Source: Lachnospiraceae bacterium
GTDB taxonomy: Bacteria; Bacillota; Clostridia; Lachnospirales; Lachnospiraceae
Length of the DNA: 64,000 bases
NCBI GenBank assembly: GCA_021772075.1
Contig: JAETNQ010000010.1
Coordinates: forward strand, 1 to 64,000
Direction of reading: 5' to 3'
The notes beneath the pieces were generated by a model. That model saw nothing but the letters and a program-made list of their open reading frames with translations. It made no database searches and was not told the origin of the DNA. Positions 1-64,000 of the stretch are shown in pieces. Within the stretch, counting starts at the first letter, position 1. Every line of letters begins with the position of its first letter. The position numbers were made by a program, and so were the translations under genes.

Positions 1-1
1 A

Positions 2-58
2 AGGTATGCAATAGGGACAAATCCTGAAAAACATCTGGAACTGATTATGAACCTGTAA
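2..58 (+). CDS. Possible C-terminal tail of a gene cut by the window edge
   Basis: One frame is open from the left edge to a TAA at 56-58 and encodes about 18 residues ending LELIMNL. It could be the end of an upstream protein on the same strand as the sensor kinases. The piece is too short to recognise and could be chance. Confidence 0.25.
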   Translation, partial: RYAIGTNPEKHLELIMNL

Positions 59-132
59 TTTTTCAAATAGATGTGGGGATTTAGTTATGATACACATTCA
101 TGCGTTTGTCGTGTTATCCGGAGCCTTTTGTA

Positions 133-161
133 TTGACGTGATTGGCCGCATATGATATTAT
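133..161 (+). promoter_or_regulatory. Probable sigma-A promoter of the hybrid kinase pair
   Basis: TTGACG at 133-138 and TATTAT at 156-161 are separated by exactly 17 bp. This places a transcription start near 168, about 50 bases before the ATG at 216. No other gene starts nearby. No experimental support. Confidence 0.6.
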
Positions 162-215
162 GACACAGAATTTTCTGATTTTAATAGCAAAACGGTCGAT
201 GTGGAGGATAGGAAT

Positions 216-2843
216 ATGGATTATTCAGGGAGACTTTTTGGACGGGACGAAGAAGGCGCTCTGGCTGTCGAAACCCATAAACACATGCAGAGCGTCCAGA
301 ATATGGAGGCAGTCATCAATGAGGGGCTCCGGGTCGCTCTACTGGAAGAGACTCCGGACCAGTCACTGGGAGTGCTGCTGGAACACTTGGGAAAAGCGCT
401 GGACGGGGAGCGGACCTACATATTTGAGCGGAACGAAATGGGCTGCGATGACAACACTTATGAGTGGGTGGCCGGCGGAGTCGAGCCGGAAAAGGAAAAT
501 CTCCAAAATCTCCCTCCCGAAGTATGCGCAAGCTGGTATCGGAATTTCAGCACCGACAGGCATATTGTCATTGAGAGCCTGGAGGAAATCCGGGAAACCA
601 ATCCCCTCCAGTATGAAACCCTGAAGCGGCAGAACATCCATTCTCTTGTGGTAGTCCCCCTTTATGACGGCAAAAAGAATATCGGCTTTTACGGCGTGGA
701 CAATCCCCCTGTAAAGTCGCTGGAATATGCATCAAATATGCTTCAGACCGCCGCATACTTCATCGTGTCCTCCCTGAAGAGGCGCAACCTGGTCCGCGAA
801 CTCCAGAAGCGGAGCCATAATGTCCTCCATGCCCTCAGCGTGGATTACCTCGATATCTACCAGGTGAACTTTGATACCGGAGAATGCGAAACATACCGGC
901 ACAGCGAACGAATGGACATGGACTGGGCGGCTCTCTTTAAAGACGGTTATGAAACCGCCATGGATTGGTATATTTCCAAATACGTGGCTCCCCGGGACCA
1001 GGAGCGGCTCCGTGCCGTAACGAACAAAGACTACGTTCTCGCCCAGCTCAAGACAAAAAAGAAATTCTCTGTCCGATACCAGGTGCAAGACAGTTCCACC
1101 GAACTGAAACATCTGGAAATGCATTTTTCTGCAACGGAAAATTCCGAGGAGAACTGCGCGATTTTTGCGCAGCGGGATGTCAATGCCGTGGTAGAACAGG
1201 AGGAAAAGTACAAGTTAGAAGCCAGACAGAGTTTAGAGGACATTCTCGAGGGCGCCAGAACCGGTATCTGGACGATTGAACTGGAAGACGGCTGCCCGCC
1301 GAGGATGTATGCCGACCGGACCATGCGGCTTCTTCTGGGCGTATCGGAGGAAGTCGAACCGGAAGAATGCTACAGGCACTGGTTTAGAAATATAGATCCG
1401 GACTATGTGGAGATGGTGCAGGAAACGGTACTGGAAATATTAGAAATGGGGCGTTCCGAGGTAATTTATCCTTGGAATCATCCGGATCTTGGGAAAATTT
1501 ATGTCCGCTGCGGCGGCGTACCGGACAAAACATTCAAAAAACCGGGAGCCTGCCTGAACGGATACCATCAGGATATCACCGAGATCATGGAAGCAAAGAA
1601 AAAGCAGGACCAGGCCATCATGGAACTGCTGGAAAAAGTCAGACGGGCCAATTCGGCAAAGAGTGAATTCCTTTCCCATATGTCCCACGATCTCCGCACT
1701 CCCATAAACGGGATTTTGGGAATGATGGCGATCATGGAAAAAAGCCCGGATGATTTGGAACAGCAAAAAAAATGCCGGAAGAAAATCCGCGTATCGACAG
1801 AGCATTTGCTGTCTCTGGTGAATGACGTTCTCCAAGTCAGCAAACTGGAGAGCGGAAGGCCTGCCGTGGTAGAAGAACCGTTTGACCTCCGCAGTACGCT
1901 GGAAGACTGTATCACGATCCTGTCCCCCCAGGCGGAGGAAGGGAAAATCCATCTGGTTCTGGAAGAGGTCGATTTGCAGCATAACAGACTGGTTGGGAAT
2001 CCGCTGCACTTAAAACAAATCCTGATGAATGTCATCGACAACGCCCTCAAATATAACCGCCCCCATGGCTCCGTATTTGTCAGGGCAAAGGAAATCGCTT
2101 TCCAGGACGGAAAAGCAAGCTACCATTTTGTAGTCGAAGATACCGGAATCGGTATTGGGAAAGAGTTCAAAAAGCACATTTTTGAACCGTTTACCCAGGA
2201 ACACCAAGGTGCGAGAACCGATTATAACGGCGTCGGGCTCGGCATGTCCATTGCGAAAAAACTGGCAGACCAAATGAAGGGAACCATCGATATAGACAGC
2301 CAAGTCGGCATAGGAACCATAGTCCGGATCACTCTGCCGATTCGAACCGATGAGGCATGGAGCGGACAGCCTTCAGAGGAAAATAGCAATGTACAGGAAA
2401 ATATTTCCGGAATGCGCATTCTTCTGGTGGAGGATAACGAAATTAACTGTGAAATCGTAGAGTACATTCTTAGGGATGAGGGCGCGGAGGTCGTGACCGC
2501 CAACGACGGAAAGGCCGCCGTAGATGCGTTTACGGCATCCGATCCCGGAACGTTTGACTGCATACTCATGGATTTAATGATGCCGGTCATGAGCGGATAT
2601 GAGGCAGCACGGGTGATTCGCGGCCTGGACCGGACGGATGCGAAAGCCGTGCCTATCATAGCGCTGTCGGCAAACGCTTTCGAAGAGGATATTGCCCTGG
2701 CAAAGGATGCCGGAATGGATGCGCATATAGCCAAGCCGGTGGATATCCGCAAAATGTTCCAAGTTATGAGCCGGCTGGGGCGGCAACAGCCGCATGAAAC
2801 GGACGGCAGACAGCATACAGACAATACAAGCATAAAAAACTGA
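216..2843 (+). CDS. Cytoplasmic hybrid sensor histidine kinase (GAF/PAS-HisKA-HATPase-REC)
   Basis: Predicted hybrid two-component kinase of 875 residues. Order: GAF-like sensor in the first 200 residues, PAS-like region near 350-450, HisKA with the phospho-acceptor in SHDLRTP (H491), HATPase with N and G boxes (NALKYN, DTGIGIG, GVGLGMSIAKKL), and a C-terminal receiver with D786 in MDLMMP. No membrane segment is visible, so it probably senses a cytoplasmic signal. The ATG at 216 was chosen because GGAGGA at 203-208 precedes it at good spacing; an in-frame GTG at 201 would overlap that site. The next hybrid kinase starts 14 bases downstream, so the two are probably cotranscribed. There is no DNA-binding domain or separate regulator here; output is unknown, possibly through a phosphorelay. 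Confidence 0.93.
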   Translation: MDYSGRLFGRDEEGALAVETHKHMQSVQNMEAVINEGLRVALLEETPDQSLGVLLEHLGKALDGERTYIFERNEMGCDDNTYEWVAGGVEPEKENLQNLPPEVCASWYRNFSTDRHIVIESLEEIRETNPLQYETLKRQNIHSLVVVPLYDGKKNIGFYGVDNPPVKSLEYASNMLQTAAYFIVSSLKRRNLVRELQKRSHNVLHALSVDYLDIYQVNFDTGECETYRHSERMDMDWAALFKDGYETAMDWYISKYVAPRDQERLRAVTNKDYVLAQLKTKKKFSVRYQVQDSSTELKHLEMHFSATENSEENCAIFAQRDVNAVVEQEEKYKLEARQSLEDILEGARTGIWTIELEDGCPPRMYADRTMRLLLGVSEEVEPEECYRHWFRNIDPDYVEMVQETVLEILEMGRSEVIYPWNHPDLGKIYVRCGGVPDKTFKKPGACLNGYHQDITEIMEAKKKQDQAIMELLEKVRRANSAKSEFLSHMSHDLRTPINGILGMMAIMEKSPDDLEQQKKCRKKIRVSTEHLLSLVNDVLQVSKLESGRPAVVEEPFDLRSTLEDCITILSPQAEEGKIHLVLEEVDLQHNRLVGNPLHLKQILMNVIDNALKYNRPHGSVFVRAKEIAFQDGKASYHFVVEDTGIGIGKEFKKHIFEPFTQEHQGARTDYNGVGLGMSIAKKLADQMKGTIDIDSQVGIGTIVRITLPIRTDEAWSGQPSEENSNVQENISGMRILLVEDNEINCEIVEYILRDEGAEVVTANDGKAAVDAFTASDPGTFDCILMDLMMPVMSGYEAARVIRGLDRTDAKAVPIIALSANAFEEDIALAKDAGMDAHIAKPVDIRKMFQVMSRLGRQQPHETDGRQHTDNTSIKN

Positions 2844-2857
2844 GGAGATATAGACAT

Positions 2858-5443
2858 ATGAAAAATATGGCTTTACCGCGTTCTTTAAAGGTTAGCATAG
2901 CAATCATCATCTGCCTTACTATTTTTGTGTTTTCCTTCCTCGGATTATCCATTCACAATATGAGTGAAAACACAATTGAGGATATAGGTACCGCTTATAT
3001 GGACGGAATGAATGAGCAGGTATCTTTACACTTTGAAACTATCATTGCCCTCCGCCTGACAATGGCGGAATCAATAGCGCACATCGCTGCAGACAAAGAA
3101 AACTCCAGTTACGGTTCGAAGGAAGATATCGAATACGGCGCAAGGGCAAGGCATTTTTTATGCGCCGGCCTGTATTCATCTGACGGCAGGATCGAAATGA
3201 TTTATGGAGACCCTGTAGAACCCAGCCGCCCGGAACCCTTCCTGGAAAGCCTGAAAAACGGGGAACGCAAAGCGGCATCCGCTGTCTGCAGCAACGGCGA
3301 CAGAGTGATTTTGTTCGGCGTTCCCTGCCAATATCCCATGTCAGACGGAAACGACAGCCTTGCTATTGTTGTAGGGCTTTCTGCCAAATATATGAGCGAG
3401 ATCCTCTTCCTTGATGTAGACAGTTCGCTGATGTATTCGTTTGTCATACGAAAGGACGGCAGCTACGTTGTCGGGAACGAGGGCGATGTCCATGATAATT
3501 ATTTTGACAGGCTTTCCAGCATCTTCAATGGGCAAAGCGAAGATGCCGCTTCTTATATCGGACAGCTGACGGCTGCCATGGATGCGAACGAAGATTATTC
3601 CGTCATCCTGAAAAGCGGCGGATCACGTTACCATCTGTATTGTATCGCCCTTCCCTATTGCGACTGGTATCTTGTGACGGTTCTTCCTTTTGACGGGCTG
3701 GATCATGCGATTGCAGGCATGGGCAGACATTGGCTTGCCCTTGTTTACATCTCGTCTTTTGCAGTCATCGTCATGCTCCTTTACATATTCTGCCAATATT
3801 TAAAATTATTCAGAAACCAGGTATCTGAGTTAGAGCATATGAATTCGGAAATGGACACGGCGCTGGAAGCTGCGGAACGGGCGCAGAAAGAAGCGGAACG
3901 GGCCAATGCGGCAAAGCAGGGGTTCCTCTCCAGTATGAGCCATGACATACGCACCCCTATGAACGCCATAATCGGTATGACGTCATTAGCTCTAAATAAT
4001 GTGCATAATCCGAAACAGGTTCAGGATTATCTGCAGAAAATTGTTTTATCCAGCAAGCATCTGCTGGGGCTGATCAATGATGTATTGGATATATCCAAGA
4101 TCGAAAGCGGTAAAATGACGCTGAATGTGGAACCTGTATCACTAAGGACGGCGATGGACAGTATCGTCAATATCATGCATCCTCATAGCAAAGCGAAAAA
4201 CCTGCAGTTTAACGCCGCCGCCTACGAAATTCTTTCCGAAAATGTATGCTGCGACCGTGTACGGCTGAACCAGGTGTTGATTAACTTGCTGGGGAACGCC
4301 GTCAAATTCACGCCGGAAAACGGCTCTGTCCAAGTATCGGTATACCAGGAACCGCTGCCTGAGGATTCCAGCCGGATCCGCACCCATTTCCTGGTGAGCG
4401 ACACGGGGATCGGCATGTCAAAAGAATACCAAAAGGTATTATTTGACTCTTTTAGCAGAGAAGACAATACTTGCGTACAGAAAACGGAAGGTTCCGGGCT
4501 TGGAATGGCAATTACCAAGTATATTGTAGACGCGATGGGCGGCACTATTTCTGTCTGCAGCGAGCAGGGCAAGGGCAGCGAGTTCCATGTCGTTCTGGAT
4601 CTGGAAAAAACAGCGGGACAGGAAATGGATACGGCGCTCCCCGGCTGGAATATCCTGGTAGTGAACAGCGATGAGCGGGTATGCCTCAGCACAGTACATT
4701 TCTTAACGAAAATCGGCATCCACGCTGAATGGTGCCTGGACGCAGATCAGGCAATGGAACGGATTGCGGAACGCCGCCGCCGGAAAGACGGTTATCAACT
4801 GGTTCTTTTGGAATGGATGCTGCCGGGCATGAACGGGATTGAAGCTGCGCGGGCAATCCGGCTGCGCTATGGGGACGACAGCCCGGCTTTACTGCTCTCT
4901 GCCTGCGATTGGGGGGAAATAGCGGATGAAGCCAGGGAAGCGGGGATTTCCGGCTTTATTTCCAAACCGTTGTTCCCATCCGCTTTATTGGATGCCCTGA
5001 ATGCATTTTCCGGTGCCAGCGTTGAAGAAGCTGCCGATGCCGAAAGCACAGCCGACCTGATACTCCGCGGGAAACGCATTTTATTGGCGGAAGACAATGA
5101 ACTGAACTGGGAAGTTGCAAGAGAACTTCTTTCGGTTCTTGAAATGGATTTGGATTGGGTTGAAAACGGACAGATTTGCGTTGCTAAATTCGAGAACTCC
5201 CCTGTCGGGTATTATGATGCAATTATTATGGATGTGCGGATGCCTATTATGAACGGCTATGAAGCAACCATAGCCATCCGCGGGCTGGAACGCGAGGACG
5301 CGGATATTCCCATTATTGCTATGACAGCCGATGCGTTTTCGGAAGATATCCAAAAATGTTTGGAATGCGGCATGAATGACCATTTGGCAAAACCGATTGA
5401 CGTTCCGACAGTTGCCCTCAAATTAAAAAAATATTTAAAATAA
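2858..5443 (+). CDS. Membrane hybrid sensor histidine kinase with two receiver domains
   Basis: Predicted 861-residue membrane hybrid kinase. A membrane segment near residues 11-30, an extracellular sensor region of about 250 residues and a second membrane segment near 290-310 precede a coiled linker, HisKA (H362 in SHDIRTP) and HATPase (DTGIGMS, GSGLGMAI). Two receivers follow. The first has Glu (E652) where the phospho-acceptor Asp should be, in LLEWMLPG, and Asn-Ser in its acidic pocket, so it probably cannot be phosphorylated normally. The second is canonical (D792 in IIMDVRMP). GAGGAGA precedes the ATG. It follows the first hybrid kinase by 14 bases; the shared architecture suggests they work together or arose by duplication. 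Confidence 0.93.
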   Translation: MKNMALPRSLKVSIAIIICLTIFVFSFLGLSIHNMSENTIEDIGTAYMDGMNEQVSLHFETIIALRLTMAESIAHIAADKENSSYGSKEDIEYGARARHFLCAGLYSSDGRIEMIYGDPVEPSRPEPFLESLKNGERKAASAVCSNGDRVILFGVPCQYPMSDGNDSLAIVVGLSAKYMSEILFLDVDSSLMYSFVIRKDGSYVVGNEGDVHDNYFDRLSSIFNGQSEDAASYIGQLTAAMDANEDYSVILKSGGSRYHLYCIALPYCDWYLVTVLPFDGLDHAIAGMGRHWLALVYISSFAVIVMLLYIFCQYLKLFRNQVSELEHMNSEMDTALEAAERAQKEAERANAAKQGFLSSMSHDIRTPMNAIIGMTSLALNNVHNPKQVQDYLQKIVLSSKHLLGLINDVLDISKIESGKMTLNVEPVSLRTAMDSIVNIMHPHSKAKNLQFNAAAYEILSENVCCDRVRLNQVLINLLGNAVKFTPENGSVQVSVYQEPLPEDSSRIRTHFLVSDTGIGMSKEYQKVLFDSFSREDNTCVQKTEGSGLGMAITKYIVDAMGGTISVCSEQGKGSEFHVVLDLEKTAGQEMDTALPGWNILVVNSDERVCLSTVHFLTKIGIHAEWCLDADQAMERIAERRRRKDGYQLVLLEWMLPGMNGIEAARAIRLRYGDDSPALLLSACDWGEIADEAREAGISGFISKPLFPSALLDALNAFSGASVEEAADAESTADLILRGKRILLAEDNELNWEVARELLSVLEMDLDWVENGQICVAKFENSPVGYYDAIIMDVRMPIMNGYEATIAIRGLEREDADIPIIAMTADAFSEDIQKCLECGMNDHLAKPIDVPTVALKLKKYLK

Positions 5444-5469
5444 AGGATCGTTTTTTGCAAACACAAAAA

Positions 5470-5512
5470 AGGACGGGCGCGGAGAGCCATGGACAGCTCT
5501 TTGCGCCCGTTC
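5470..5512. terminator. Bidirectional rho-independent terminator between convergent genes
   Basis: ACGGGCGC at 5473-5480 pairs with GCGCCCGT at 5503-5510, with further pairing of GAGAGC to AGCTCT around the loop. The minus-strand transcript ends in a T-run (complement of AAAAAA), and the plus strand continues TCTTTACT. It lies between the stop of the second hybrid kinase and the stop of the convergent 288-residue gene. Confidence 0.75.
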
Positions 5513-5513
5513 T

Positions 5514-6380
5514 TTACTCTCCGAACAACTGCCCGGAGAGATCGCTGATATCCGGCACCGACCATGCTTCTTCGGCTGCCGCCTCTTCCGCTCTGTCGTT
5601 CGGCATATCGGCCGGCTTGGAAAGTTCTATGCTCGTAGTCACTGCCATTCCTCCCATCGTCCTCGTCATAACAAGCACTCTCGAACCGTCCGGCTTGACC
5701 TGGATATCCGTCTCCACTTTTGATTCCTTTTGATCCCCTTCCCTCTGGCTGGACTGTGCCTTCTTTTCATTTTCCTCTTTTCCTTGTTCCAGCGCGCCAA
5801 GGAATCTTTTATAATCCGCATATCCCTTTAAATTCCCGGCACGGTACTGCATCTCCATGACTTCCTTCACGATCTTCAGCCAGTCTTCTTTATCAAACAG
5901 GCTTTCATAACCATAGCTTCCTTCCTTGTCTTTGTGATGGGCATGGGCGAACATAAAATTCTGCAATGCATCCTGGCATTTCCCGCTTTTGGACAGCCAG
6001 GCGGAATAAGCATACATTTCAACCGTATCGCAGTCCGCCGGATCCACTGAGGAAATATCCACCATCCGTTCTGTCACATTCCCATGGGAATCCCATACTT
6101 TGACTTTATAGACAGGATGAGCCGGATCAAAATCATGGGGCTGGTAAACCGTCATGGATGTGTTTCCTGTCACGCATGCCCAGGCCGAAACGACTTTCCC
6201 ATCCTCCGCCGATTCTTCCCCATGCAGAACAATATCATGATTTTCTGCTTTTACCGTCCATGACATATTCGCTGCTTCTTCCTGCGGATTACTGTTTTCT
6301 GCTTTTTGCGCCGCCCCGTATCCGGCTGCATATTTTGCTCCAAAAGGATAGTTATTTGTTCCAATTCCACTGACTCCCAT
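5514..6380 (-). CDS. Unrecognised 288-residue protein, no signal peptide
   Basis: No family recognised. It starts MGVSGIGTNNYP and is hydrophilic, with no evident membrane segment. The middle (about 40-130) has beta-rich, Trp-containing text, and the region near 160-210 looks helical. After about residue 205 there is a charged linker rich in Glu, Lys and Gln, then a beta-rich stretch and an acidic tail. It lies 24 bases downstream of the pentad-repeat protein on the same strand and ends at a strong terminator, so the two are probably cotranscribed. The ATG was kept because GGGAGGAAAAT-like sequence precedes it. It may be a surface or sporulation-associated protein; this is only a guess from the company it keeps. 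Confidence 0.78.
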   Translation of the reverse strand: MGVSGIGTNNYPFGAKYAAGYGAAQKAENSNPQEEAANMSWTVKAENHDIVLHGEESAEDGKVVSAWACVTGNTSMTVYQPHDFDPAHPVYKVKVWDSHGNVTERMVDISSVDPADCDTVEMYAYSAWLSKSGKCQDALQNFMFAHAHHKDKEGSYGYESLFDKEDWLKIVKEVMEMQYRAGNLKGYADYKRFLGALEQGKEENEKKAQSSQREGDQKESKVETDIQVKPDGSRVLVMTRTMGGMAVTTSIELSKPADMPNDRAEEAAAEEAWSVPDISDLSGQLFGE

Positions 6381-6404
6381 ATTTTCCTCCCATTCCGCTG
6401 CCGC

Positions 6405-7340
6405 TTATCTTCGTTCTGACAGCCGTGTCTTTCCATCGCTGTTTCTATTTTTTAAAGTATTCTTATAGGCATTCACCATGCTCGCCCGGCTGGCGCCAAG
6501 CGTCGGCAGTCCTGCGGATGATAAACCGCCGGACAATAATCCGTATCCGGAAAGGCCGGAGGACAACAACCCGGAAGAAAGCAGGCCAAGGCCGGAAAGG
6601 TTCGCCCCCAGCAAACCGGAGGATGTCAAACCCAAACCGGAAAGGCCGGAACCCGGCAAGCCGGAGGATGTCAAACCCAAAGTGGAAAAGCCGGACGATG
6701 CCAAGCCCAGGCCGGAAAAACCGGCAGCGGAAAGCAGCGGCGATGCCAAGGCGCCCTGCGCTCCCATCATCCACCCATAGTTCTTCAAAGGAATGGACGC
6801 GCCATAACATTCCTTTTTCGATTTCCCGATCACCTGATATTCCACATGGGGTTCATAATCGGAAAGCTGTGTCGAAAAGCTTTCTCCCAGCATATGAATC
6901 ACTTCTTGTTCATAAGCAGGGTTGTTTTTCATGCTTTCCAGCGCCTCTTCCTTAAAGATAAGCACACCGCTCCCGCACATTTTCTTGCTGTCGCTGACAG
7001 GCAAGGATGACACGGAGTTGCAGACATATTGCTTATACTCGTCCAATGTCATTTCTTCCCTGGGCTTATTCATGTCTACCTGGTAATTCGTACGATAAAG
7101 CGGAGGACAGGACATAACGACATCCTTGCCTTCCGGAAATACCGCCGTCTCCTTTTGCAGCGCATCCTCCATATATTCCCGGAAGGATGCCCTTATTTTT
7201 TCCGCCGCGCTTCCGCCGACTGTCTTTCCAACGCCATTGCTCCCTGCCAGAACCCCGCTGGAAAACGGTTCTTCCCTGTTCCGGTATATCCTTGCTGCGC
7301 TTTCCACCGCCGCCATTCCGGGTACTATCATGTCCGCCAT
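6405..7340 (-). CDS. Unrecognised protein with C-terminal xxxGL pentad-repeat array
   Basis: A 311-residue protein with no recognised N-terminal domain. Residues 1-190 are mixed and mostly soluble. Residues about 204-283 are a near-perfect five-residue periodic array in which each unit ends in Gly-Leu (SGLGL, TSSGL, LSSGL, SGYGL). The pattern resembles a pentapeptide-repeat right-handed beta-helix with Leu in the central position, although Gly replaces the usual Asp/Asn; one unit (GANLS) is close to the classical form. A short basic tail follows (KNRNSDGKTRLSERR). A very strong GGGGAGGAGG site precedes the ATG. It lies 146 bases downstream of comEC on the same strand; a TATAAT lies in the gap, so it may have its own promoter. 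Confidence 0.78.
   Translation of the reverse strand: MADMIVPGMAAVESAARIYRNREEPFSSGVLAGSNGVGKTVGGSAAEKIRASFREYMEDALQKETAVFPEGKDVVMSCPPLYRTNYQVDMNKPREEMTLDEYKQYVCNSVSSLPVSDSKKMCGSGVLIFKEEALESMKNNPAYEQEVIHMLGESFSTQLSDYEPHVEYQVIGKSKKECYGASIPLKNYGWMMGAQGALASPLLSAAGFSGLGLASSGFSTLGLTSSGLPGSGLSGLGLTSSGLLGANLSGLGLLSSGLLSSGLSGYGLLSGGLSSAGLPTLGASRASMVNAYKNTLKNRNSDGKTRLSERR
6492..6731 (-). repeat. Coding array of about 15 pentads, consensus xxxGL
   Basis: This is the C-terminal part (residues about 204-283) of the 311-residue protein. At the DNA level the 15-base units are diverged, so the array is not a fresh tandem expansion. On the plus strand the same bases produce a misleading open frame rich in KPEDVKP. 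Confidence 0.75.
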
Positions 7341-7486
7341 ACGCCCCCTCCTCCCCGAAGCCTTATATTATATATACGATTTGACATGGGGAAAAGTTTC
7401 AGATGGATGATGAAATCCCTGTCCCTTTTTAAAAGCTGCATTTCCATCCATATCTCTTCTCCTGAAAGCCTTTACAGCCAATCCTC

Positions 7487-9769
7487 TCATGGCCGGAAAC
7501 ACCGTATTCCCACCCTGCCTTTTATCCAGCAGGCTGTCACTGCGCCATGCTCCGGCGTAGCATAAATCCGGCTCCCCGCCTCCTCCAGGCGTTCCAGCAG
7601 CTCCTCGTGGGGATGCCCGTAACGATTGTTTGCGCCGCAGGATATAAAAGCCAGCTTGGGCGACAGCATCTCCAGCATCTCCCTGCCGGTCGAATAAGCA
7701 GAACCATGATGCGCCACTTTTAACAACGTCAGACTGCCCATTCTTTTTTGCTCCCTCATATATCCCCATGCCATCTCCTCCCCGTCCCCTTCCAGATCTC
7801 CTGTAAAAAGCCCTGTAAAATTTTTATATTCCAGAAACAGCACCATGGAATATGCATTCCTTTCCTCTGTTTCATAACCAGCCAAAGGGTGTATGCAGGC
7901 AAGATTCATATCTCCATCTTCAATCCGCTGCCCCCTGCCGATATACTGCAGACGGATTCCTTTCTGTACGGCCAGTTCCTCCATCTTTCGATATTGCTCA
8001 TCAACGCTTTTCCGATCGATATCCGGAAGAATGAGACTGCCTATCGTCAATCCCCTGACCGGATATTCCTCCAGCAGCTCTATCACCCCGCCGCAATGAT
8101 CCCCGTCCGCATGGGTGACAAAGACTGCCTGGAGATGTCTCACTCCCATAAACTTCAAATACGGAAGGATCTGATATTCCATCACTTCCTTTTTCGTCGA
8201 ACTCCCCCCATCGATCAAATAATCCTTCCCTTCCCCGCTCCTGATATGAATGCAGTCCCCCTGCCCGACGTCCAGCATCGTCACATGGAAGCCGTCCCCG
8301 GTTCTCAGCAGAAGAATGCAAAGCCCGGCCATGACCCATTGGCATTTCCAGAAAAAAGGCAATTCCCCGGGATGGCGGTATACATAAACCGCCAGTAAAA
8401 TAAGCAGCAGCAAATATAATGCAATCTGCCACCCTTCCGGCCTTCCCCTTACCAGCAAGCCGCCGGGAATCTTCTCCCCCAGCCGGCAGCTTTGTTCATA
8501 AACCCAAAGAACCGCCCTGCAGATCCAGGAGACGCCTCTTGCCATACCAGGCGCGGCTCCTCCCGCAACCATGCAAAACAGCCCTCCTCCCATAACGATT
8601 GCCATCAACGGAATCACCAAAAGATTAAGCAATATAGAATATACCGGAAATTGATAGTAAAACCAGAAATGAACGGGAAGAGTTCCCAGAGTCACAGAAA
8701 TGCCGGAAACCGCCGACTGTTTAACTTTCCCAAGAATCCGTTCCCAATGCCGGATTTTCCGGTTATCATGATATCCTTTTTCCGCCGGATTTTTTTCTTC
8801 CTGCAAAACGGCAGGAAGCAGTCCGAGAGACGCCGCCGCCCCGAAGGAAAACAAAAAACCGCTATGAAAAGCGTACCCCGGCTGTTCCGCCAATAACAGT
8901 ACCGCCGCCAGCGCCAGGGCAGTCGCCATATCATAGGTACGCCCCAGCGCATCCGCCAGAAGATGCAGGATAAACATAATCATGGCTCTGACCACTGACA
9001 TGCTCATCCCCGTCATCGTCCCATAGCAAAGAATAATGCCGATGCCAACTGCAGCCGCCCCTTTCTGTAAAACACCGATCTTCCGCAGACACTGGTACAG
9101 ACCCATCCCGATCATAGAAATATGCAGGCCGGAAATGCTTAAAATATGGATAATCGAACTTTGCCGGTACAGTTCCTTCGTTTCTGCATCCAGCCCGTTT
9201 TTCTCCCCCAGCAAGATTGCTTTCATGACCGATGCCTCTTTGGGCGGAAAAACATTTTCCAGCGCTCTGGCAAAATAGCGCTTCAACCGATACAGCCTTT
9301 CCCTCACATGCCAGAATTCCCCTCCTGATGCCGTCATATAGGCATTATCCAGCCGGAATGAAATCTTCATCGTATCATAATAATTCTGCATATCGAACTC
9401 CCCCGGGTTACCCGCCCGGGCAAAACAGCGCACTTTGCCTTCCAAACGGACCGCCGTTCCCAGCTCGGGCTCCCTGTAGCCATCCCGTTCCATATAACAA
9501 ACTATATTCTTTATCTCACTTATGGGATTTTGTTCTGACGAATTCCTTTTCGAATATTCGGAATTCTCTAAGATATGTACTGACTTCAGATAAATCACCG
9601 GAATTGCACCGGAATCTGCCCGCTCTTTGTACTCTTTCCGGTACACCCTTCCCTCCGCCGCAATCTGCCGCCCGTCCAGGCCTCCATAGTCGGGCATCGG
9701 CATACATCGCTTGCAGAGGATAAGCACCGCCGCAAAGGCCAGGCATAAAAAACATAGAGGTCTTCTCAT
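7487..9769 (-). CDS. comEC: ComEC/Rec2-type DNA-uptake channel with metallo-beta-lactamase domain
   Basis: A 760-residue integral membrane protein expected to form the channel that carries single-stranded DNA across the cytoplasmic membrane. Order: N-terminal hydrophobic segment and DUF4131-like region (about 1-180), the multi-spanning Competence domain with SISGLHISMIGMGL near residue 235, and a C-terminal metallo-beta-lactamase domain (LDVGQGDCIHI, then THADGDHCGG with His 553, and VAHHGS). The length is normal for the family. AGAGGA precedes the ATG, 15 bases after the GerMN gene stop. It is the last gene of the comEA-regulator-kinase-gerMN-comEC run. A comEB gene is absent, as is common in Clostridia. 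Confidence 0.93.
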   Translation of the reverse strand: MRRPLCFLCLAFAAVLILCKRCMPMPDYGGLDGRQIAAEGRVYRKEYKERADSGAIPVIYLKSVHILENSEYSKRNSSEQNPISEIKNIVCYMERDGYREPELGTAVRLEGKVRCFARAGNPGEFDMQNYYDTMKISFRLDNAYMTASGGEFWHVRERLYRLKRYFARALENVFPPKEASVMKAILLGEKNGLDAETKELYRQSSIIHILSISGLHISMIGMGLYQCLRKIGVLQKGAAAVGIGIILCYGTMTGMSMSVVRAMIMFILHLLADALGRTYDMATALALAAVLLLAEQPGYAFHSGFLFSFGAAASLGLLPAVLQEEKNPAEKGYHDNRKIRHWERILGKVKQSAVSGISVTLGTLPVHFWFYYQFPVYSILLNLLVIPLMAIVMGGGLFCMVAGGAAPGMARGVSWICRAVLWVYEQSCRLGEKIPGGLLVRGRPEGWQIALYLLLLILLAVYVYRHPGELPFFWKCQWVMAGLCILLLRTGDGFHVTMLDVGQGDCIHIRSGEGKDYLIDGGSSTKKEVMEYQILPYLKFMGVRHLQAVFVTHADGDHCGGVIELLEEYPVRGLTIGSLILPDIDRKSVDEQYRKMEELAVQKGIRLQYIGRGQRIEDGDMNLACIHPLAGYETEERNAYSMVLFLEYKNFTGLFTGDLEGDGEEMAWGYMREQKRMGSLTLLKVAHHGSAYSTGREMLEMLSPKLAFISCGANNRYGHPHEELLERLEEAGSRIYATPEHGAVTACWIKGRVGIRCFRP

Positions 9770-9784
9770 CCATTCCTCTCTTTC

Positions 9785-10735
9785 TTAATTTCCCTGCTGA
9801 ACGGTAGTCACCAGATCCAGATTCCTCTCATAAGTAACGGACAAACTGGTATTCTCCCGGAACATCACATTCGAGTCCCCGTTTACCGCTATCTGCACAC
9901 GCCCGACATTAGGCAGCTCCACAAGGGAATTCACAAGGGAATAGATCGCTACGTCAGAACTCACATTATAAATCTGGGTCAAAAAATGCTCGCTTAAGTT
10001 TACATAACATGTTCCGTCTTTCAACGTAACCCCGATTACCTTTGTCTCCGGATTCATTGTAGGGTATACCTTGTCCTTTACCTGCTCGCTCGGCCCCCCG
10101 ATCAGCTGCTCCACTACCAGCCTTTCCATGGAAATATTGGTACTGTATCTGCTGTACTCCAGCGTCCGGTTCGTCTCTATCAGCCGGTCTCCCGCCTCAT
10201 TGGCAAAATAAAGCCGTATCTTCACCCTTTCCCTGGAATTCATTTCACTTTCCGTATTATCGATAAACATATCGGCAGACATGCTTCCGACCACATTTCC
10301 CGACATATCCAGAAGCGGGTTGGAGCGTATCTGGAAAGAAACATAATCGACGCCTTTTACCTGTGTCATGGTACGCACCGTCGCGGCGCGGGCAAGAACC
10401 TCCGTCGTCGCCGGCAAAGCACGGTAGCGTTCGTCAAAATTCAACACAAGCTGCCCTCCGTCCAAAGAATATCCGAGCAGTTCAAAATCGCCTGAAAGAG
10501 GCGCTTTATACTCCATCCTCTCCGGAGCCGTCATCAGCTGTTCCAGCAATTCGCCAATGATCTCTTCCTGGCTTCCGCCTTTTGCTTCATACTCATTCGC
10601 GGAAAGTTTCGTCTCGTCTTTATTCATTACATATATATTATAAACCCGGCTTCTGTCCGCCTCCTCCGCACTCCCGCAGGCTGCGGCAAAGAACAGGCAT
10701 AATAACAGGCAGGTCAGCCACCTTGATTTTTTCAT
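9785..10735 (-). CDS. Secreted lipoprotein with two GerMN domains
   Basis: A 316-residue protein related to the GerM/LpqB lipoprotein group. The N-terminus MKKSRWLTCLLLCLFFAAAC ends in a lipobox with the acylated Cys near residue 20. Two copies of the GerMN fold follow, near 60-165 and 195-300 (VLNFDERYRALP in the first, CYVNLSEHFL in the second). The ATG at 10735 is preferred because GGAGG lies just upstream; an in-frame GTG at 10747 would overlap that site. It follows the sensor kinase stop by 18 bases. In Bacillus GerM affects sporulation and germination, and in actinobacteria LpqB partners with the MtrB kinase. Here the gene follows a kinase directly, so a role in modulating that kinase is plausible but inferred. 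Confidence 0.9.
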   Translation of the reverse strand: MKKSRWLTCLLLCLFFAAACGSAEEADRSRVYNIYVMNKDETKLSANEYEAKGGSQEEIIGELLEQLMTAPERMEYKAPLSGDFELLGYSLDGGQLVLNFDERYRALPATTEVLARAATVRTMTQVKGVDYVSFQIRSNPLLDMSGNVVGSMSADMFIDNTESEMNSRERVKIRLYFANEAGDRLIETNRTLEYSRYSTNISMERLVVEQLIGGPSEQVKDKVYPTMNPETKVIGVTLKDGTCYVNLSEHFLTQIYNVSSDVAIYSLVNSLVELPNVGRVQIAVNGDSNVMFRENTSLSVTYERNLDLVTTVQQGN

Positions 10736-10753
10736 TCCGTCCTCCACATTTTG

Positions 10754-12244
10754 CTATGTCGCCACATAATTCAAAGGAATCTTTACGGTAAACGTCGTCC
10801 CTTCCCCCTCCACGCTGGATACTTTGATGGAACCCCGGTGCATCAGAATCGCGTTCCTCGTAATCGCAAGACCCAGCCCTGTTCCCCCGATCTCCCTGGA
10901 ATGGGATTTATCTACGCGGTAAAACCTTTCATAAATATGCTCCAAAGCATCCTGGGGAATACCGATTCCCGAGTCCATAATATCCAATGTAAAAAACTGA
11001 TGGTCCGCATCGAGAACTACTTTTACCCAGCCTTGTTCCCGGTTGTATTTGATCGCATTTTCCACAAGATTAGTGATGACCAGCGTCAGTTTCACCTCGT
11101 CCGCCTCCGCCGTCACCGCCCGTTTGCTTTCAAAAACGACCTCGATATCCCTTTTTCTGGCGATGGGGCGCAGTCTTTTCAATATAATTTCAGTCAAAGC
11201 GTTTATGTCCACTACGCTGATATTCATAGTTGCCACCGTCCTGTCCATCTTGACCATGGACAAAAGGTCATTGATAATCTTATCCTCTCTCTCTATCTCC
11301 TCCGCGATATCCACCATAAATTCCCTGTACAGCTCTGCCGGGGCATCTTCCTGTGCCAGCAGGGAATCCGCCAGCACTTTCACGGAAGTGATCGGAGTCT
11401 TCAGCTCGTGGGACACATTGGCGACAAATTCCTGCCTGGAAGCATCCAGGACCCTCATCCGGTTCTGAAGCTGGTTAAAAGCATCCACGATATGCTCTGT
11501 TTCCAGATAGTCCGGCACGGAGATCGGTTCATCCTTATATCCTTCCTTCACTTCGCTGATCGCTTTCGCTACGCGCTCAAACGGCCTCATCAATACGTTG
11601 GAAAGCACAAGGGCAATGGCAAAAATCGCGATCAGCATCATAATTTCCAGCAGCAGCGCCCTCCTGCTCAAAATATCCAGGGTTACATTGATGCTGTCCG
11701 TAGAAACGCTCGTCAGCATCACGCCTTTGACCACATCCTGCCTCTTTTCCTTATCCGCAGGACTTCCGCTGCCCGCAGCGGATTCTGCCGCCACCGTCTC
11801 GATGATCGGCGTGGTAATCTCTATATACCCATACTCATTATCGTAGTTCGATCCCCCCGCCGCTTCTTTCATGCATTTGATCACAGCTTCCGTAATAACG
11901 GTTTTTCCTTCGCTCGTCCCGTATGTATCTTTGATGACTTTCAGGCTCGAGTTAATAATCATGACCCTCCCGTCATACAGGTTGGAAAGCTGCTCAAGCT
12001 CCGCGCTGATTACCTCGGAAGACGCATCCGCCAGATAATTATAAGTAATCAGATGATTCGCTATAATATTCAGCTGGTTCTGCATATCGGAGGTTCTGAC
12101 GCTGATCGCGCGGTCCTCATAGTTCTCCAGTATCCCATAGCGCAATACTATGCCCGGAATAATCCCGACCAGGAAAACAATAATGAAAATACGGGTCTTC
12201 AGGCTCCTGAGAAACTTAAAATTGCTCCGTATCTTCTCACGCAT
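10754..12244 (-). CDS. Membrane sensor histidine kinase (HAMP-HisKA-HATPase)
   Basis: A 496-residue sensor kinase. Membrane segments lie near residues 19-40 and 195-215 and flank an extracytoplasmic sensor domain of about 150 residues. Then come HAMP, HisKA (VSHELKTP, H279) and HATPase (LVENAIKYN, DSGIGIP, GTGLGLAI). The overall shape is like WalK, ResE or PhoR, but no cytoplasmic PAS is obvious. The ATG at 12244 overlaps the regulator stop by 8 bases (ATGCGTGA), so translation is coupled; an upstream in-frame start at 12277 is less likely. Its partner is the response regulator just upstream. The signal is unknown. Confidence 0.95.
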   Translation of the reverse strand: MREKIRSNFKFLRSLKTRIFIIVFLVGIIPGIVLRYGILENYEDRAISVRTSDMQNQLNIIANHLITYNYLADASSEVISAELEQLSNLYDGRVMIINSSLKVIKDTYGTSEGKTVITEAVIKCMKEAAGGSNYDNEYGYIEITTPIIETVAAESAAGSGSPADKEKRQDVVKGVMLTSVSTDSINVTLDILSRRALLLEIMMLIAIFAIALVLSNVLMRPFERVAKAISEVKEGYKDEPISVPDYLETEHIVDAFNQLQNRMRVLDASRQEFVANVSHELKTPITSVKVLADSLLAQEDAPAELYREFMVDIAEEIEREDKIINDLLSMVKMDRTVATMNISVVDINALTEIILKRLRPIARKRDIEVVFESKRAVTAEADEVKLTLVITNLVENAIKYNREQGWVKVVLDADHQFFTLDIMDSGIGIPQDALEHIYERFYRVDKSHSREIGGTGLGLAITRNAILMHRGSIKVSSVEGEGTTFTVKIPLNYVAT

Positions 12245-12923
12245 AATAATACCCGACTCCCCATTTCGTGTGTACATACTTCGGCTCGCTGGGATTCGTC
12301 TCGATCTTCTCCCTTAACCTTCTGATATGCACGTCTACCGTACGCACATCGCCGGGATAATCGCTTCCCCATACAAGCTTCAGCAGATTTTCCCTGCCAT
12401 ATACCTTGTTGGGATTCAGCATGAGAAGCTCCAGCACTTCGAATTCCTTGGCTGTCAGATTGATCTCCCTTCCGCTGATATATACTCTCCGTCCTTCCCG
12501 GTCCAGGCGCATGTCCTTTCCTTCTATGATCTTTTCCTCTTCCTGCTCCTTTTCCTTCCGGTTGGTCCTGCGCATGATCGCTTTCAGCCTGGCTTTCACT
12601 TCAAGAATATTGAACGGCTTCGTAATATAATCGTCCGCGCCGTACTCCAGCCCGAGAATCTTGTCCATATCCTCTCCCTTGGCCGTAAGCATTACCACCG
12701 GCACATTGGAAAAATCCCGTATCTGCTGGCATACTTCAAAGCCTGTTAATTTAGGCAGCATCACATCCAGCAGGATAATATCGTACTCGTTTTCTTTTGC
12801 TTTCTGCAGCGCTTCCTCCCCGTCATAAGCGCAGTCCACTTCCATCCCGTCCTGTTCCAGGCTGAACCGGATTCCCTTTACAATCAGCTTCTCATCATCG
12901 ACTACCAGCACTCTTTTACTCAT
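12237..12923 (-). CDS. OmpR-family response regulator
   Basis: A 228-residue regulator with an N-terminal receiver (D53 in LLDVMLP, VDDEKLI at the start, Lys in ITKPFN) and a C-terminal winged-helix DNA-binding domain (LTAKEFEVLELLMLNPNKVY, VDVHIRRLREK). It closely resembles the WalR/ResD/PhoP group. The ATG at 12923 overlaps the comEA stop in an ATGA, so the gene is translationally coupled to comEA; an in-frame start six codons upstream is unlikely. It forms a pair with the kinase that follows. Confidence 0.95.
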   Translation of the reverse strand: MSKRVLVVDDEKLIVKGIRFSLEQDGMEVDCAYDGEEALQKAKENEYDIILLDVMLPKLTGFEVCQQIRDFSNVPVVMLTAKGEDMDKILGLEYGADDYITKPFNILEVKARLKAIMRRTNRKEKEQEEEKIIEGKDMRLDREGRRVYISGREINLTAKEFEVLELLMLNPNKVYGRENLLKLVWGSDYPGDVRTVDVHIRRLREKIETNPSEPKYVHTKWGVGYYYA

Positions 12924-13714
12924 CTCACACCTCTGACACAAATTTTATCTTTCATCTTTGCAAACATCCCTTCTTTGATGCCCTCTACCTTCATAATATC
13001 CTCAATCCGGGAAAAGCCTCCGTTTTTCTCCCTGTAGGAAATAATGCTCTGCGCCCGGCTCTCTCCCACTCCCGGCAGCGTCAGCAGCTCTTCCTTCGCC
13101 GCCGTATTAATATCCACCAGCCCGTCCGCCGTTTCGTCCGCTGTCCCTCCCGACGCTCCCTCCCCTGTTGCCGATCCCGCCCGGAAACCGGCATCAGGCG
13201 CTATGCCGGTAATGACCGCTGCCCGGCATCCCGCTTCGTCCTCCTTTATTCCTGTTGCTTCTTCCCCTTCCGGCTCCAGGTCTTTCCTTGCCGGAATCTC
13301 TATCTTCCACCCGTCCTCCAGCCGGTACGCCAGATTCAGATAATCGTCCGCCGCCTCCTGCGTAAATCCCCCTGCTTCTTCCACGGCCTCATAAATCCTG
13401 CTTCCCACAGGCAGCTCATATACCCCGGGTCTTTCCACCGCCCCGCAAATATGTATAAACAAGGTGGATTCCTCCACCTGTTCCGGCTCCCCGGCCCCGC
13501 CTCCCGGAAAGTTTCCCGGCATATCCCCCGATAATCCTTCCGAGCAGGCTGCTCCGCCCTCCATGTTGACAAGATCCTCCGTGTCCAGCAGAACCGTTTC
13601 TTTCCCGCTGCAGCCGGCCGTTCCCGCCAGCATCCCTGCAAAAGCAGCCAGAAGCAACGCTTTTTTGCCCAAATACAAATATTTTTCCGTAAAATTATTT
13701 TTCATTATCCGCAT
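12920..13714 (-). CDS. comEA: ComEA-like lipoprotein: SLBB plus helix-hairpin-helix
   Basis: A 264-residue DNA receptor of the competence type. An N-terminal signal ends in a lipobox-like GTAGC (Cys35), so it may be held by lipid rather than by the single membrane helix seen in Bacillus ComEA. A Gly/Glu-rich linker is followed by an SLBB domain near 84-138 (CGAVERPGVYELP), a low-complexity Gly/Ala/Glu linker and a C-terminal tandem HhH domain near 199-262 (INTAAKEELLTLPGVGESRA). AAAGGA precedes the ATG. It is the first gene of an operon that ends in comEC. The expected role is binding double-stranded DNA outside the membrane and passing it to ComEC. Confidence 0.9.
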   Translation of the reverse strand: MRIMKNNFTEKYLYLGKKALLLAAFAGMLAGTAGCSGKETVLLDTEDLVNMEGGAACSEGLSGDMPGNFPGGGAGEPEQVEESTLFIHICGAVERPGVYELPVGSRIYEAVEEAGGFTQEAADDYLNLAYRLEDGWKIEIPARKDLEPEGEEATGIKEDEAGCRAAVITGIAPDAGFRAGSATGEGASGGTADETADGLVDINTAAKEELLTLPGVGESRAQSIISYREKNGGFSRIEDIMKVEGIKEGMFAKMKDKICVRGVR

Positions 13715-13803
13715 AGTTTCCTTTCTGAACCGGAAGACCCCTCTATGCGACTCGTTCTTTTATTGTATGATAATTGTCCTTCTTTTACAAGTGCCTTTTC
13801 GTC

Positions 13804-14235
13804 CTATTTCCATTTAAAAATAATAACTCCCGCTATCGCGATCCCCATCCCGATCACCTTGCGCCACTCCAGCGGCTGCTTATCCGTGCCGAACCATCCG
13901 AAAAGCTCGATAACGTACGCCACGATCAGCTGGGCGATCACGATCAGCATTACCGCTTTCGCCGGTCCCAGCAGTTCCATCCCTTTAATTACCGTATAAG
14001 TGATCACCGCTCCGATCGCCCCTCCGAGCAGCATATATTTCGGTTCCACTTTAAACAGCGCGCCAAAAGACGACCGGTCTGTCGCCAGCCATACCCCGAG
14101 GCAGACCAGGAGAGCCGTAAACTGCACGAAAGCATTGGCTACCCAGATCCCCGATGTTTTCGTCACCTGCGTGTTGAATACCCCCTGGATGCTCATCAAA
14201 GCCCCCGATAACAATGCAATAAAAAATCCAATCAT
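13804..14235 (-). CDS. Small DMT-family membrane transporter (YdcZ/DUF606 type)
   Basis: A 143-residue protein made almost entirely of five hydrophobic helices (MIGFFIALLSGALMSIQGVF at the start and GMGIAIAGVIIFKWK at the end). Length and pattern match the short EamA-like DUF606/YdcZ proteins, which act as half-transporters. GGAGG precedes the ATG. The substrate cannot be told. It is separated from comEA by about 90 bases and probably has its own promoter. Confidence 0.85.
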   Translation of the reverse strand: MIGFFIALLSGALMSIQGVFNTQVTKTSGIWVANAFVQFTALLVCLGVWLATDRSSFGALFKVEPKYMLLGGAIGAVITYTVIKGMELLGPAKAVMLIVIAQLIVAYVIELFGWFGTDKQPLEWRKVIGMGIAIAGVIIFKWK

Positions 14236-14311
14236 ATGGGTCCTCCAATTATTATTTTCTTTCTAATAATCTTGCCCATATGATTGGAAATGTATTCAAA
14301 AAATTCCTGTC

Positions 14312-15901
14312 CTACTGCGTTTCTTCCCCTTCGCCTTCTCCTTCCTGCGCTTCCCGGCGCAATTCTTCTTCATCCAGGTATTCGATCTCCTCCACGGCTT
14401 CTTCCTCTTCTTCTATCACCGTTTCCGTATACGGCTCCCCCGTCACCTGGGTCATGATCTTCTCCGAGAGCTGGCGCAGCCTGTCGTTGGCATCCGCCCC
14501 GTCCCAGATCTGGGCAAAAGCGATTTCCAGTTCCACCCAAAAATTGCTCGTCTCTACCATTTTAGGCACCGGCACGGATATTTCGTATTCGTTTACGAAT
14601 TCCTGCAGATTATTATTTCCATAGTCCACGCCGTAACGGGCGGCCACTTTCCCCGTCCTGGCATACAAAGTATCCGTATACTCGCATGTCAAAAACCGGG
14701 CGAAGTCTTCCGCCGCTTCCTGCCGGTCCGAATATGCGTTGACCACGACACAGTTCGTCACCGAAAGGCTCCTCGTCAAAAGCTCCTCATTAATGTCAGG
14801 AACAAGCGCGACGCTGTAATCATAGGCAAAACTTCCGTTTTCCTTCGCCTCTTCCAGCTTTGCCACCGCGTCCGTCGTCGCCACCGTATACACGATTTTC
14901 CCGGCGATAAAATCATCCAGTACCTGTTCATAGCTGATCTCCTTCGTATCGATGGAAAAAAACTGGTTCAGCTCCTGGTATACCTTCAGGCATTCAATGG
15001 CATCTTTATTATAAATATTCATATTCGCCGTATTATCCCCGGCGGCTCCGCCTACGATCATATAATTCCCGGCAAAAAAATAATTATAAAAAATATCCGT
15101 AACATCCCATTTGAAGACCGCTTCCACCTGTTCCGGCGCGTTGTATTCATTGGCAAAGTCCAGGATATCGTCGATCGTGGAAGGCAGTATCTCCTTTACC
15201 CTTGCCGCCACCAGTTCCTCCATACCGGCCTCGTCGTCCCCTTCCGGCATTTCCCCCGTATCGATCTCCGGCATATCGCCGTCCGCCGGCGCTTCCCCTT
15301 CCTGGGATTCTTCCTGCGGCCCGTTCTCCTCCAGCTCGGCCATTGCCGCTTCCCCTTCCGCCGCATCCCTTTCCGCCTCGATCAGGCTTCTTGCGAAATC
15401 CTCTAAATATGTCCTGTTGTAAAGCAGGGAACTTGTCTCAAAATAAAACGGATACCCGACGGTTTTATTTTTATAAGTAACAGCCAATCTGGCCGCATCC
15501 GGGTATTCTTCCTTTATCTCTTCCCAGCCCTCTTCCTCCAAAGGGGAAGCCAGCCCTGCCAGAAAAGCTTTCTCCAGGGAATCGTTGCTGATAATATACA
15601 GATCGGGCGGGGTTTCCGACTGGATGGATGCCTTGTTGATCTCTTCCAGATATTCCAGGCCGGAAGCCAGGACCGGAATTACCCTCACGTCATGGGTTTC
15701 CCCATAAGCTACCGCAGCGCTGCCCAAATAATCGGTCAGCGCCTCGTCCGTATACCAAAAATAAATGGTTTCCTTATTCCTGCCAAAAATCGTCTCTTCC
15801 TGTTCCTGGCTGACCGTTTTCCCCGACAATCCGACCACAGCTACCGCGGCAGCCGCACAGGCAACCAATGCCGCCGTAAAAAGCCTTCTCTTAAGACCCA
15901 T
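14312..15901 (-). CDS. Orphan extracellular solute-binding protein (family 1 type)
   Basis: A 529-residue protein with the fold signs of sugar-type solute-binding proteins (ETIYFWYTDEALTDYLGSAA near the start, PPDLYIISNDSLEKAFLAG, VGYPFYFETSSLLYNRTYL). The N-terminus is a hydrophobic segment (residues 7-27). A Cys at position 15 lies too early for a normal lipobox, so it is probably membrane-anchored. A Glu/Asp-rich insert (about 185-238) interrupts the domain, and the last 35 residues are strongly acidic. No permease or ATPase gene is nearby, so it is not part of a local ABC operon; it may serve a distant transporter or act as a sensor. AGGAG precedes the ATG. Confidence 0.85.
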   Translation of the reverse strand: MGLKRRLFTAALVACAAAAVAVVGLSGKTVSQEQEETIFGRNKETIYFWYTDEALTDYLGSAAVAYGETHDVRVIPVLASGLEYLEEINKASIQSETPPDLYIISNDSLEKAFLAGLASPLEEEGWEEIKEEYPDAARLAVTYKNKTVGYPFYFETSSLLYNRTYLEDFARSLIEAERDAAEGEAAMAELEENGPQEESQEGEAPADGDMPEIDTGEMPEGDDEAGMEELVAARVKEILPSTIDDILDFANEYNAPEQVEAVFKWDVTDIFYNYFFAGNYMIVGGAAGDNTANMNIYNKDAIECLKVYQELNQFFSIDTKEISYEQVLDDFIAGKIVYTVATTDAVAKLEEAKENGSFAYDYSVALVPDINEELLTRSLSVTNCVVVNAYSDRQEAAEDFARFLTCEYTDTLYARTGKVAARYGVDYGNNNLQEFVNEYEISVPVPKMVETSNFWVELEIAFAQIWDGADANDRLRQLSEKIMTQVTGEPYTETVIEEEEEAVEEIEYLDEEELRREAQEGEGEGEETQ

Positions 15902-15915
15902 AATTTTCTCCTAAC

Positions 15916-17112
15916 TTATTGTTCCCGAGCCGGAAGGCACGTTTCCAATATGCCTGCCATTTCATCCACGTTTTCTTTTGTAATGACGAGAGGCGGCACC
16001 AGCCGGATAATATTCGTTCCGGCATTGATTAAAATCAGCCCCTTTTCCATCGCTTTTTTTATCGTATCGCCCACCGGTCCTTTGCACGCCAGTCCCTGCA
16101 TCAGGCCGGCTCCGCGCCTTCCTTCTATAAAATCATATTTTTCTGCCAGCGCGTCCAGTTTTTTCTCCAGATAAGGAGCCACCGCATTCACATTTTCTAT
16201 TATATGGTTCTCCTCAAATAAATCAAGCACTTTATTCACCGCCGCCGCTGCCAGCGGATTGCCCCCGTAAGTCGTGCCATGGTCTCCGCTCGCCAAGGAA
16301 TGCCCTGCCACATGCTCCGTCATAAGAAAAGCCCCTACCGGCACGCCGCAGCCGAGCGCCTTGGCCGTCGTCATAATATCCGGCTTGACCCCGTATTTCT
16401 GCCATGCGAACATCGTTCCGGTGCGCCCCATGCCGCACTGGATTTCATCCAGTACCAGCAGGATATCCCTTTCTTCACACAGTGCTTTCACCTGCTCCAT
16501 GAATTCCTTTTCGGCAGGGTAAATGCCGCCCTCGCCCTGCACCGTTTCAAACAAAATAGCGCAGGTTTTTTCCGTGACCAGGTTTTTCACGCTGCCAAAA
16601 TCGTTCATCCTTGCAAACCGGATATTTCCGATCATCGGCCCGAAGGCTTCCCTATAGCCCGGATTGCCCGTCACCGACAAAGCGCCCATCGTCCTTCCAT
16701 GGAAAGAGTGTTCCATGGCGATGATCTCATGGTCTGCGGTACCGTCTTTTAAATATGCATATTTCCTCGCCGCCTTAATGGCGCCTTCCACCGCTTCCGC
16801 CCCGCTGTTCGTAAAAAACACCCGGTCCATGCCGGAAACCTTTTTCAGTTTTTTTGCCGCTTCTATGGCGGGTACGTTGTAAAAATAGTTGGAGGTATGG
16901 ATCAGCTTATCGATCTGTGCTTTTAACGCATCGTCATACTCTTTGTTATGATAGCCCAAGGCAAAAACAGCAATGCCGGAAACAAAGTCCAGGTAACGCT
17001 TCCCTTCGATATCGTATAAGTATACCCCGTCCCCTTTCTCCAATACCACCTGGTATCTGTTGTATGTATGAAGAAGGGCTTTTTCCGCTTCTTCGATATA
17101 TTCTTTCATCAT
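15916..17112 (-). CDS. argD: Acetylornithine aminotransferase
   Basis: PLP-dependent class III aminotransferase of 398 residues that makes N-acetylornithine from N-acetylglutamate semialdehyde. Visible motifs: LDFVSGIAVFALGYHN, TNSGAEAVEGAIKAARKY, LLVLDEIQCGMGRTG and the PLP lysine in TTAKALGCGVPVGA. Length is normal. A second ATG one codon later is also possible. It is the last arginine gene of the minus-strand cluster. It is separated from argB by the ATPase gene, so it may depend on read-through or on a promoter in the 58-base gap at 17113-17170. Confidence 0.95.
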   Translation of the reverse strand: MMKEYIEEAEKALLHTYNRYQVVLEKGDGVYLYDIEGKRYLDFVSGIAVFALGYHNKEYDDALKAQIDKLIHTSNYFYNVPAIEAAKKLKKVSGMDRVFFTNSGAEAVEGAIKAARKYAYLKDGTADHEIIAMEHSFHGRTMGALSVTGNPGYREAFGPMIGNIRFARMNDFGSVKNLVTEKTCAILFETVQGEGGIYPAEKEFMEQVKALCEERDILLVLDEIQCGMGRTGTMFAWQKYGVKPDIMTTAKALGCGVPVGAFLMTEHVAGHSLASGDHGTTYGGNPLAAAAVNKVLDLFEENHIIENVNAVAPYLEKKLDALAEKYDFIEGRRGAGLMQGLACKGPVGDTIKKAMEKGLILINAGTNIIRLVPPLVITKENVDEMAGILETCLPAREQ

Positions 17113-17170
17113 TGTTATCTGCCTTTCCCTAAATTATTAAACTAAAAATATACTATTCCCTAACGGCCAA

Positions 17171-18427
17171 TCAGAATTCCAAGCTGTCCGCATTCAGCAA
17201 AAAATATTTCATTCCCATGATCACAAATCCTTCCTCATTCCTCCAAGGCTTTAACACCCCATTGACAATAACTATTTTCTTAAACGAATCGGGGATACTC
17301 CTCAGGGACTTTAATTCCTGTATTTGTTTTTCTTCCGTGGACATATCATAAGCTACCTGGATATAATATCTTTGGCTCCCTTGGTTTACCACAAAATCAA
17401 CTTCCAGCTGTTTGTGAACCCGCTTGCCCTTTTGATCGGCATCAAAAACATCAACAATACCGACATCTACGTTGTAGCCACGAAGGAGCAATTCATTATA
17501 AACAATATTTTCTATAATATGTGTCGGTTCCTGTTGCCGAAAATTCAACTTGGCATTTCTGATACCTACATCCGTAAAATAATATTTTAAATTCGCCCCA
17601 ATATATTTCCTGCCCTTGATATTATAACGATTCGCTTTAGAAATTAAAAAAGCTTCCGTTAGCCATTCAATATGGCTGGATATCGTTTTATTGCTGTAAT
17701 TGTTCCCCCGTTCACTGGAAAATGTACGGGCAATTTTGGTTGGATTAGTAAATGCTCCAATGGATGATGCGAGAACATCTAATAATGCATCTAATTCATT
17801 CATATTTTGAATGTGGTTTCGTTCCACCACATCCTTCAGATAAACATTGTTAAAAATATTCTTCAAATATTCTGCTTTCTGACGTTCCAGGGAAAATTTT
17901 GCAACCTGTGGAAGTCCTCCATACACCAAATATTCCCCCCACGCATCCTCGTAGCTTCCGTCATAGCACGAAAAAAACTCCGCAAAAGATAACGGATATA
18001 TTCTGACCTCATCGCCTCTGCCACGAAATTCCGTTACAATATCGCTGGATAAAAATTTGGAATTGCTGCCCGTTACATATACATCGATGTTTCTTATGCG
18101 AAGCATGCTGTTCAGCATCTCCTCAAACCGCGGCATAAACTGTACTTCATCCAAAAGCAGATAATATCTCTGCTCATCCTTTATTGCATTTCGTACAAAT
18201 TGATAACATGCTTTCGGATCCCGTAGTTCTTCATTCTCAATGCCATCCAGTACGATCTCAATGATATGCTTGCTGTCCGCTCCGCTTTCCAACAAATATC
18301 TTTTAAATAATTCAAACAGAAGATATGACTTTCCGCATCTTCTGATTCCAGTAATTACTTTAATCATTCCATTGCCTTTTCGTATTTTCAGCTGCTCCAT
18401 ATAGGCATCTCTTTTTATTTCCACCAC
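17171..18427 (-). CDS. AAA ATP-binding protein of the DUF4143 type, inserted among arg genes
   Basis: About 419 residues: an N-terminal P-loop ATPase (ITGIRRCGKSYLLFELF; Walker B-like YLLLDEVQF) and a C-terminal DUF4143/PD-(D/E)XK-like region (LEVDFVV). This is the widespread, poorly understood archaeal/bacterial ATPase family. The start is probably GTG at 18427 or 18424, after AGGGAG, because family members begin near this EIKRDAYMEQL text; an upstream ATG at 18502 is open but unlikely. Codons are AT-richer than in argB and argD. It sits between argB and argD on the same strand and breaks the usual arg order, consistent with horizontal insertion. Confidence 0.85.
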   Translation of the reverse strand: MVEIKRDAYMEQLKIRKGNGMIKVITGIRRCGKSYLLFELFKRYLLESGADSKHIIEIVLDGIENEELRDPKACYQFVRNAIKDEQRYYLLLDEVQFMPRFEEMLNSMLRIRNIDVYVTGSNSKFLSSDIVTEFRGRGDEVRIYPLSFAEFFSCYDGSYEDAWGEYLVYGGLPQVAKFSLERQKAEYLKNIFNNVYLKDVVERNHIQNMNELDALLDVLASSIGAFTNPTKIARTFSSERGNNYSNKTISSHIEWLTEAFLISKANRYNIKGRKYIGANLKYYFTDVGIRNAKLNFRQQEPTHIIENIVYNELLLRGYNVDVGIVDVFDADQKGKRVHKQLEVDFVVNQGSQRYYIQVAYDMSTEEKQIQELKSLRSIPDSFKKIVIVNGVLKPWRNEEGFVIMGMKYFLLNADSLEF

Positions 18428-18438
18428 ATCACTCCCTG

Positions 18439-18528
18439 TTTTTGTGCATTGCACGAATTTTAGTAATAGCATTCTAGCATAGGAGAATTTACATTTCAAC
18501 ACCCATTACTATTTTTTGTACATTGCAC
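18439..18528. promoter_or_regulatory. Pair of direct repeats TTTTTGTRCATTGCAC upstream of the ATPase gene
   Basis: TTTTTGTGCATTGCAC at 18439-18454 is repeated with one change at 18513-18528, 74 bases apart. GTGCATTGCAC is itself nearly palindromic. The pair lies between argB's end and the ATPase start, so it could be an operator for the ATPase gene or a footprint of its insertion. Function is inferred. Confidence 0.4.
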
Positions 18529-18567
18529 TTTTTTATGCAGCCGCCAGGCAAGGAAAAGAATTTAAAT

Positions 18568-19464
18568 TTAAGGATTCTGCCCGGCCGCATCCTCATCCCG
18601 CAAAATAGCGGTTCCAATCCCCCGGTTCGTAAAGATCTCCAGCAGCAGGCAATGGGGAATGCGCCCATCCAGGATATGCACCCGGCTTACCCCCTGGCGG
18701 ATAGCATCCGTACAGTTGGCCAGCTTAGGCAGCATGCCGCCGCCGATATACCCTTCCTCGATCAGCCGTTCCGCTTCGGCCGCCCCCAGCCTGGAAATAA
18801 AAGAATTCTTATCGTCAATATCCTTATACAGCCCCTCGATATCGGTAAGAAATGCCAGCTTTTCCGCATGGACCGCCTTCGCAATCGCGCACGCCGCATC
18901 GTCTGCATTGATATTATAGGTATGAAAGCCGTCATCCAATCCGACCGGAGCCACGATCGGCAAAAAATCCTTTTCCAGCAAGTCATAAAGCACTTTCGGG
19001 TTTACCTCCTTAATATCGCCCACAAAACCGATATCCTTTCCGTCGGAATATTTCTTATCCACCGTCAGAAGGCCTCCGTCCTTGCCGCTGATCCCTACCG
19101 CTTTTACGCCCAGCTCCTGCACCATGGTTACAAGGCTTTTGTTCACTTTGGAAAGAACCATCTCCGCGATCTCCATCGTCTCTTCGTCCGTCACGCGCAG
19201 ACCGTTGACAAACTGCGGCTCCTTCCCCACCTTGCCGACCCACCGGCTGATCTCCTTGCCGCCTCCATGCACGATAATCGGCTTAAATCCCACCAGCTTT
19301 AACAAAGTGACATCCTTAATGACATTCTTCTGCAATTCCTCGTTGCTCATCGCGCTTCCGCCATATTTTACCACGATGATCTTGCGGTTGAACTGCTGTA
19401 TGTAAGGCAGGGCCTCGATCAGCACCTCCGCCTTCCTCAATACTTCCGTCATATCCTTATCCAT
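18568..19464 (-). CDS. argB: Acetylglutamate kinase
   Basis: A 298-residue amino acid kinase that phosphorylates N-acetylglutamate. Motifs: VVKYGGSAM at the start, [22 protein letters not shown] and [14 protein letters not shown]. Length is normal. GAGGAGA precedes the ATG. It follows argJ by 40 bases. The sequence does not itself prove arginine feedback control, although the N-terminal helix before the kinase core is of the type seen in arginine-sensitive enzymes. Confidence 0.97.
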
Positions 19465-19504
19465 TTGTTCTCCTCATTTCCGCGCCGCCGCGCATATATT
19501 TTAC

Positions 19505-20770
19505 TCAGCTCCGGTAATCCGCATTAATCTTCACGTAATCATAAGTCAGGTCGCAGCCCCAGGCACAGGCTTCGCAATCCCCCATCTTCATATCCACAAC
19601 CACCCGCACTTCCGGCAGGGAAAGGATCTGCGTCGCCTCTTCCTCGCTGTAATCCGCCGCAGCCCCGTCTTTATAAATCTGTATCCGCCTATCCATCCCT
19701 TGGGATGGATTACCGCCTCCTTGGGATGGATTACCTTCCCCTTCAAAAAACAGCTCGATATTTTCCGGGTCAAAGGATACGCCGGAATAGCCCAATGCGC
19801 AGAGGATCCTCCCCCAGTTGGCATCATGACCGAAAATGGCCGCCTTTGTCAAGCTGGAACAGATGACGGACTTGCTTAAAATCCTCGCCTCCTCCTTCGT
19901 TCTGGCATGGATTACCCGGGTTTCAAAAAGAGCCGTCGCCCCTTCGCCGTCCCCCGCCATTTTCTTTGCCAGCGTTTCGTTTACTATATGAAGGGCTTCC
20001 ACAAACTGTCCATAGCGTTCGTCTTTGCTGGTAATCTCTTCATTGCCCGCCATGCCGTTTGCCAGCACGAGCAGCGTATCGTTCGTGGAAGTATCGCCGT
20101 CCACCGAAACCATATTGAAAGTGTCTTTTACATCCTCCCGCAGGGCCTCCTGGAGCAGTTCTTTGGAAATAGCAATATCCGTCGTCACAAACCCCAGCAT
20201 GGTACACATATCGGGGTGGATCATGCCGGAACCTTTGCACATGCCGCCAAGCGTCACCGTCTTCCCGTCTATTTCAAACTGCACGGCTGCTTCCTTGGAC
20301 ACCGTGTCCGTCGTCATAATGGCTTCCGCCGCCATCCTTCCCGCTTCCCTGCCCTCCGACTTGATCCGGGCAAGCTCTTCTATTCCTGCCGTTATCTTTT
20401 CCACCGGAATCTGCATCCCGATCACTCCGGTAGAAGCAACCAGCACCGCATCCTCCGAAACATCCAGCCGCTGTGCCGCGCGCTCCGCCGTCTTTTTGCA
20501 GCAGTCATACCCCGCCGCCCCCGTACAGGCATTAGCGATTCCCGCGTTGATTACCACCGCCTGGGCATAGGCGGAATGCTCCACCACATTTTTATCCCAA
20601 AGCACCGGGGCCGCTTTTACTACATTGGAAGTAAAAACCCCTGCCGCTTTGCAGGGAACCCGGCTGTAAATGACCGCCATATCCTTTCTGTCCTTATATT
20701 TGATTCCCGCCGCCGTTCCGGCTGCCTCGAACCCTTTTGCCGCAGTCACGCCGCCGTCTATTTTTTTCAT
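19505..20770 (-). CDS. argJ: Bifunctional ornithine acetyltransferase / N-acetylglutamate synthase
   Basis: A 421-residue ArgJ. It recycles the acetyl group from N-acetylornithine to glutamate and may also make N-acetylglutamate. Motifs: GFEAAGTAAGIK, CKGSGMIHPDMCTMLGF with the self-cleavage site before Thr190 (Cys rather than the common Ala precedes it), and GHDANWGR. A seven-residue unit GNPSQGG is partly duplicated in a loop near residue 355, which lengthens the protein slightly. AAAGGAG precedes the ATG. A large hairpin separates it from the upstream mazF. Confidence 0.96.
   Translation of the reverse strand: MKKIDGGVTAAKGFEAAGTAAGIKYKDRKDMAVIYSRVPCKAAGVFTSNVVKAAPVLWDKNVVEHSAYAQAVVINAGIANACTGAAGYDCCKKTAERAAQRLDVSEDAVLVASTGVIGMQIPVEKITAGIEELARIKSEGREAGRMAAEAIMTTDTVSKEAAVQFEIDGKTVTLGGMCKGSGMIHPDMCTMLGFVTTDIAISKELLQEALREDVKDTFNMVSVDGDTSTNDTLLVLANGMAGNEEITSKDERYGQFVEALHIVNETLAKKMAGDGEGATALFETRVIHARTKEEARILSKSVICSSLTKAAIFGHDANWGRILCALGYSGVSFDPENIELFFEGEGNPSQGGGNPSQGMDRRIQIYKDGAAADYSEEEATQILSLPEVRVVVDMKMGDCEACAWGCDLTYDYVKINADYRS
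19691..19735 (-). repeat. 21-bp tandem duplication and 20-bp palindrome inside argJ
   Basis: CTTGGGATGGATTACC at 19699-19714 recurs at 19720-19735, 21 bases on, which keeps frame and adds the NPSQG motif twice. The first copy also forms a perfect palindrome with the bases before it (ATCCATCCC-TT-GGGATGGAT, 19691-19710). It looks like slippage in a surface loop. Confidence 0.6.
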
Positions 20771-20804
20771 CGCTGTTTTGCTCCTTTCACTTTATCCGCC
20801 GCTT

Positions 20805-20860
20805 AATGCCGCAAGTCAAATACCCCTCCCCAAGGGGCGGGGTATTTGACTCGCGGCATT
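20805..20860. repeat. Long REP-like hairpin between mazF and argJ
   Basis: A nearly perfect inverted repeat. AATGCCGC (20805-20812) pairs with GCGGCATT (20853-20860), and inside it AGTCAAATACCCC pairs with GGGGTATTTGACT, then CCCC with GGGG around a tiny loop. No T-run follows, so it is not a classical terminator, although it could slow transcription from mazEF into argJ. A degenerate relative lies at 34918-34960. Confidence 0.75.
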
Positions 20861-20862
20861 TC

Positions 20863-21186
20863 CTACATAAAACTAATGATCAATTCCTTTGCTTCGTTCC
20901 ATAAATCCTCTGGACATTCTTCTTTAAACCGAGCATTTCTGGCACCAACATCTAACATTTTTGCCTGGTCACATAATATCACGCCTGTCGTTTGCGTCCG
21001 TTCATCCAGTTCTATATGAAATGGATGCTTTTTATTTGTATTTGTTATTGGACAAACAAGAGCTAATGAACTATGATGATTCAAGACATTATTGCTCAAA
21101 ATAATTGCCGGTCTTCTTCCGCTCTGTTCATGACCTTTTTGAGGGTTAAAATCGATAACAATGATATCGCCTTGTTTATAAGTCAC
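20863..21186 (-). CDS. mazF: MazF/PemK-family mRNA interferase toxin
   Basis: A 107-residue toxin of the type II MazF group, expected to cut single-stranded mRNA at short motifs. Motifs: KQGDIIVIDFNPQKGHEQSGRRPAIILSN split over the first 32 residues, then LVCPITNTNK and TGVILCDQAKMLD. Start GTG at 21186 overlaps the antitoxin stop in a GTGA; a TTG one codon earlier is the alternative. Base use is AT-richer than in the flanking arg genes. It lies inside the arginine run between the GNAT and argJ, a sign of insertion. Confidence 0.9.
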   Translation of the reverse strand: MTYKQGDIIVIDFNPQKGHEQSGRRPAIILSNNVLNHHSSLALVCPITNTNKKHPFHIELDERTQTTGVILCDQAKMLDVGARNARFKEECPEDLWNEAKELIISFM

Positions 21187-21488
21187 CAAATCTCATTACC
21201 CTTCGGGCCGCCTACATCAGCCTCTTGCGTGCTTTCGACATAAATTTCATCAATCGGTCTTTTGTAGAAGGCCTCCAACCTTTCTGTTAAATTAAGATAT
21301 TTCGGCTTATTGACTTTCTCAACAGTCATTTTTCCATCGTAAACATTTATCCCTACAGTATCATTCTCTTGTAAACCCATTTGTGCCAATATTTCTTTTG
21401 GCAATCTGATCCCCTGGCTGTTTCCCCACCTCCTTATATTAGTTTGTATTGCATAATTGCTATCCTTCTGTGTGACTATTCCTTGCAT
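21183..21488 (-). CDS. mazE: MazE-like antitoxin (AbrB-type N-terminus)
   Basis: About 101 residues. The N-terminus has an AbrB/MazE swapped-hairpin DNA-binding motif (NIRRWGNSQGIRLPKEIL), and the acidic C-terminus is expected to wrap the toxin. The ATG at 21488 is preferred because AAGGAG lies 8 bases upstream; a longer open frame to 21563 runs through the promoter repeats. It overlaps mazF by 4 bases. The AGTATAT boxes just upstream are likely targets for its own control. Confidence 0.82.
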   Translation of the reverse strand: MQGIVTQKDSNYAIQTNIRRWGNSQGIRLPKEILAQMGLQENDTVGINVYDGKMTVEKVNKPKYLNLTERLEAFYKRPIDEIYVESTQEADVGGPKGNEIW

Positions 21489-21504
21489 CCCTTTTCTCCT
21501 TTGC

Positions 21505-21552
21505 AGTATATACGATGGATATACTTTTAATCTTAGTATATACAAAGTATAT
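21505..21552 (-). promoter_or_regulatory. Likely MazE operator: repeated AGTATAT boxes
   Basis: AGTATAT occurs on the plus strand at 21505-21511, 21535-21541 and 21546-21552 (last copy shares a flanking AA). An inverted copy ATATACT lies at 21519-21525 and makes a dyad with the first. The cluster covers the expected promoter of mazEF. AbrB-like antitoxins commonly bind such repeats; binding here is inferred. Confidence 0.45.
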
Positions 21553-21622
21553 CTTTTTGTCAAGGAAGCTATTCATCATCTCACAATAACTGTTCATTTT
21601 CCATTTTTTACAGCATTGCTTT

Positions 21623-22066
21623 TCATCGGTTAAAAGCCACGATATTTTCCTTATTCAGCACAAAATCATAATAATTCAAATCTTCCCTTTTCGTCCACCC
21701 GATCCTGTTCCAAAACGCGTTCCCTACATCGTTTTTCGTAAACGCGATCAGGGAAATCTTGCTGATCTTCTCCTTCTTCAACGCTTCCATGGCAAACACC
21801 ACCATCGCCTTTCCGATCCCCCTCATCCGGTAATCCTCATGGACGCATACATGGTACATGCAGCCCCTTCTCCCGTCATGCCCGCAAAGGATCGCCCCTA
21901 CGACTTTTCCGTCCTCCCAGGCTACCACGCTGGTTCCCGGATTCCTCGCCAGAAAACGTTCCACCCCTTCCCTCGAATCGTCGATGCTGCGCATGGCAAA
22001 TCCCTTAATGCTCATCCAAAGGGCATACACTCCTTCATAATCCTCGATTGTCATCGTCCGTATCAT
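21623..22066 (-). CDS. GNAT N-acetyltransferase translationally coupled to argC
   Basis: A 147-residue single-domain GNAT. The acetyl-CoA loop motif is HEDYRMRGIGKAMV, preceded by VVGAILCGHDGRRG and followed by AFTKNDVGNAFWNRIGW. Its ATG at 22066 overlaps the argC stop in an ATGA, so it is made from the arginine transcript. Because N-acetylglutamate is the first arginine intermediate, it may be a short glutamate N-acetyltransferase that primes the cycle, or an unrelated acetylase. The family alone does not give the substrate. Confidence 0.9.
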   Translation of the reverse strand: MIRTMTIEDYEGVYALWMSIKGFAMRSIDDSREGVERFLARNPGTSVVAWEDGKVVGAILCGHDGRRGCMYHVCVHEDYRMRGIGKAMVVFAMEALKKEKISKISLIAFTKNDVGNAFWNRIGWTKREDLNYYDFVLNKENIVAFNR

Positions 22067-23013
22067 ATATTCAGCCCTTTCTCCTCTCCGCATCCCAGCA
22101 TCAGGTTCAAGCACTGCACCGCCGCCCCTGACGCCCCTTTCCCAAGATTGTCAAACTGAGCCGTCAGCACGATCCGCTCTTCATTTCCCGTCACATAAAT
22201 CCGAAGCCCGTCCCAGCCCGAGCAGCCGTTGCCGGCCATCATGCCGCCCTCCAGCTCTTCCTCCGCTCCGGCTTCCATTACCTTTATGAATCTCTGCCCC
22301 TTATAATATTCCACAAAAAATCCCCTCAGTCCGTCCGCCCCGGCATACCCTTCTAGGAATTCCCCATAGACCGGGACGGAAACCACCATCCCGCTGTAAT
22401 AGTCCGCCACGATCGGCGAAAACAGCGGCTCCCTCGCCAGCCCTGCAATCTTCTTCATTTCTTTTAAATGCTTATGCTTTTGGGAAAGCGCATACTCCCT
22501 CGGCGCATCCAGTTCCGGTTTCCGCCCTTCCGCTTCATACTGGGCGATCATCTTCTTTCCCCCTCCGCTGTACCCGGTGAGGGAAAACGCCGAGAACGGA
22601 TAATCCGCCGCCAATACTTTCGAAGCAACCAGCGGATAAACCAGCGAAATAAACCCGGTCGCATGGCAGCCCGGCACCGCGATCCGCTTCCCGCCGGCAA
22701 CCGCTTCCCGCTGCTTTGCCGAAAGCTCCGGGAAGCCATAAACCCACCCCTCTTCCGTCCTATGAGCCGTAGACGTATCGATAACCCTGACATTTCCATT
22801 CTCCACAAGCCCCGCCGATTCCCTCGCCGCCGCATCCGGCAGACAAAGGAAAACCACATCCGCCGAATTCAGCAGCCTCTTTCTTTCCCCTATATCCTTT
22901 CTCAATTCCGGATCAATCGGCAAAAGCTCAATATCCTCCCGCCCTTCAAACCTTTCATATATCCTCAGCCCCGTAGTGCCTTCGCTTCCATCAATAAATA
23001 TCCTCGTCTTCAT
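22063..23013 (-). CDS. argC: N-acetyl-gamma-glutamyl-phosphate reductase, short (type 2) form
   Basis: A 316-residue NADP-dependent reductase for the third arginine step. Motifs: IDGSEGTTGLRIYERF, VVFLCLPDAA and the catalytic Cys116 in VPGCHATGF, then LTGYSGGGKK. The length and the IDGSEGTTG start identify the shorter type 2 form rather than the 345-residue type 1. It is the first gene of the minus-strand arginine run. Its leader carries five 15-bp tandem repeats. Confidence 0.96.
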   Translation of the reverse strand: MKTRIFIDGSEGTTGLRIYERFEGREDIELLPIDPELRKDIGERKRLLNSADVVFLCLPDAAARESAGLVENGNVRVIDTSTAHRTEEGWVYGFPELSAKQREAVAGGKRIAVPGCHATGFISLVYPLVASKVLAADYPFSAFSLTGYSGGGKKMIAQYEAEGRKPELDAPREYALSQKHKHLKEMKKIAGLAREPLFSPIVADYYSGMVVSVPVYGEFLEGYAGADGLRGFFVEYYKGQRFIKVMEAGAEEELEGGMMAGNGCSGWDGLRIYVTGNEERIVLTAQFDNLGKGASGAAVQCLNLMLGCGEEKGLNI

Positions 23014-23050
23014 ACCATTCCTATCGTCCTTTTTCTTTTTTATTCCTGCA

Positions 23051-23125
23051 AGTGAAAATCACTAAAGTGAAAATCACTAAAGTGAAAATCACTAAAGTGA
23101 AAATCACTAAAGTGAAAATCACTAA
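23051..23125. repeat. Five perfect 15-bp tandem repeats (AGTGAAAATCACTAA)
   Basis: Five identical back-to-back copies at 23051, 23066, 23081, 23096 and 23111, then a partial AGTGA. Each copy contains the inverted repeat AGTGA-AAA-TCACT. The array lies in the argC leader, 38 bases before its ATG and downstream of the predicted promoter. There are no spacers, so it is not CRISPR. Confidence 0.95.
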
Positions 23126-23226
23126 AGTGATTAGAAGTACTTCTCACACTATACACTTTCTCCCCTAAAATCTCAATCCCCTTATTCAAACAGCGGAAAG
23201 GAGGCCGTTTTCCCTCGTATTGTATA

Positions 23227-23255
23227 AATATACTACATATTTGAATATTATGCAA
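23227..23255 (-). promoter_or_regulatory. Probable argC promoter with ARG-box-like core
   Basis: On the minus strand TTGCAT (23255-23250) and TATATT (23232-23227) are 17 bp apart. The plus-strand bases TTGAATATTATGCAATA (23241-23257) overlap this promoter and resemble a Bacillus-type ARG box (TGAAT plus TTCA-like half), one base short of ideal. ArgR repression is inferred. Confidence 0.5.
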
Positions 23256-23316
23256 TACATGTTTTATATTACAAGATTTTACAGTATTTATACCTATTTT
23301 TTATACATAACGCCAC

Positions 23317-23345
23317 TTGCATTTCCTTTCATAATGTTGTATATT
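23317..23345 (+). promoter_or_regulatory. Probable argG promoter
   Basis: TTGCAT (23317-23322) and TATATT (23340-23345) are 17 bp apart and are the same two hexamers as in the divergent argC promoter. The RNA would start near 23352, about 30 bases before the argG ATG. Confidence 0.6.
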
Positions 23346-23382
23346 GTTTGCAGTATTAAATAAGACTTGGAGGCATGGATCG

Positions 23383-24597
23383 ATGAAAGAAAAAGTAGTA
23401 TTAGCTTATTCCGGCGGACTGGACACTACCGCCATTATTCCCTGGTTAAAAGAAAATTTTGATTATGAAGTCATCTGCGTATGCGTTGACTGCGGGCAAG
23501 GCGAAGAATTAGACGGCCTGGAAGAAAGAGCCAAATTCTGCGGCGCGGCAAAATTATACATAGAAGACGTCACCGACGAATTCTGCGACGAATATATCAT
23601 GCCATGCGTGCAGGCCCATGCGGTATACGAAAACAAATATCTGCTCGGCACCTCCATGGCGCGGCCGCTCATTGCAAAAAAACTGGTGGACATCGCCCGC
23701 AAGGAAGGGGCATCCGCTATCTGCCACGGCGCTACCGGCAAAGGCAATGACCAGATCCGTTTTGAGCTGGGCATCAAAGCCCTGGCTCCCGACTTAAAGA
23801 TCATCGCTGCCTGGAGAAATGAAAAATGGACCTTGGATTCCCGCGAATCCGAAATCGAATACTGCAAAGCCCATGGCATCGATCTGCCTTTTTCGGCGGA
23901 TTCCTCTTACAGCCGCGACCGCAACCTCTGGCATATCAGCCATGAGGGCCTCGAACTGGAAGACCCGGCCAGCGAGCCGAACTACGAGCATCTCCTCGTC
24001 CTGGGCACGACCCCGGAAAAGGCTCCTGATGAGGGCGAATACGTGACTATGGCTTTCGAAAAAGGAATACCCGTTTCCATTAACGGCCGTAAAATGAAAA
24101 CCGCCGACATTATCCGCGAACTCAACGCCCTTGGCGGCAAGCACGGCATCGGCATCGTGGATATCGTAGAAAACCGCGTGGTCGGCATGAAATCCCGCGG
24201 CGTATATGAGACTCCCGGCGGAACCATCCTTTACGAAGCGCACCAGCAGCTGGAGGAACTGATTCTGGACAGGGATACTTATGCGCTCAAAGAAGACATG
24301 GGCAACAAGCTGGCACAGATCGTTTACGAAGGAAAATGGTTTACTCCTTTACGGGAAGCTGTACAAGCGTTCATCGAGTCCACACAGCGTTATGTAACCG
24401 GCGAAGTGAAATTCAAGCTTTATAAAGGCAATATCATAAAGGCTGGAACCACTTCCCCCTATTCTTTATATAATGAAAGCATTGCTTCCTTCACCACCGG
24501 CGATCTGTACGACCACCACGACGCGGAAGGCTTTATCAACCTTTTCGGCCTCTCCTGCAAGGTCCGCGCCATGAAGATGCAGGAAGCGCAAAAATAA
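23383..24597 (+). CDS. argG: Argininosuccinate synthase
   Basis: A 404-residue enzyme that joins citrulline and aspartate using ATP. Motifs: [17 protein letters not shown] (ATP pyrophosphatase P-loop), [31 protein letters not shown] and [10 protein letters not shown]. The ATG at 23383 is chosen because TTGGAGG ends 9 bases before it; an in-frame ATG at 23344 lies over the promoter. It is transcribed away from argC. No argH or argF lies in the window. Confidence 0.98.
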
Positions 24598-24661
24598 CCC
24601 TCCCAACAGGCCGCATTTTTTACCGGTTCCGGACAACAGAAGAAAAGGAATGGTCATTCGT

Positions 24662-24955
24662 ATGAACGTTATTACTTTACTAGTCGCATATTTTACCGCA
24701 GTAAACCTGATCGGCTTATTTCTTATGGGACTCGACAAATACCGGGCAAAAAAGCGCCTTTGGAGGATTCCTGAATCCACTTTATTCATTATTGCGATCA
24801 TCGGCGGAAGCATCGGCAGCATCATCGGCATGTATGCGTTCCGCCATAAAACAAGGCATTGGTACTTTGTTTATGGCATGCCGGCTATTCTCGTCCTTCA
24901 AATAGCCCTTATCTATGCCATCCTCCATTCCCCGGTGCAGATCCAGATCATGTAA
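24662..24955 (+). CDS. DUF1294 small membrane protein
   Basis: About 97 residues with two or three membrane helices. The text FLMGLDKYRAKKRLWRIPES followed by GGSIGSIIGMYAFRHKTRHW is characteristic of DUF1294. Start ATG at 24662 is preferred on family length, with AAAAGGA upstream; ATG 24650 is also open. It lies 21 bases before the response regulator. Function of the family is not established. Confidence 0.83.
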   Translation: MNVITLLVAYFTAVNLIGLFLMGLDKYRAKKRLWRIPESTLFIIAIIGGSIGSIIGMYAFRHKTRHWYFVYGMPAILVLQIALIYAILHSPVQIQIM

Positions 24956-24976
24956 CCCAGCCTTTGGAGAACCGAT

Positions 24977-25666
24977 ATGAAAAACACGCAAAATCTTTCA
25001 ACCATTTTTATTATCGATGACGATGCCAGCATAGGAAACATGCTGGAGGAGATACTGAAAAAAGAAGGATACCAGGTCCTCCGCGCCTATTCGGGAACGG
25101 AGGCCCTGTTTGTTTTGGAACGCCAAAAACCCGACCTGATCCTGCTCGACCTGATGCTTCCCGGTCTTGACGGCCGGGAGATTCTTCCAAAAATAAAAGG
25201 AATACCTGTCATTGTCATCAGCGCCAGGGCGGAAACGGAGGATAAAGTATCTTTGCTGTTAAGCGGCGCGGCAGACTATATGACAAAGCCTTTCGATACC
25301 CGGGAATTGCTCGCCAGAATCGTCGTACAGCTTAGGAACCCCTCTGTTGCAGGAACAGCCTCTGCCTTGGAATTCGCCGGTATCTCGCTGTCTGCCGACA
25401 CCCATCAGGTATCCGTATGGGGCCTTCCGGTCAAACTTACGAGAACCGAATATGCCATTTTAAAATTATTGATGGCCAATCCCTCCCAAGTCATCACCAA
25501 AACCCTGCTTCTGGAAAGAATCAGCGAAGATACTCCCGACTGCATGGAAAGTTCCCTGCGGGTGCATATCAGTAATTTAAGAAAAAAACTCCGGGATGCG
25601 GGCGGGCAGGATTATATCGAATCGGTCTGGGGAATCGGCTTTAAAATGAAAGAAATAGAAAACTGA
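24977..25666 (+). CDS. OmpR/VanR-type response regulator for the ABC module
   Basis: A 229-residue regulator: receiver with IIDDDAS at the start, phospho-acceptor D58 in LLDLMLPG and KPFDTREL; then a winged helix (LTRTEYAILKLLMANPSQVI, SSLRVHISNLRKKL). TTGGAGA precedes the ATG. It stands before an ABC transporter, and the cognate kinase lies after the permease. It probably activates the transporter promoter at the direct repeats in the next gap. Confidence 0.93.
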   Translation: MKNTQNLSTIFIIDDDASIGNMLEEILKKEGYQVLRAYSGTEALFVLERQKPDLILLDLMLPGLDGREILPKIKGIPVIVISARAETEDKVSLLLSGAADYMTKPFDTRELLARIVVQLRNPSVAGTASALEFAGISLSADTHQVSVWGLPVKLTRTEYAILKLLMANPSQVITKTLLLERISEDTPDCMESSLRVHISNLRKKLRDAGGQDYIESVWGIGFKMKEIEN

Positions 25667-25674
25667 CGGCAAAT

Positions 25675-25730
25675 CTTTACGATTTCTTTACTTTTCCCTT
25701 AACAGCTTTCTTAACAGAAAGAGGATACTA
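25675..25730 (+). promoter_or_regulatory. Regulator-binding direct repeats and promoter of the ABC genes
   Basis: Four boxes of form CTTWAC lie at 25675, 25686, 25698 and 25710, spaced 11-12 bp, one helical turn, the classic OmpR-family arrangement. A TACTAT lies at about 25725-25730 without a good -35 element, as expected for an activated promoter. The ATPase gene begins at 25762 after AAGGAGG. Confidence 0.55.
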
Positions 25731-25761
25731 TACATGTATCAACGATAAGGAGGCTTCTATT

Positions 25762-26691
25762 ATGGACTATGTGTTAACTGCCAATGCCATCGGCAAAAGC
25801 TACAAACGCTTCCATGCATTAAAAAACCTTTCCATGCATGTCCCCAAAGGGGCTATCTATGGATTCGTCGGAAAAAACGGCTCCGGCAAAACAACCCTGA
25901 TCCGGCTCATCTGCGGCTTACAAAATCCCACTTCCGGCAGCTATGCCTTATACGGAACGGAACATACGGAAAAAGCAATCCGCAAGGTCCGGAAAAGGAT
26001 AGGCGCAGTGGTGGAAACGCCGTCCATCTATCTGCATATGACGGCGGAAGAAAACCTGAAGGAACAATACCGCATGTTAGGACTTCCCTCTTTTGACGGC
26101 ATCGACGGGATCCTGAAACTGGCAGGCCTGGAACATACAGGGAAAAAGAAAGCGAAGCATTTTTCCCTCGGCATGCGGCAGCGGCTCGGCATTGCCATCG
26201 CCCTCTGCGGCAGCCCCGACTTCCTCATCCTGGACGAACCGACCAACGGCCTTGACCCGCAGGGTATTATAGAAATGCGGGAGTTGATTCTAAAACTGAA
26301 TAAGGAAAGGCAGATTACCTTTCTGATCTCCAGCCATATTCTGGATGAACTGTCCCGGCTGGCCACCCACTATGGTTTTATCGACAGCGGGCATATTGTA
26401 AAAGAAATCAGCGCCGCCGAACTGGACCATGTCTGCCGCAAATGCCTTTGTCTGGAAGTATCCGATATCCGCGCCTTTGCCCTGACGGCAGAACGCATGG
26501 GACTGGAATACCATATTCTTTCCGATACCCGCGCCGAAGTATTTTCCAAAACCACTGTTACCCAATTCGTTATGCCGCTGGCCGAAGCGGGCTGCGAGGT
26601 TCTTTCCATCCATGAACGGGAGGAAAGCCTGGAAAGCTATTATATGAGTCTGATAGGAGGTAAAATCAATGAATCAACTGTTATACGCTAA
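25762..26691 (+). CDS. ABC transporter ATP-binding subunit, BcrA/bacitracin type
   Basis: A 309-residue ATPase. Walker A GKNGSGKT (residues 37-44), signature FSLGMRQRLGIA, Walker B FLILDEPTNGLDP and switch SSHILDEL are intact. A C-terminal extension of about 90 residues is typical for the BcrA/LptA-like drug and lantibiotic export group. It overlaps the permease start by 23 bases. With the flanking regulator and kinase it is likely an inducible antimicrobial-peptide or antibiotic resistance transporter; the substrate is unknown. Confidence 0.95.
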   Translation: MDYVLTANAIGKSYKRFHALKNLSMHVPKGAIYGFVGKNGSGKTTLIRLICGLQNPTSGSYALYGTEHTEKAIRKVRKRIGAVVETPSIYLHMTAEENLKEQYRMLGLPSFDGIDGILKLAGLEHTGKKKAKHFSLGMRQRLGIAIALCGSPDFLILDEPTNGLDPQGIIEMRELILKLNKERQITFLISSHILDELSRLATHYGFIDSGHIVKEISAAELDHVCRKCLCLEVSDIRAFALTAERMGLEYHILSDTRAEVFSKTTVTQFVMPLAEAGCEVLSIHEREESLESYYMSLIGGKINESTVIR

Positions 26692-27505
26692 CTTTTCCCG
26701 TTTGAAAAAGGATATCTTTTTCCGCATCGGTGTTTTGTTCCTGTTTGCCATGGGAATCCTGATGCCTCTCTCTTTATTTTCTAATATGAAAAAATACGGC
26801 TATCCCATACCTTTGGAATCCGGTTACTGCTTTTATGTTCTTTTTATGGCAATCTTTTCCTCCGTTTTCTGCAGCCTGTTTATCGGAACAGAATACAATG
26901 ACGGAACTATGCGCAACAAACTCATTGCCGGGCATTCCCGGATAGCGGTCTACTTTTCTTTTCTGATTGTTTCCATTACGGCCGTTTTTCTCATGTGCCT
27001 TGCATACCTTGTTTCCAGTCTATGCACAGGCATTCCCCTGCTCGGCTTTTTTTCCGACGCTGCCTTTCCCGTCGTCCTCGGACATGTCGGCGCCATTTTT
27101 ATACTGGCCGTTGCATTTACCGCCATCTGTACCGCCGTCGCCATGCTCTGCCAGAACAAAGCCACAACAGCGACGGTTTGCATTTTAGGCGTATTCCTCC
27201 TCCTGTTTTTAGGGGTTTATATCCATGCAAGGCTGGAAGAGCCGGAATACTATGAAACATACTACTTGGAAGCGGAGGAAGCGATAGAAGAAAATACCTC
27301 CCTCACGCCAAACCCCAGTTATATCAGCGGAACCAAACGCCAGGTTTACGAATTCCTCCATGATTTCCTCCCCGGAAACCAGGCGGTGCAGCTATCTTCC
27401 CTGTCGGCAGTCCATTTATGGAAAATGTCTTTCTATTCCCTTCTCATTGCCGTCGCCGCCACCGGAACCGGCATATACATTTTTTACCGGGAAAATATAA
27501 ACTGA
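26669..27505 (+). CDS. ABC-2 type membrane permease
   Basis: A 278-residue protein with six hydrophobic segments (FFRIGVLFLFAMGILMPLSL first, YSLLIAVAATGTGIYIFY last) and the early motif GTEYNDGTMRNKLIAGHSR typical of ABC-2 permeases paired with BcrA-like ATPases. AGGAGG precedes the ATG. It forms the transport unit with the preceding ATPase. Confidence 0.88.
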   Translation: MNQLLYANFSRLKKDIFFRIGVLFLFAMGILMPLSLFSNMKKYGYPIPLESGYCFYVLFMAIFSSVFCSLFIGTEYNDGTMRNKLIAGHSRIAVYFSFLIVSITAVFLMCLAYLVSSLCTGIPLLGFFSDAAFPVVLGHVGAIFILAVAFTAICTAVAMLCQNKATTATVCILGVFLLLFLGVYIHARLEEPEYYETYYLEAEEAIEENTSLTPNPSYISGTKRQVYEFLHDFLPGNQAVQLSSLSAVHLWKMSFYSLLIAVAATGTGIYIFYRENIN

Positions 27506-27524
27506 TTCTGACAGGAGGTTTCCT

Positions 27525-28412
27525 ATGATATATCTGTTATGGACCTGTATCGGCATCCTGATTGCCGTTTTATTGGCGATGGGCATGAAAATATATTCTA
27601 TGCGGAAAGCGGCGCGGGAAATCATCTCCCAGTTTGCTGAAAAACTCACGGAGGATACCAATACGCTTATTTCCGTATCCTGCCGCGACAAGCAGATGCG
27701 CAGACTGGCTTCCGACATCAACAGGCAGCTGCGCCGGCTCCGTGCCGGGCAGCTCCGTTTCTGCCAGGGGAACCTGGAACTGATGGATGCCGTTACCAGC
27801 ATCTCCCACGATCTTCGGACTCCCCTGACTGCCATCTGCGGTTATCTCGATCTGCTCCGGCAAACCGATGACCCCGAGGACATACGCCGCTATCTTTCCA
27901 TCATGGAAGAACGCGCCAGTACTTTAAAACAACTGACAGAGGAACTTTTCCGCTATTTCGCGGCCTCCTCCTCCATTGACGAGTTCCCTTTGGAGGAAGT
28001 CAATATCAACGGCGTATTAGAAGAAACTGTTTCCTCTTATTATGCCTCTTTCAAAGACCGCCGCATTGCGCCCCGGATCATTATGCCGGAGGAAAAAATT
28101 ATCCGCTTCCTGAACAAAAACGCCTTATCGCGTATTTTCGCCAATCTCATCAGCAACGCCATTAAATACAGCGACGGCGACTTAAATATTTCCTTATCGG
28201 AGGGCGGGGAGATCCTCTTTTCCAACCATGCTTCCGGCTTAAATGATCTGCAGGCCGTGCAATTACTGAACCGTTACTACACCGTAGAATCCGCCGGACA
28301 TTCCACCGGACTCGGCCTTTCCATCGCGAAAGAGCTGACAGAAAAAATGAATGGAAAGATCGCCGTCCGGTTCCACGACGGGATACTTTCCATTTCCATT
28401 CTTTTTCCCTAA
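27525..28412 (+). CDS. Sensor histidine kinase of the ABC module
   Basis: A 295-residue kinase. One N-terminal membrane helix (residues 2-22) with almost no extracellular part, then HisKA (SISHDLRTP, H95) and HATPase (LISNAIKYS, STGLGLSIAKEL). The lack of a sensor domain fits intramembrane-sensing kinases that read the state of a neighbouring ABC transporter. CAGGAGG precedes the ATG, 19 bases after the permease. The DTGxG box is degenerate (LFSNHASGL), which may weaken ATP binding. Confidence 0.92.
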   Translation: MIYLLWTCIGILIAVLLAMGMKIYSMRKAAREIISQFAEKLTEDTNTLISVSCRDKQMRRLASDINRQLRRLRAGQLRFCQGNLELMDAVTSISHDLRTPLTAICGYLDLLRQTDDPEDIRRYLSIMEERASTLKQLTEELFRYFAASSSIDEFPLEEVNINGVLEETVSSYYASFKDRRIAPRIIMPEEKIIRFLNKNALSRIFANLISNAIKYSDGDLNISLSEGGEILFSNHASGLNDLQAVQLLNRYYTVESAGHSTGLGLSIAKELTEKMNGKIAVRFHDGILSISILFP

Positions 28413-28425
28413 TACATTCCTAATG

Positions 28426-28513
28426 CTTTTTACAGAGTTACGATGTGGCTTTTTACAGCGTTACGATGTGGCTTTTTACAGCGTTACGATGTGGCTTTTT
28501 ACAGCGTTACGAT
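28426..28513. repeat. 23-bp tandem repeat, 3.8 copies, at the degV stop codon
   Basis: The 23-base unit starts at 28426, 28449, 28472 and 28495; the last copy is cut at 28513. The first copy has one change (GAGTT for GCGTT). The copy at 28495-28513 contains the last codons and stop of degV, so the array is a duplication of the gene's 3' end into the gap with the sensor kinase. Confidence 0.95.
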
Positions 28514-29341
28514 CACCCCGCCGTCGTTGGCATACATGCTGCTGATCCCTGCCGTATCCATAATCAGCACATCCTTCACTTTGATCTCTTTTATGATGGC
28601 GTCCCTTACCAGCTCCGCTCTTTCCGGGCAGTTGCAATGGGTAATCATCAGCTTTTTCTCTTCCGTATGAACCGCTTCTTTTACCAGGGTATCCGCCATT
28701 TTAGCCAGCCCCTTTTTTATGCCGATGGCCTGGCCTCTTTGGACAATGGCTCCCTGCTGCCCTTCCATCAACGGTTTCACGTTCAGCGTCGTGGCCACCA
28801 GCGCTTTCACGCCGGACAGCCTTCCGTTCTTCCTGAGAGTCTCCAGGTTATCCAGTACAAAAAAAGTCTTAAGGCCGTCTCTGAATCTCTCCAGTTCCTT
28901 GACGATTGCCTCAAAAGAACGCCCTTCTTCTTCCATCTCCATCGCCCGAAATGCGATCTGTGTCTCGCCGCAGCTGGCGGACTGGGAATCGCATACATAA
29001 ATATCCTTATCCCCATATTTTTCATGATACAGGTTTTTTCCCAATACGGCGCTGTTATAGCTGCCGCTCAGCTTAGAGGACAGGGTCACGATATACACAC
29101 GATCCGCATCGCAGTGACATGCCTCCATGTAGCGCTCCGGGGAAGGGCAGGAAGATTTCGGGCATATCGGGCATGCCGCTACTTTCGCGAGAAATTCCTT
29201 CTGGTTAAAATTCTCGTCGTCCATGACTTGGTAATCGCCCACTTCCAAACCTAAGGGGACGAGTTCAAATCTTTTATCTGCCTTATATTGGGGGGGCAGT
29301 TCCCCACAACTGTCCAGTATGATCTTATAACTCATTTTCAT
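28499..29341 (-). CDS. DegV-family fatty-acid-binding protein
   Basis: A 280-residue DegV protein (FakB-like). These bind a fatty acid for phosphorylation by FakA. Motifs: IILDSCGELPPQY at the start, TLSSKLSGSYNSA, VCDSQSASCGE and ETLRKNGRLSG. Start at 29341 or two codons later (29335). Its stop codon lies inside a 23-bp tandem array. No fakA is nearby. Confidence 0.93.
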   Translation of the reverse strand: MKMSYKIILDSCGELPPQYKADKRFELVPLGLEVGDYQVMDDENFNQKEFLAKVAACPICPKSSCPSPERYMEACHCDADRVYIVTLSSKLSGSYNSAVLGKNLYHEKYGDKDIYVCDSQSASCGETQIAFRAMEMEEEGRSFEAIVKELERFRDGLKTFFVLDNLETLRKNGRLSGVKALVATTLNVKPLMEGQQGAIVQRGQAIGIKKGLAKMADTLVKEAVHTEEKKLMITHCNCPERAELVRDAIIKEIKVKDVLIMDTAGISSMYANDGGVIVTL

Positions 29342-29478
29342 AACCGTGCCTTTCCCTGAATCGTATACTTTTTCAGTATGTGCAAACCAATCATATTTAT
29401 TACTATCCTATGTGGTTTTGATTACTACTTATGATAACACGGTTAACTGTTTATTGTAAAGGGGATTTCCTGTTTTTC

Positions 29479-30093
29479 TTACTGCTTTCCCTCGCTTGCG
29501 AAACTGTTTTCCACAACCCCCGGCAGCAGATCATAAACGGAACAGCCGATTTTCTTCTCAAACAATGCTTTTATCTCCAGCACTTTCTTCCATCTGTCTA
29601 TCGTCGCCGGATGAACGCCGTACCGGATCGTCACATCCACAAATCTTTTTTCCAACAGGCAAAAACCGGTCGGCAAGGCCAAGGAATCGCATAACTGCAC
29701 CAGACGGTCGTAATCGTCATAGACTGCATTGGCAACGAATTCCTTCATAAATAAATAATCTTCGTCGCTTACATCAAACACGCCGATAGAAGTATCGATA
29801 TCCTGTATCATAAATGCATGGGAAATACAGATCTGCGCCACCTTTTCCCAGCCGCGCTCCATGCAGTATCGGTAACCGTCCATCAGATGCCTTTCCGAAC
29901 TCACCCCGGCATAGCGGCCGATGTCATGCAGCAGGCCATAAATATAGGCCTTGCCGGCGGATAAGTTTTTGCAATGCGACGCTATGTTCTTACATGCCTC
30001 CGCCACGTAGCGGGAGTGGTCCGTCCACGCCCCCGGATTGGTTTTTGACGCTTCTTCCAGCGCCTGCTCTGCGGTCTGTCTGTTTAGTTCCAT
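29479..30093 (-). CDS. HD-domain phosphohydrolase-like protein
   Basis: A 204-residue protein with an HD metal-binding pattern: HSRYVAEACKNIA (first His), LLHDIGRY (the HD pair) and ISHAF, with LCDSLALP as the last Asp. The family hydrolyses nucleotides or cyclic dinucleotides, but the substrate is unknown. GAGGTGAG precedes the ATG. It is separated from degV by 137 bases. Confidence 0.85.
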   Translation of the reverse strand: MELNRQTAEQALEEASKTNPGAWTDHSRYVAEACKNIASHCKNLSAGKAYIYGLLHDIGRYAGVSSERHLMDGYRYCMERGWEKVAQICISHAFMIQDIDTSIGVFDVSDEDYLFMKEFVANAVYDDYDRLVQLCDSLALPTGFCLLEKRFVDVTIRYGVHPATIDRWKKVLEIKALFEKKIGCSVYDLLPGVVENSFASEGKQ

Positions 30094-30301
30094 TTTCTCA
30101 CCTCATCCCAGTCGTCTTTTTTGCTCATCCTTGCACTTAACGATGTCATAATAGCAGTATCTCCGCATGAAAAATTTCCACTTTCCTATCTTGGAAATCT
30201 CTTGCCAAGTTTATAAATTTCATATATTTTAATATATAGAATCAAAAAGCAACTGTCAATTACAAGCCAGAACCACAAAAAACAGATAAAACGAGGAACC
30301 A

Positions 30302-30805
30302 ATGAAAACCTATCAAATATCCAATCTCAAAGACTTCATGAACAAGCTTCTCCTTTCCGGCGACTTCGACTGCTTCCTGCTGGAAGAAGGAACCATCGTT
30401 ACCGCCAACGCGTTCCAAATCGACGGGCATATACGGAAAAATTTTTACACAAAAGAAGAGCAGGAAGATCCATCCCTCTGCCCTTATGATTTTTCCTTAT
30501 GGAAAGATATCCGCCCCCTCTGCTTCCAGCTGATCAAAGGGAAGCGCACGCCGCTGAGCTTCCAATTCGTGCTTCTCCTATTGCCCTGCCATATGGCACA
30601 GATCCTGGAAAAAGGCGGATTCCAGGACAACGGAAGCCTCGTCAGGTATTTCGCCCTCACCATCCGGTTCGATGGAACAAACGCCGTAATGACCACCGGC
30701 CTTTCCACCAATACCTTTCTTATGGACAAGACGCCGGAACAGCTCTGGGATGACGCTTTCCGCAAATTTATGGATAAACGCCAGATCTCCTGGGAAGCAG
30801 TCTAA
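30302..30805 (+). CDS. DUF5721-like conserved protein
   Basis: A 167-residue soluble protein starting KTYQISNLKDFMNKLL and including FLLEEGTIVTANAFQIDGHI and LVRYFALTIRFDG. The pattern fits the Lachnospiraceae family DUF5721, whose role is unknown. ACGAGGAA precedes the ATG. It stands alone between two oppositely oriented regions. An imperfect hairpin at 30838-30875 (GAGCCAA with TTGGCTC) may help end its transcript. Confidence 0.7.
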   Translation: MKTYQISNLKDFMNKLLLSGDFDCFLLEEGTIVTANAFQIDGHIRKNFYTKEEQEDPSLCPYDFSLWKDIRPLCFQLIKGKRTPLSFQFVLLLLPCHMAQILEKGGFQDNGSLVRYFALTIRFDGTNAVMTTGLSTNTFLMDKTPEQLWDDAFRKFMDKRQISWEAV

Positions 30806-30930
30806 CCCCATGCCGCCGTTTCGCGCGGTTCAAATCCGAGCCAAAGACCCTGCCGCAAACGCGTCTGCTTGGCTCATTGCCGGGAAATGATAATGCTATA
30901 TTTTGTCTGTGTTTATCATCATTCTTTGAA

Positions 30931-30962
30931 TTGAGATAAAAGTTGAGACAAATTTGAGATAA
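30931..30962. repeat. Three iterons TTGAGAYAAA spaced 11-12 bp
   Basis: TTGAGATAAA (30931), TTGAGACAAA (30943) and TTGAGATAA (30954) lie in direct order in a 426-base gap without a convincing gene (30806-31231). Such helically phased short repeats are typical of integrase arm sites or regulator boxes. No integrase is nearby, so they may be a scar. Confidence 0.4.
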
Positions 30963-31102
30963 TCGAACAGGGAAGATGATATTGTCAATATAGGGCTTGC
31001 AAGCGTTTCTAAGGGTATTCTGAAAAGTGGAATCACCTGATACAAGAATGGGAGCAGCAGACAACTTTTGCAATCGCATTACAGTAAACATGTGTTTGGA
31101 TC

Positions 31103-31245
31103 TTGAATCCTGCTGCCAAATGTGCTATATTAAGCATAGAAAAAGGGAAAGCCATAGAAGCGGCTCTACCCTCCGATAATAAACAACTTACCTCATATGA
31201 GGTCAGCCGTCACTATTGGCAGTAGTGGCGGCTATTTCTTTTTTC
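31103..31245 (+). ncRNA. Probable antisense RNA antitoxin (RatA-like) with promoter and terminator
   Basis: TTGAAT (31103-31108), 17 bp, TATATT (31126-31131) make a near-ideal promoter on the plus strand. A stem GCCGTCACTA / TAGTGGCGGC followed by a T-rich run ends at about 31245. The RNA of roughly 110 bases would overlap the 3' end of the toxin gene read from the other strand. It also carries CCCTCCGATAA at 31169-31179, which is complementary to the toxin ribosome-binding region GGAGGG. The arrangement resembles txpA/RatA of Bacillus. Confidence 0.5.
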
Positions 31246-31327
31246 CCTTGTAAATCTGATAAATCAAATTCACAAGGGCGACAACGAGTATAGCGATCTG
31301 GATTAAATCCTGATATGTAACATACAT
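31232..31327 (-). CDS. Small hydrophobic holin-like toxin (type I TA)
   Basis: A 31-residue peptide, MYVTYQDLIQIAILVVALVN followed by LIYQIYKGKKK: one membrane helix with a basic tail, as in the putative holin-like toxin (Hol_Tox) family. AAAGGAGGGCG lies 8 bases before the ATG. The reading frame is open further upstream, but this start fits both family and ribosome site. Its mRNA leader has competing hairpins around the ribosome site and its 3' end faces an antisense RNA. Excess peptide is expected to damage the membrane. Confidence 0.7.
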   Translation of the reverse strand: MYVTYQDLIQIAILVVALVNLIYQIYKGKKK

Positions 31328-31333
31328 TGCATC

Positions 31334-31456
31334 GCCCTCCTTTCTTTCGTTCGGAGGGCTACTTGAACCCTCCGATAAAACAAGAGGGATAAAGCCGCCT
31401 TTGGCTCTATGGTTTTCCCATGTCGGAAGTATAGCACACATTCCCTTTTCAGGCAA
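31334..31456 (-). promoter_or_regulatory. Toxin promoter and self-folding leader
   Basis: On the minus strand TTGCCT (31456-31451), 17 bp, TATACT (31433-31428). In the leader the ribosome site GGAGGGC (31340-31334) can pair perfectly with GCCCTCC (31359-31353), and that blocker can instead pair with GGAGGG (31373-31368). This gives an on/off pair of structures typical of type I toxin mRNAs. Confidence 0.5.
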
Positions 31457-31848
31457 TTACAATATTATGTTTATTCTTCTGTCACATTACCAAGCCGTCG
31501 GCTTCGCCTGCACATATTCGACCGGGAAATCCTGTTCAACCGTATCAAAATTCCCATCCCCAAACGGCTTCATGCAACCAATACTTTCCTTTGCACAATG
31601 ATTCCAGAAATAACTCTTAGAAACGTCCATTTAAAACCGTCCCCCTATAATTTGCAAGGCTCTTTTTGCGCTTCCGGTTACCGCTAGTGTATTTTTCGCT
31701 CTTGCATCCATACAATGTACAAATTCTAAAAGCTCCTGTCTGTTCTTTGCCCTCCAATATCCGCTTTCCGAACCGCTGCATGGACACTTTCCAGACATTG
31801 ATGAATCCCACTGGAAAATCATCGTCGGAAAATGAAAAATGCTCTGTT
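31457..31848. other. Gap with possible decayed coding sequence, no recognised gene
   Basis: On the minus strand an open frame of 47 codons (31630-31487, MDVSKSYFWNHCAKESIG start) and short frames at 31617-31822 read like protein but match nothing I know and lack ribosome sites. They may be remnants of a mobile element that brought the toxin. Nothing else is evident. Confidence 0.25.
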
Positions 31849-32205
31849 TTATTTCTTCATCTTCGGGTTAAAAACCAGGCTTGCCAGATATCCGAATACC
31901 AATGCGGCGCATGTGCCGACCGCCCCTGCTTTGAACCCGCCCTGGAAGATCCCGATAAAGCCGGACTGATCCACCGCTTCCTTGACTCCCTTCATCAGGA
32001 CATTCCCAAATCCAAGCAGCGGTACCGAAGAACCGGCGCCCGCATATTCCTGGAACGGCTCATAAATGCCAAACACGCTTATAACCGCGCCGAGGCAGAC
32101 AAGCAGAACCATAATCCTTCCCGGCATCATTTTCGTCTTTTCCATCAGTACCTGCACAAGGGCGCAAATCAGCCCTCCTACCCAAAACGCATTCAAATAG
32201 TCCAT
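31849..32205 (-). CDS. spoVAE: Stage V sporulation protein AE
   Basis: A 118-residue membrane protein of the SpoVA channel for dipicolinic acid transport into the spore. Text such as YLNAFWVGGLICALVQVLME, GAGSSVPLLGFGNVLMKGV and FKAGAVGTCAALVFGYLASL is diagnostic of SpoVAE. The ATG at 32205 is chosen because AGGAGGTTTGC precedes it; an in-frame start at 32262 is open but lies over the promoter. In most relatives it follows spoVAD directly; here spoVAD is 4.7 kb upstream. Confidence 0.93.
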   Translation of the reverse strand: MDYLNAFWVGGLICALVQVLMEKTKMMPGRIMVLLVCLGAVISVFGIYEPFQEYAGAGSSVPLLGFGNVLMKGVKEAVDQSGFIGIFQGGFKAGAVGTCAALVFGYLASLVFNPKMKK

Positions 32206-32240
32206 GCAAACCTCCTGTATTCTTTCTAAGATCTTCATTC

Positions 32241-32270
32241 TATCATTCTTTTCGCATGACACTATTATGC
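32241..32270 (-). promoter_or_regulatory. Candidate sigma-G-like promoter for spoVAE
   Basis: Minus strand: GCATA (32270-32266) matches the sigma-G -35 box, and AATGATA (32247-32241) agrees with CATWMTA at 5 of 7 positions, with 18 bp between. It would let spoVAE be expressed in the forespore although separated from spoVAD. Confidence 0.4.
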
Positions 32271-32285
32271 CGTTCTTTTCACAAA

Positions 32286-33194
32286 TTATTCATTATTGTC
32301 TAATCCAAACAGACGCCCCTTCTTCTCCGGTAGCTGCACCCAAATTACTGCTGCAAATACAAGAATGCAGCCAAACAATTCCTTCACCGATAAAACCTGT
32401 CCCAATATGACCCATCCGGCCAGCACGGAAACAACGGATTCCAGACTGAGAATCAGGGAAGCCACCGTTGGTTCCAGGTTTTTCTGCCCTATAATCTGCA
32501 GCGTATACGCAACCCCGCAGGACATCACGCCCGCATACAGCAAAGGAACGATTCCGCCAAAAATCTGCTTCCAGGACGGCTCCTCCAAAATAAAAGCCCC
32601 CAGAATACAAATAATGCCCGCCGTATAAAACTGGATACAGGAAAGCGCTACTCCGTCGGTTTTCGGTGAAAAATAATCGATCACCAAAATATGTATGGAA
32701 AAAATAACGGCGCAAAGACAGACAAAAGCATCCCCCTTCCCGATAGAAAAGCTTTCGTTCATGCAAAGCAGATACATTCCCGCCACTGCCACCAGCGCTG
32801 CTTTCCAGACCTTCCCCGCTACTTTCCTCCGCAGAAATACTCCGCATACGGGAACGATAATAATATACAGCGTCGTAATAAACCCTGCTTTCCCCACCGT
32901 CGTGTACATAATGCCGATCTGCTGGCTTAAAGAAGCAAAACAAATGGCCAGCCCGCAGCAGATCCCGCCTTTCAGTGTAAGCGCCGCCGGAATCTCTTCC
33001 GGCGTATTTTTTTTCTTCTTTATCCTGATGCAGACGAGAGGCAGAAGCACCGTGCCTCCGATGAGAAACCGAACCCCGTTAAAAGTAAAAGGACCCATAT
33101 AATCCATGCCCACGCTCTGGGCCACAAAAGCCACGCCCCAAATAAAGGCAGCCAGAAATAACAGCAGACTGCTGCCGATCGCCATTTTTTTCAT
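32286..33194 (-). CDS. EamA/DMT-family drug/metabolite transporter
   Basis: A 302-residue protein with ten hydrophobic segments in two EamA repeats (SSLLLFLAAFIWGVAFVAQS at the start, LEPTVASLILSLESVVSVLA in the second repeat). The ATG overlaps the aroK stop in an ATGA. It is the last gene of a ridA-aroK-eamA operon; the link may be aromatic amino acid or intermediate export, but this is only a guess. Confidence 0.9.
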   Translation of the reverse strand: MKKMAIGSSLLLFLAAFIWGVAFVAQSVGMDYMGPFTFNGVRFLIGGTVLLPLVCIRIKKKKNTPEEIPAALTLKGGICCGLAICFASLSQQIGIMYTTVGKAGFITTLYIIIVPVCGVFLRRKVAGKVWKAALVAVAGMYLLCMNESFSIGKGDAFVCLCAVIFSIHILVIDYFSPKTDGVALSCIQFYTAGIICILGAFILEEPSWKQIFGGIVPLLYAGVMSCGVAYTLQIIGQKNLEPTVASLILSLESVVSVLAGWVILGQVLSVKELFGCILVFAAVIWVQLPEKKGRLFGLDNNE

Positions 33195-33712
33195 TGGTGC
33201 TGACCCTCCTGTTCCTGTCCGGCTGCCGCCGAAATAATCTCCGCAACAATATCCTTTATCATTTTATTTTCACAATCCATAACGATTTGGGCATATTTTT
33301 CATAATAAGGAATTCTTTCCTCATACAACTCCTTCAAAGTCTGCCCTTCCCGGACCGCCACTCCCCTTTCGCCCAGATCCCCGAGGCGTTCCTCTACCGT
33401 CGGATAGGAAAGCTTTAAATATACCAGCGTTCCGATCCTTCCCAAATGTTCCATAGCCTCTTTTCCATAAATCACGCTCCCTCCGGTAGCGATCACGCTC
33501 CGTTCCGCTTCCAGGGAAGCGTTGATCTCGTTTTCCAGCGCAAGGAACCCGGCCGTCCCCCGCTCTTCCATAATCTCATGCAGAAGCTTTCCCTCTTTTT
33601 CCTGAATCACAAGATCCGAATCCACAAAACGATAGCCAAGGCACTTTGCCAGCACTACCCCGACCGTACTTTTCCCAGCTCCCGGCATGCCGATCAATAC
33701 AATATTATTCAT
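33191..33712 (-). CDS. aroK: Shikimate kinase
   Basis: A 173-residue kinase that phosphorylates shikimate at position 3. Motifs: VLIGMPGAGKSTVG (Walker A), FVDSDLVIQEKEGK, GTAGFLALENE and ATGGSVIYG. The length is normal. Its ATG overlaps the ridA stop by 8 bases. No other aromatic synthesis gene is in the window. Confidence 0.95.
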   Translation of the reverse strand: MNNIVLIGMPGAGKSTVGVVLAKCLGYRFVDSDLVIQEKEGKLLHEIMEERGTAGFLALENEINASLEAERSVIATGGSVIYGKEAMEHLGRIGTLVYLKLSYPTVEERLGDLGERGVAVREGQTLKELYEERIPYYEKYAQIVMDCENKMIKDIVAEIISAAAGQEQEGQHQ

Positions 33713-34082
33713 GATATGCGGTCACTTCCACTTCACAGAGTACGTTTTTGGGAAGCTGTTTTACGGCCACGCAGCTTCTTGCCGGTTTCCCCGTGAAATA
33801 TTTTTCATAAACGCCGTTAAACGCCGCAAAATCATCCATATCTGCCAGGAAACACGTAGTTTTCACCACGTCGTCATAGCGATAGCCCGCTTCCTCCAGG
33901 ATCGCTCCCACGTTTTTCATTACCTGTTCCGCCTGTTCCAGAATATCCTCCCCTTTGATCCCGCCTGTCGCCGGATCGATCGGAATCTGACCCGAAGCAT
34001 ACAAAAACGGACCCGCGATAATCCCCTGGGAATACGGCCCGATCGCTGCCGGGGCTTTTTGTGTTGCTACTACTTTTCTCAT
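33705..34082 (-). CDS. ridA: RidA-family enamine/imine deaminase
   Basis: A 125-residue RidA that removes reactive enamines made by PLP enzymes. Motifs: AAIGPYSQGI, YASGQIPIDPATG, ARSCVAVKQLPKNVLCEVEV with the key Arg. The ATG at 34082 follows GGAGGAACCAGAC; an upstream in-frame ATG at 34112 is unlikely. It is coupled to aroK by an 8-base overlap. Confidence 0.94.
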   Translation of the reverse strand: MRKVVATQKAPAAIGPYSQGIIAGPFLYASGQIPIDPATGGIKGEDILEQAEQVMKNVGAILEEAGYRYDDVVKTTCFLADMDDFAAFNGVYEKYFTGKPARSCVAVKQLPKNVLCEVEVTAYHE

Positions 34083-34194
34083 GTCTGGTTCCTCCTTTTT
34101 TCTTTTTTCCAATTTGTCTTTGTGTACCTGGTGTATAAAAATTACTTACCAGTAAATATTTATTCTCTCCTGCAAACTTCAAGTTGCCACTGTA

Positions 34195-34866
34195 TTACCA
34201 AATATATGGGATTATTTTATATTTCACTTTCGTTTTATACGCAGCATATCCTTCCAATTCTTTTTCAAGCAATGCTTCTTCGTTCCTAATTCTCTTTGCA
34301 ATAATGATAGGATAGACAAGGAAAACAACAAAAGAGAAACCGGATCCCAGCACCAACGGCATAGAGAGAAACAAAATGATTGTCACACTATACATGGGGT
34401 GACGAACAATACCATATAATCCTGTATCAATCACCCTTTGTCCCTGCTGGATTTCTACAGTCCGCGATAAGTAAGTATTTTCTCTTAATACCTCCCCATA
34501 AAGCAAATAAGAAAATAAAAACATAACAGCCGCCATCCACGAAACCCAACCAGGTAACATAATCCATTCAAAGCGAAAGTTTAATCCTGCTACGGCAAAT
34601 CCCAAAACAAACATCAAACCACTAAGCTTTATTACAATATTTTGCTCCGTTTGCTGCTCTTTGGCATTTAAACGTTTTTTTAATAATTCTGGATTTTTGA
34701 ACATCATTACTATTCCCGCAAAAAGCATTGGAATAAACAAAATTCCTATGAACAACCATGCGTTCCAATAATGGAATGTGCCAGCAGGTAAAAATATTAG
34801 TATGCCTGTAACAGCTACACCGAGTATAAATTTCGATATTGCTTGAAAAACCAATTCTCTTATCAC
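34195..34866 (-). CDS. Isoprenylcysteine carboxyl methyltransferase-like membrane protein
   Basis: A 223-residue protein with five hydrophobic segments and the C-terminal motif GLYGIVRHPMYSVTIILFLS, then EEALLEKELEGYAAYKTKVK, typical of the ICMT/PEMT-type methyltransferases. The start is GTG at 34866 after a GA-rich site. The bases are AT-richer than those of its neighbours, and it sits in the spoVAD-spoVAE gap, which suggests it was acquired. The substrate is unknown; bacteria of this type lack prenylated proteins. Confidence 0.82.
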   Translation of the reverse strand: MIRELVFQAISKFILGVAVTGILIFLPAGTFHYWNAWLFIGILFIPMLFAGIVMMFKNPELLKKRLNAKEQQTEQNIVIKLSGLMFVLGFAVAGLNFRFEWIMLPGWVSWMAAVMFLFSYLLYGEVLRENTYLSRTVEIQQGQRVIDTGLYGIVRHPMYSVTIILFLSMPLVLGSGFSFVVFLVYPIIIAKRIRNEEALLEKELEGYAAYKTKVKYKIIPYIW

Positions 34867-34917
34867 CTTTCACCGCCTCTACATCTTCCAATTCGTCCAT
34901 ATCCCGCCCTTTGGGCG

Positions 34918-34960
34918 TTTCAAGTCGGATGCCCCGCTGCCTGCGGCGTGGTATTTGGCT
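34918..34960. repeat. Degenerate relative of the REP-like hairpin at 20805
   Basis: CAAGTCGGATGCCCCGC and GCGGCGTGGTATTTGGCT form an imperfect stem and resemble the CAAGTCAAATACCCC / GGGGTATTTGACT arms at 20805-20860. It overlaps the 3' end of the 88-residue gene and supplies that gene's last codons and stop. Confidence 0.4.
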
Positions 34961-35186
34961 CCTCGAACTCCGCTATGACATAAAATCCTCTTTCCTTTTC
35001 CACAACCTCCCTGACAATTCCCTCTCTTGCCAGCATCCGCTCGCGGAACGGGTAATTTCCGGACATGGCCAGCGCCGGGTCAATCGTATAATAATAATTG
35101 CTCGGAAGGACGCCCTCCGTTACCGTCACCCGGTCCCCCGCCTTCAAAAGTCCCGGCCTTTCCATCTTAAATTCCATTTCCCTCAT
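34920..35186 (-). CDS. Unrecognised 88-residue soluble protein
   Basis: A small hydrophilic protein (MREMEFKMERPGLLKAGDRV start, MLAREGIVREVVEKERGFYV later) with a beta-rich look and no known motif. GGAGG lies 6 bases before the ATG, which supports translation. The last dozen residues (NTTPQAAGHPT) come from the hairpin repeat, so the original C-terminus may have been altered. It precedes the methyltransferase-like gene by 53 bases on the same strand. Confidence 0.55.
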   Translation of the reverse strand: MREMEFKMERPGLLKAGDRVTVTEGVLPSNYYYTIDPALAMSGNYPFRERMLAREGIVREVVEKERGFYVIAEFEEPNTTPQAAGHPT

Positions 35187-35433
35187 AATAATCCTCCATA
35201 CCGCGTCCGCAAATCCTACCGCACTTTATTTTACTAGGACTTTCCACTTTTTTCAATAGATTTCTGCCCGGCAGGCCAGGGGCTGGCAGAAGGGGAGGGG
35301 CGGCGGGCGGCCTGATAAAATGATAAAATGAATTTCCCTGCAGCCCCTTGCTCCTTGACAAAGCGGAAATAAATCCATTAGAATATTTTTTATACAAGTA
35401 ACAACGGTTTTCATACATATGGAGGATTTTTTT

Positions 35434-36861
35434 ATGGCAATTTACAAATGCGCCGTATGCGGCGCTATCTTTGACGAAGAAAAAGAAGGAAAAAAATTTT
35501 CGGAGCTGGACTGCTGCCCGGTCTGTAAACAGCCGGTTTCCAAATTTGAAAAGATTGCGGACGAATCTCCGAAAGAAGCAGAAACGGATCCTCTCCTTTC
35601 CGGAAAAGATTCCCCGCAGGGAGAACTCTCTTATGATCCCCTGTACATACGGCATGACAAAGGCAGCCGTTATATGGAAGAGATCCACGAAATAGCCGTA
35701 ACGGGAAAGAGCATTGACGGAGCGATGGGGACGAAAATGCCTATGCCGGGCTGGGACGATATCCTCTTCCTTGGCGCGCAGTTAAACCCCGCTCCTCTGC
35801 TTGACTCAGATCCTGTCAGTACGCGGACCGTCATCGGAAAGCACGCGCAAAAGCCTATGGTGCTGGAAAACCCCGTCTATATTTCCCATATGTCCTTCGG
35901 CGCGCTTTCACGGGAAATCAAAATCGCTCTGGCCCAAGGCAGCGCCATGGCTAAAACCGCTATGTGCAGCGGGGAAGGCGGCATCCTTCCAGAAGAAAAG
36001 AAAGCGGCATATAAGTATATTTTTGAATATATTCCGAACAAATACAGCGTGACGGATGAAAATCTGAAGTCTTCGGACGCTATCGAAATCAAGATCGGGC
36101 AAGGCACAAAGCCCGGCATGGGTGGACACCTTCCTGGAGAAAAAGTAACTCCCGAAATCGCCGCGCTCCGCGGAAAAAATCCGGGCGAGGATATTCAAAG
36201 CCCCAGCCGGTTTGAAGAGATCCGTTCCAAAGAGGATTTGAAAAAAACGGTGGATACGCTCCGCCAGCTTTCCGGCGGCCGGCCCATCGGCATCAAAATA
36301 GCGGCCGGACGGATTGAACGCGACCTGGAATACTGTGTCTATGCAGAACCCGACTTTATTACGATCGACGGGCGCGGAGGCGCTACTGGTTCCAGTCCGC
36401 TCCTGCTCCGGGAATCTACTTCTGTTCCGACCATTTTTGCCTTACACCGGGCAAGAAAATACCTGGACTCCGTCCATTCGGACATTTCCCTTGTAATCAC
36501 GGGAGGACTCAGGGTATCTTCCGATTTTGCCAAGGCTCTTGCCATGGGCGCGGATGCCGTTGCTATCGCCAGCGCCGGACTCATTGCGGCAGCCTGCCAG
36601 CAATACCGGATCTGCGGAACCGGAAACTGCCCTGTAGGAATCGCTACGCAGAAACCGGAACTCCGGGCGCGGCTTAAGGTAGAGGCTGCGGCTCAAAGAG
36701 TCGCTAATTTCCTCAATGTCTCCTTGGAAGAATTAAAAATGTTTGCCAGAACCACCGGCCACTCTTCGGTACATGACTTGAACGTCAGCGACCTCGTCAC
36801 ATTGAACAGGGATATCGCGGAGTATACGAACATCCCCCACGCCGGAATGAGCAGGAATTAA
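35434..36861 (+). CDS. Rubredoxin-like domain fused to a glutamate-synthase FMN domain
   Basis: A 475-residue protein. The N-terminus has a rubredoxin-like metal site (Cys6-x2-Cys9 and Cys27/28-x2-Cys31). The rest is the FMN-binding, TIM-barrel domain of the glutamate synthase large subunit (NPVYISHMSFGALS, MCSGEGG, IGQGTKPGMGGHLP, GRGGATGSSP, and the cluster-binding Cys in CGTGNCPVGIATQ). The glutaminase and C-terminal GltB domains are missing. It probably transfers electrons to an unknown acceptor rather than making glutamate from glutamine. GGAGGA precedes the ATG at 35434. Its end overlaps the end of spoVAD by 4 bases, tail to tail. Confidence 0.92.
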   Translation: MAIYKCAVCGAIFDEEKEGKKFSELDCCPVCKQPVSKFEKIADESPKEAETDPLLSGKDSPQGELSYDPLYIRHDKGSRYMEEIHEIAVTGKSIDGAMGTKMPMPGWDDILFLGAQLNPAPLLDSDPVSTRTVIGKHAQKPMVLENPVYISHMSFGALSREIKIALAQGSAMAKTAMCSGEGGILPEEKKAAYKYIFEYIPNKYSVTDENLKSSDAIEIKIGQGTKPGMGGHLPGEKVTPEIAALRGKNPGEDIQSPSRFEEIRSKEDLKKTVDTLRQLSGGRPIGIKIAAGRIERDLEYCVYAEPDFITIDGRGGATGSSPLLLRESTSVPTIFALHRARKYLDSVHSDISLVITGGLRVSSDFAKALAMGADAVAIASAGLIAAACQQYRICGTGNCPVGIATQKPELRARLKVEAAAQRVANFLNVSLEELKMFARTTGHSSVHDLNVSDLVTLNRDIAEYTNIPHAGMSRN

Positions 36862-37898
36862 CGGCAGCTTTCGATGACTAACCCGTGGGCGATCCCCGGC
36901 ACGCTCTGCCCTTCGTTAAAGCTTGTCTTGCTCAACAGCGCCCCTGTCGGCACAAAGAGGACTCTTTTCCATACGCCCTCTTCTATCTTTTTTAAAATAT
37001 AGGCCGACAGGGTGACAGCGCTGCACCCGCACCCGCTTCCCCCTGCATGGGTATCCTGTTCCTTTGCATCATAGATCTCAATCCCGCAATCCATATGCTG
37101 TCCTGCGATATCCACATCTTTTTCATTCAGGAGATCGATCAGCGCCTGCTGCCCTATGCTCCCTAAATCCCCGGTAATAATCTTATCATAATCGGAAGGC
37201 TTTCTTCCAAAGTCCTTTAAGTTCCAATAAATCGTATCGCAAGCCGCCGGAGCCATACATGCCCCCATATTCATGGAATCTTTCAGACCGTAGTCCATAA
37301 TTTTCCCCGTCGTCAATCCGGTGATCCTGGCCCTGGATCTCTTCCCCTCCGTACTGCTTAAGACGAAGGCTCCGCTGCCCGTCACCGTCCAGGAAGCGGA
37401 CAAAGGCCTTTGGTTCCCGTAGCCGAGCGGAAAACGGAATTCCTTTTCCGCGCTGGCAAAATGGCTGGACGTTACGCAAACCACATGTTCCGCGTAACCG
37501 CCGTTCACCGCCATCGCCCCCATGCTCAACGAAAGGCCGCAAGTAGAACAGGCTCCATACAACCCAATGAGGGGAATCTCATAACCCGCAAGCCCGAAAC
37601 TGCTGGCGATGGACTGCCCCAGCAAGTCTCCGGCAAACAAATAACGGATATCCTCTTTTTTTAACCCTGCCTTCCCCAAGGCGAGATAAACGGCATCCTT
37701 TTGCAGACTGCTTTCCGCCTCTTCCCAGGAAGCACAGCCAAACATATCGTCCTGGCCGACCATATCAAAAAGCTCCGCCAGAGGCCCCTGCCCCTCTTTC
37801 GTCCCTACCACGCTGGCGCTCTCCCTGATATAAACGGGGTTTTTCAATTCTATGCTTTGCTTTCCCAATATACATGTTTCTTTTTTTTCCTGGCTCAT
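36858..37898 (-). CDS. spoVAD: Stage V sporulation protein AD
   Basis: A 346-residue protein with a thiolase-like fold that binds dipicolinic acid on the SpoVA channel. Motifs: YIRESASVVGTKEGQGPL, LYGACSTCGLSLSMGAMAV, NMGACMAPAACDTI, GDLGSIGQQAL and HAGGSGCGCSAV. The ATG at 37898 fits the family start; an in-frame GTG at 37907 is nearer the GGAAGGAG site and remains possible. It is isolated: spoVAC lies 5.4 kb upstream and spoVAE 4.7 kb downstream, all on the same strand. Confidence 0.95.
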   Translation of the reverse strand: MSQEKKETCILGKQSIELKNPVYIRESASVVGTKEGQGPLAELFDMVGQDDMFGCASWEEAESSLQKDAVYLALGKAGLKKEDIRYLFAGDLLGQSIASSFGLAGYEIPLIGLYGACSTCGLSLSMGAMAVNGGYAEHVVCVTSSHFASAEKEFRFPLGYGNQRPLSASWTVTGSGAFVLSSTEGKRSRARITGLTTGKIMDYGLKDSMNMGACMAPAACDTIYWNLKDFGRKPSDYDKIITGDLGSIGQQALIDLLNEKDVDIAGQHMDCGIEIYDAKEQDTHAGGSGCGCSAVTLSAYILKKIEEGVWKRVLFVPTGALLSKTSFNEGQSVPGIAHGLVIESCR

Positions 37899-37977
37899 AC
37901 TATACACAGCTCCTTCCTGTCGCTTTCGAAGTTCCTCTCACATTGTGTATCACATTGTGTATAGTATTGCCGCTTCC

Positions 37978-39135
37978 TTACCGCTCAATTCCATGTTCCA
38001 GCAAAAACTGCTTCCATATCTCGTAATATTTCGCCTTTAGATGCACTTCGTCTATGGTATACTCCGCATTCAGATTTCCGTCCGCATCGCATACCGCCTC
38101 ATTGACATCGATATAAAAAATATTCCGGTTATCCGCAAGACTTGCGATAGCCGCATTTTTTGCCTCAATATTTTTATTATTAAAGATCGGGTCTTCCGCA
38201 TCTTTGCCTGCCGTCACTTTCATGATTCCTTCCACAAAAATAACCGCATCCGGCTGCAGTTCCCGGATCCGTTCTACTACCGCCTTATACTCTTCCAAGA
38301 ATGTTTCCGTCGTCCCTGTTCCCAGTTCGTTGATCCCCAGCATTAAATAGACCTTGCCATACTGCTTCTGCGACAATGCCTCCTCCGCCGTGATCTTTTT
38401 TCCCGTTCCCTCTTCCTTTGCCAGCGGCTCGGAAAATACATTATATATCGTCAGGGATATTTTTGCGTAAAAATCCGCCCGTTCCTCCAATCCCCCGTAC
38501 TCGAACAAGCCTACCGTCCTGGAATCACCGATAAACGCCGCATCGTTAAAATAATCTTCCGTCACTGTCTGGAATTCATAAGTTTTTTCCGCTTCCGATT
38601 CCGTGCCGCCGGATATATCCCCGCTGGCAGATTCGCTTCTTATTTGGGAATCCATCTCTCCCTCCGCTTCGCCGCTCCCGGAACCGGAATCCCCGTCCGC
38701 CGCCGTGTCTTCTGCCAAAACGTCCTCTTCAAGAGTTCCTTTTCCGAAATCTGCCGCTTCCTCCATCTCCTCCACAGAAACGCCAGCTTCTGCTTCTTCC
38801 TCTTCCGTGCCGGAAGGAACGGAAAAGATTTCCTTGGCATCCTCCCCTCCCAGATCATCAATATTCTGCCCTCCGCCTTCCGTCCGGAATACGGCAAGCA
38901 GCCGGCCCGGGAATTCATCGGCTCCCATTCCCACATTCTCCGCCATCTCCCAAGGAGCCGTTCCCTTTCCCGCCCCTTCCATCACAAGGGCAAGGAACGG
39001 CCTCTTCACCGGATCAAATTCGTAATCTTTATATATGGAAAATCTGCCGACCGCTCCGGTCAATGCAAGCACAAGGCCGCTTACCGCCAAAAGCAGGAAA
39101 ACCGGACATTTCTTTATAAATTTTATTATTCTCAT
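37978..39135 (-). CDS. Membrane-anchored SGNH/GDSL hydrolase-like protein
   Basis: A 385-residue protein. An N-terminal helix (about 10-30) anchors it. A long Glu/Ser/Gly-rich linker (about 95-185) follows, then an SGNH domain: FIGDSRTVGLFEY (nucleophile Ser block), LMLGINELGTGT (Asn block) and IDEVHLKAKYY (Asp/His block). It stands 34 bases downstream of an MBOAT acyltransferase; such pairs add or remove acyl groups on cell-surface polysaccharides. It lies just upstream of spoVAD on the same strand. The target polymer is unknown. Confidence 0.83.
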   Translation of the reverse strand: MRIIKFIKKCPVFLLLAVSGLVLALTGAVGRFSIYKDYEFDPVKRPFLALVMEGAGKGTAPWEMAENVGMGADEFPGRLLAVFRTEGGGQNIDDLGGEDAKEIFSVPSGTEEEEAEAGVSVEEMEEAADFGKGTLEEDVLAEDTAADGDSGSGSGEAEGEMDSQIRSESASGDISGGTESEAEKTYEFQTVTEDYFNDAAFIGDSRTVGLFEYGGLEERADFYAKISLTIYNVFSEPLAKEEGTGKKITAEEALSQKQYGKVYLMLGINELGTGTTETFLEEYKAVVERIRELQPDAVIFVEGIMKVTAGKDAEDPIFNNKNIEAKNAAIASLADNRNIFYIDVNEAVCDADGNLNAEYTIDEVHLKAKYYEIWKQFLLEHGIER

Positions 39136-39169
39136 AGCTGCACTCGCTTTATCTCAGATCAAAATCAAC

Positions 39170-40534
39170 TTAAAATTTCAAATAAGCAAAAGGATTGCTT
39201 TCCATGCTTACCAAGCAATAAACAGAAAGCCAGAAAACCGCCGCTGTCAGCAAGACCACCAGCGGATGCCTTCTATGTTTTTGCAGAAAACGCGAAACAA
39301 ACGGGATACACCAAAGCACCCCCAGAAGCAGATAATGCCAATACATCCCCAGATACTTCCATATATCGTTAGGGTTGACGGCGATCCCTCCTCCCGCAAA
39401 AGGAAACAGCCGCTCCAGGTACAAGCCAAGCTGGCCCAGATCGGTCAATGCAAAAAACACCCATGTCACCGGTATCAGGATCAAGGTATAGCACCGCCCC
39501 AGCAGGGAAAATCTGGCAAACAGTTTTCCAAGCCCGATCTTCTCGACCGCGATCAGCAAAAATAATGCCAGGCCCCAAAGCAGGAAGTTCACGCTCCCTC
39601 CATGCCATAGCCCCGTTAAAACCCACACCGCCAGAAGGTTTCTGAGCGTCTCTATCCTTCCTCCCCGGCTTCCGCCCAGCGGGATATAAACGTAATCCCT
39701 GAAAAAACTGCCAAGCGTTATATGCCACCGCCTCCAAAACTCGCTGATGCTTTTGGAGGCATAAGGATGTTCAAAATTTTTAATAAACGGGAAGCCGAGC
39801 ATCACGCAAATGCCCGATGCCATAAGGGAATACCCCCAAAAATCAAAATACAGCTCCATGGAATAGGCAGCCGCCCCCAGCCAGGCTAACGGGGTAGAGA
39901 TGCTTTCATAGCCTATCATATGAATATCTTTCCATAAAATTGCCAGTCTGTCCGCCAGCAGCACTTTCGTCCCAAGGCCGGCCGCAAAATATTGCAGCCC
40001 TTCCTCCAGTTTTTCCCAGGAATACTCCCTCTCTTCCATGAGAAAGCTTCCCTCGTTAAAACGCATGATCGGGCCGGATACGATCTGGGGAAACATCGTA
40101 AAATAAACTGCCGTCCTTTTAAAAGTCGGCAGCTCTTTTATTTCTCCCCGAAACACATCTGCCTGAAAGGATATCATTTTAAAAATGTAAAAACTCAGCC
40201 CAAGGGGAAGTATGCTGCTCCCTGCAAAAGCACCCAGCGCCTTAAAGAGCGCCAGCAGGCCGGTATCCAGAACAAGAACCGTAATAAGGCGGTCTTTCCG
40301 GCATTTTTTTCCTCTGCGGGTATTCCGGCAGGAATGTATTTTTTTTGCAAAAAAGTAATTCAGCCATACCATGACAAGAAGAAGCAGCACATAGTACGGC
40401 TCCCCCATGGCATAAAATACAATGCTGCCAAGCAGCAGCGCAGTATTTCTGTATTTTTTTGGCGTTATATAATAAACGGCGAGAAACGCCGGAAAAAAGC
40501 GGAAAAGAAACTCCAAACCGGTAAACGATACCAT
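39170..40534 (-). CDS. MBOAT-family O-acyltransferase (AlgI/DltB type)
   Basis: A 454-residue membrane enzyme with about ten helices. Motifs: FPQIVSGPIMRFNE near residue 170, KSISEFWRRWHITLGSFFRD and the catalytic His in TGLWHGGSVNFLLWG. The ATG at 40534 matches the usual MV-x-F-LEFLF start; an in-frame GTG at 40564 is also open. With the SGNH protein it forms a surface acylation pair that transfers acyl groups across the membrane. No dltA, alginate or other polysaccharide genes are nearby. Confidence 0.9.
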   Translation of the reverse strand: MVSFTGLEFLFRFFPAFLAVYYITPKKYRNTALLLGSIVFYAMGEPYYVLLLLVMVWLNYFFAKKIHSCRNTRRGKKCRKDRLITVLVLDTGLLALFKALGAFAGSSILPLGLSFYIFKMISFQADVFRGEIKELPTFKRTAVYFTMFPQIVSGPIMRFNEGSFLMEEREYSWEKLEEGLQYFAAGLGTKVLLADRLAILWKDIHMIGYESISTPLAWLGAAAYSMELYFDFWGYSLMASGICVMLGFPFIKNFEHPYASKSISEFWRRWHITLGSFFRDYVYIPLGGSRGGRIETLRNLLAVWVLTGLWHGGSVNFLLWGLALFLLIAVEKIGLGKLFARFSLLGRCYTLILIPVTWVFFALTDLGQLGLYLERLFPFAGGGIAVNPNDIWKYLGMYWHYLLLGVLWCIPFVSRFLQKHRRHPLVVLLTAAVFWLSVYCLVSMESNPFAYLKF

Positions 40535-40620
40535 CCTCGACCAATCCTTTTCATTTGTAATCACTTCATTATTATTCTACCATTCTATTTCCTGAATCTC
40601 AATAGAAGAAATAGATTATC

Positions 40621-41015
40621 TGTGGGAATCCATTTTACCAGGCCGCAAACGGATCAGGGCAGGAAAGAAAGAGGGGGCGGCAGGGGCAGGCAGGGCGGGC
40701 AGCAAGGAAAGCAGGGCGGAAAGGGGGTACCATGCCAGCTTCTGGAAATGGATTTTCTAAATATTCCGATATCATTGTATCAACAGGCCGCAACCGTCTG
40801 CGATTCGCCATCCAGGCTCATTGCAGACTTTTGGTGACATCCATGTCACCAAATTGCTATTTGTCAGACGGAATATTAAGAAAATCTCATTTCCCTGCGC
40901 AAAGGCAGCGACACCCCCTTTCCGCCCCGCTTTCCTTGCTGCCCGCCCTCCCCTGCCGCCCCCTTCTACTTTCCTGCCCCGACTTGTCCCTGGCCTGGTA
41001 AAATGGATTCCCACA
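40621..41015. repeat. 395-bp long imperfect palindrome with perfect 24-bp ends
   Basis: The outer 24 bases at 40621-40644 are an exact inverted copy of 40992-41015. Inward, G-rich text (GGGGGCGGCAGGGG, GCAAGGAAAGC) is mirrored by C-rich text on the right arm with small differences. Near the centre lies a separate perfect dyad (TTTGGTGACAT / ATGTCACCAAA, 40830-40853). It fills most of a 660-base gap between the MBOAT gene and the XRE gene. No reading frame with a ribosome site is present. It behaves like a MITE or a large RNA hairpin. Confidence 0.85.
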
Positions 41016-41194
41016 GGCATTACTTTATGGCATTTTCCATATCCTTATTTTCCCTTTTCTTTTAACTTACATATATCTGTTCCTGTAAAATATTTATATA
41101 CATTTTTTCGTTGTTATTCTGTGCAAAATGCAAATTCCTGTGATATTATTTCCACATTGAATGACACAACGAACAGAAGTAAGGAGGAATTGCA

Positions 41195-41557
41195 TTGACA
41201 AACGTTCATGTTAAGATCAAAAATCTAAGAGAAGAAAGCCACCTCAAACAAAGACAGGTCGCAGACTATCTCGGCATATCCCAGCAGGCTTATTCCTACT
41301 ACGAACTGGATAAACGGGAACTTCCTTCCAGGCATGTAGTAAATCTGGCCAAACTGTACAACGTAAGCACCGACTATATCCTCGGAATGGAGCCGGAACG
41401 CGCCGGTTCCTACGACCTGAACGCTACCTTTGTCCAGGGAGTCCAACTGAAGGATGTTCTCATCAGCCTGAGAAAGCTCAACAAATCGGGGAAAGCGGAT
41501 TTGATGAAATACTTATCCTATCTGGGTTCCGCCCAGGCAAACGGAACGAATATTTAA
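41195..41557 (+). CDS. XRE-family helix-turn-helix regulator
   Basis: A 120-residue regulator: N-terminal XRE HTH (IKNLREESHLKQRQVADYLG, ISQQAYSYYELDKRELP) and a C-terminal helical part of about 50 residues. The start is TTG at 41195, 6-7 bases after AAGGAGG. Its stop overlaps the convergent GNAT stop by 4 bases. Target genes are unknown; the nearby palindrome is a possible site. Confidence 0.88.
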   Translation: MTNVHVKIKNLREESHLKQRQVADYLGISQQAYSYYELDKRELPSRHVVNLAKLYNVSTDYILGMEPERAGSYDLNATFVQGVQLKDVLISLRKLNKSGKADLMKYLSYLGSAQANGTNI

Positions 41558-42066
41558 TTTTCCTTTAGGAGTCCCATAACGCACAGATTATAGACCTTGC
41601 CGCCCTTCACCACAGCATTTTTCAGCGTACCCTCATGCACAAAACCGGCTTTTTCCAAAACGCGTTTTGACCCCGTATTCGGCTCATAATACAGGCCTGT
41701 AATCCGAAGAATGTCCAGTCCGCCAAAAGCGATCCTGCATATTCGTTTTACGGCCTCTGTTGCGATCCCGCGCGACCAGTATTCCGTCAAAAGGCAATAA
41801 CCGATCTCTGCGTCTTTCCTGTACACATCGGACTTCTGCTCTATGGATATGTTTCCGACCAGCTTGCCGTCCGCATATATCACGCGCCAATTTCCAGACT
41901 TCCCTTCATTCTCCGCGACCATGCGGATCCACCAGTCGGCGTCTTCATCCGTATAGGGATATGGCAGCCTCTCCGAAAGGTAGCTCCTGTCAACGGCATT
42001 GCACAAAGCTTTCAGCCCTTCTTTATCCGCTTCTGTCGGTATTCTCAGTTCTATGTTCATTATCAT
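41554..42066 (-). CDS. RimJ/RimL-type GNAT acetyltransferase coupled to Fic
   Basis: A 170-residue GNAT of the ribosomal-protein-acetylase-like group. Motifs: ELRIPTEADKEGLKALCNAV, IGYCLLTEYWSRGIATEAVK (acetyl-CoA loop) and LYYEPNTGSKRVLEKAGFVH. The ATG overlaps the fic stop in an ATGA, so the two are cotranslated. The substrate is unknown. Confidence 0.92.
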   Translation of the reverse strand: MIMNIELRIPTEADKEGLKALCNAVDRSYLSERLPYPYTDEDADWWIRMVAENEGKSGNWRVIYADGKLVGNISIEQKSDVYRKDAEIGYCLLTEYWSRGIATEAVKRICRIAFGGLDILRITGLYYEPNTGSKRVLEKAGFVHEGTLKNAVVKGGKVYNLCVMGLLKEN

Positions 42067-43070
42067 TTTCGCTTCCTATATTTTTGATTTTTGCTGTTCG
42101 GTTTTTCCGGTATTGTCCGTTCAATAAGCTGTTTTTCCAATGCAGGATTCAGATAATTCTTTCGGAAAGTCGGCCTGTGGGAAAGCCCGAGCCGCTCCAT
42201 CAATTCCACTGTCGATAATGTATCCTCCCCGAGTATGGAAAGGAGCTGATTCACAGAGAATGCATCTTGGTCGATTACTTGGTCGCTATCTTGATCGGTA
42301 TTGCGTCCAACAACCGTTATTTCCAGCAAACTATCTCTTATAATTTCCAACATTAGTTCCACAAATCCAGCGCTGTCTGCCTGTCTATCCGCAGCGCCAA
42401 GCGTTTCATAATACTCACTCTGTCTCGATTGAATCAATTCTTCCATCGGCAGCCAGAAAAACAATTCTTTCCAGTTGCCAAGCAAAAGGCTATGCCACAT
42501 CCTCCCTAAACGGCCATTCCCATCCGCAAAAGGATGGATGAATTCAAATTCATAGTGGAACACTGCACTCTTAATCAATGGATGCAGTTCCGATTGTTCA
42601 TACCAAACAAACAGATTATGAATATGCTCTGGCACAAATTTCGCTGGTGGAGCCATATGAACCAGCGCCTCACCCTCGAATACCCCGACGCCGCCAGAAC
42701 GGAACCTTCCGTTCTCGGAAATCAGCCCATTCATCATAAGCATATGTGCCTTCAGCAAATCGTCCTCAGATAAAGGATCCAGCCGCAGCATCATTTCATA
42801 TGCTTCGTAAGCATTCTGCACCTCTTTAATTTCATTCGGATTGCCAAGAACACGCTTACCATCCAAAATCGCAGTCACTTGTCCTAACGAAAGTGAATTA
42901 TGCTCAATCGCAAGAGAAGAGTAAATTGTCCGTATACGATTTTCTCTCCTCAAACGGGGACTCATTGTGCCTTCTTGCAGAACAGTAATACGACCAACCT
43001 GTTCGCTAATCTCTGCAATGAGAGATACTATTCTGTCCGTCACATGAAATGGCGGCTTATATTTACTCAT
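42063..43070 (-). CDS. Fic-family AMP-transferase-type protein
   Basis: A 335-residue Fic protein. The core motif HPFADGNGRLGR (His179) is complete, so nucleotidyl transfer is likely. An N-terminal SSLAIEHNSLS near 51-61 resembles the self-inhibiting helix (S/T)xxxE(G/N), with His where Gly/Asn is usual. A C-terminal winged-helix-like part (LLSILGEDTLSTVELMERLG) follows. It is translated with a GNAT that overlaps its stop. Together with the nearby XRE gene this looks like an acquired islet between spoVAC and spoVAD. Confidence 0.94.
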   Translation of the reverse strand: MSKYKPPFHVTDRIVSLIAEISEQVGRITVLQEGTMSPRLRRENRIRTIYSSLAIEHNSLSLGQVTAILDGKRVLGNPNEIKEVQNAYEAYEMMLRLDPLSEDDLLKAHMLMMNGLISENGRFRSGGVGVFEGEALVHMAPPAKFVPEHIHNLFVWYEQSELHPLIKSAVFHYEFEFIHPFADGNGRLGRMWHSLLLGNWKELFFWLPMEELIQSRQSEYYETLGAADRQADSAGFVELMLEIIRDSLLEITVVGRNTDQDSDQVIDQDAFSVNQLLSILGEDTLSTVELMERLGLSHRPTFRKNYLNPALEKQLIERTIPEKPNSKNQKYRKRK

Positions 43071-43129
43071 GGAAATACCTCCCAGTTTTATTGCATATCC
43101 GCATAAATCTTATTCTGGTTACAATCTTA

Positions 43130-43333
43130 CTACAATAATCTACCAATAGCAAAGATAAGTTTAAGAGAAATTTCCATGATTACCAACCGCATTTCCCAGC
43201 CCGCCACCCTGGCAAAAATCTGTTCCTGCATATTTTTACTGATCCACCTGAAAAGCCCCATGGATATCGCCAAAGCAAATATCCGCGGGGCAATCACGCA
43301 TACATAACCCGACGCAATTCCTCTTTCTAACAT
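43130..43333 (-). CDS. Possible small membrane protein overlapping spoVAC end
   Basis: An open frame of 67 codons begins with an ATG that overlaps the last bases of spoVAC. It reads MLERGIASGYVCVIAPRIFA and is hydrophobic with charged ends. The ribosome site is weak (AGGA only two bases away). It could be a real, coupled small protein or chance; I do not recognise it. Confidence 0.3.
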   Translation of the reverse strand: MLERGIASGYVCVIAPRIFALAISMGLFRWISKNMQEQIFARVAGWEMRLVIMEISLKLIFAIGRLL

Positions 43334-43785
43334 ATTCCTAACAGTTTCAATATCCAATACCCAAGCCCCAGCACCCAGCTGGTAAAAATCCCATACAAAA
43401 TCACCGGCCCCGCGATCGTAAAAATCTTACACCCGATCCCGAACACCTGTCCCTCTTTCTTAAACTCAATGGCCGGCGCGGCTACGGAATTGGCAAAGCC
43501 CGTAATCGGCACGAGCGCCCCCGCTCCTCCGAATTTCACGATAGAAGGATAAATATTGAAGCCGGTCAACAAAATGCTGACCAATATCAGCAGCAGGGAA
43601 CACCAGCTTCCCGCCGTCTCCTTATCCAGACCTATCGTATTCGTACAGTAATTCAATATCAACTGCCCGATCACGCATATCACGCCCCCGACAAAAAATG
43701 CCTTTGCCATCTGAAGCCATAAGTTATGCGTCGGCGTAACCTCCTTGACATATTCCTGATATTCCTGTTTTACCTGTTCGTCCAT
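43327..43785 (-). CDS. spoVAC: Stage V sporulation protein AC
   Basis: A 152-residue membrane subunit of the SpoVA channel, the mechanosensitive component in Bacillus. Text: YVKEVTPTHNLWLQMAKAFF, VGGVICVIGQLILNY, FGGAGALVPITGFANSVAAP and GPVILYGIFTSWVLGLGYWI. ATG 43785 is preferred because GAGG lies 6 bases upstream; ATG 43797 is in frame and just before. It follows spoVAB by about 145 bases, and spoVAD is missing from its usual place next to it. Confidence 0.94.
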   Translation of the reverse strand: MDEQVKQEYQEYVKEVTPTHNLWLQMAKAFFVGGVICVIGQLILNYCTNTIGLDKETAGSWCSLLLILVSILLTGFNIYPSIVKFGGAGALVPITGFANSVAAPAIEFKKEGQVFGIGCKIFTIAGPVILYGIFTSWVLGLGYWILKLLGIC

Positions 43786-43931
43786 ATCCAACCTCATTTC
43801 CGGCTTGATGCCTTTGTTCCCCTGTCATTTTTGTCTGCAGACTTTTCTGCAAAAGTTAGTATCTGAATACCGCCGCCAAATTATTCCCCAATTCCCATTG
43901 ATAAAATTTTTAAAAATTTCGTTTATGGCTC

Positions 43932-44429
43932 CTACACCCCGCCATGCAGATATACCGCCTTCGCGAAATAAAGGAGGCTTCCCGCCGCTTTCCCCAAAGC
44001 CATTGCCAGCACGGCAATGCCAAGCCCATGCCGGAATCCGACCCTTCTGGAAAAAATAGGGATCGTATCCAGCATTTCCGCAATAGCAAGAGCCAGGCAC
44101 CCGACAAAAATCCCGGCAAACAGCCCGAATATCATAAGCACGACCATCCCCAGAACACGCCATGCCGCCTCCGTATTTCCTCCAAACACCTGGTTTTCTA
44201 TCACCAGCTTCCCGATATGCCCATACCTGTCGAACACACTGAAAAAATCCCCGAACAACGTGCCGCATACCACCGCTTCCTCAAACAAAAAAACCTTCCG
44301 GCTCACATGCATTTTTCCCGCGAACCGCGGAATCAGCCCCACCGATATCAACACCGTAAAAACGCCTCCCGCCGCAAACATCCCGAAGCTCATGCCCACG
44401 ATCCCCAAAAATATCTGCCTAAGAAACAT
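43932..44429 (-). CDS. spoVAB: Stage V sporulation protein AB
   Basis: A 165-residue membrane protein. Text such as GMSFGMFAAGGVFTVLISVG, LIPRFAGKMHVSRKVFLFEE and CLALAIAEMLDTIPIFSRRV is typical of SpoVAB. The ATG overlaps the spoVAA stop by 11 bases, so translation is coupled. It is a component of the SpoVA system, less widely kept in Clostridia than AC, AD and AE. Confidence 0.92.
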   Translation of the reverse strand: MFLRQIFLGIVGMSFGMFAAGGVFTVLISVGLIPRFAGKMHVSRKVFLFEEAVVCGTLFGDFFSVFDRYGHIGKLVIENQVFGGNTEAAWRVLGMVVLMIFGLFAGIFVGCLALAIAEMLDTIPIFSRRVGFRHGLGIAVLAMALGKAAGSLLYFAKAVYLHGGV

Positions 44430-45048
44430 CGATTACCTTCCCCTCCCTGTCCGCCGTCTCGACCAGCGCGTCGTTTACATCCTTTTCATAAATGCGCATT
44501 TCCACCTCTATAGGAGTCGGATCCTTCGTAATCCTCCTGCCGCCGATATGGTTAAAAAACACGATAATCCCGACAGCAAGCCCGATCGAATACGTCACCT
44601 CCAATATTGTATAACCGCCGGACGCCTCTCCCATCACCAGCTCATACACCTTTTCAAACACTTGGTTAATCCCCACATCGTTATGAAAAGCCATGATGGT
44701 AAAAGCTGTCCCAAAAAAGCTGATACAAGCCACAAAAATAATTTTCAGAGTCTGGACGAATCCCTTATGCCTGTCCACATCCACCCGCTCCACAAGAATA
44801 TCCGTTTCCCCCAGATTCTCCACCGTCACGCCCGGACATGCCTGCTGTACCATCTCAATCAGCTTCAGGATACTGAACACCTGCCTCTTCTGCTCCCCAT
44901 CCGAAAACCGGTGTACCTTCAACGATTTCACTTTCGCCGCCATATGGCTGTCCGCGCAATACACCTTAGCCATATCCTTGAACAGCACATCGTCCTCCAT
45001 AACCTCCACATTCCGTTCCGCTTTTATATAAACGATTTCCCCTGCCAT
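44419..45048 (-). CDS. spoVAA: Stage V sporulation protein AA
   Basis: A 209-residue protein with an N-terminal soluble domain (IYIKAERNVEV-like start, LKLIEMVQQACPGVTVENLG) and two membrane helices near 120-145 and 160-185 (FGTAFTIMAFHND, GIIVFFNHIGGRRI with PTPIEVEM after). This pattern fits SpoVAA. AAGGAG precedes the ATG. It is the first gene of a spoVAA-AB-AC block that has its own likely sigma-G promoter. Confidence 0.9.
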   Translation of the reverse strand: MAGEIVYIKAERNVEVMEDDVLFKDMAKVYCADSHMAAKVKSLKVHRFSDGEQKRQVFSILKLIEMVQQACPGVTVENLGETDILVERVDVDRHKGFVQTLKIIFVACISFFGTAFTIMAFHNDVGINQVFEKVYELVMGEASGGYTILEVTYSIGLAVGIIVFFNHIGGRRITKDPTPIEVEMRIYEKDVNDALVETADREGKVIDVS

Positions 45049-45109
45049 TGATCCGCTCCTTTTCGATCCATTTACCGGCTCCGCACCCGCGCCGATTATC
45101 CATACCCCT

Positions 45110-45138
45110 TATTATGGCAGGAAATCTTTCATTTATAC
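45110..45138 (-). promoter_or_regulatory. Candidate sigma-G promoter of spoVAA-AB-AC
   Basis: On the minus strand GTATA (45138-45134) resembles the -35 GMATR, and CATAATA (45116-45110) is a perfect -10 CATWMTA, with 17 bp between. The mRNA would start about 55 bases before spoVAA. The left end of the XRE cassette stops just 10 bases upstream of the -35. Confidence 0.5.
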
Positions 45139-45253
45139 GCCATTTTAGAAAATCCAGCGGGAATCCATTTTCCAATGCTCATGCGCGATAAAGTAACACA
45201 AAGATTTTGATAGGCAGCCACCCGCTATTCCGTGCAACTTATAAGAAAAATTT

Positions 45254-45322
45254 TTGTAAAGGAACCTTGTCAAAACCGGCTTATTCTACTATAATGGAAT
45301 TGTAAAGGAACCTTGTCAAAAC
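45254..45322 (+). promoter_or_regulatory. Promoter with two identical operators for the XRE gene
   Basis: TTGTAAAGGAACCTTGTCAA occurs at 45254 and again at 45300 (46 bases apart); each is a near palindrome around GGAACC. The first copy contains the -35 TTGTCA (45267-45272), with TATAAT at 45290-45295 after 17 bp. The second ends right at the ribosome site GGAGG. This is a textbook layout for autorepression. Confidence 0.6.
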
Positions 45323-45336
45323 GGAGGTGACATTAT

Positions 45337-45552
45337 TTGGAAAACAGGGTTGAAGAATTAAGGAAAAGATTAGGCATGAATCAAGAAGATTTTGCAAAAG
45401 CACTTAAAGTTTCAAGGCAAACCGTCAGTTCAATAGAAACGGGGAAATATAATCCCTCTTTAGAATTAGCTTTTGCAATATCAGATTTTTTCGGTAAACA
45501 AATTGAAGAAATTTTTATTCATGAAAGGAGTTGCAAAGATGAAAAAATGTAA
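45337..45552 (+). CDS. Small XRE-family repressor
   Basis: A 71-residue HTH protein (LRKRLGMNQEDFAKALKVSR, QTVSSIETGKYNPSLELAFA) of the short Cro/SdpR-like type. The start is TTG, 9 bases after GGAGG. It overlaps the next gene by 14 bases. It probably represses its own promoter through the paired operators and so controls the membrane protein. Confidence 0.88.
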   Translation: MENRVEELRKRLGMNQEDFAKALKVSRQTVSSIETGKYNPSLELAFAISDFFGKQIEEIFIHERSCKDEKM

Positions 45553-45985
45553 TTTATTAGAGGGTATTTTATTTATTTTGGGAGGCATTATTCTTTTGGG
45601 TGCAGCACTGCTAACGGATAGTGTGCTGGACAGTTTGCTTATCGGTTTTGCTGCCGGAGCCATTTGTTCTGGTACTGTTATGACTTGTAAATACTTTTAT
45701 TGGAATACATCTAAAAACAAAGAACGGTATCAAGAAAAAATAGAAAATGAAAAAATCGAACTTCACGATGAATTAAAATCAAAATTAAGAGATAAATCCG
45801 GGTGCTATGCGTATACTATCGGGCTTATGACAGTTAGTATTTCAATAATCATCTTCTCCATATTGGGACAACTTGAAGTCATTGATAATTCACGCTTAAT
45901 AGTGCTATATCTGGGCGGCTATTTAATTTTTCAAATTGTAATAGGTATCGTAATATTTAAACAGTTATTAAAAAAGTATGAATAG
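45539..45985 (+). CDS. Small multi-spanning membrane protein paired with the XRE repressor
   Basis: A 148-residue protein with four hydrophobic segments (LEGILFILGGIILLGAALL, LLIGFAAGAICSGTVM, and two near the C-terminus) around a charged middle of about 35 residues. AAAGGAG lies 8 bases before the ATG. XRE-plus-membrane-protein pairs are common in Firmicutes, but the role is unknown. The sequence is AT-rich compared with its surroundings. Confidence 0.8.
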   Translation: MKKCNLLEGILFILGGIILLGAALLTDSVLDSLLIGFAAGAICSGTVMTCKYFYWNTSKNKERYQEKIENEKIELHDELKSKLRDKSGCYAYTIGLMTVSISIIIFSILGQLEVIDNSRLIVLYLGGYLIFQIVIGIVIFKQLLKKYE

Positions 45986-46138
45986 CAAAACCAGTCGAGC
46001 CAGTCACCGGCAGGATGAACGGGCTTCGCCGGCAAGGTAGAATTGCCCGACTAAAGCCCGACCTGTCCGGCAGTCAGCCCGGACGAACGGCGCGCCCTGC
46101 CCTTTGGAATATGGATTCCCGCTGGATTTTCATCCATC

Positions 46139-46384
46139 CTATTCTACAATACTATACTCCATATACTCATAATGCAGCTTCGTTCCTTCCATAATCGCAT
46201 CCGGCAGAAGGGCTCTGGCTACCAGCTTCCGCTCATCGCCCTCCGCTCCCAGCTGTTTTAAATTTGCATAATCCCCTTCGATGCTTTCTACCACATAATC
46301 AAAAGCTTTCATTTTTTGCTCCATTTCCGCAGGCGGCTGCCTGTCCATTTTATTGATATAAATTTCATTGGTTTCCTGCTCCAT
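46139..46384 (-). CDS. Unrecognised 81-residue acidic protein
   Basis: A small soluble protein (MEQETNEIYINKMDRQPPAE start; FDYVVESIEGDYANLKQLG middle). No motif recognised. The gene is neatly framed by two direct copies of GCCCTWTGGAATATGG (46099-46114 and 46401-46416). It follows bglA on the same strand by 35 bases and may be the tail of that transcript. Confidence 0.5.
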   Translation of the reverse strand: MEQETNEIYINKMDRQPPAEMEQKMKAFDYVVESIEGDYANLKQLGAEGDERKLVARALLPDAIMEGTKLHYEYMEYSIVE

Positions 46385-46419
46385 TATATAACAGCCGCCC
46401 GCCCTATGGAATATGGTTT

Positions 46420-49721
<3,302 letters not shown>

Positions 49722-49842
49722 TTTTTCCGCTTTGCTCCTTTTATTATGTATTCAGGTTATTCAAGGGATGCCTGTAAACCCTTCCTCCTGCTTCTTGCCC
49801 GCTGCCCTCCTTCCTGCCTTGTCTATTCTAATCACAGCACCT

Positions 49843-50685
49843 TTAAGACGTCGTTTTATAAATCACTCGTTCAATGTGTATTGTCAGGTACAGCTTTTCT
49901 TCATCGGACAAGGAATAATTATATTTTTTGCCAAGAAAATCCCCGATGTTTTCCACGCAGCTGTAAGCGTTCTGGTATTGGCTCTTTACCATTTCCAGCA
50001 GCTGGCGGTCCGACTCATCCCGGTATGTGGTGCCTCCTATCAGCCGTTTCGCGAAAAATTTCAAATGAGTAATAAACCTGTAATAATAGACGCTGTCCTC
50101 ATCAAACTCCACGTTAAACTTATACTTTACAATATTGACCAGTTCCTGCATCACTTTGGTAATCTGGTAGATATTCTGCATATTTTCTTCATCCATAGCG
50201 GCATTTGCCAGATGCAGCGCAATAAATCCTGCCTCGTCCTCAGGGAGCCTTATCTGAAAACGCTTTTCAATCATATCCAGCGCTGTCATCCCAATGGCAA
50301 ACTGATCCGGGTAAAACCTCCTCGTTTCCCAAAGCAATGCATTTTTCACTGTAATGCCTTCCAAATAACGCGCAATCGCCGTATGCACATGGTCTACCAG
50401 GCTGATATATATCATGTCGTTTAATTTTTTTCCGGTCTTGGTTTTTGCATAGGAAATAATTTCCTCGCCGATCTCGATGTGCGGAATCGGTATATCGACA
50501 ATTAATTCCTGGAATTTATGCGCCGCCCTCTGGTTCGACAGCGTAAAAACCTTATCGACCAGCTTTTCATCCAATTCCTCCCCCGGCTTCTTCCGAAAAG
50601 CCAATCCACGCCCCATAATGATTTTTTCAATACCGTTTTCCTTCACGATTACTACGTTGTTGTTCAAAATTTTCCCGATAACCAT
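49843..50685 (-). CDS. licT: LicT/BglG-family transcription antiterminator
   Basis: A 280-residue protein: N-terminal RNA-binding CAT domain (KILNNNVVIVKENG, MGRGLAFRKKPGE) and two PRD domains with conserved His (DHVHTAIARYLEG; LHLANAAM; HIERVIY). The ATG at 50685 is preferred; AAAGGA is upstream. It binds a leader RNA to stop the terminator at 50717-50776 from forming when beta-glucosides are present. A possible promoter lies at 50850-50822 (TTGACT, 17 bp, TAAAAC). Confidence 0.95.
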   Translation of the reverse strand: MVIGKILNNNVVIVKENGIEKIIMGRGLAFRKKPGEELDEKLVDKVFTLSNQRAAHKFQELIVDIPIPHIEIGEEIISYAKTKTGKKLNDMIYISLVDHVHTAIARYLEGITVKNALLWETRRFYPDQFAIGMTALDMIEKRFQIRLPEDEAGFIALHLANAAMDEENMQNIYQITKVMQELVNIVKYKFNVEFDEDSVYYYRFITHLKFFAKRLIGGTTYRDESDRQLLEMVKSQYQNAYSCVENIGDFLGKKYNYSLSDEEKLYLTIHIERVIYKTTS

Positions 50686-50716
50686 CGTTTTTCCTTTGCC
50701 AGAATCCCTTCCTGAA

Positions 50717-50805
50717 AACAAAAAAACCTACATACCACAGACAGAAAACTAGTTTCTGTCAACAGCATGTAGGTTTAGCTTGCCATTTGCAATCACTATC
50801 GCTAC
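50717..50805 (-). promoter_or_regulatory. Antiterminator/terminator leader of the bgl operon
   Basis: On the minus strand a stem with arms AACCTACAT (50775-50767) and ATGTAGGTT (50733-50725), an inner stem GACAGAAACTAG / CTAGTTTTCTGTC-like, and then a run of T is a rho-independent terminator. The bases just before it (about 50805-50770, ending GGCAAGCTAAACCTA) resemble the RAT element recognised by LicT and overlap the first arm. The licT coding region follows. Confidence 0.6.
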
Positions 50806-50878
50806 TATATTTTATAAAACCGTTTTATCATATGAACGGAAAAAAGTCAAGATTTTTTTCCATTTGAAACCATATTTT

Positions 50879-51595
50879 TTACTGCAGTTTCTCCCTCATC
50901 CGTATCAATATTTTTTTCTCCATCCTGCTCACCTGCACCTGGCTGATGCCGAGATTCTTCGCCACCTCCACCTGGGTCTTGTCCTGAAAATAACGAAGCC
51001 GGATGAGCGTCCGTTCTTCTTCTCCCAGCTCCCCGATCAGCTGTTCCAGCAGCATATGGTTTAAAAGTTTTTCATTATCGTCCTTTTTTTCCGGCAGCTT
51101 GTCCACCAGATAAATTTCATTGCCATCAGACTGGTAGACGGATTTATAAATGGATTCCACTTCCACATTGGCCTCCATCGCCATGATAATATCTTCCCTG
51201 GCTATCCCCGTCGCCTCCGCGATCTCTTCCAGCGTGGCGTCCCTCCCGCTCTCATGGTAGATCTGCTCTGCCGCCTGTCTGACCTTCCATCCGTTTTCCT
51301 TTAAGGTCCTGCTCACCTTGACGATTCCGTCATCCCGCAAAAAACGTTTGATTTCGCCGCTTATCATTGGTACTGCATAGGTGGAGAATTTGACATCATA
51401 TGCCAGGTCGAACTTATCGATCGCTTTCATCAGCCCTATCGCTCCGATCTGGAACAAATCCTCCGCATCATACCCTCTTCCCAGGAAGCGCCTGACGATA
51501 TGATGCACCAGACCAAGGTTTTTTTCTATCAGCGCCTCCCGCGCCGCTTTATCCCCTGCCTGTGAACGAGCAATCAGTACCGCAACATCCTCCAT
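50879..51595 (-). CDS. sigF: Forespore sigma factor sigma-F
   Basis: A 238-residue sigma-70 family factor. Region 2 (LVHHIVRRFLGRGYDAEDLF, GLMKAIDKFD), region 3 and region 4 HTH (TQVEVAKNLGISQVQVSRME) are intact. It starts 3 bases after spoIIAB. SpoIIAB holds it inactive until the forespore forms. In the usual order spoVA genes follow; here a bgl operon and a cassette intervene. Confidence 0.97.
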   Translation of the reverse strand: MEDVAVLIARSQAGDKAAREALIEKNLGLVHHIVRRFLGRGYDAEDLFQIGAIGLMKAIDKFDLAYDVKFSTYAVPMISGEIKRFLRDDGIVKVSRTLKENGWKVRQAAEQIYHESGRDATLEEIAEATGIAREDIIMAMEANVEVESIYKSVYQSDGNEIYLVDKLPEKKDDNEKLLNHMLLEQLIGELGEEERTLIRLRYFQDKTQVEVAKNLGISQVQVSRMEKKILIRMREKLQ

Positions 51596-51598
51596 AAT

Positions 51599-52045
51599 CT
51601 ATTCCTCATCCTCTATCCATGGAATGCATCCTATTTTTTTCTTCATGATGACCGTCGTCCCCTCTCCTGCTACGGACAGCACTTCCAGATCATCCATGAA
51701 CGCTTCCATGAAAGGGAAACCCATCCCCGAACGGTTCAGTTCCGGTTTCGTCGTAAAGAGCGGTTCCATCGCCTTCTCAATATCCTCTATGCCGTTTCCC
51801 TTGTCCATCACTTCCACGTGCAGCACGTCCTGCTCTATGAGGCAGCGTATATTTACCTTTCCCCCTTCTATCCCGTCGTATCCGTGGATGATCGCATTCG
51901 TCACCGCTTCCGACACCGCCGTCTTAATATCCGAAACTTCCTCCAGCGTAGGATCCAGCTCGGACACAAAAGCCGCCACCGCTACCCTGGCAAATGCCTC
52001 GTTTGCCGATATAGCGTCGAACTCCATCTTCATTTCGTTTTTCAT
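51599..52045 (-). CDS. spoIIAB: Anti-sigma-F factor and kinase
   Basis: A 148-residue GHKL-fold kinase. N box ([15 protein letters not shown]), G1 ([12 protein letters not shown]) and [14 protein letters not shown] are present. It binds sigma-F and phosphorylates SpoIIAA. GGAGGA precedes the ATG, 15 bases after spoIIAA. Confidence 0.97.
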
Positions 52046-52060
52046 CCCAGTCCTCCCTGT

Positions 52061-52369
52061 TTATTCCATAATTTCCACAATTTTATGTAATCCCGATATC
52101 ATTAAGAGATGCCTGATCCGGTTATCCGCATTGATCGCGAATACTTTTCCCCCAAAGCAGGAAATCTTCTTATACCTCCCAAGAATAATCCCGATTCCCG
52201 AGCTGTCCATAAATTTCGTATCTTCAAAATCGAAGACCACATGGTCCACCTTTTCCTGAACAATAAACTTGTCCGCGTTTTCGCTTATGTATGATGACTT
52301 ATGATGATCGATCTCTTCCGGCATCCTGACCATCAGGTAATTATCGATCACCTTAAAATTTTCCATCAT
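52061..52369 (-). CDS. spoIIAA: Anti-anti-sigma factor
   Basis: A 102-residue STAS-domain protein with the phosphorylated Ser in FMDSSGIGIILGRYK (Ser57). Dephosphorylated, it frees sigma-F from SpoIIAB. AAAGGAG is 6 bases before the ATG. Upstream at 52442-52436 (minus strand) AGGAATT fits a sigma-H -35 box, though the -10 is weak. Confidence 0.96.
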   Translation of the reverse strand: MMENFKVIDNYLMVRMPEEIDHHKSSYISENADKFIVQEKVDHVVFDFEDTKFMDSSGIGIILGRYKKISCFGGKVFAINADNRIRHLLMISGLHKIVEIME

Positions 52370-52472
52370 GCGCTTCTCCTTTCCTCTGTTTCTGTGTCAT
52401 ACATCGCGTTTTCCCATGCCTATGCCTTCCGGCGCAATTCCTAATAAACGTGCGCCGCAAGGCGTACGACCA

Positions 52473-52502
52473 AAAAGAGAACATAAAATTATGTTCTCTT
52501 TT
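52473..52502. terminator. Perfect 14-bp hairpin between the TPR gene and spoIIAA
   Basis: AAAAGAGAACATAA is followed after two bases by its exact inverse, giving a stem that starts with A-run and ends with T-run, so it can stop transcription on either strand. It ends the folC-TPR transcript before spoIIAA. Confidence 0.7.
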
Positions 52503-52527
52503 GTGTCCATTTTCTTATATTTTCCAA

Positions 52528-53943
52528 CTAATGTTCATCGTTTAACTCTGCAAGATATGTCTGGGAATTGCTTGCTTTCAGCGTCCCCGGAAACAGTTCG
52601 ATTACTTGCGCGTATGTTTCCTTCGCCCTCTCCAGGTTCCCGGTTTCCTTATAGCAGTTGGCCAGATAAAAAAGCGCGTCCCCGTTCGTCTCATCATACT
52701 GGTAAGCCTTTGCCAGCTTCGGCAGGGCTTCCGCAAATTTCCCGTCCCTGTAAGACTGATACCCTTCGTCATAAGCAGTCTGGGCCAGTTCCGGCCCGAT
52801 CATGGCAGTCAGGGTATCATACAGCATGATAAAGGATTCCGATGCCGTATCCGCCAGTTCGTCCATATTGACCTCGTCCAGATATTCCGATACCTTAAAC
52901 GCATCTCCCTCGCTGGCAAGATACTCATTCGCCGCCGCGATCAGCTTGTCAGAAGCCTGTATCGTGCCGTCCGTTCCCTCATAATTCTCCAGCTGTTCCT
53001 GCAGCTTTGTATTTTCCTCCGTCAGCCTCTTCACCTGCTGTTCCATTTCGTCGATAGTCGCCGTCTTGGCATCCGACTGGTCCCCGATCGTCCGCAATTC
53101 TTCATCCATAGCCACCTGGGCCATCTGGATCCGTGCCGGAAGAATCAGGAACCAGGCCGCCGCCAGCCCGATCACGATCCCGATCGCCATATTGACGAGA
53201 ACGGAAACTCCCTTTTTTTCCTTTCCATTCACCGGCTGAATGATCGTTTCATTGCCGCTCTGGTACTGAATTACATCCTGCGAAATACCTCTCCTCTTCC
53301 CGACTCCTTTCGCCTGCCCCTCCTCTGGAGCCAGCATCCTATCCACTTCTTTCAGATAACGCCTTGTCGTTGTATTATTCGAATCAATCCTGCCGCACTT
53401 GTACAGTTCCTTGCGGGCCTTTTCCCATTCCCCTTCTTCGATGTAAAGCAACGCCAGCAGCTGGTGCGCCCTGACAAATTTCGGGTTCAGGGACAATACC
53501 TTCTTCAGCTGTATCACCGCCAGATCCTGGCTGCCCTGACGGCAGTATGTCAATGCCTGGTTATATTTCTTAATCGTCTGGTTAATAGAATCCAGCCTGG
53601 TCTGGTTCGTTTGTATCATATCAATATACATATCCGCTATATTTTTCTTGGGACGGATATTCTTGCTGATGACCCACTCGCTGAGCGCAGCCACCACTTC
53701 CCCCGTTTCAAAATAAACCAGCCCTAACAAATTCCTGGCTTTTATATTGTTTTTATTTAATTTCAAACTCTGCCGCAGGCTGTTTATCGCGCCGGTCAGA
53801 TCCCTGACCTGTGCCTTTTCCAGTCCGTCATTATAGAAACGGTTGGAAAGATGCATGATTTTTTTATAAATACTTACATCCGCTCCGCAGGAAGTACAGA
53901 AATCATGCTCCGATAAATTACGGCCGCAATTATAACATAACAT
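52528..53943 (-). CDS. Zinc-ribbon, TPR and coiled-coil membrane protein
   Basis: A 471-residue protein. An N-terminal zinc ribbon (CYNCGRNLSEHDFCTSCG) is followed by TPR units (about 35-200; AINSLRQSLKLNKNNIKARN, AVIQLKKVLSLNPKFVRAHQ), a membrane helix near 250-270 (VNMAIGIVIGLAAAWFLILP), a coiled coil near 300-325, and two further TPRs near 395-460. The C-terminus is probably outside the membrane. GGGGGG lies before the ATG. It follows a small gene and folC. It may be a scaffold for an envelope process; function is unknown. Confidence 0.9.
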   Translation of the reverse strand: MLCYNCGRNLSEHDFCTSCGADVSIYKKIMHLSNRFYNDGLEKAQVRDLTGAINSLRQSLKLNKNNIKARNLLGLVYFETGEVVAALSEWVISKNIRPKKNIADMYIDMIQTNQTRLDSINQTIKKYNQALTYCRQGSQDLAVIQLKKVLSLNPKFVRAHQLLALLYIEEGEWEKARKELYKCGRIDSNNTTTRRYLKEVDRMLAPEEGQAKGVGKRRGISQDVIQYQSGNETIIQPVNGKEKKGVSVLVNMAIGIVIGLAAAWFLILPARIQMAQVAMDEELRTIGDQSDAKTATIDEMEQQVKRLTEENTKLQEQLENYEGTDGTIQASDKLIAAANEYLASEGDAFKVSEYLDEVNMDELADTASESFIMLYDTLTAMIGPELAQTAYDEGYQSYRDGKFAEALPKLAKAYQYDETNGDALFYLANCYKETGNLERAKETYAQVIELFPGTLKASNSQTYLAELNDEH

Positions 53944-53953
53944 GCCGTCCCCC

Positions 53954-54163
53954 CTATTCTTCGAAGGAACCGTTTTCTTCGCGGGCCGCTATCTCATCCT
54001 GCCTTACAGGCCGCTCGGAAAATGCCGTATTCCCCATATCCTTGATCATGCTTACCAATATATCCGCCATATCCGTCAAATCCTGGTTGTAAATCGATTC
54101 CTCCGCATCCTCCACTTCCAGGCTGGGATGGAACTTTTTTAATTCTTCTTCAAAATTGATCAT
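53954..54163 (-). CDS. Unrecognised small acidic protein between folC and the TPR gene
   Basis: A 69-residue acidic protein (MINFEEELKKFHPSLEVEDA start). Its ATG overlaps the end of folC by 14 bases, and the TPR gene follows 10 bases later, so it is part of the transcript. No membrane helix or known motif. A GGAAATCGG precedes the start. Confidence 0.65.
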   Translation of the reverse strand: MINFEEELKKFHPSLEVEDAEESIYNQDLTDMADILVSMIKDMGNTAFSERPVRQDEIAAREENGSFEE

Positions 54164-55466
54164 CCGATTTCCTCCTTAACAATGCCTTCACCTCACCTGC
54201 CAGATAAAGCGAGCCGACAATATATATGAAATCCTCTTCTTGTTTTCTTGCCAGCAAACCATAAAATGCCTGCGCCGTATCTTCCGCTATGCCGCACTTC
54301 ATCCCCTGAAAATGCCGCCCCAGCGTTTCCGCGCCCGCTCCCCTTATATTATGGATCCCCGCCGCCACGGCCTCGTCAAAAAGCCCGCCGGCGCTTAAAA
54401 TATTTATCATTCCCCCATAATTTTTATCACCAACGGCAGAAAATAACAGATACCTTCTGCCTTTGCATCCATCGGCCTCCACCGACCGGATAAAAGCCTG
54501 TATCCCGTCCTCATTATGGGCTCCATCCACATAAACTCCGGGAAGTATCTCTTCCATCCTCCCTTCCCAAGACATCCTCCGCAGACCTTCCTCGATCCAC
54601 TCCCGCTTCATCTTCGCGCCATCCGGCAATTCTTCCATGCACCGGACGGCCAGCGCAGCGTTTTCTGCCTGGTAAAGGGCATCTGTTTCCAGTTTCAGCC
54701 TAATATAACCATAATACCGAGAATACATGAAAAAATCAATGCTTTTCTTTGTTAATTTATTATAAAGGAAATCCCCTTCTTTTATTCCAACCGCTTTATT
54801 TCCCAGCGTTTTCGCCCTCTCTTCTATCACAAGGGACGCTTCCTTTCTTTTATCGCAGAAAACGACGGGAACCCCTGGTTTTAGTATGCCCGCCTTTTCC
54901 CCCGCAATCTTCCCGATCGTATCTCCCAGATATTCCATATGATCATAACCGATAGAGGTAATCGCCGTAAGAACGGGGCTTTTCACCGCATTGGTGGCAT
55001 CCAGCCTTCCGCCCATCCCCGTTTCCAGTATCAGATATTCCACTCGTTCCTTTCGGAAAATCACCATTCCCATCAAAAATAGCAGCTCGAAAAAAGTAGG
55101 ATGGTAGTCCGGCTTCCCGGACAGGTCCCGCATCTCTTCCAGCCGCTCCATCACATAATCGAACCCCCAAACAAACTGCTCCTCCGTAATCAGCCCCCTG
55201 TCCGTCCGGAACCGTTCCCTCATTTCCACCAGATGGGGGGATGTAAACATGCCGACCGCGAAGCCGCCTCTGGCCAGCATGGAACACAAGTAGGCACAAA
55301 CGGAGCCTTTCCCGTTTGTGCCAGCTACATGGATGATTTTCATTCCCTCCTCGGGGGAACCGAGAACCTTTAAAAAAGCCTCGGTATCCTCCACACGGTT
55401 CTTCTTCGTGAACTTCGGCAGTTCCAGAATATACCGCTCCGCTTTCCTGTAAGAATCCGCCGACAT
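54150..55466 (-). CDS. folC: Folylpolyglutamate synthase / dihydrofolate synthase
   Basis: A 438-residue Mur-ligase-type enzyme that adds glutamate to folates. Motifs: HVAGTNGKGSVCAYLCSML (P-loop), FTSPHLVEMRERF, TGMGGRLDATNAV and VDGAHNEDGI. It follows valS by 5 bases, as is common in Firmicutes (valS-folC). Length is normal. Confidence 0.95.
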   Translation of the reverse strand: MSADSYRKAERYILELPKFTKKNRVEDTEAFLKVLGSPEEGMKIIHVAGTNGKGSVCAYLCSMLARGGFAVGMFTSPHLVEMRERFRTDRGLITEEQFVWGFDYVMERLEEMRDLSGKPDYHPTFFELLFLMGMVIFRKERVEYLILETGMGGRLDATNAVKSPVLTAITSIGYDHMEYLGDTIGKIAGEKAGILKPGVPVVFCDKRKEASLVIEERAKTLGNKAVGIKEGDFLYNKLTKKSIDFFMYSRYYGYIRLKLETDALYQAENAALAVRCMEELPDGAKMKREWIEEGLRRMSWEGRMEEILPGVYVDGAHNEDGIQAFIRSVEADGCKGRRYLLFSAVGDKNYGGMINILSAGGLFDEAVAAGIHNIRGAGAETLGRHFQGMKCGIAEDTAQAFYGLLARKQEEDFIYIVGSLYLAGEVKALLRRKSDDQF

Positions 55467-55471
55467 TCCTT

Positions 55472-58135
55472 CTATCCTTTCAGTTGTTTCAAACGGAGCT
55501 TCACTTGTTCCATCATCTGCGTATATTTTTCCAGCTTTTCTTTTTCTTCCGCGATCTTCGCCTCCGGCGCTTTGGAAAGAAACCTTTCATTATTCAGCAT
55601 GCCGTTGACGCGCGCCAGTTCCCCCTGCAGACGCTTTTCTTCTTTTTCCAGCCGCCCGATCTCCTGCCCGATATCCACCAGCTCCGCAAACGGGATATAA
55701 AGCGTTGCTCCAGGGACAACCACCGATACCGCGTCGCTTTCGATGCCCTGCTTGTCCCTTTGGACAGCCACATCGGAGGCATATGCCAGCGAAGCGAAAA
55801 AGAGCCTGCCCTCTTCAAAGGCTCTGCAGACCGTTTCATTTTCGCTTACTACATATACCTTTGCTTTCCTGCTGTGAGGCACGTTCATCTGCGTCCTTAC
55901 GTTGCGGATCCCCCGCACCGCTTCCTTGATCGTCTCAATATCCTTTTCTTCCTTCTCGAAGTTCCATTCCTCTTTATATTCCGGCCATGGAGAAATCATG
56001 ATAGATTCTTCCTCCGGCTGAAGGGAGCAGAAAATTTCTTCCGTAATAAACGGCATATAAGGATGCAGCAGCTTCAATGCCCCGCTCAGCACCGTTTTCA
56101 ATGTCCAAAGCGCCGCGTCCTGGCTCTCCTTGTCGTCGGAATTATAGAGCCTCGGCTTCACCATCTCGATATACCAGTCACAGAATTCATCCCAGATAAA
56201 GTCATATACTTTCTGCACCGCAATGCCAAGCTCATAATTCTCCATATTGTCGGTGGCTTCTTTTACCAGCCGGTTCAACCTGGACAAGATCCATTGATCT
56301 GCCGGTTCCAACATATCCAGCGCGACGCCTTCCGTATCTTTTCCTTCCATATTCATCATAATGAAACGGGAAGCATTCCATACCTTATTGGCAAAATTCC
56401 GGCTGGCTTCCACCCTTTCATAATAGAAACGCATATCGTTGCCCGGCGCGTTGCCCGTAATCAGCGTCAGCCGCAGGGCGTCCGCCCCATATTGGTCGAT
56501 AATCTCCAAAGGATCGATGCCGTTGCCAAGGGATTTGCTCATCTTCCGCCCCCGGGAATCCCGGATCAGCCCATGGAACAGCACGGTATGGAAAGGTTTT
56601 TCCCCCATCTGCTCGTAACCTGAGAAAATCATGCGGATGACCCAGAAGAAAATAATATCATATCCTGTCACCAGCACGTCCGTCGGATAAAAATAATCCA
56701 GTTCTTCCGTCTTTTCCGGCCATCCTAAGGTAGAGAAAGGCCACAACGCGGAGGAAAACCATGTGTCCAGCGTATCCGGATCCTGCGTGAATGTTTTGCC
56801 GCCGCACTTCGGGCATACAGCCGGCATCCCAGGAGATACCACGGTTTCCCCGCATTTGTCGCAGTAATACGCCGGAATCCTGTGTCCCCACCAGAGCTGG
56901 CGGCTGATGCACCAGTCGCGGATATTGTCGGTCCAGTTAAAATAGGTTTTTTCCATCCGCTCCGGCACAAGCCGGATCTCCCCTTCTTTTACCGCTTTTA
57001 TAGCCGGTTGGATCAGTTCCTGCATTTTCACGAACCACTGCTTTTTGATCAGCGGTTCGATCGTCGTCTTGCAGCGGTCGTGGGTCCCTACATTATGGGA
57101 ATAGTCTTCTATTTTTACGAGCAGCCCCATTTCCTCCAGTTCCTTTACGATGGCCGCCCGCGCCTCATAACGGTCCATTCCTTGGAACTTTCCGCCGTTC
57201 TCGTTGATAGTGGCATCGTCGTTCATAATATTGATTTCAGGCAGACCGTGCCGCTTGCCTACTTCAAAATCGTTAGGGTCATGGGCAGGCGTGATTTTTA
57301 CCACGCCGGTTCCGAATTCCATATCCACATAGGGATCCGCCACGATGGGAATCTCTCTGTTTACAAAGGGAAGCAGCACCTTTCTTCCTATGAGATGCTT
57401 ATATCTCTCGTCCTCCGGGTTCACCGCTACCGCCGTATCCCCCAGCATCGTTTCCGGCCTGGTGGTAGCAAATTCCAGGAATTCCGTATTGTCCGTCTGT
57501 CCGTTCCCATCGGAAAGCGGATATTTGATATGCCAGAAATGCCCTGCCTGTTCTTCGTATTCCACCTCCGCGTCGGAAATCGAAGTATTGCATACCGGAC
57601 ACCAGTTAATGATCCGGCTGCCTTTATAAATCCATCCCTTTTCATGCATCTTGCAGAACACTTCCGTGACCGCCTTGTTGCAGCCTTCGTCCATGGTAAA
57701 GCGCTCTCTGTCCCAATCGCAGGAGGAACCCAGCTTCTTCAGCTGGCTGATGATCCTGCCCCCGTACTCTTTTTTCCACTCCCAGGCCCTTTCCAAGAAT
57801 CCCTCCCTGCCCAGGTCTTCCTTGTCGATGCCTTCTTCCTTCAGCTTTTCGATAATCTTGACCTCCGTAGCGATGGAGGCATGGTCCGTCCCCGGCTGCC
57901 AGAGGGCGTTATATCCCTGCATCCGCTTAAACCGGATCAGAATATCCTGCATCGTATTATCCAAGGCATGTCCCATATGAAGCTGCCCGGTAATATTCGG
58001 AGGCGGGATCACAATCGTAAACGGTTTCCTGCTCCTGTCCACTTCCGCATGGAAATACTTCTTTTCCATCCATTTTTCATACAGCTTGTCCTCGATCCCT
58101 TTCGGATCATAAGTTTTTGCCAATTCCTTTGCCAT
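55472..58135 (-). CDS. valS: Valyl-tRNA synthetase
   Basis: An 887-residue class I enzyme. HIGH-type motif in [21 protein letters not shown] in [12 protein letters not shown], an editing domain in the middle and a C-terminal coiled coil ([20 protein letters not shown]). Length is normal. A T-box leader upstream makes its expression depend on uncharged tRNA-Val. Confidence 0.98.
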
Positions 58136-58164
58136 AGTTTACCTCTTTTCTATGCGGGCCTGCG

Positions 58165-58435
58165 CATAAAAATCGCCCTCTGCCGACATCCGTCAGCAAA
58201 GGGCGTTTATTTCATCACGCGGTACCACCTTCATTTTTACTCACCGGTCCTGTCAGACCTTATCCTGTAACGGGGATAAATCGTGGAAACTTACTTTTTG
58301 GCATTCCCTTTCAGCCTCCCGGTTCCAAAGCTACCTTCCGCATGCCTTTCTTCAAACGGTCTTTCAGCCGGCGAACCATTCTCTCTTTTAAGGGGCTGTG
58401 CGTACTCCTCTTTTTCATTACCTTTTCTCGTATGG
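58165..58435 (-). promoter_or_regulatory. T-box leader of valS
   Basis: On the minus strand the conserved AAGGTGGTACCGCG box lies at 58231-58218. It is followed by a terminator stem (CGCCCTTTGC / GCAGAGGGCG, about 58205-58174) with a T-run. Upstream stem I text includes AGTA and GAGAG elements. A GTA triplet at 58334-58332 lies in the expected 3' half of stem I and could be the Val specifier; this is not proven. The 58436-58611 part of the gap holds no convincing gene. Confidence 0.88.
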
Positions 58436-58611
58436 ATACTTATGGTTAATATAAGCCCTGGAACGGAGATTTGTCAAGATAATTTTGTTTCCATGCACGG
58501 AAATCGTCATCGATTGGCTGTAAATCTTCCTGATATTTCTGTTCCATTCGCCGTATAAATGCCTTATAATAAAACCAGCGGACAATCAAAAACAAAAGGA
58601 GGATCCGACCG

Positions 58612-59433
58612 ATGATTGAAAAAGCATATTCCACGCCGGATGGGAATATCCGCTATTGGGTCAGCCAGTTCCATATCCAAAAGCCCTGGCTTGTCTTTTT
58701 GCCCGGCCTCACGGCAGACCATCATCTTTTTGACAGGCAAATCGCATTTTTTGAAAACAAATTCTGCTGCTTTGTCTGGGATGCCCCGGCGCACGGCCTG
58801 TCACGCCCTTTTAGCCTGACATTCTCCCTGGCGGACACAGCCCGATATTTACAATGTATTTTTGAAAAGGAAACGATCCATATGCCCATACTCATAGGCC
58901 AGTCCATGGGAGGATACATCGCACAGATGTATATGGATCTTTATCCCGGCTCCGTATCCGGCTTTCTATCCATAGATTCCTGCCCGCTCCAGCGCCGGTA
59001 TTTTTCCGGATGGGAACTGGCGCTGCTTAAGCACGCCGAATGGATGTATTTGGGCATTCCATGGAAAATGCTGGTCCGATGGGGAGTCAACGGGACTTCC
59101 GTGACCGAATACGGCCGCGCGCTGATGAAACAAACGATGGAATCCTATGAACGCAAGGAATATTGCGCGCTTGCCGGCCACGGCTACCGCATCGTTGCCA
59201 AAGCCATAGAATCAGGCCGGGATTTTATCATTACATGCCCTGTCCTGCTGCTTTGCGGCGAGAAAGATGCCGCCGGCTCCGCCAAATCCTATAACAGAAA
59301 ATGGAACCAAAAGGAAGGGTATCCGATCGTCTGGCTGGCAAACGCCGGCCATAACTCCAATACCGATGTTCCCGACGAAGTCAACCGGCACATTCTCGCA
59401 TTTATTGACTCCATCGGTCCAATAAAAAGATAA
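58612..59433 (+). CDS. Alpha/beta-hydrolase
   Basis: A 273-residue hydrolase: LVFLPGLTADHHLFDRQIA (oxyanion loop), nucleophile Ser in IGQSMGGYIAQ, CGEKDAAG (Asp) and NAGHNSN (His). No signal peptide. AAAGGAGGAT precedes the ATG. The substrate is unknown; it may be an esterase or lactonase. An SGNH hydrolase follows by 24 bases, so the two are likely cotranscribed. Confidence 0.9.
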   Translation: MIEKAYSTPDGNIRYWVSQFHIQKPWLVFLPGLTADHHLFDRQIAFFENKFCCFVWDAPAHGLSRPFSLTFSLADTARYLQCIFEKETIHMPILIGQSMGGYIAQMYMDLYPGSVSGFLSIDSCPLQRRYFSGWELALLKHAEWMYLGIPWKMLVRWGVNGTSVTEYGRALMKQTMESYERKEYCALAGHGYRIVAKAIESGRDFIITCPVLLLCGEKDAAGSAKSYNRKWNQKEGYPIVWLANAGHNSNTDVPDEVNRHILAFIDSIGPIKR

Positions 59434-59457
59434 CAAAAAAGAAAGGATCATCTATTT

Positions 59458-60114
59458 ATGAAAAAAACAATTATATGTTTCGGAGACTCTAATACCCACG
59501 GCTACTGCTCGGAAACAGGCGGCAGGTTCGACGATACGAAAAGATATCCCTGCCTTCTGGAAAAATACCTCGGCGACGGGTATATCGTCCGTGAAGAAGG
59601 CTTAAGCGGCCGGACCACGGTTTTTGAAGACCCCTTGTTCGAAGGGCTGTGCGGCCTGTCCGCCATCTTCGGCTGCCTGATGAGCCACGAACCTGTGGAC
59701 TTATTGATCATTATGCTTGGTACCAACGACACCAAAGAAAGATTTGGATGCAATGCGGAAAACATTGCAAAAGGTTTGGAGCGGCTGGCCAAAAAAGCCC
59801 AGTCCGTTACCGATGCATGGGCAAATGGCCGCCCTAATATTCTTCTGGTCGCCCCCGCTCCTATCGAGGACGGTTATGCATCCACTTTTGTATTAAACGA
59901 AATGGGGAAAGGATGCGCAGAAAAATCAAGAGAACTGGCCTTCTATTATGAAAGAACCGCCAAGCTGACCGGCTGCCACTTTTTTGACGCAGGAAAAATC
60001 CCCGGCATCTGCATGCATCCCAATGATTATATGCATCTTACTGAAGAAAGCCATGATTTACTGGCAAAGGCTTTGGCCGAACTTGTTCCGTCCCTGGTTC
60101 AGGATCAGGCATAG
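59458..60114 (+). CDS. SGNH/GDSL-family esterase
   Basis: A 218-residue cytoplasmic SGNH hydrolase. Block I CFGDSNTHGY (Ser), block II EEGLSGRTT (Gly), block III MLGTNDTKERF (Asn) and block V HPNDYMHLTEESH (Asp/His) are all intact. It resembles arylesterase or acetyl-xylan type enzymes. AAAGGA precedes the ATG. It follows the alpha/beta-hydrolase. Confidence 0.9.
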   Translation: MKKTIICFGDSNTHGYCSETGGRFDDTKRYPCLLEKYLGDGYIVREEGLSGRTTVFEDPLFEGLCGLSAIFGCLMSHEPVDLLIIMLGTNDTKERFGCNAENIAKGLERLAKKAQSVTDAWANGRPNILLVAPAPIEDGYASTFVLNEMGKGCAEKSRELAFYYERTAKLTGCHFFDAGKIPGICMHPNDYMHLTEESHDLLAKALAELVPSLVQDQA

Positions 60115-60252
60115 CATTATTTTTTCTTCTCCTCGCAGACTGGCATGGTTCAAAAAACCCAAAATGGTTCTTTTATCTATGCCAATCTGATGTATAATAA
60201 ATTGCATCAGAAAAGTTAAATCATCTATGAAAAACATCGAGGAGAAATTGAT

Positions 60253-60843
60253 ATGAAAAATGAAAACATACAAAAAGTTATTTTTACAGGGGTAATGGCC
60301 GCTCTTTCCTATGTAGTGTTTACCTTCCTCCAAATCAAAATCACCCTTCCCGGCGGGGATGCCACTTCCATCCATCTCGGAAATGCCGTCTGCGTGCTGG
60401 GAGCCCTGCTTCTTGGCGGAGCATATGGGGGATTAGGCGGAGCGATCGGCATGACGATCGGCGACCTTCTCGATCCTGTTTACGTCGTTTATGCCCCCAA
60501 AACCTTTCTTCTGAAACTGTGCATCGGCCTGATCGCCGGCCTGATCGCCCATCGGCTGGGACATATCACCACGGAAACGGACAACCGGAAAGTATGGAAG
60601 TGGACAGTTGCCGCCGCTGTCGGCGGGCTGTTGTTTAACGTCATCTTCGATCCGCTTATCGGATATTTCTATAAGCTGGTCATCCTCGGCAAACCGGCCG
60701 CAGAGCTTACCCTTGCGTGGAACATCGCTTCCACCTCCATTAACGCCGTGACTTCCGCCATCGCGTCCGTCGCTATTTACATGGCTCTCCGTCCCGCATT
60801 GAAAAAGTCAGGGCTGTTTTTCACCATCGGGGAAAGCCATTAA
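60253..60843 (+). CDS. ECF transporter substrate-binding (S) component
   Basis: A 196-residue membrane protein with six helices. The text GGDATSIHLGNAVCVLGALL, LGGAYGGLGGAIGMTIGDLL and DPVYVVYAPKTFLLKLCIGL is typical of energy-coupling factor S components for vitamins or precursors. GAGGAG precedes the ATG. The ligand cannot be told; no recognisable riboswitch lies in the 138-base gap upstream, although TATAAT at 60193-60198 may be a -10. The shared AT module must be elsewhere. Confidence 0.85.
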   Translation: MKNENIQKVIFTGVMAALSYVVFTFLQIKITLPGGDATSIHLGNAVCVLGALLLGGAYGGLGGAIGMTIGDLLDPVYVVYAPKTFLLKLCIGLIAGLIAHRLGHITTETDNRKVWKWTVAAAVGGLLFNVIFDPLIGYFYKLVILGKPAAELTLAWNIASTSINAVTSAIASVAIYMALRPALKKSGLFFTIGESH

Positions 60844-61487
60844 ATTGCCGTGCAGATCCTCAGCAGGTCCCCCAGTCTCTCCAGCCGGTAATCCGCCTTT
60901 CCGCAGGCTGCCGCCCCGCCGATCGCCGCAGTCTTCATTCCCCCGGCGATTCCGGCCTCAATCCCTGCTTCCGCGTCTTCTACCACCAGACAGTCCCCCG
61001 GTCTGACGCCCAGCAGCGCCGCCCCTTTTAAAAACACCTCCGGGTCAGGTTTAAACCTCTGAATTTGGTTCCCGTCCACGATCCGGTCAAAGGCATCCTT
61101 TAGCCCGGTTCTCTCCAATATGAACCCCGCATTCCTGCTCGACGACCCCAGACAGATCCCATATCCTCTCCTGCGTATTTCTGCCAGGGTATTCCGTGCC
61201 TCCCCTGTCACGTCATCCGGCGTCATCGAGGCGAGCAGCCTGCGGTAAATTTCATTTTTCCGCTCCGCCATCTTCTCCTTTTCCTCCCGGGAAAACGGCC
61301 CTCTTCCGCTGTATTCCAGTAAAATTTCCAGACTTTCCATCCTGCCGATGCCCCGCAGCCGGTTGTTGGCCTCCTCGTCAAAAGGAATCCCCAGCCCTTC
61401 CGCTATCTTTTTCCACGCCTGGTAGTGGAATCGGTCGGTACATACAATCACTCCGTCCAAATCAAAAATTACCGCCTTGAAGCCCAT
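60840..61487 (-). CDS. pgmB: Beta-phosphoglucomutase
   Basis: A 215-residue HAD enzyme. FDLDGVIVCTDRFHYQAWK (nucleophile Asp and cap), LRGIGRMESLEILL (signature close to beta-PGM RGVSRxxSL), LGSSSRNAG, KPDPEVFLKG and VVEDAEAGIEAG. It converts beta-glucose 1-phosphate to glucose 6-phosphate and links to maltose or trehalose breakdown. AGGAGT precedes the ATG. The end overlaps the ECF gene tail by 4 bases. Confidence 0.93.
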   Translation of the reverse strand: MGFKAVIFDLDGVIVCTDRFHYQAWKKIAEGLGIPFDEEANNRLRGIGRMESLEILLEYSGRGPFSREEKEKMAERKNEIYRRLLASMTPDDVTGEARNTLAEIRRRGYGICLGSSSRNAGFILERTGLKDAFDRIVDGNQIQRFKPDPEVFLKGAALLGVRPGDCLVVEDAEAGIEAGIAGGMKTAAIGGAAACGKADYRLERLGDLLRICTAI

Positions 61488-61656
61488 TTTTTCCTACTCC
61501 TTCCTTACGGCGGCCCCTTTTCCCTGTCCCATTATCTTATCTTGTTTTTATGTCCCATATAACAGAACCCATAGCGCATACACATGAAAAGCCGTCAAAA
61601 TACAACAAAACTATGTATTACAAGGTCTGAAAACACTTCTGCCGTTTTCAGAGCCA

Positions 61657-62826
61657 TCACAACTGTTCCAAATGAAACCCTTCCAATGTATCGTTCAAAA
61701 AGCTGGATACAATCATAAGCGCCGCGCCCTCTGCCATAGGGCTGTCCGCTTCCGTATCCGCCCATATATCCATGCAGTCCTCCTCCAATGCCGGATAAGC
61801 CGCTACCATTCTTTTCAATTCATCGATTCTGGGCGCGAGATAAGGGGCTAATTTTCCGCCTATAATAATTTCCATATCAAAACTTAACCGTATATTGGCC
61901 AATGCCTGGGCAAAACGCTCCAAATATTCCTTCCAGCGCAGCGCGCATCCGGCATCCCCTTGATCCAGCTTTTTAAAAAAACCTTCCAAATCCGGATCCT
62001 CTTCGCCTGTCAGGCAAGTCAGCGCGCCATAGGCCGACCAGCATCCCCTGCCGCCGCAAAAGCACTTCCTTCCCTCCGGGTTTAGCACCATATGCCCGAA
62101 AGCGCCCGGTTTATTATAACGCCCTCTGTATATTTCATTATTTAAAATCACCGAACCGGCAACCCCGTTATTGGTCACAATCACATATACCGCATCCTTC
62201 AACCCCCGGCTGCGCCATACCGTCCCGAAACCTGCCGCATTCGCCCCGTATTCCACATAGACGGGGTAATCAAAATTTTTCTGTATATGATCCAGCGGAA
62301 AATTCTTCAGCCCCAGCACGGTAGACCGCGAAACGATATTGCCCGTTGGCGAAATTTCCCCGGGGAAAGCGATTCCCACTCCCAGTATGCGTTCCGCCCT
62401 TGTACCGGAACCGACACACTCTTTCACGATGTTATTTACCTGTCTCCAATAAGCATCGCTGTCCTCAAAGACAAGTCGGCGTACAGTCCCGGCCTCTGTC
62501 TTCCCTTTCAAGTCCAGCACTTGGACATCCACATGATGCCGCCGTATTTCCACTCCTACCGCAAAGAATGAACGGTAGCAGAATTCAATCGGCCTCGGCT
62601 TGCGCCCGCCCGAGGAGGGAATCTCCTCCCCCTCCCGCAGCAATTCCGCCTCCTTAAAAAACTGCAAAATCTGTGTTACGGTAGGCCCGCTCAGGTTCAG
62701 CCTGTTTTTAATTTCCAGCTGGGTCATGCTCCCTTCCCGAAACAGGAGCCGCAGAACCCTTCCACGGTTAATGATGCGTACCGACGCATTGCTGAATGTT
62801 TGTTGCTCCTTGAATTCCGCTTCCAT
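61657..62826 (-). CDS. ROK-family transcriptional regulator (NagC/XylR type)
   Basis: A 389-residue protein: N-terminal winged helix (NRGRVLRLLFREGSMTQLEI, LSGPTVTQILQFF) and a C-terminal ROK sugar-binding domain (GVGIAFPGEI, VTNNGVAGSVILNNE, zinc Cys in CFCGGRGCWSAYG). The ATG at 62826 with GGAAGGA upstream is preferred; the open frame to 62973 reads through a hairpin and is not protein-like. Next to a GH3 gene and pgmB, it probably senses a sugar. The hairpin at 62854-62904 may be its operator. Confidence 0.9.
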   Translation of the reverse strand: MEAEFKEQQTFSNASVRIINRGRVLRLLFREGSMTQLEIKNRLNLSGPTVTQILQFFKEAELLREGEEIPSSGGRKPRPIEFCYRSFFAVGVEIRRHHVDVQVLDLKGKTEAGTVRRLVFEDSDAYWRQVNNIVKECVGSGTRAERILGVGIAFPGEISPTGNIVSRSTVLGLKNFPLDHIQKNFDYPVYVEYGANAAGFGTVWRSRGLKDAVYVIVTNNGVAGSVILNNEIYRGRYNKPGAFGHMVLNPEGRKCFCGGRGCWSAYGALTCLTGEEDPDLEGFFKKLDQGDAGCALRWKEYLERFAQALANIRLSFDMEIIIGGKLAPYLAPRIDELKRMVAAYPALEEDCMDIWADTEADSPMAEGAALMIVSSFLNDTLEGFHLEQL

Positions 62827-62853
62827 ATTCTCGTATTCCTTCCGCCTTTTATT

Positions 62854-62904
62854 GTGCGAGAAGACTTGCGAAGCAGCCATTGCTGCGAGCAGTTCTTCTC
62901 GCAC
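62854..62904. promoter_or_regulatory. Long dyad upstream of the ROK gene
   Basis: GTGCGAGAAGA (62854-62864) is inverted at TCTTCTCGCAC (62894-62904), with AGCAGC/GCTGC pairing inside. The 51-base dyad sits 28 bases before the ROK start. It lacks a T-run, so it is more likely an operator or mRNA structure than a terminator. Confidence 0.5.
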
Positions 62905-62942
62905 TAAGAATAACATTTTTCCGCTTTCTTGTATAGATTCTT

Positions 62943-63239
62943 TTACCTGTAAACCTGTATATACCCGCTGCATACGCCCTCTCTGACCTCCCGCGCGCGG
63001 TTCACGAAATAAACCGTAAAATCTGCCAGAACTATAGCCTCGTTCAGGATATAAAAATAAACTGCCCCGTCCGCCGCAACAAACAGCTTGTGCAGGATGC
63101 CGAATACATAGGCTAACAAGATAAAACTCATAAAAAGCAGATTTTTCCCTTTGGTAGAGCGGCTTTTTATGCTATTGTACAAATTGACCGGCCATGCCAG
63201 CCCGAAACATAGAATCATAAGCACTTCTAAAATTGACAT
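62943..63239 (-). CDS. Small PQ-loop-like membrane protein
   Basis: A 98-residue protein with three hydrophobic segments (LEVLMILCFGLAWPVNLYNS, FMSFILLAYVFGILHKLFV, FYILNEAIVLADFTVYFV). PVNLYNSIKSRSTKGK after the first resembles the PQ-loop/SemiSWEET motif. The ATG at 63239 follows GAGGTGGAA, 7 bases after the GH3 gene stop, so it is cotranscribed. It may move a sugar; this is inferred. Confidence 0.72.
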   Translation of the reverse strand: MSILEVLMILCFGLAWPVNLYNSIKSRSTKGKNLLFMSFILLAYVFGILHKLFVAADGAVYFYILNEAIVLADFTVYFVNRAREVREGVCSGYIQVYR

Positions 63240-63246
63240 TTCCACC

Positions 63247-64000
63247 TCATAACCGCGTATCCCACAGCCCCGCAAAAGGATCTACCGGACTCTGTCCCCG
63301 GAAAGGGCTGCGCCCCATTAATTTTTCCACCATGGCATAGACGCTTTCCTCATTGCAAGTATAAGCATTAATATAGGTTCCCACCATCGGCACGTCCACC
63401 AAGTGGTAAGGATTGGAAAAGGACAAAAACAGCACCGGTATGTCTCTCACGTACTTCGGCGAATCCTCCCCAAGGAAATCATCCCACACGATGCGGATGG
63501 TTGTCTGGTTGCTGCCGACCTTCATATTGGCAAAATAAATCATGAGATCCGTTTCTTCTGTGAACTCCGCCAGGCTGCAGTCCTCCCCCGGGAACCGCCC
63601 GTCCTTAAAGTAGGACACTTCAAAGCCTTCCTTCTCCAGAAGCGTCCTGAACAGCTCTATTTCCGGCAAAAGCCCTCCCGGGGGAAGCTTCTCGTTCGTA
63701 ATCTGTATCAGCTTCACCTTGCGCATTCTTTCCGGAGACAAAGGAAGCCATTTCTCCCTGTCCTTCACCAGCGTAATGCTGCGCTCCGCGATCTGTCTGG
63801 CGACTTCCAGATGTTCCGGACACCGCAGACAGGAAAGCCCCTCTTGGGGCGGTACGGCGGGCTTTTTCCAAAGGCCGATATGCGCCTTCAGTGCCAGAAT
63901 ACGGGTCACCGCCTCGTCCAGGCGCTTCCGGCTCAAAAACCCTTTCCTCAGCCCTTCCATCATAAATCCCATATCCTCTTTCCTGTTGATGGTAAACAGG
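63247..64000 (-). CDS. Glycoside hydrolase family 3, C-terminal part (cut by window edge)
   Basis: The frame is open to the right edge, so only the last 250 or so residues are present. MGFMMEGLRKGFLSRKRLDEA, VTRILALKAHIGLWKKP and ARQIAERSITLVKDREKWLP mark the junction of the (beta/alpha)8 barrel with the C-terminal alpha/beta domain of GH3 (beta-N-acetylhexosaminidase or beta-glucosidase). The catalytic Asp region lies outside the window. It is followed by the PQ-loop-like gene and the ROK regulator on the same strand. Confidence 0.88.
   Translation of the reverse strand, partial: LFTINRKEDMGFMMEGLRKGFLSRKRLDEAVTRILALKAHIGLWKKPAVPPQEGLSCLRCPEHLEVARQIAERSITLVKDREKWLPLSPERMRKVKLIQITNEKLPPGGLLPEIELFRTLLEKEGFEVSYFKDGRFPGEDCSLAEFTEETDLMIYFANMKVGSNQTTIRIVWDDFLGEDSPKYVRDIPVLFLSFSNPYHLVDVPMVGTYINAYTCNEESVYAMVEKLMGRSPFRGQSPVDPFAGLWDTRL

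Follow-up and report, generated by a model that had tools for sequence, protein, structure and literature searches.

In the genome of a Lachnospiraceae bacterium, eight sporulation genes lie on the minus strand in their classical order, in four blocks (spoIIAA-spoIIAB-sigF, spoVAA-spoVAB-spoVAC, spoVAD and spoVAE) that together take up 20.5 kb of the 64,000-nucleotide stretch analysed here (the window). We consider it likely that this layout arose through stepwise insertion between the members of the row, and that function would have been kept by forespore (sigma-G) promoters belonging to the separated spoVA genes themselves.

Layout and identity of the spo genes

The spoIIA and spoVA operons are textbook spore-formation operons, and those of Bacillus subtilis (spoIIA being spoIIAA-AB-sigF) show the same gene order. 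The window resembles B. subtilis in genes, order (as commonly known for that species) and strand, but differs from it in the dispersal of the row into four blocks with unrelated genes between them. B. subtilis was also the only control genome with matches for SpoVAC/SpoVAE and SpoVAD.

Open reading frames and family matches (Table 1) bore out the first-pass annotation in its description of eight minus-strand spo genes kept in order over four blocks. Its further remark that the breaks fall at gene boundaries and leave the spo proteins apparently intact was also upheld, as all eight frames are open in the window and the inserts lie between members. The spoIIA genes are contiguous on one strand (52369-50879), and the spoVA genes form three blocks with 5.4 and 4.6 kb between them. 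The spoVA set is complete, with SpoVAC, SpoVAD and SpoVAE all present, and a PF03862 search of the whole genome revealed no SpoVAC/SpoVAE place beyond the two in the window. Regarding spoVAE, the GTG at 32262 had been taken as its start; this codon is abutted by a sigma-G-like site, and an AGGAGG precedes an inner ATG near 32211, which is probably the true start.

Other spore genes present in the genome include those for SASP and SpoIVA; for dipicolinate synthase subunit A only a relative was found (156.8 bits, against a family cut-off of 319.65). From the open frames, the separate sigma-G-like sites and the SASP and SpoIVA genes, we infer that sporulation function has presumably been retained.

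Table 1. Spo genes, interposed genes and sigma-G-like sites of the window, in the order of the row
Feature	Position	Strand	Evidence or remark
spoIIAA	52061..52369	-	TIGR02886 102 bits, below curated cut-off 114.75; superfamily TIGR00377 above its cut-off
spoIIAB	51599..52045	-	TIGR01925 208 bits
sigF	50879..51595	-	PRK05572 326 bits, above cut-off; TIGR02885 318 bits, slightly below 321.45
bgl operon insert (licT antiterminator, PTS IIABC, 6-phospho-beta-glucosidase)	46420..50721	-	
orf81, small conserved gene adjoining spoVAA	46139..46384	-	no Pfam/NCBIfam match
XRE-type regulator and membrane-protein-like ORF cassette	45148..46131		between 28-nt inverted repeats, 96% complementary
XRE-type regulator of this cassette	45337-45552	+	HTH_3 65.3 bits
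Membrane-protein-like ORF of this cassette	45473-45985	+	no Pfam/NCBIfam match
Sigma-G-like site of spoVAA, GTATA-N17-CATAATA	45110..45138	-	score 20.7, best of window; one of 26 training sites
spoVAA	44419..45048	-	PF12164 96 bits
spoVAB	43932..44429	-	PF13782 110 bits
Sigma-G-like site upstream of spoVAC	43855..43888	-	score 18.0, third of window
spoVAC	43327..43797	-	PF03862 151 bits; TIGR02838 159 bits, cut-off 164
Fic (-), GNAT (-), XRE (+) insert	41195..43070		profile matches
Palindromic repeat with a core of TwoAYGGAY RNA	40620..41016 (core 40736-40902)	core -	
MBOAT O-acyltransferase plus SGNH/GDSL pair (old spoVAC-spoVAD insert)	37978..40564	-	profile matches
Weak sigma-G-like site upstream of spoVAD	37960..37993	-	score 10.4, barely above 95% threshold
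spoVAD	36858..37907	-	PF07451 479.6 bits
Glutamate-synthase (GltS)-domain gene, convergent insert	35419..36861	+	Pfam
o88, conserved small gene	34920..35186	-	no Pfam match
ICMT/PEMT-like methyltransferase, young insert	34195..34866	-	profile match
ridA-aroK-eamA, old spoVAE neighbours	32286..34112	-	profile matches and conservation
Sigma-G-like site of spoVAE, GAATA-N17-CATAATA	32263..32291	-	score 20.5, second of window; not a training site
spoVAE	31849..32262 (ORF from GTG)	-	PF03862 124 bits

Age of the breaks and of the interposed genes

Profile matches confirmed the gap genes already named (bgl, Fic, GNAT, two XRE-type regulators, MBOAT, SGNH, aroK, eamA, ridA and the methyltransferase-like gene); the earlier inventory had missed orf81, o88 and the TwoAYGGAY repeat. 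A proposed rubredoxin-GltS fusion held for its GltS part: its Pfam matches are limited to the glutamate-synthase domain and, less strongly, oxidoreductases, the rubredoxin-like N-terminal CxxC pairs being spotted by eye only. This plus-strand gene overlaps the end of spoVAD by 4 bp.

The row was ancestrally compact and its dispersal is derived, since spoVAC and spoVAD are adjacent in all 20 outgroup genomes fetched from the order; spoVAD and spoVAE are so in 17 of the 20. These stretches came from 43 order genomes with both genes (33 of 60 in the family), longer contigs being favoured; of the eight order genomes in which the two genes sit on separate contigs, the 20 include just G157. In a 135-row SpoVAD tree, the spoVAC-spoVAD junction changed state at least eight times and the spoVAD-spoVAE junction five times, or six with L046, a row removed from the counts for that junction, its spoVAE match being spoVAC. 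In eight of the 33 family rows the fetched stretch did not include spoVAD; these rows are missing from the tree and the spoVAD counts, so that splits are undercounted. By hand tally, spoVAC and spoVAE are apart in 37 of the 60 family genomes with both genes (13 by more than 2 kb, 24 on different contigs) and in 8 of 43 from other families of the order, all on different contigs, contig breaks inflating both tallies.

Two of the breaks are common to lineages beyond the genus, namely those holding o88-ridA-aroK-eamA (spoVAD-spoVAE) and MBOAT-SGNH (spoVAC-spoVAD). Of the stretches that could be scored, all 13 from the genus and 41 of the 46 named loci have o88 next to ridA. The MBOAT-SGNH and SGNH-spoVAD adjacencies occur in 14 of 16 genus rows each, and in 20 and 18, respectively, of 74 named loci. 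Short stretches were scored as negative in these adjacency counts, and the named loci come from the best 80 of at least 419 relatives, hence with a bias to near kin. In L074, a 9.6-kb contig running from spoIIAA to spoVAE with DegV, o88-ridA-aroK-eamA are the sole interposed genes. The gene orf81 lies between sigF and spoVAA in seven of the eight genus relatives with coverage (the exception being G106), and behind sigF also in G108 and G112. The assumption that all gap genes are recent foreign blocks is thus ruled out by the conservation of these two sets beyond the genus.

Other gap genes are confined to few genomes. The bgl operon was found behind sigF in one of 15 genus relatives (G114) and is absent from G102, G108 and G112 among others (G103 could not be scored); one gain with several losses fits this distribution as well as two gains. 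Both the XRE-membrane cassette and the methyltransferase are absent from G102 and G114. Fic and GNAT are shared by the window and G102, and the adjoining XRE gene occurs in G114 and G103 as well, the contig of the latter stopping short of the Fic position; the GltS-domain gene occupies the same place in the window, G102 and G103. The sister genome G102 lacks bgl, the methyltransferase, the XRE-membrane cassette and the TwoAYGGAY element at collinear sites, which hold 40 to 348 other bases (78 unrelated ones at the TwoAYGGAY site), the junctions not being clean. Inverted repeats were found on two inserts, and no clean target-site duplication at junctions; the ends of the bgl and methyltransferase inserts gave no inverted repeats, only matches of 8-10 bases.

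Comparison with relatives, the check that the first-pass annotation had called for, thus agreed with its compact ancestral state: outgroups are compact and the dispersed layout is not common to all. Repeated insertion is visible against G102. The young inserts are not ancestral to the genus; the two breaks conserved beyond it are older and make part of the layout common to close relatives.

Candidate sigma-G sites upstream of the separated genes

Upstream regions were scanned with a sigma-G matrix built from a consensus seed and 26 spoVAA training sites (95% shuffle threshold, 10.1). Sigma-G-like -35/-10 elements were strong for spoVAA, spoVAC and spoVAE and weak for spoVAD, and the three best-scoring sites of the window, both strands taken together, are those ahead of the first three genes, that of spoVAA being a training site. 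A SASP gene used as positive control scored only 11.7, and the exact motif spaced by 17 bases occurs 27 times in the genome, close to the 21 of the reversed control. As judged from sequence, most of the separated late spo genes seem to carry their own forespore switch; we infer that the window sites would be real sigma-G promoters, the genes expressed together and the organism able to sporulate.

Among the relatives, sites reaching the 95% threshold were found upstream of spoVAD in 57 of 95 split rows vs none of 35 adjacent ones, and upstream of spoVAE in 23 of 53 vs none of 40; adjacent genes have coding sequence upstream, and this alone may depress their scores. For spoVAC the values were 21 of 43 split copies and 7 of the 55 that adjoin spoVAB. 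No simple rule links split and site, because these adjacent spoVAC copies carry sites, as does that of the window, which is adjacent to spoVAB yet scores high. Rows lacking spoVAC or spoVAE on the stretch but with more than 1.5 kb of room were scored as split. Promoter and tree counts left out L003-L006 (same contigs as G108, G104, G100 and G113; L005 is the cultured Kineothrix alysoides) and also L009 and L031, assumed to be near copies. Supported branches gave four independent pairs for spoVAD and three for spoVAE, with site and split coinciding in about 2.3 of 4 and 0 of 3, and never the opposite; this test is not significant because the pairs are too few, and the row counts ignore relatedness.

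Regarding sites above the 99% threshold, 21 of 45 on 14 genus stretches lie upstream of spoIIAA, spoVAA, spoVAC, spoVAD or spoVAE, 15 of these 21 belonging to genes other than spoVAA, and 24 of the 45 have no spo gene behind them. For spoVAA itself such sites were found in 5 of 11 adjacent rows and in just 7 of the 34 counted as split; the control genes spoIIAB and sigF gave 1/42 and 1/43. We discarded the idea of passenger genes recruited to the forespore regulon, with no site above 99% at o88 (0/59), ridA (0/57), aroK (0/45), eamA (0/35), MBOAT (0/36) or SGNH (0/34), though weaker or other promoters may exist.

Origin of the dispersed layout and its meaning

Under stepwise insertion, an ancestral compact spoIIA-spoVA row would have been broken by unrelated genes placed between, not within, its members, with order and strand unchanged in this genus. 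The two old breaks would have come first, at spoVAD-spoVAE (o88-ridA-aroK-eamA) and spoVAC-spoVAD (MBOAT-SGNH), and later inserts would have arrived as cassettes within this genus. Putative sigma-G promoters on the individual separated spoVA genes would most likely preserve function, making co-regulation independent of one transcript.

It is unlikely that this branch just inherited its dispersed layout, with no particular event in this genome, even though MBOAT-SGNH and o88-ridA-aroK-eamA are widely shared and, in a 91-row subclade, all rows classed for the spoVAD-spoVAE junction are split except the mis-assigned L046. Compact outgroups speak against it, as do bgl, the XRE-membrane cassette, TwoAYGGAY, the methyltransferase, Fic-GNAT and the GltS gene, which, besides the window, were seen in no more than two close relatives; the young inserts refute it as a full account, and it stands for the two old breaks. 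It is, in our view, quite improbable that this is a hotspot of insertion in which the spo genes serve as landing pad for accessory and defence cassettes. The slot between spoVAC and MBOAT, occupied by Fic-GNAT-XRE in the window and, in G114, by HD-CE and STAND-NTPase genes beside XRE, would fit such a role. Nevertheless, four insertions above 400 bp vs G102 fall in the 20.5-kb spo stretch and five, one of them between arg-type genes, in the other 34.8 kb aligned; in this comparison with one sister genome (about 55 kb in total), the rest of the aligned window has a similar insertion density, so the locus is not singled out as clearly more insertion-prone than its surroundings.

Least probable, and very unlikely, is that transposition, inversion and rejoining moved the spo genes apart, with the preserved order a coincidence. 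Many relatives do show an inverted spoVAC or have spoVAA-AB downstream of spoVAD (L011, L019 and L028 among them), and spoVAC is reversed in G014. Within the genus, however, order and single strand are constant over spoIIAB-to-spoVAE spans of 9.6 kb (G107), 13.8 kb (G102), 24 kb (G114), 32 kb (G100 and G101) and 42.6 kb (G110), the six of 15 relatives that allowed this measurement. In fragmented genus members spoVAE is on a separate contig. At the insert sites, G102 and the window are collinear apart from the inserts. Rearrangement is therefore disfavoured for this locus.

Stepwise insertion also recalls the operon life-cycle idea of Price and others (2006), in which operons are reportedly broken by insertion and their members later come under separate promoters. 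Compact outgroups and the insert-free sites of G102, with their unclean junctions, agree with such a break-up of an ancestral operon; what differs here is a graded series within one genus and a developmentally timed row. In C. difficile, according to PMC3789822, spoVAC-AD-AE form one operon under forespore sigma-G control, with a mapped promoter ahead of spoVAC. Sigma-G control of SpoVAC, SpoVAD and SpoVAE would be common to both organisms, read here from sequence; compared with that operon, the window has separate blocks with separate sigma-G-like sites. Our literature search gave no paper on dispersed spoVA in Lachnospiraceae among the matches listed.

More broadly, and only tentatively, the spoVA operon of Lachnospiraceae may have been dismantled repeatedly and independently, a change made harmless by per-gene sigma-G promoters and leading to a separately switched regulon. 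A single genus in which the row spans 9.6 to 42.6 kb, with order kept and forespore-type sites, offers a direct test of the need for an operon in timed development, and the same series could show whether promoters precede or follow the break. In Lachnospiraceae, surveys that trace spore genes through their operon neighbours may overlook spoVA genes.

Layout of the spo genes and its ancestral state

The eight spo genes occupy positions 52369-31849, all of them on the minus strand and following the classical order. Profile searches supported the families of SpoIIAA, SpoIIAB, SigF, SpoVAA, SpoVAB, SpoVAC, SpoVAD and SpoVAE, with SpoIIAA, the SigF equivalog model and the TIGR models of SpoVAC and SpoVAD slightly below curated cut-offs. 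Positions and families confirmed the eight-gene layout proposed in the first-pass annotation. The genome (3.48 Mb, 99.95% complete) also contains SASP and SpoIVA, and its sole match to dipicolinate synthase A is a relative scoring below cut-off. A whole-genome profile search revealed no further place for the SpoVAC/AE family beyond spoVAC and spoVAE.

Positions of spo genes, interposed genes and insertions in the window
Feature	Position	Strand	Basis
spoIIAA-AB-sigF	52369-50879	minus	profile matches
spoVAA-AB-AC	45048-43327	minus	profile matches
spoVAD	37907-36858	minus	profile match
spoVAE	32262-31849	minus	profile match
orf81	46139-46384		
XRE-membrane cassette	45148-46131		
TwoAYGGAY repeat	40620-41016		Rfam match
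MBOAT-SGNH pair	37978-40564		
o88	34920-35186		
AAA/DUF4143 ATPase and MazEF-like pair	17171-21563		
Insertions outside the spo stretch relative to sister genome G102	17.1-18.4, 20.8-21.6, 29.5-30.2, 30.8-31.8, 58.6-59.4 kb		alignment

In other families of the order, 43 genomes had both spoVAC and spoVAE, at a distance of at most 2.2 kb in 35 and on separate contigs in 8 (hand tally). Among 60 Lachnospiraceae genomes with both genes, likewise tallied by hand, the two were within 2 kb in 23, farther apart on one contig in 13 and on different contigs in 24, a class inflated by contig breaks. In 20 fetched order genomes, chosen by hand with longer contigs favoured, spoVAC adjoined spoVAD in all and spoVAD adjoined spoVAE in 17. 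Since these outgroups mostly keep spoVAC-AD-AE together, we read the compact row as ancestral, in agreement with the initial proposal, and take it to have been dispersed on more than one occasion. A quick SpoVAD tree (135 rows, LG+G4; 42/131 inner branches open, several long branches) required at least 8 state changes at the spoVAC/spoVAD junction and 5 at spoVAD/spoVAE, counts that carry no direction, the latter being taken from the outgroups.

Within the genus, the spoIIAB-spoVAE span was 9.6 kb in G107, 13.8 kb in G102, 20.2 kb in the window, 24 kb in G114, 32 kb in both G101 and Kineothrix alysoides (G100, same contig as locus L005) and 42.6 kb in G110. One strand and one order were found in all these rows, that is, in the window and the 6 of 15 relatives that were measurable (7 had spoVAE and spoVAC on different contigs and 2 had no match). 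Elsewhere in the family the order is not fixed, loci such as L011 and L019 having spoVAC inverted and spoVAA-AB behind spoVAD. Ten insert ORFs of relatives, a subset of those listed, were scanned, and one had no family match. In G100 the scanned ORFs matched transport genes of the FtsX and HlyD types and a multidomain redox protein; in G110 they matched a sugar-binding protein, a LacI regulator and genes of the trpE and trpD types; and in G114 they were HD-CE and STAND-NTPase genes. These G114 genes, the second a STAND-NTPase/metallophosphatase, fill the slot between spoVAC and MBOAT (locus L102, 3935-10063) and may form a defence cassette.

Old and young genes between the spo blocks

The repeated insertion claimed at first is visible against sister genome G102, but not all gaps are recent, the o88-ridA-aroK-eamA and MBOAT-SGNH blocks being old. 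Ahead of spoVAE, o88 lay beside ridA in 13/13 testable genus rows and in 41/46 testable named loci, and some rows keep o88-ridA with eamA or aroK absent. In L074, a 9.6-kb contig takes spoIIAA through spoVAE with o88-ridA-aroK-eamA as the only interposed block. MBOAT-SGNH precedes spoVAD in 14/16 genus rows; among the 74 named loci (from the best 80 of at least 419 relatives) the MBOAT-SGNH pair occurred in 20 and the SGNH-spoVAD pair in 18, and neither was found in 25 family rows or 20 order rows. MBOAT and SGNH, which also stay beside spoVAD in some other genera, are a possible O-acetyltransferase pair with a putative link to spores. Two small conserved genes, o88 and orf81, stay with the spo row; neither matched Pfam, and orf81 had no NCBIfam match.

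Other gap genes have narrower distributions. At this site the window shares the GltS-domain gene with G102 and G103, and Fic-GNAT with G102; the neighbouring XRE gene is additionally present in G114 and G103, and the bgl operon is shared with G114. The operon was not found at the site in G102, G108 or G112, and the stretches covered downstream of sigF in G104 (2.3 kb) and G105 (2.6 kb) also lacked it. Among compared relatives, only the window has the membrane gene and methyltransferase at this place. At the corresponding collinear sites, neither G102 nor G114 has the methyltransferase, the XRE-membrane cassette or the TwoAYGGAY element, so all three most likely entered this lineage after it diverged from G102. 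The cassette, an XRE regulator with a membrane-protein-like gene, is flanked by 28-nt inverted repeats whose tip (GGGAATCCATTTT) is similar to that of the TwoAYGGAY element, and abuts the candidate spoVAA promoter site.

The core of the repeat matched Rfam TwoAYGGAY RNA with 116.9 bits, and at least 27 other genome matches had E under 1e-20 among 33 matches listed (40/70 first-look candidates scored). All 20 fetched copies (L186-L205) matched RF01731. The palindromic repeats are about 350-470 bp long, and inverted arms were present in 20/21 copies including that of the window, two copies being short, at contig ends. In 18/21 copies, the two arms of one copy showed 96.3% complementarity, compared with 83.9% similarity between arms of different copies, and 0/153 between-copy pairs reached the within-copy median, as if hairpin-selected or homogenised. 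A possible reading of the repeat is a mobile RNA element of the MITE-like kind; Weinberg and others 2010 (PMC2864571) list the motif among probable RNAs that are not cis-regulatory.

Alignment of the window with G102 (5510 to 60831) gave nine window insertions >400 bp, four within the spo stretch and five outside; in this aligned part and against this one sister genome, the spo stretch is no special place for insertions. The insertion at 17.1-18.4 kb is the AAA/DUF4143 ATPase, between class-III aminotransferase and amino-acid-kinase genes, whose position and family make them argD- and argB-like, and that at 20.8-21.6 kb is the MazEF-like pair, between an ArgJ gene and a GNAT gene. Both lie beside arg-type genes, and G102 has neither.

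Sigma-G-like sites ahead of separated spo genes

A sigma-G-like matrix was trained on 26 spoVAA-upstream sites chosen by match to a consensus. On both strands of the window, its top three scores were upstream of spoVAA (20.7), spoVAE (20.5) and spoVAC (18.0), and the spoVAD site was weak (10.4); as the spoVAA site sits in the training set, the independent cases are spoVAC, spoVAD and spoVAE. Upstream of spoVAD, the 95% shuffle threshold was reached in 57/95 split vs 0/35 adjacent rows (99% threshold, 19/95 vs 0/35), and upstream of spoVAE in 23/53 vs 0/40 (99%, 12/53 vs 0/40). Rank tests that ignore relatedness gave 2e-13 and 9e-11, respectively; with the few independent pairs (4 and 3), significance was not reached. 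Upstream of spoVAC, the 95% threshold was reached in 21/43 split rows and in 7/55 copies adjacent to spoVAB, a looser link.

In 14 genus stretches, 45 sites exceeded the 99% threshold, 21 ahead of spo genes (spoIIAA 3, spoVAA 6, spoVAC 6, spoVAD 3, spoVAE 3) and 24 elsewhere. Over all rows scored, no site above the 99% threshold preceded the passengers o88, ridA, aroK, eamA, MBOAT and SGNH, and the control genes spoIIAB (1/42) and sigF (1/43) had one each. Genome-wide, exact matches to the motif at 17-base spacing numbered 27, two of them preceding spoVAA and spoVAE, and its reversed control gave 21; the SASP gene scored only 11.7 with the matrix. In C. difficile, spoVAC-AD-AE is controlled by sigma-G (PMC3789822). 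We infer that separate forespore promoters hold the regulon together in the present genome.

The scattered layout is real and derived, partly old and partly young, through insertion of ordinary genes, and separate sigma-G promoters most likely kept function. We hold this account as a whole to be probable; the spoVAC counts and the hand choice of order genomes slightly lowered our confidence in it and in the following reading. We hold more tentatively, at slightly under even chances, that the spoVA operon in Lachnospiraceae was repeatedly and independently taken apart, harmlessly so through sigma-G promoters before single spoVA genes. Among these results it is the promoter pattern that merits testing.
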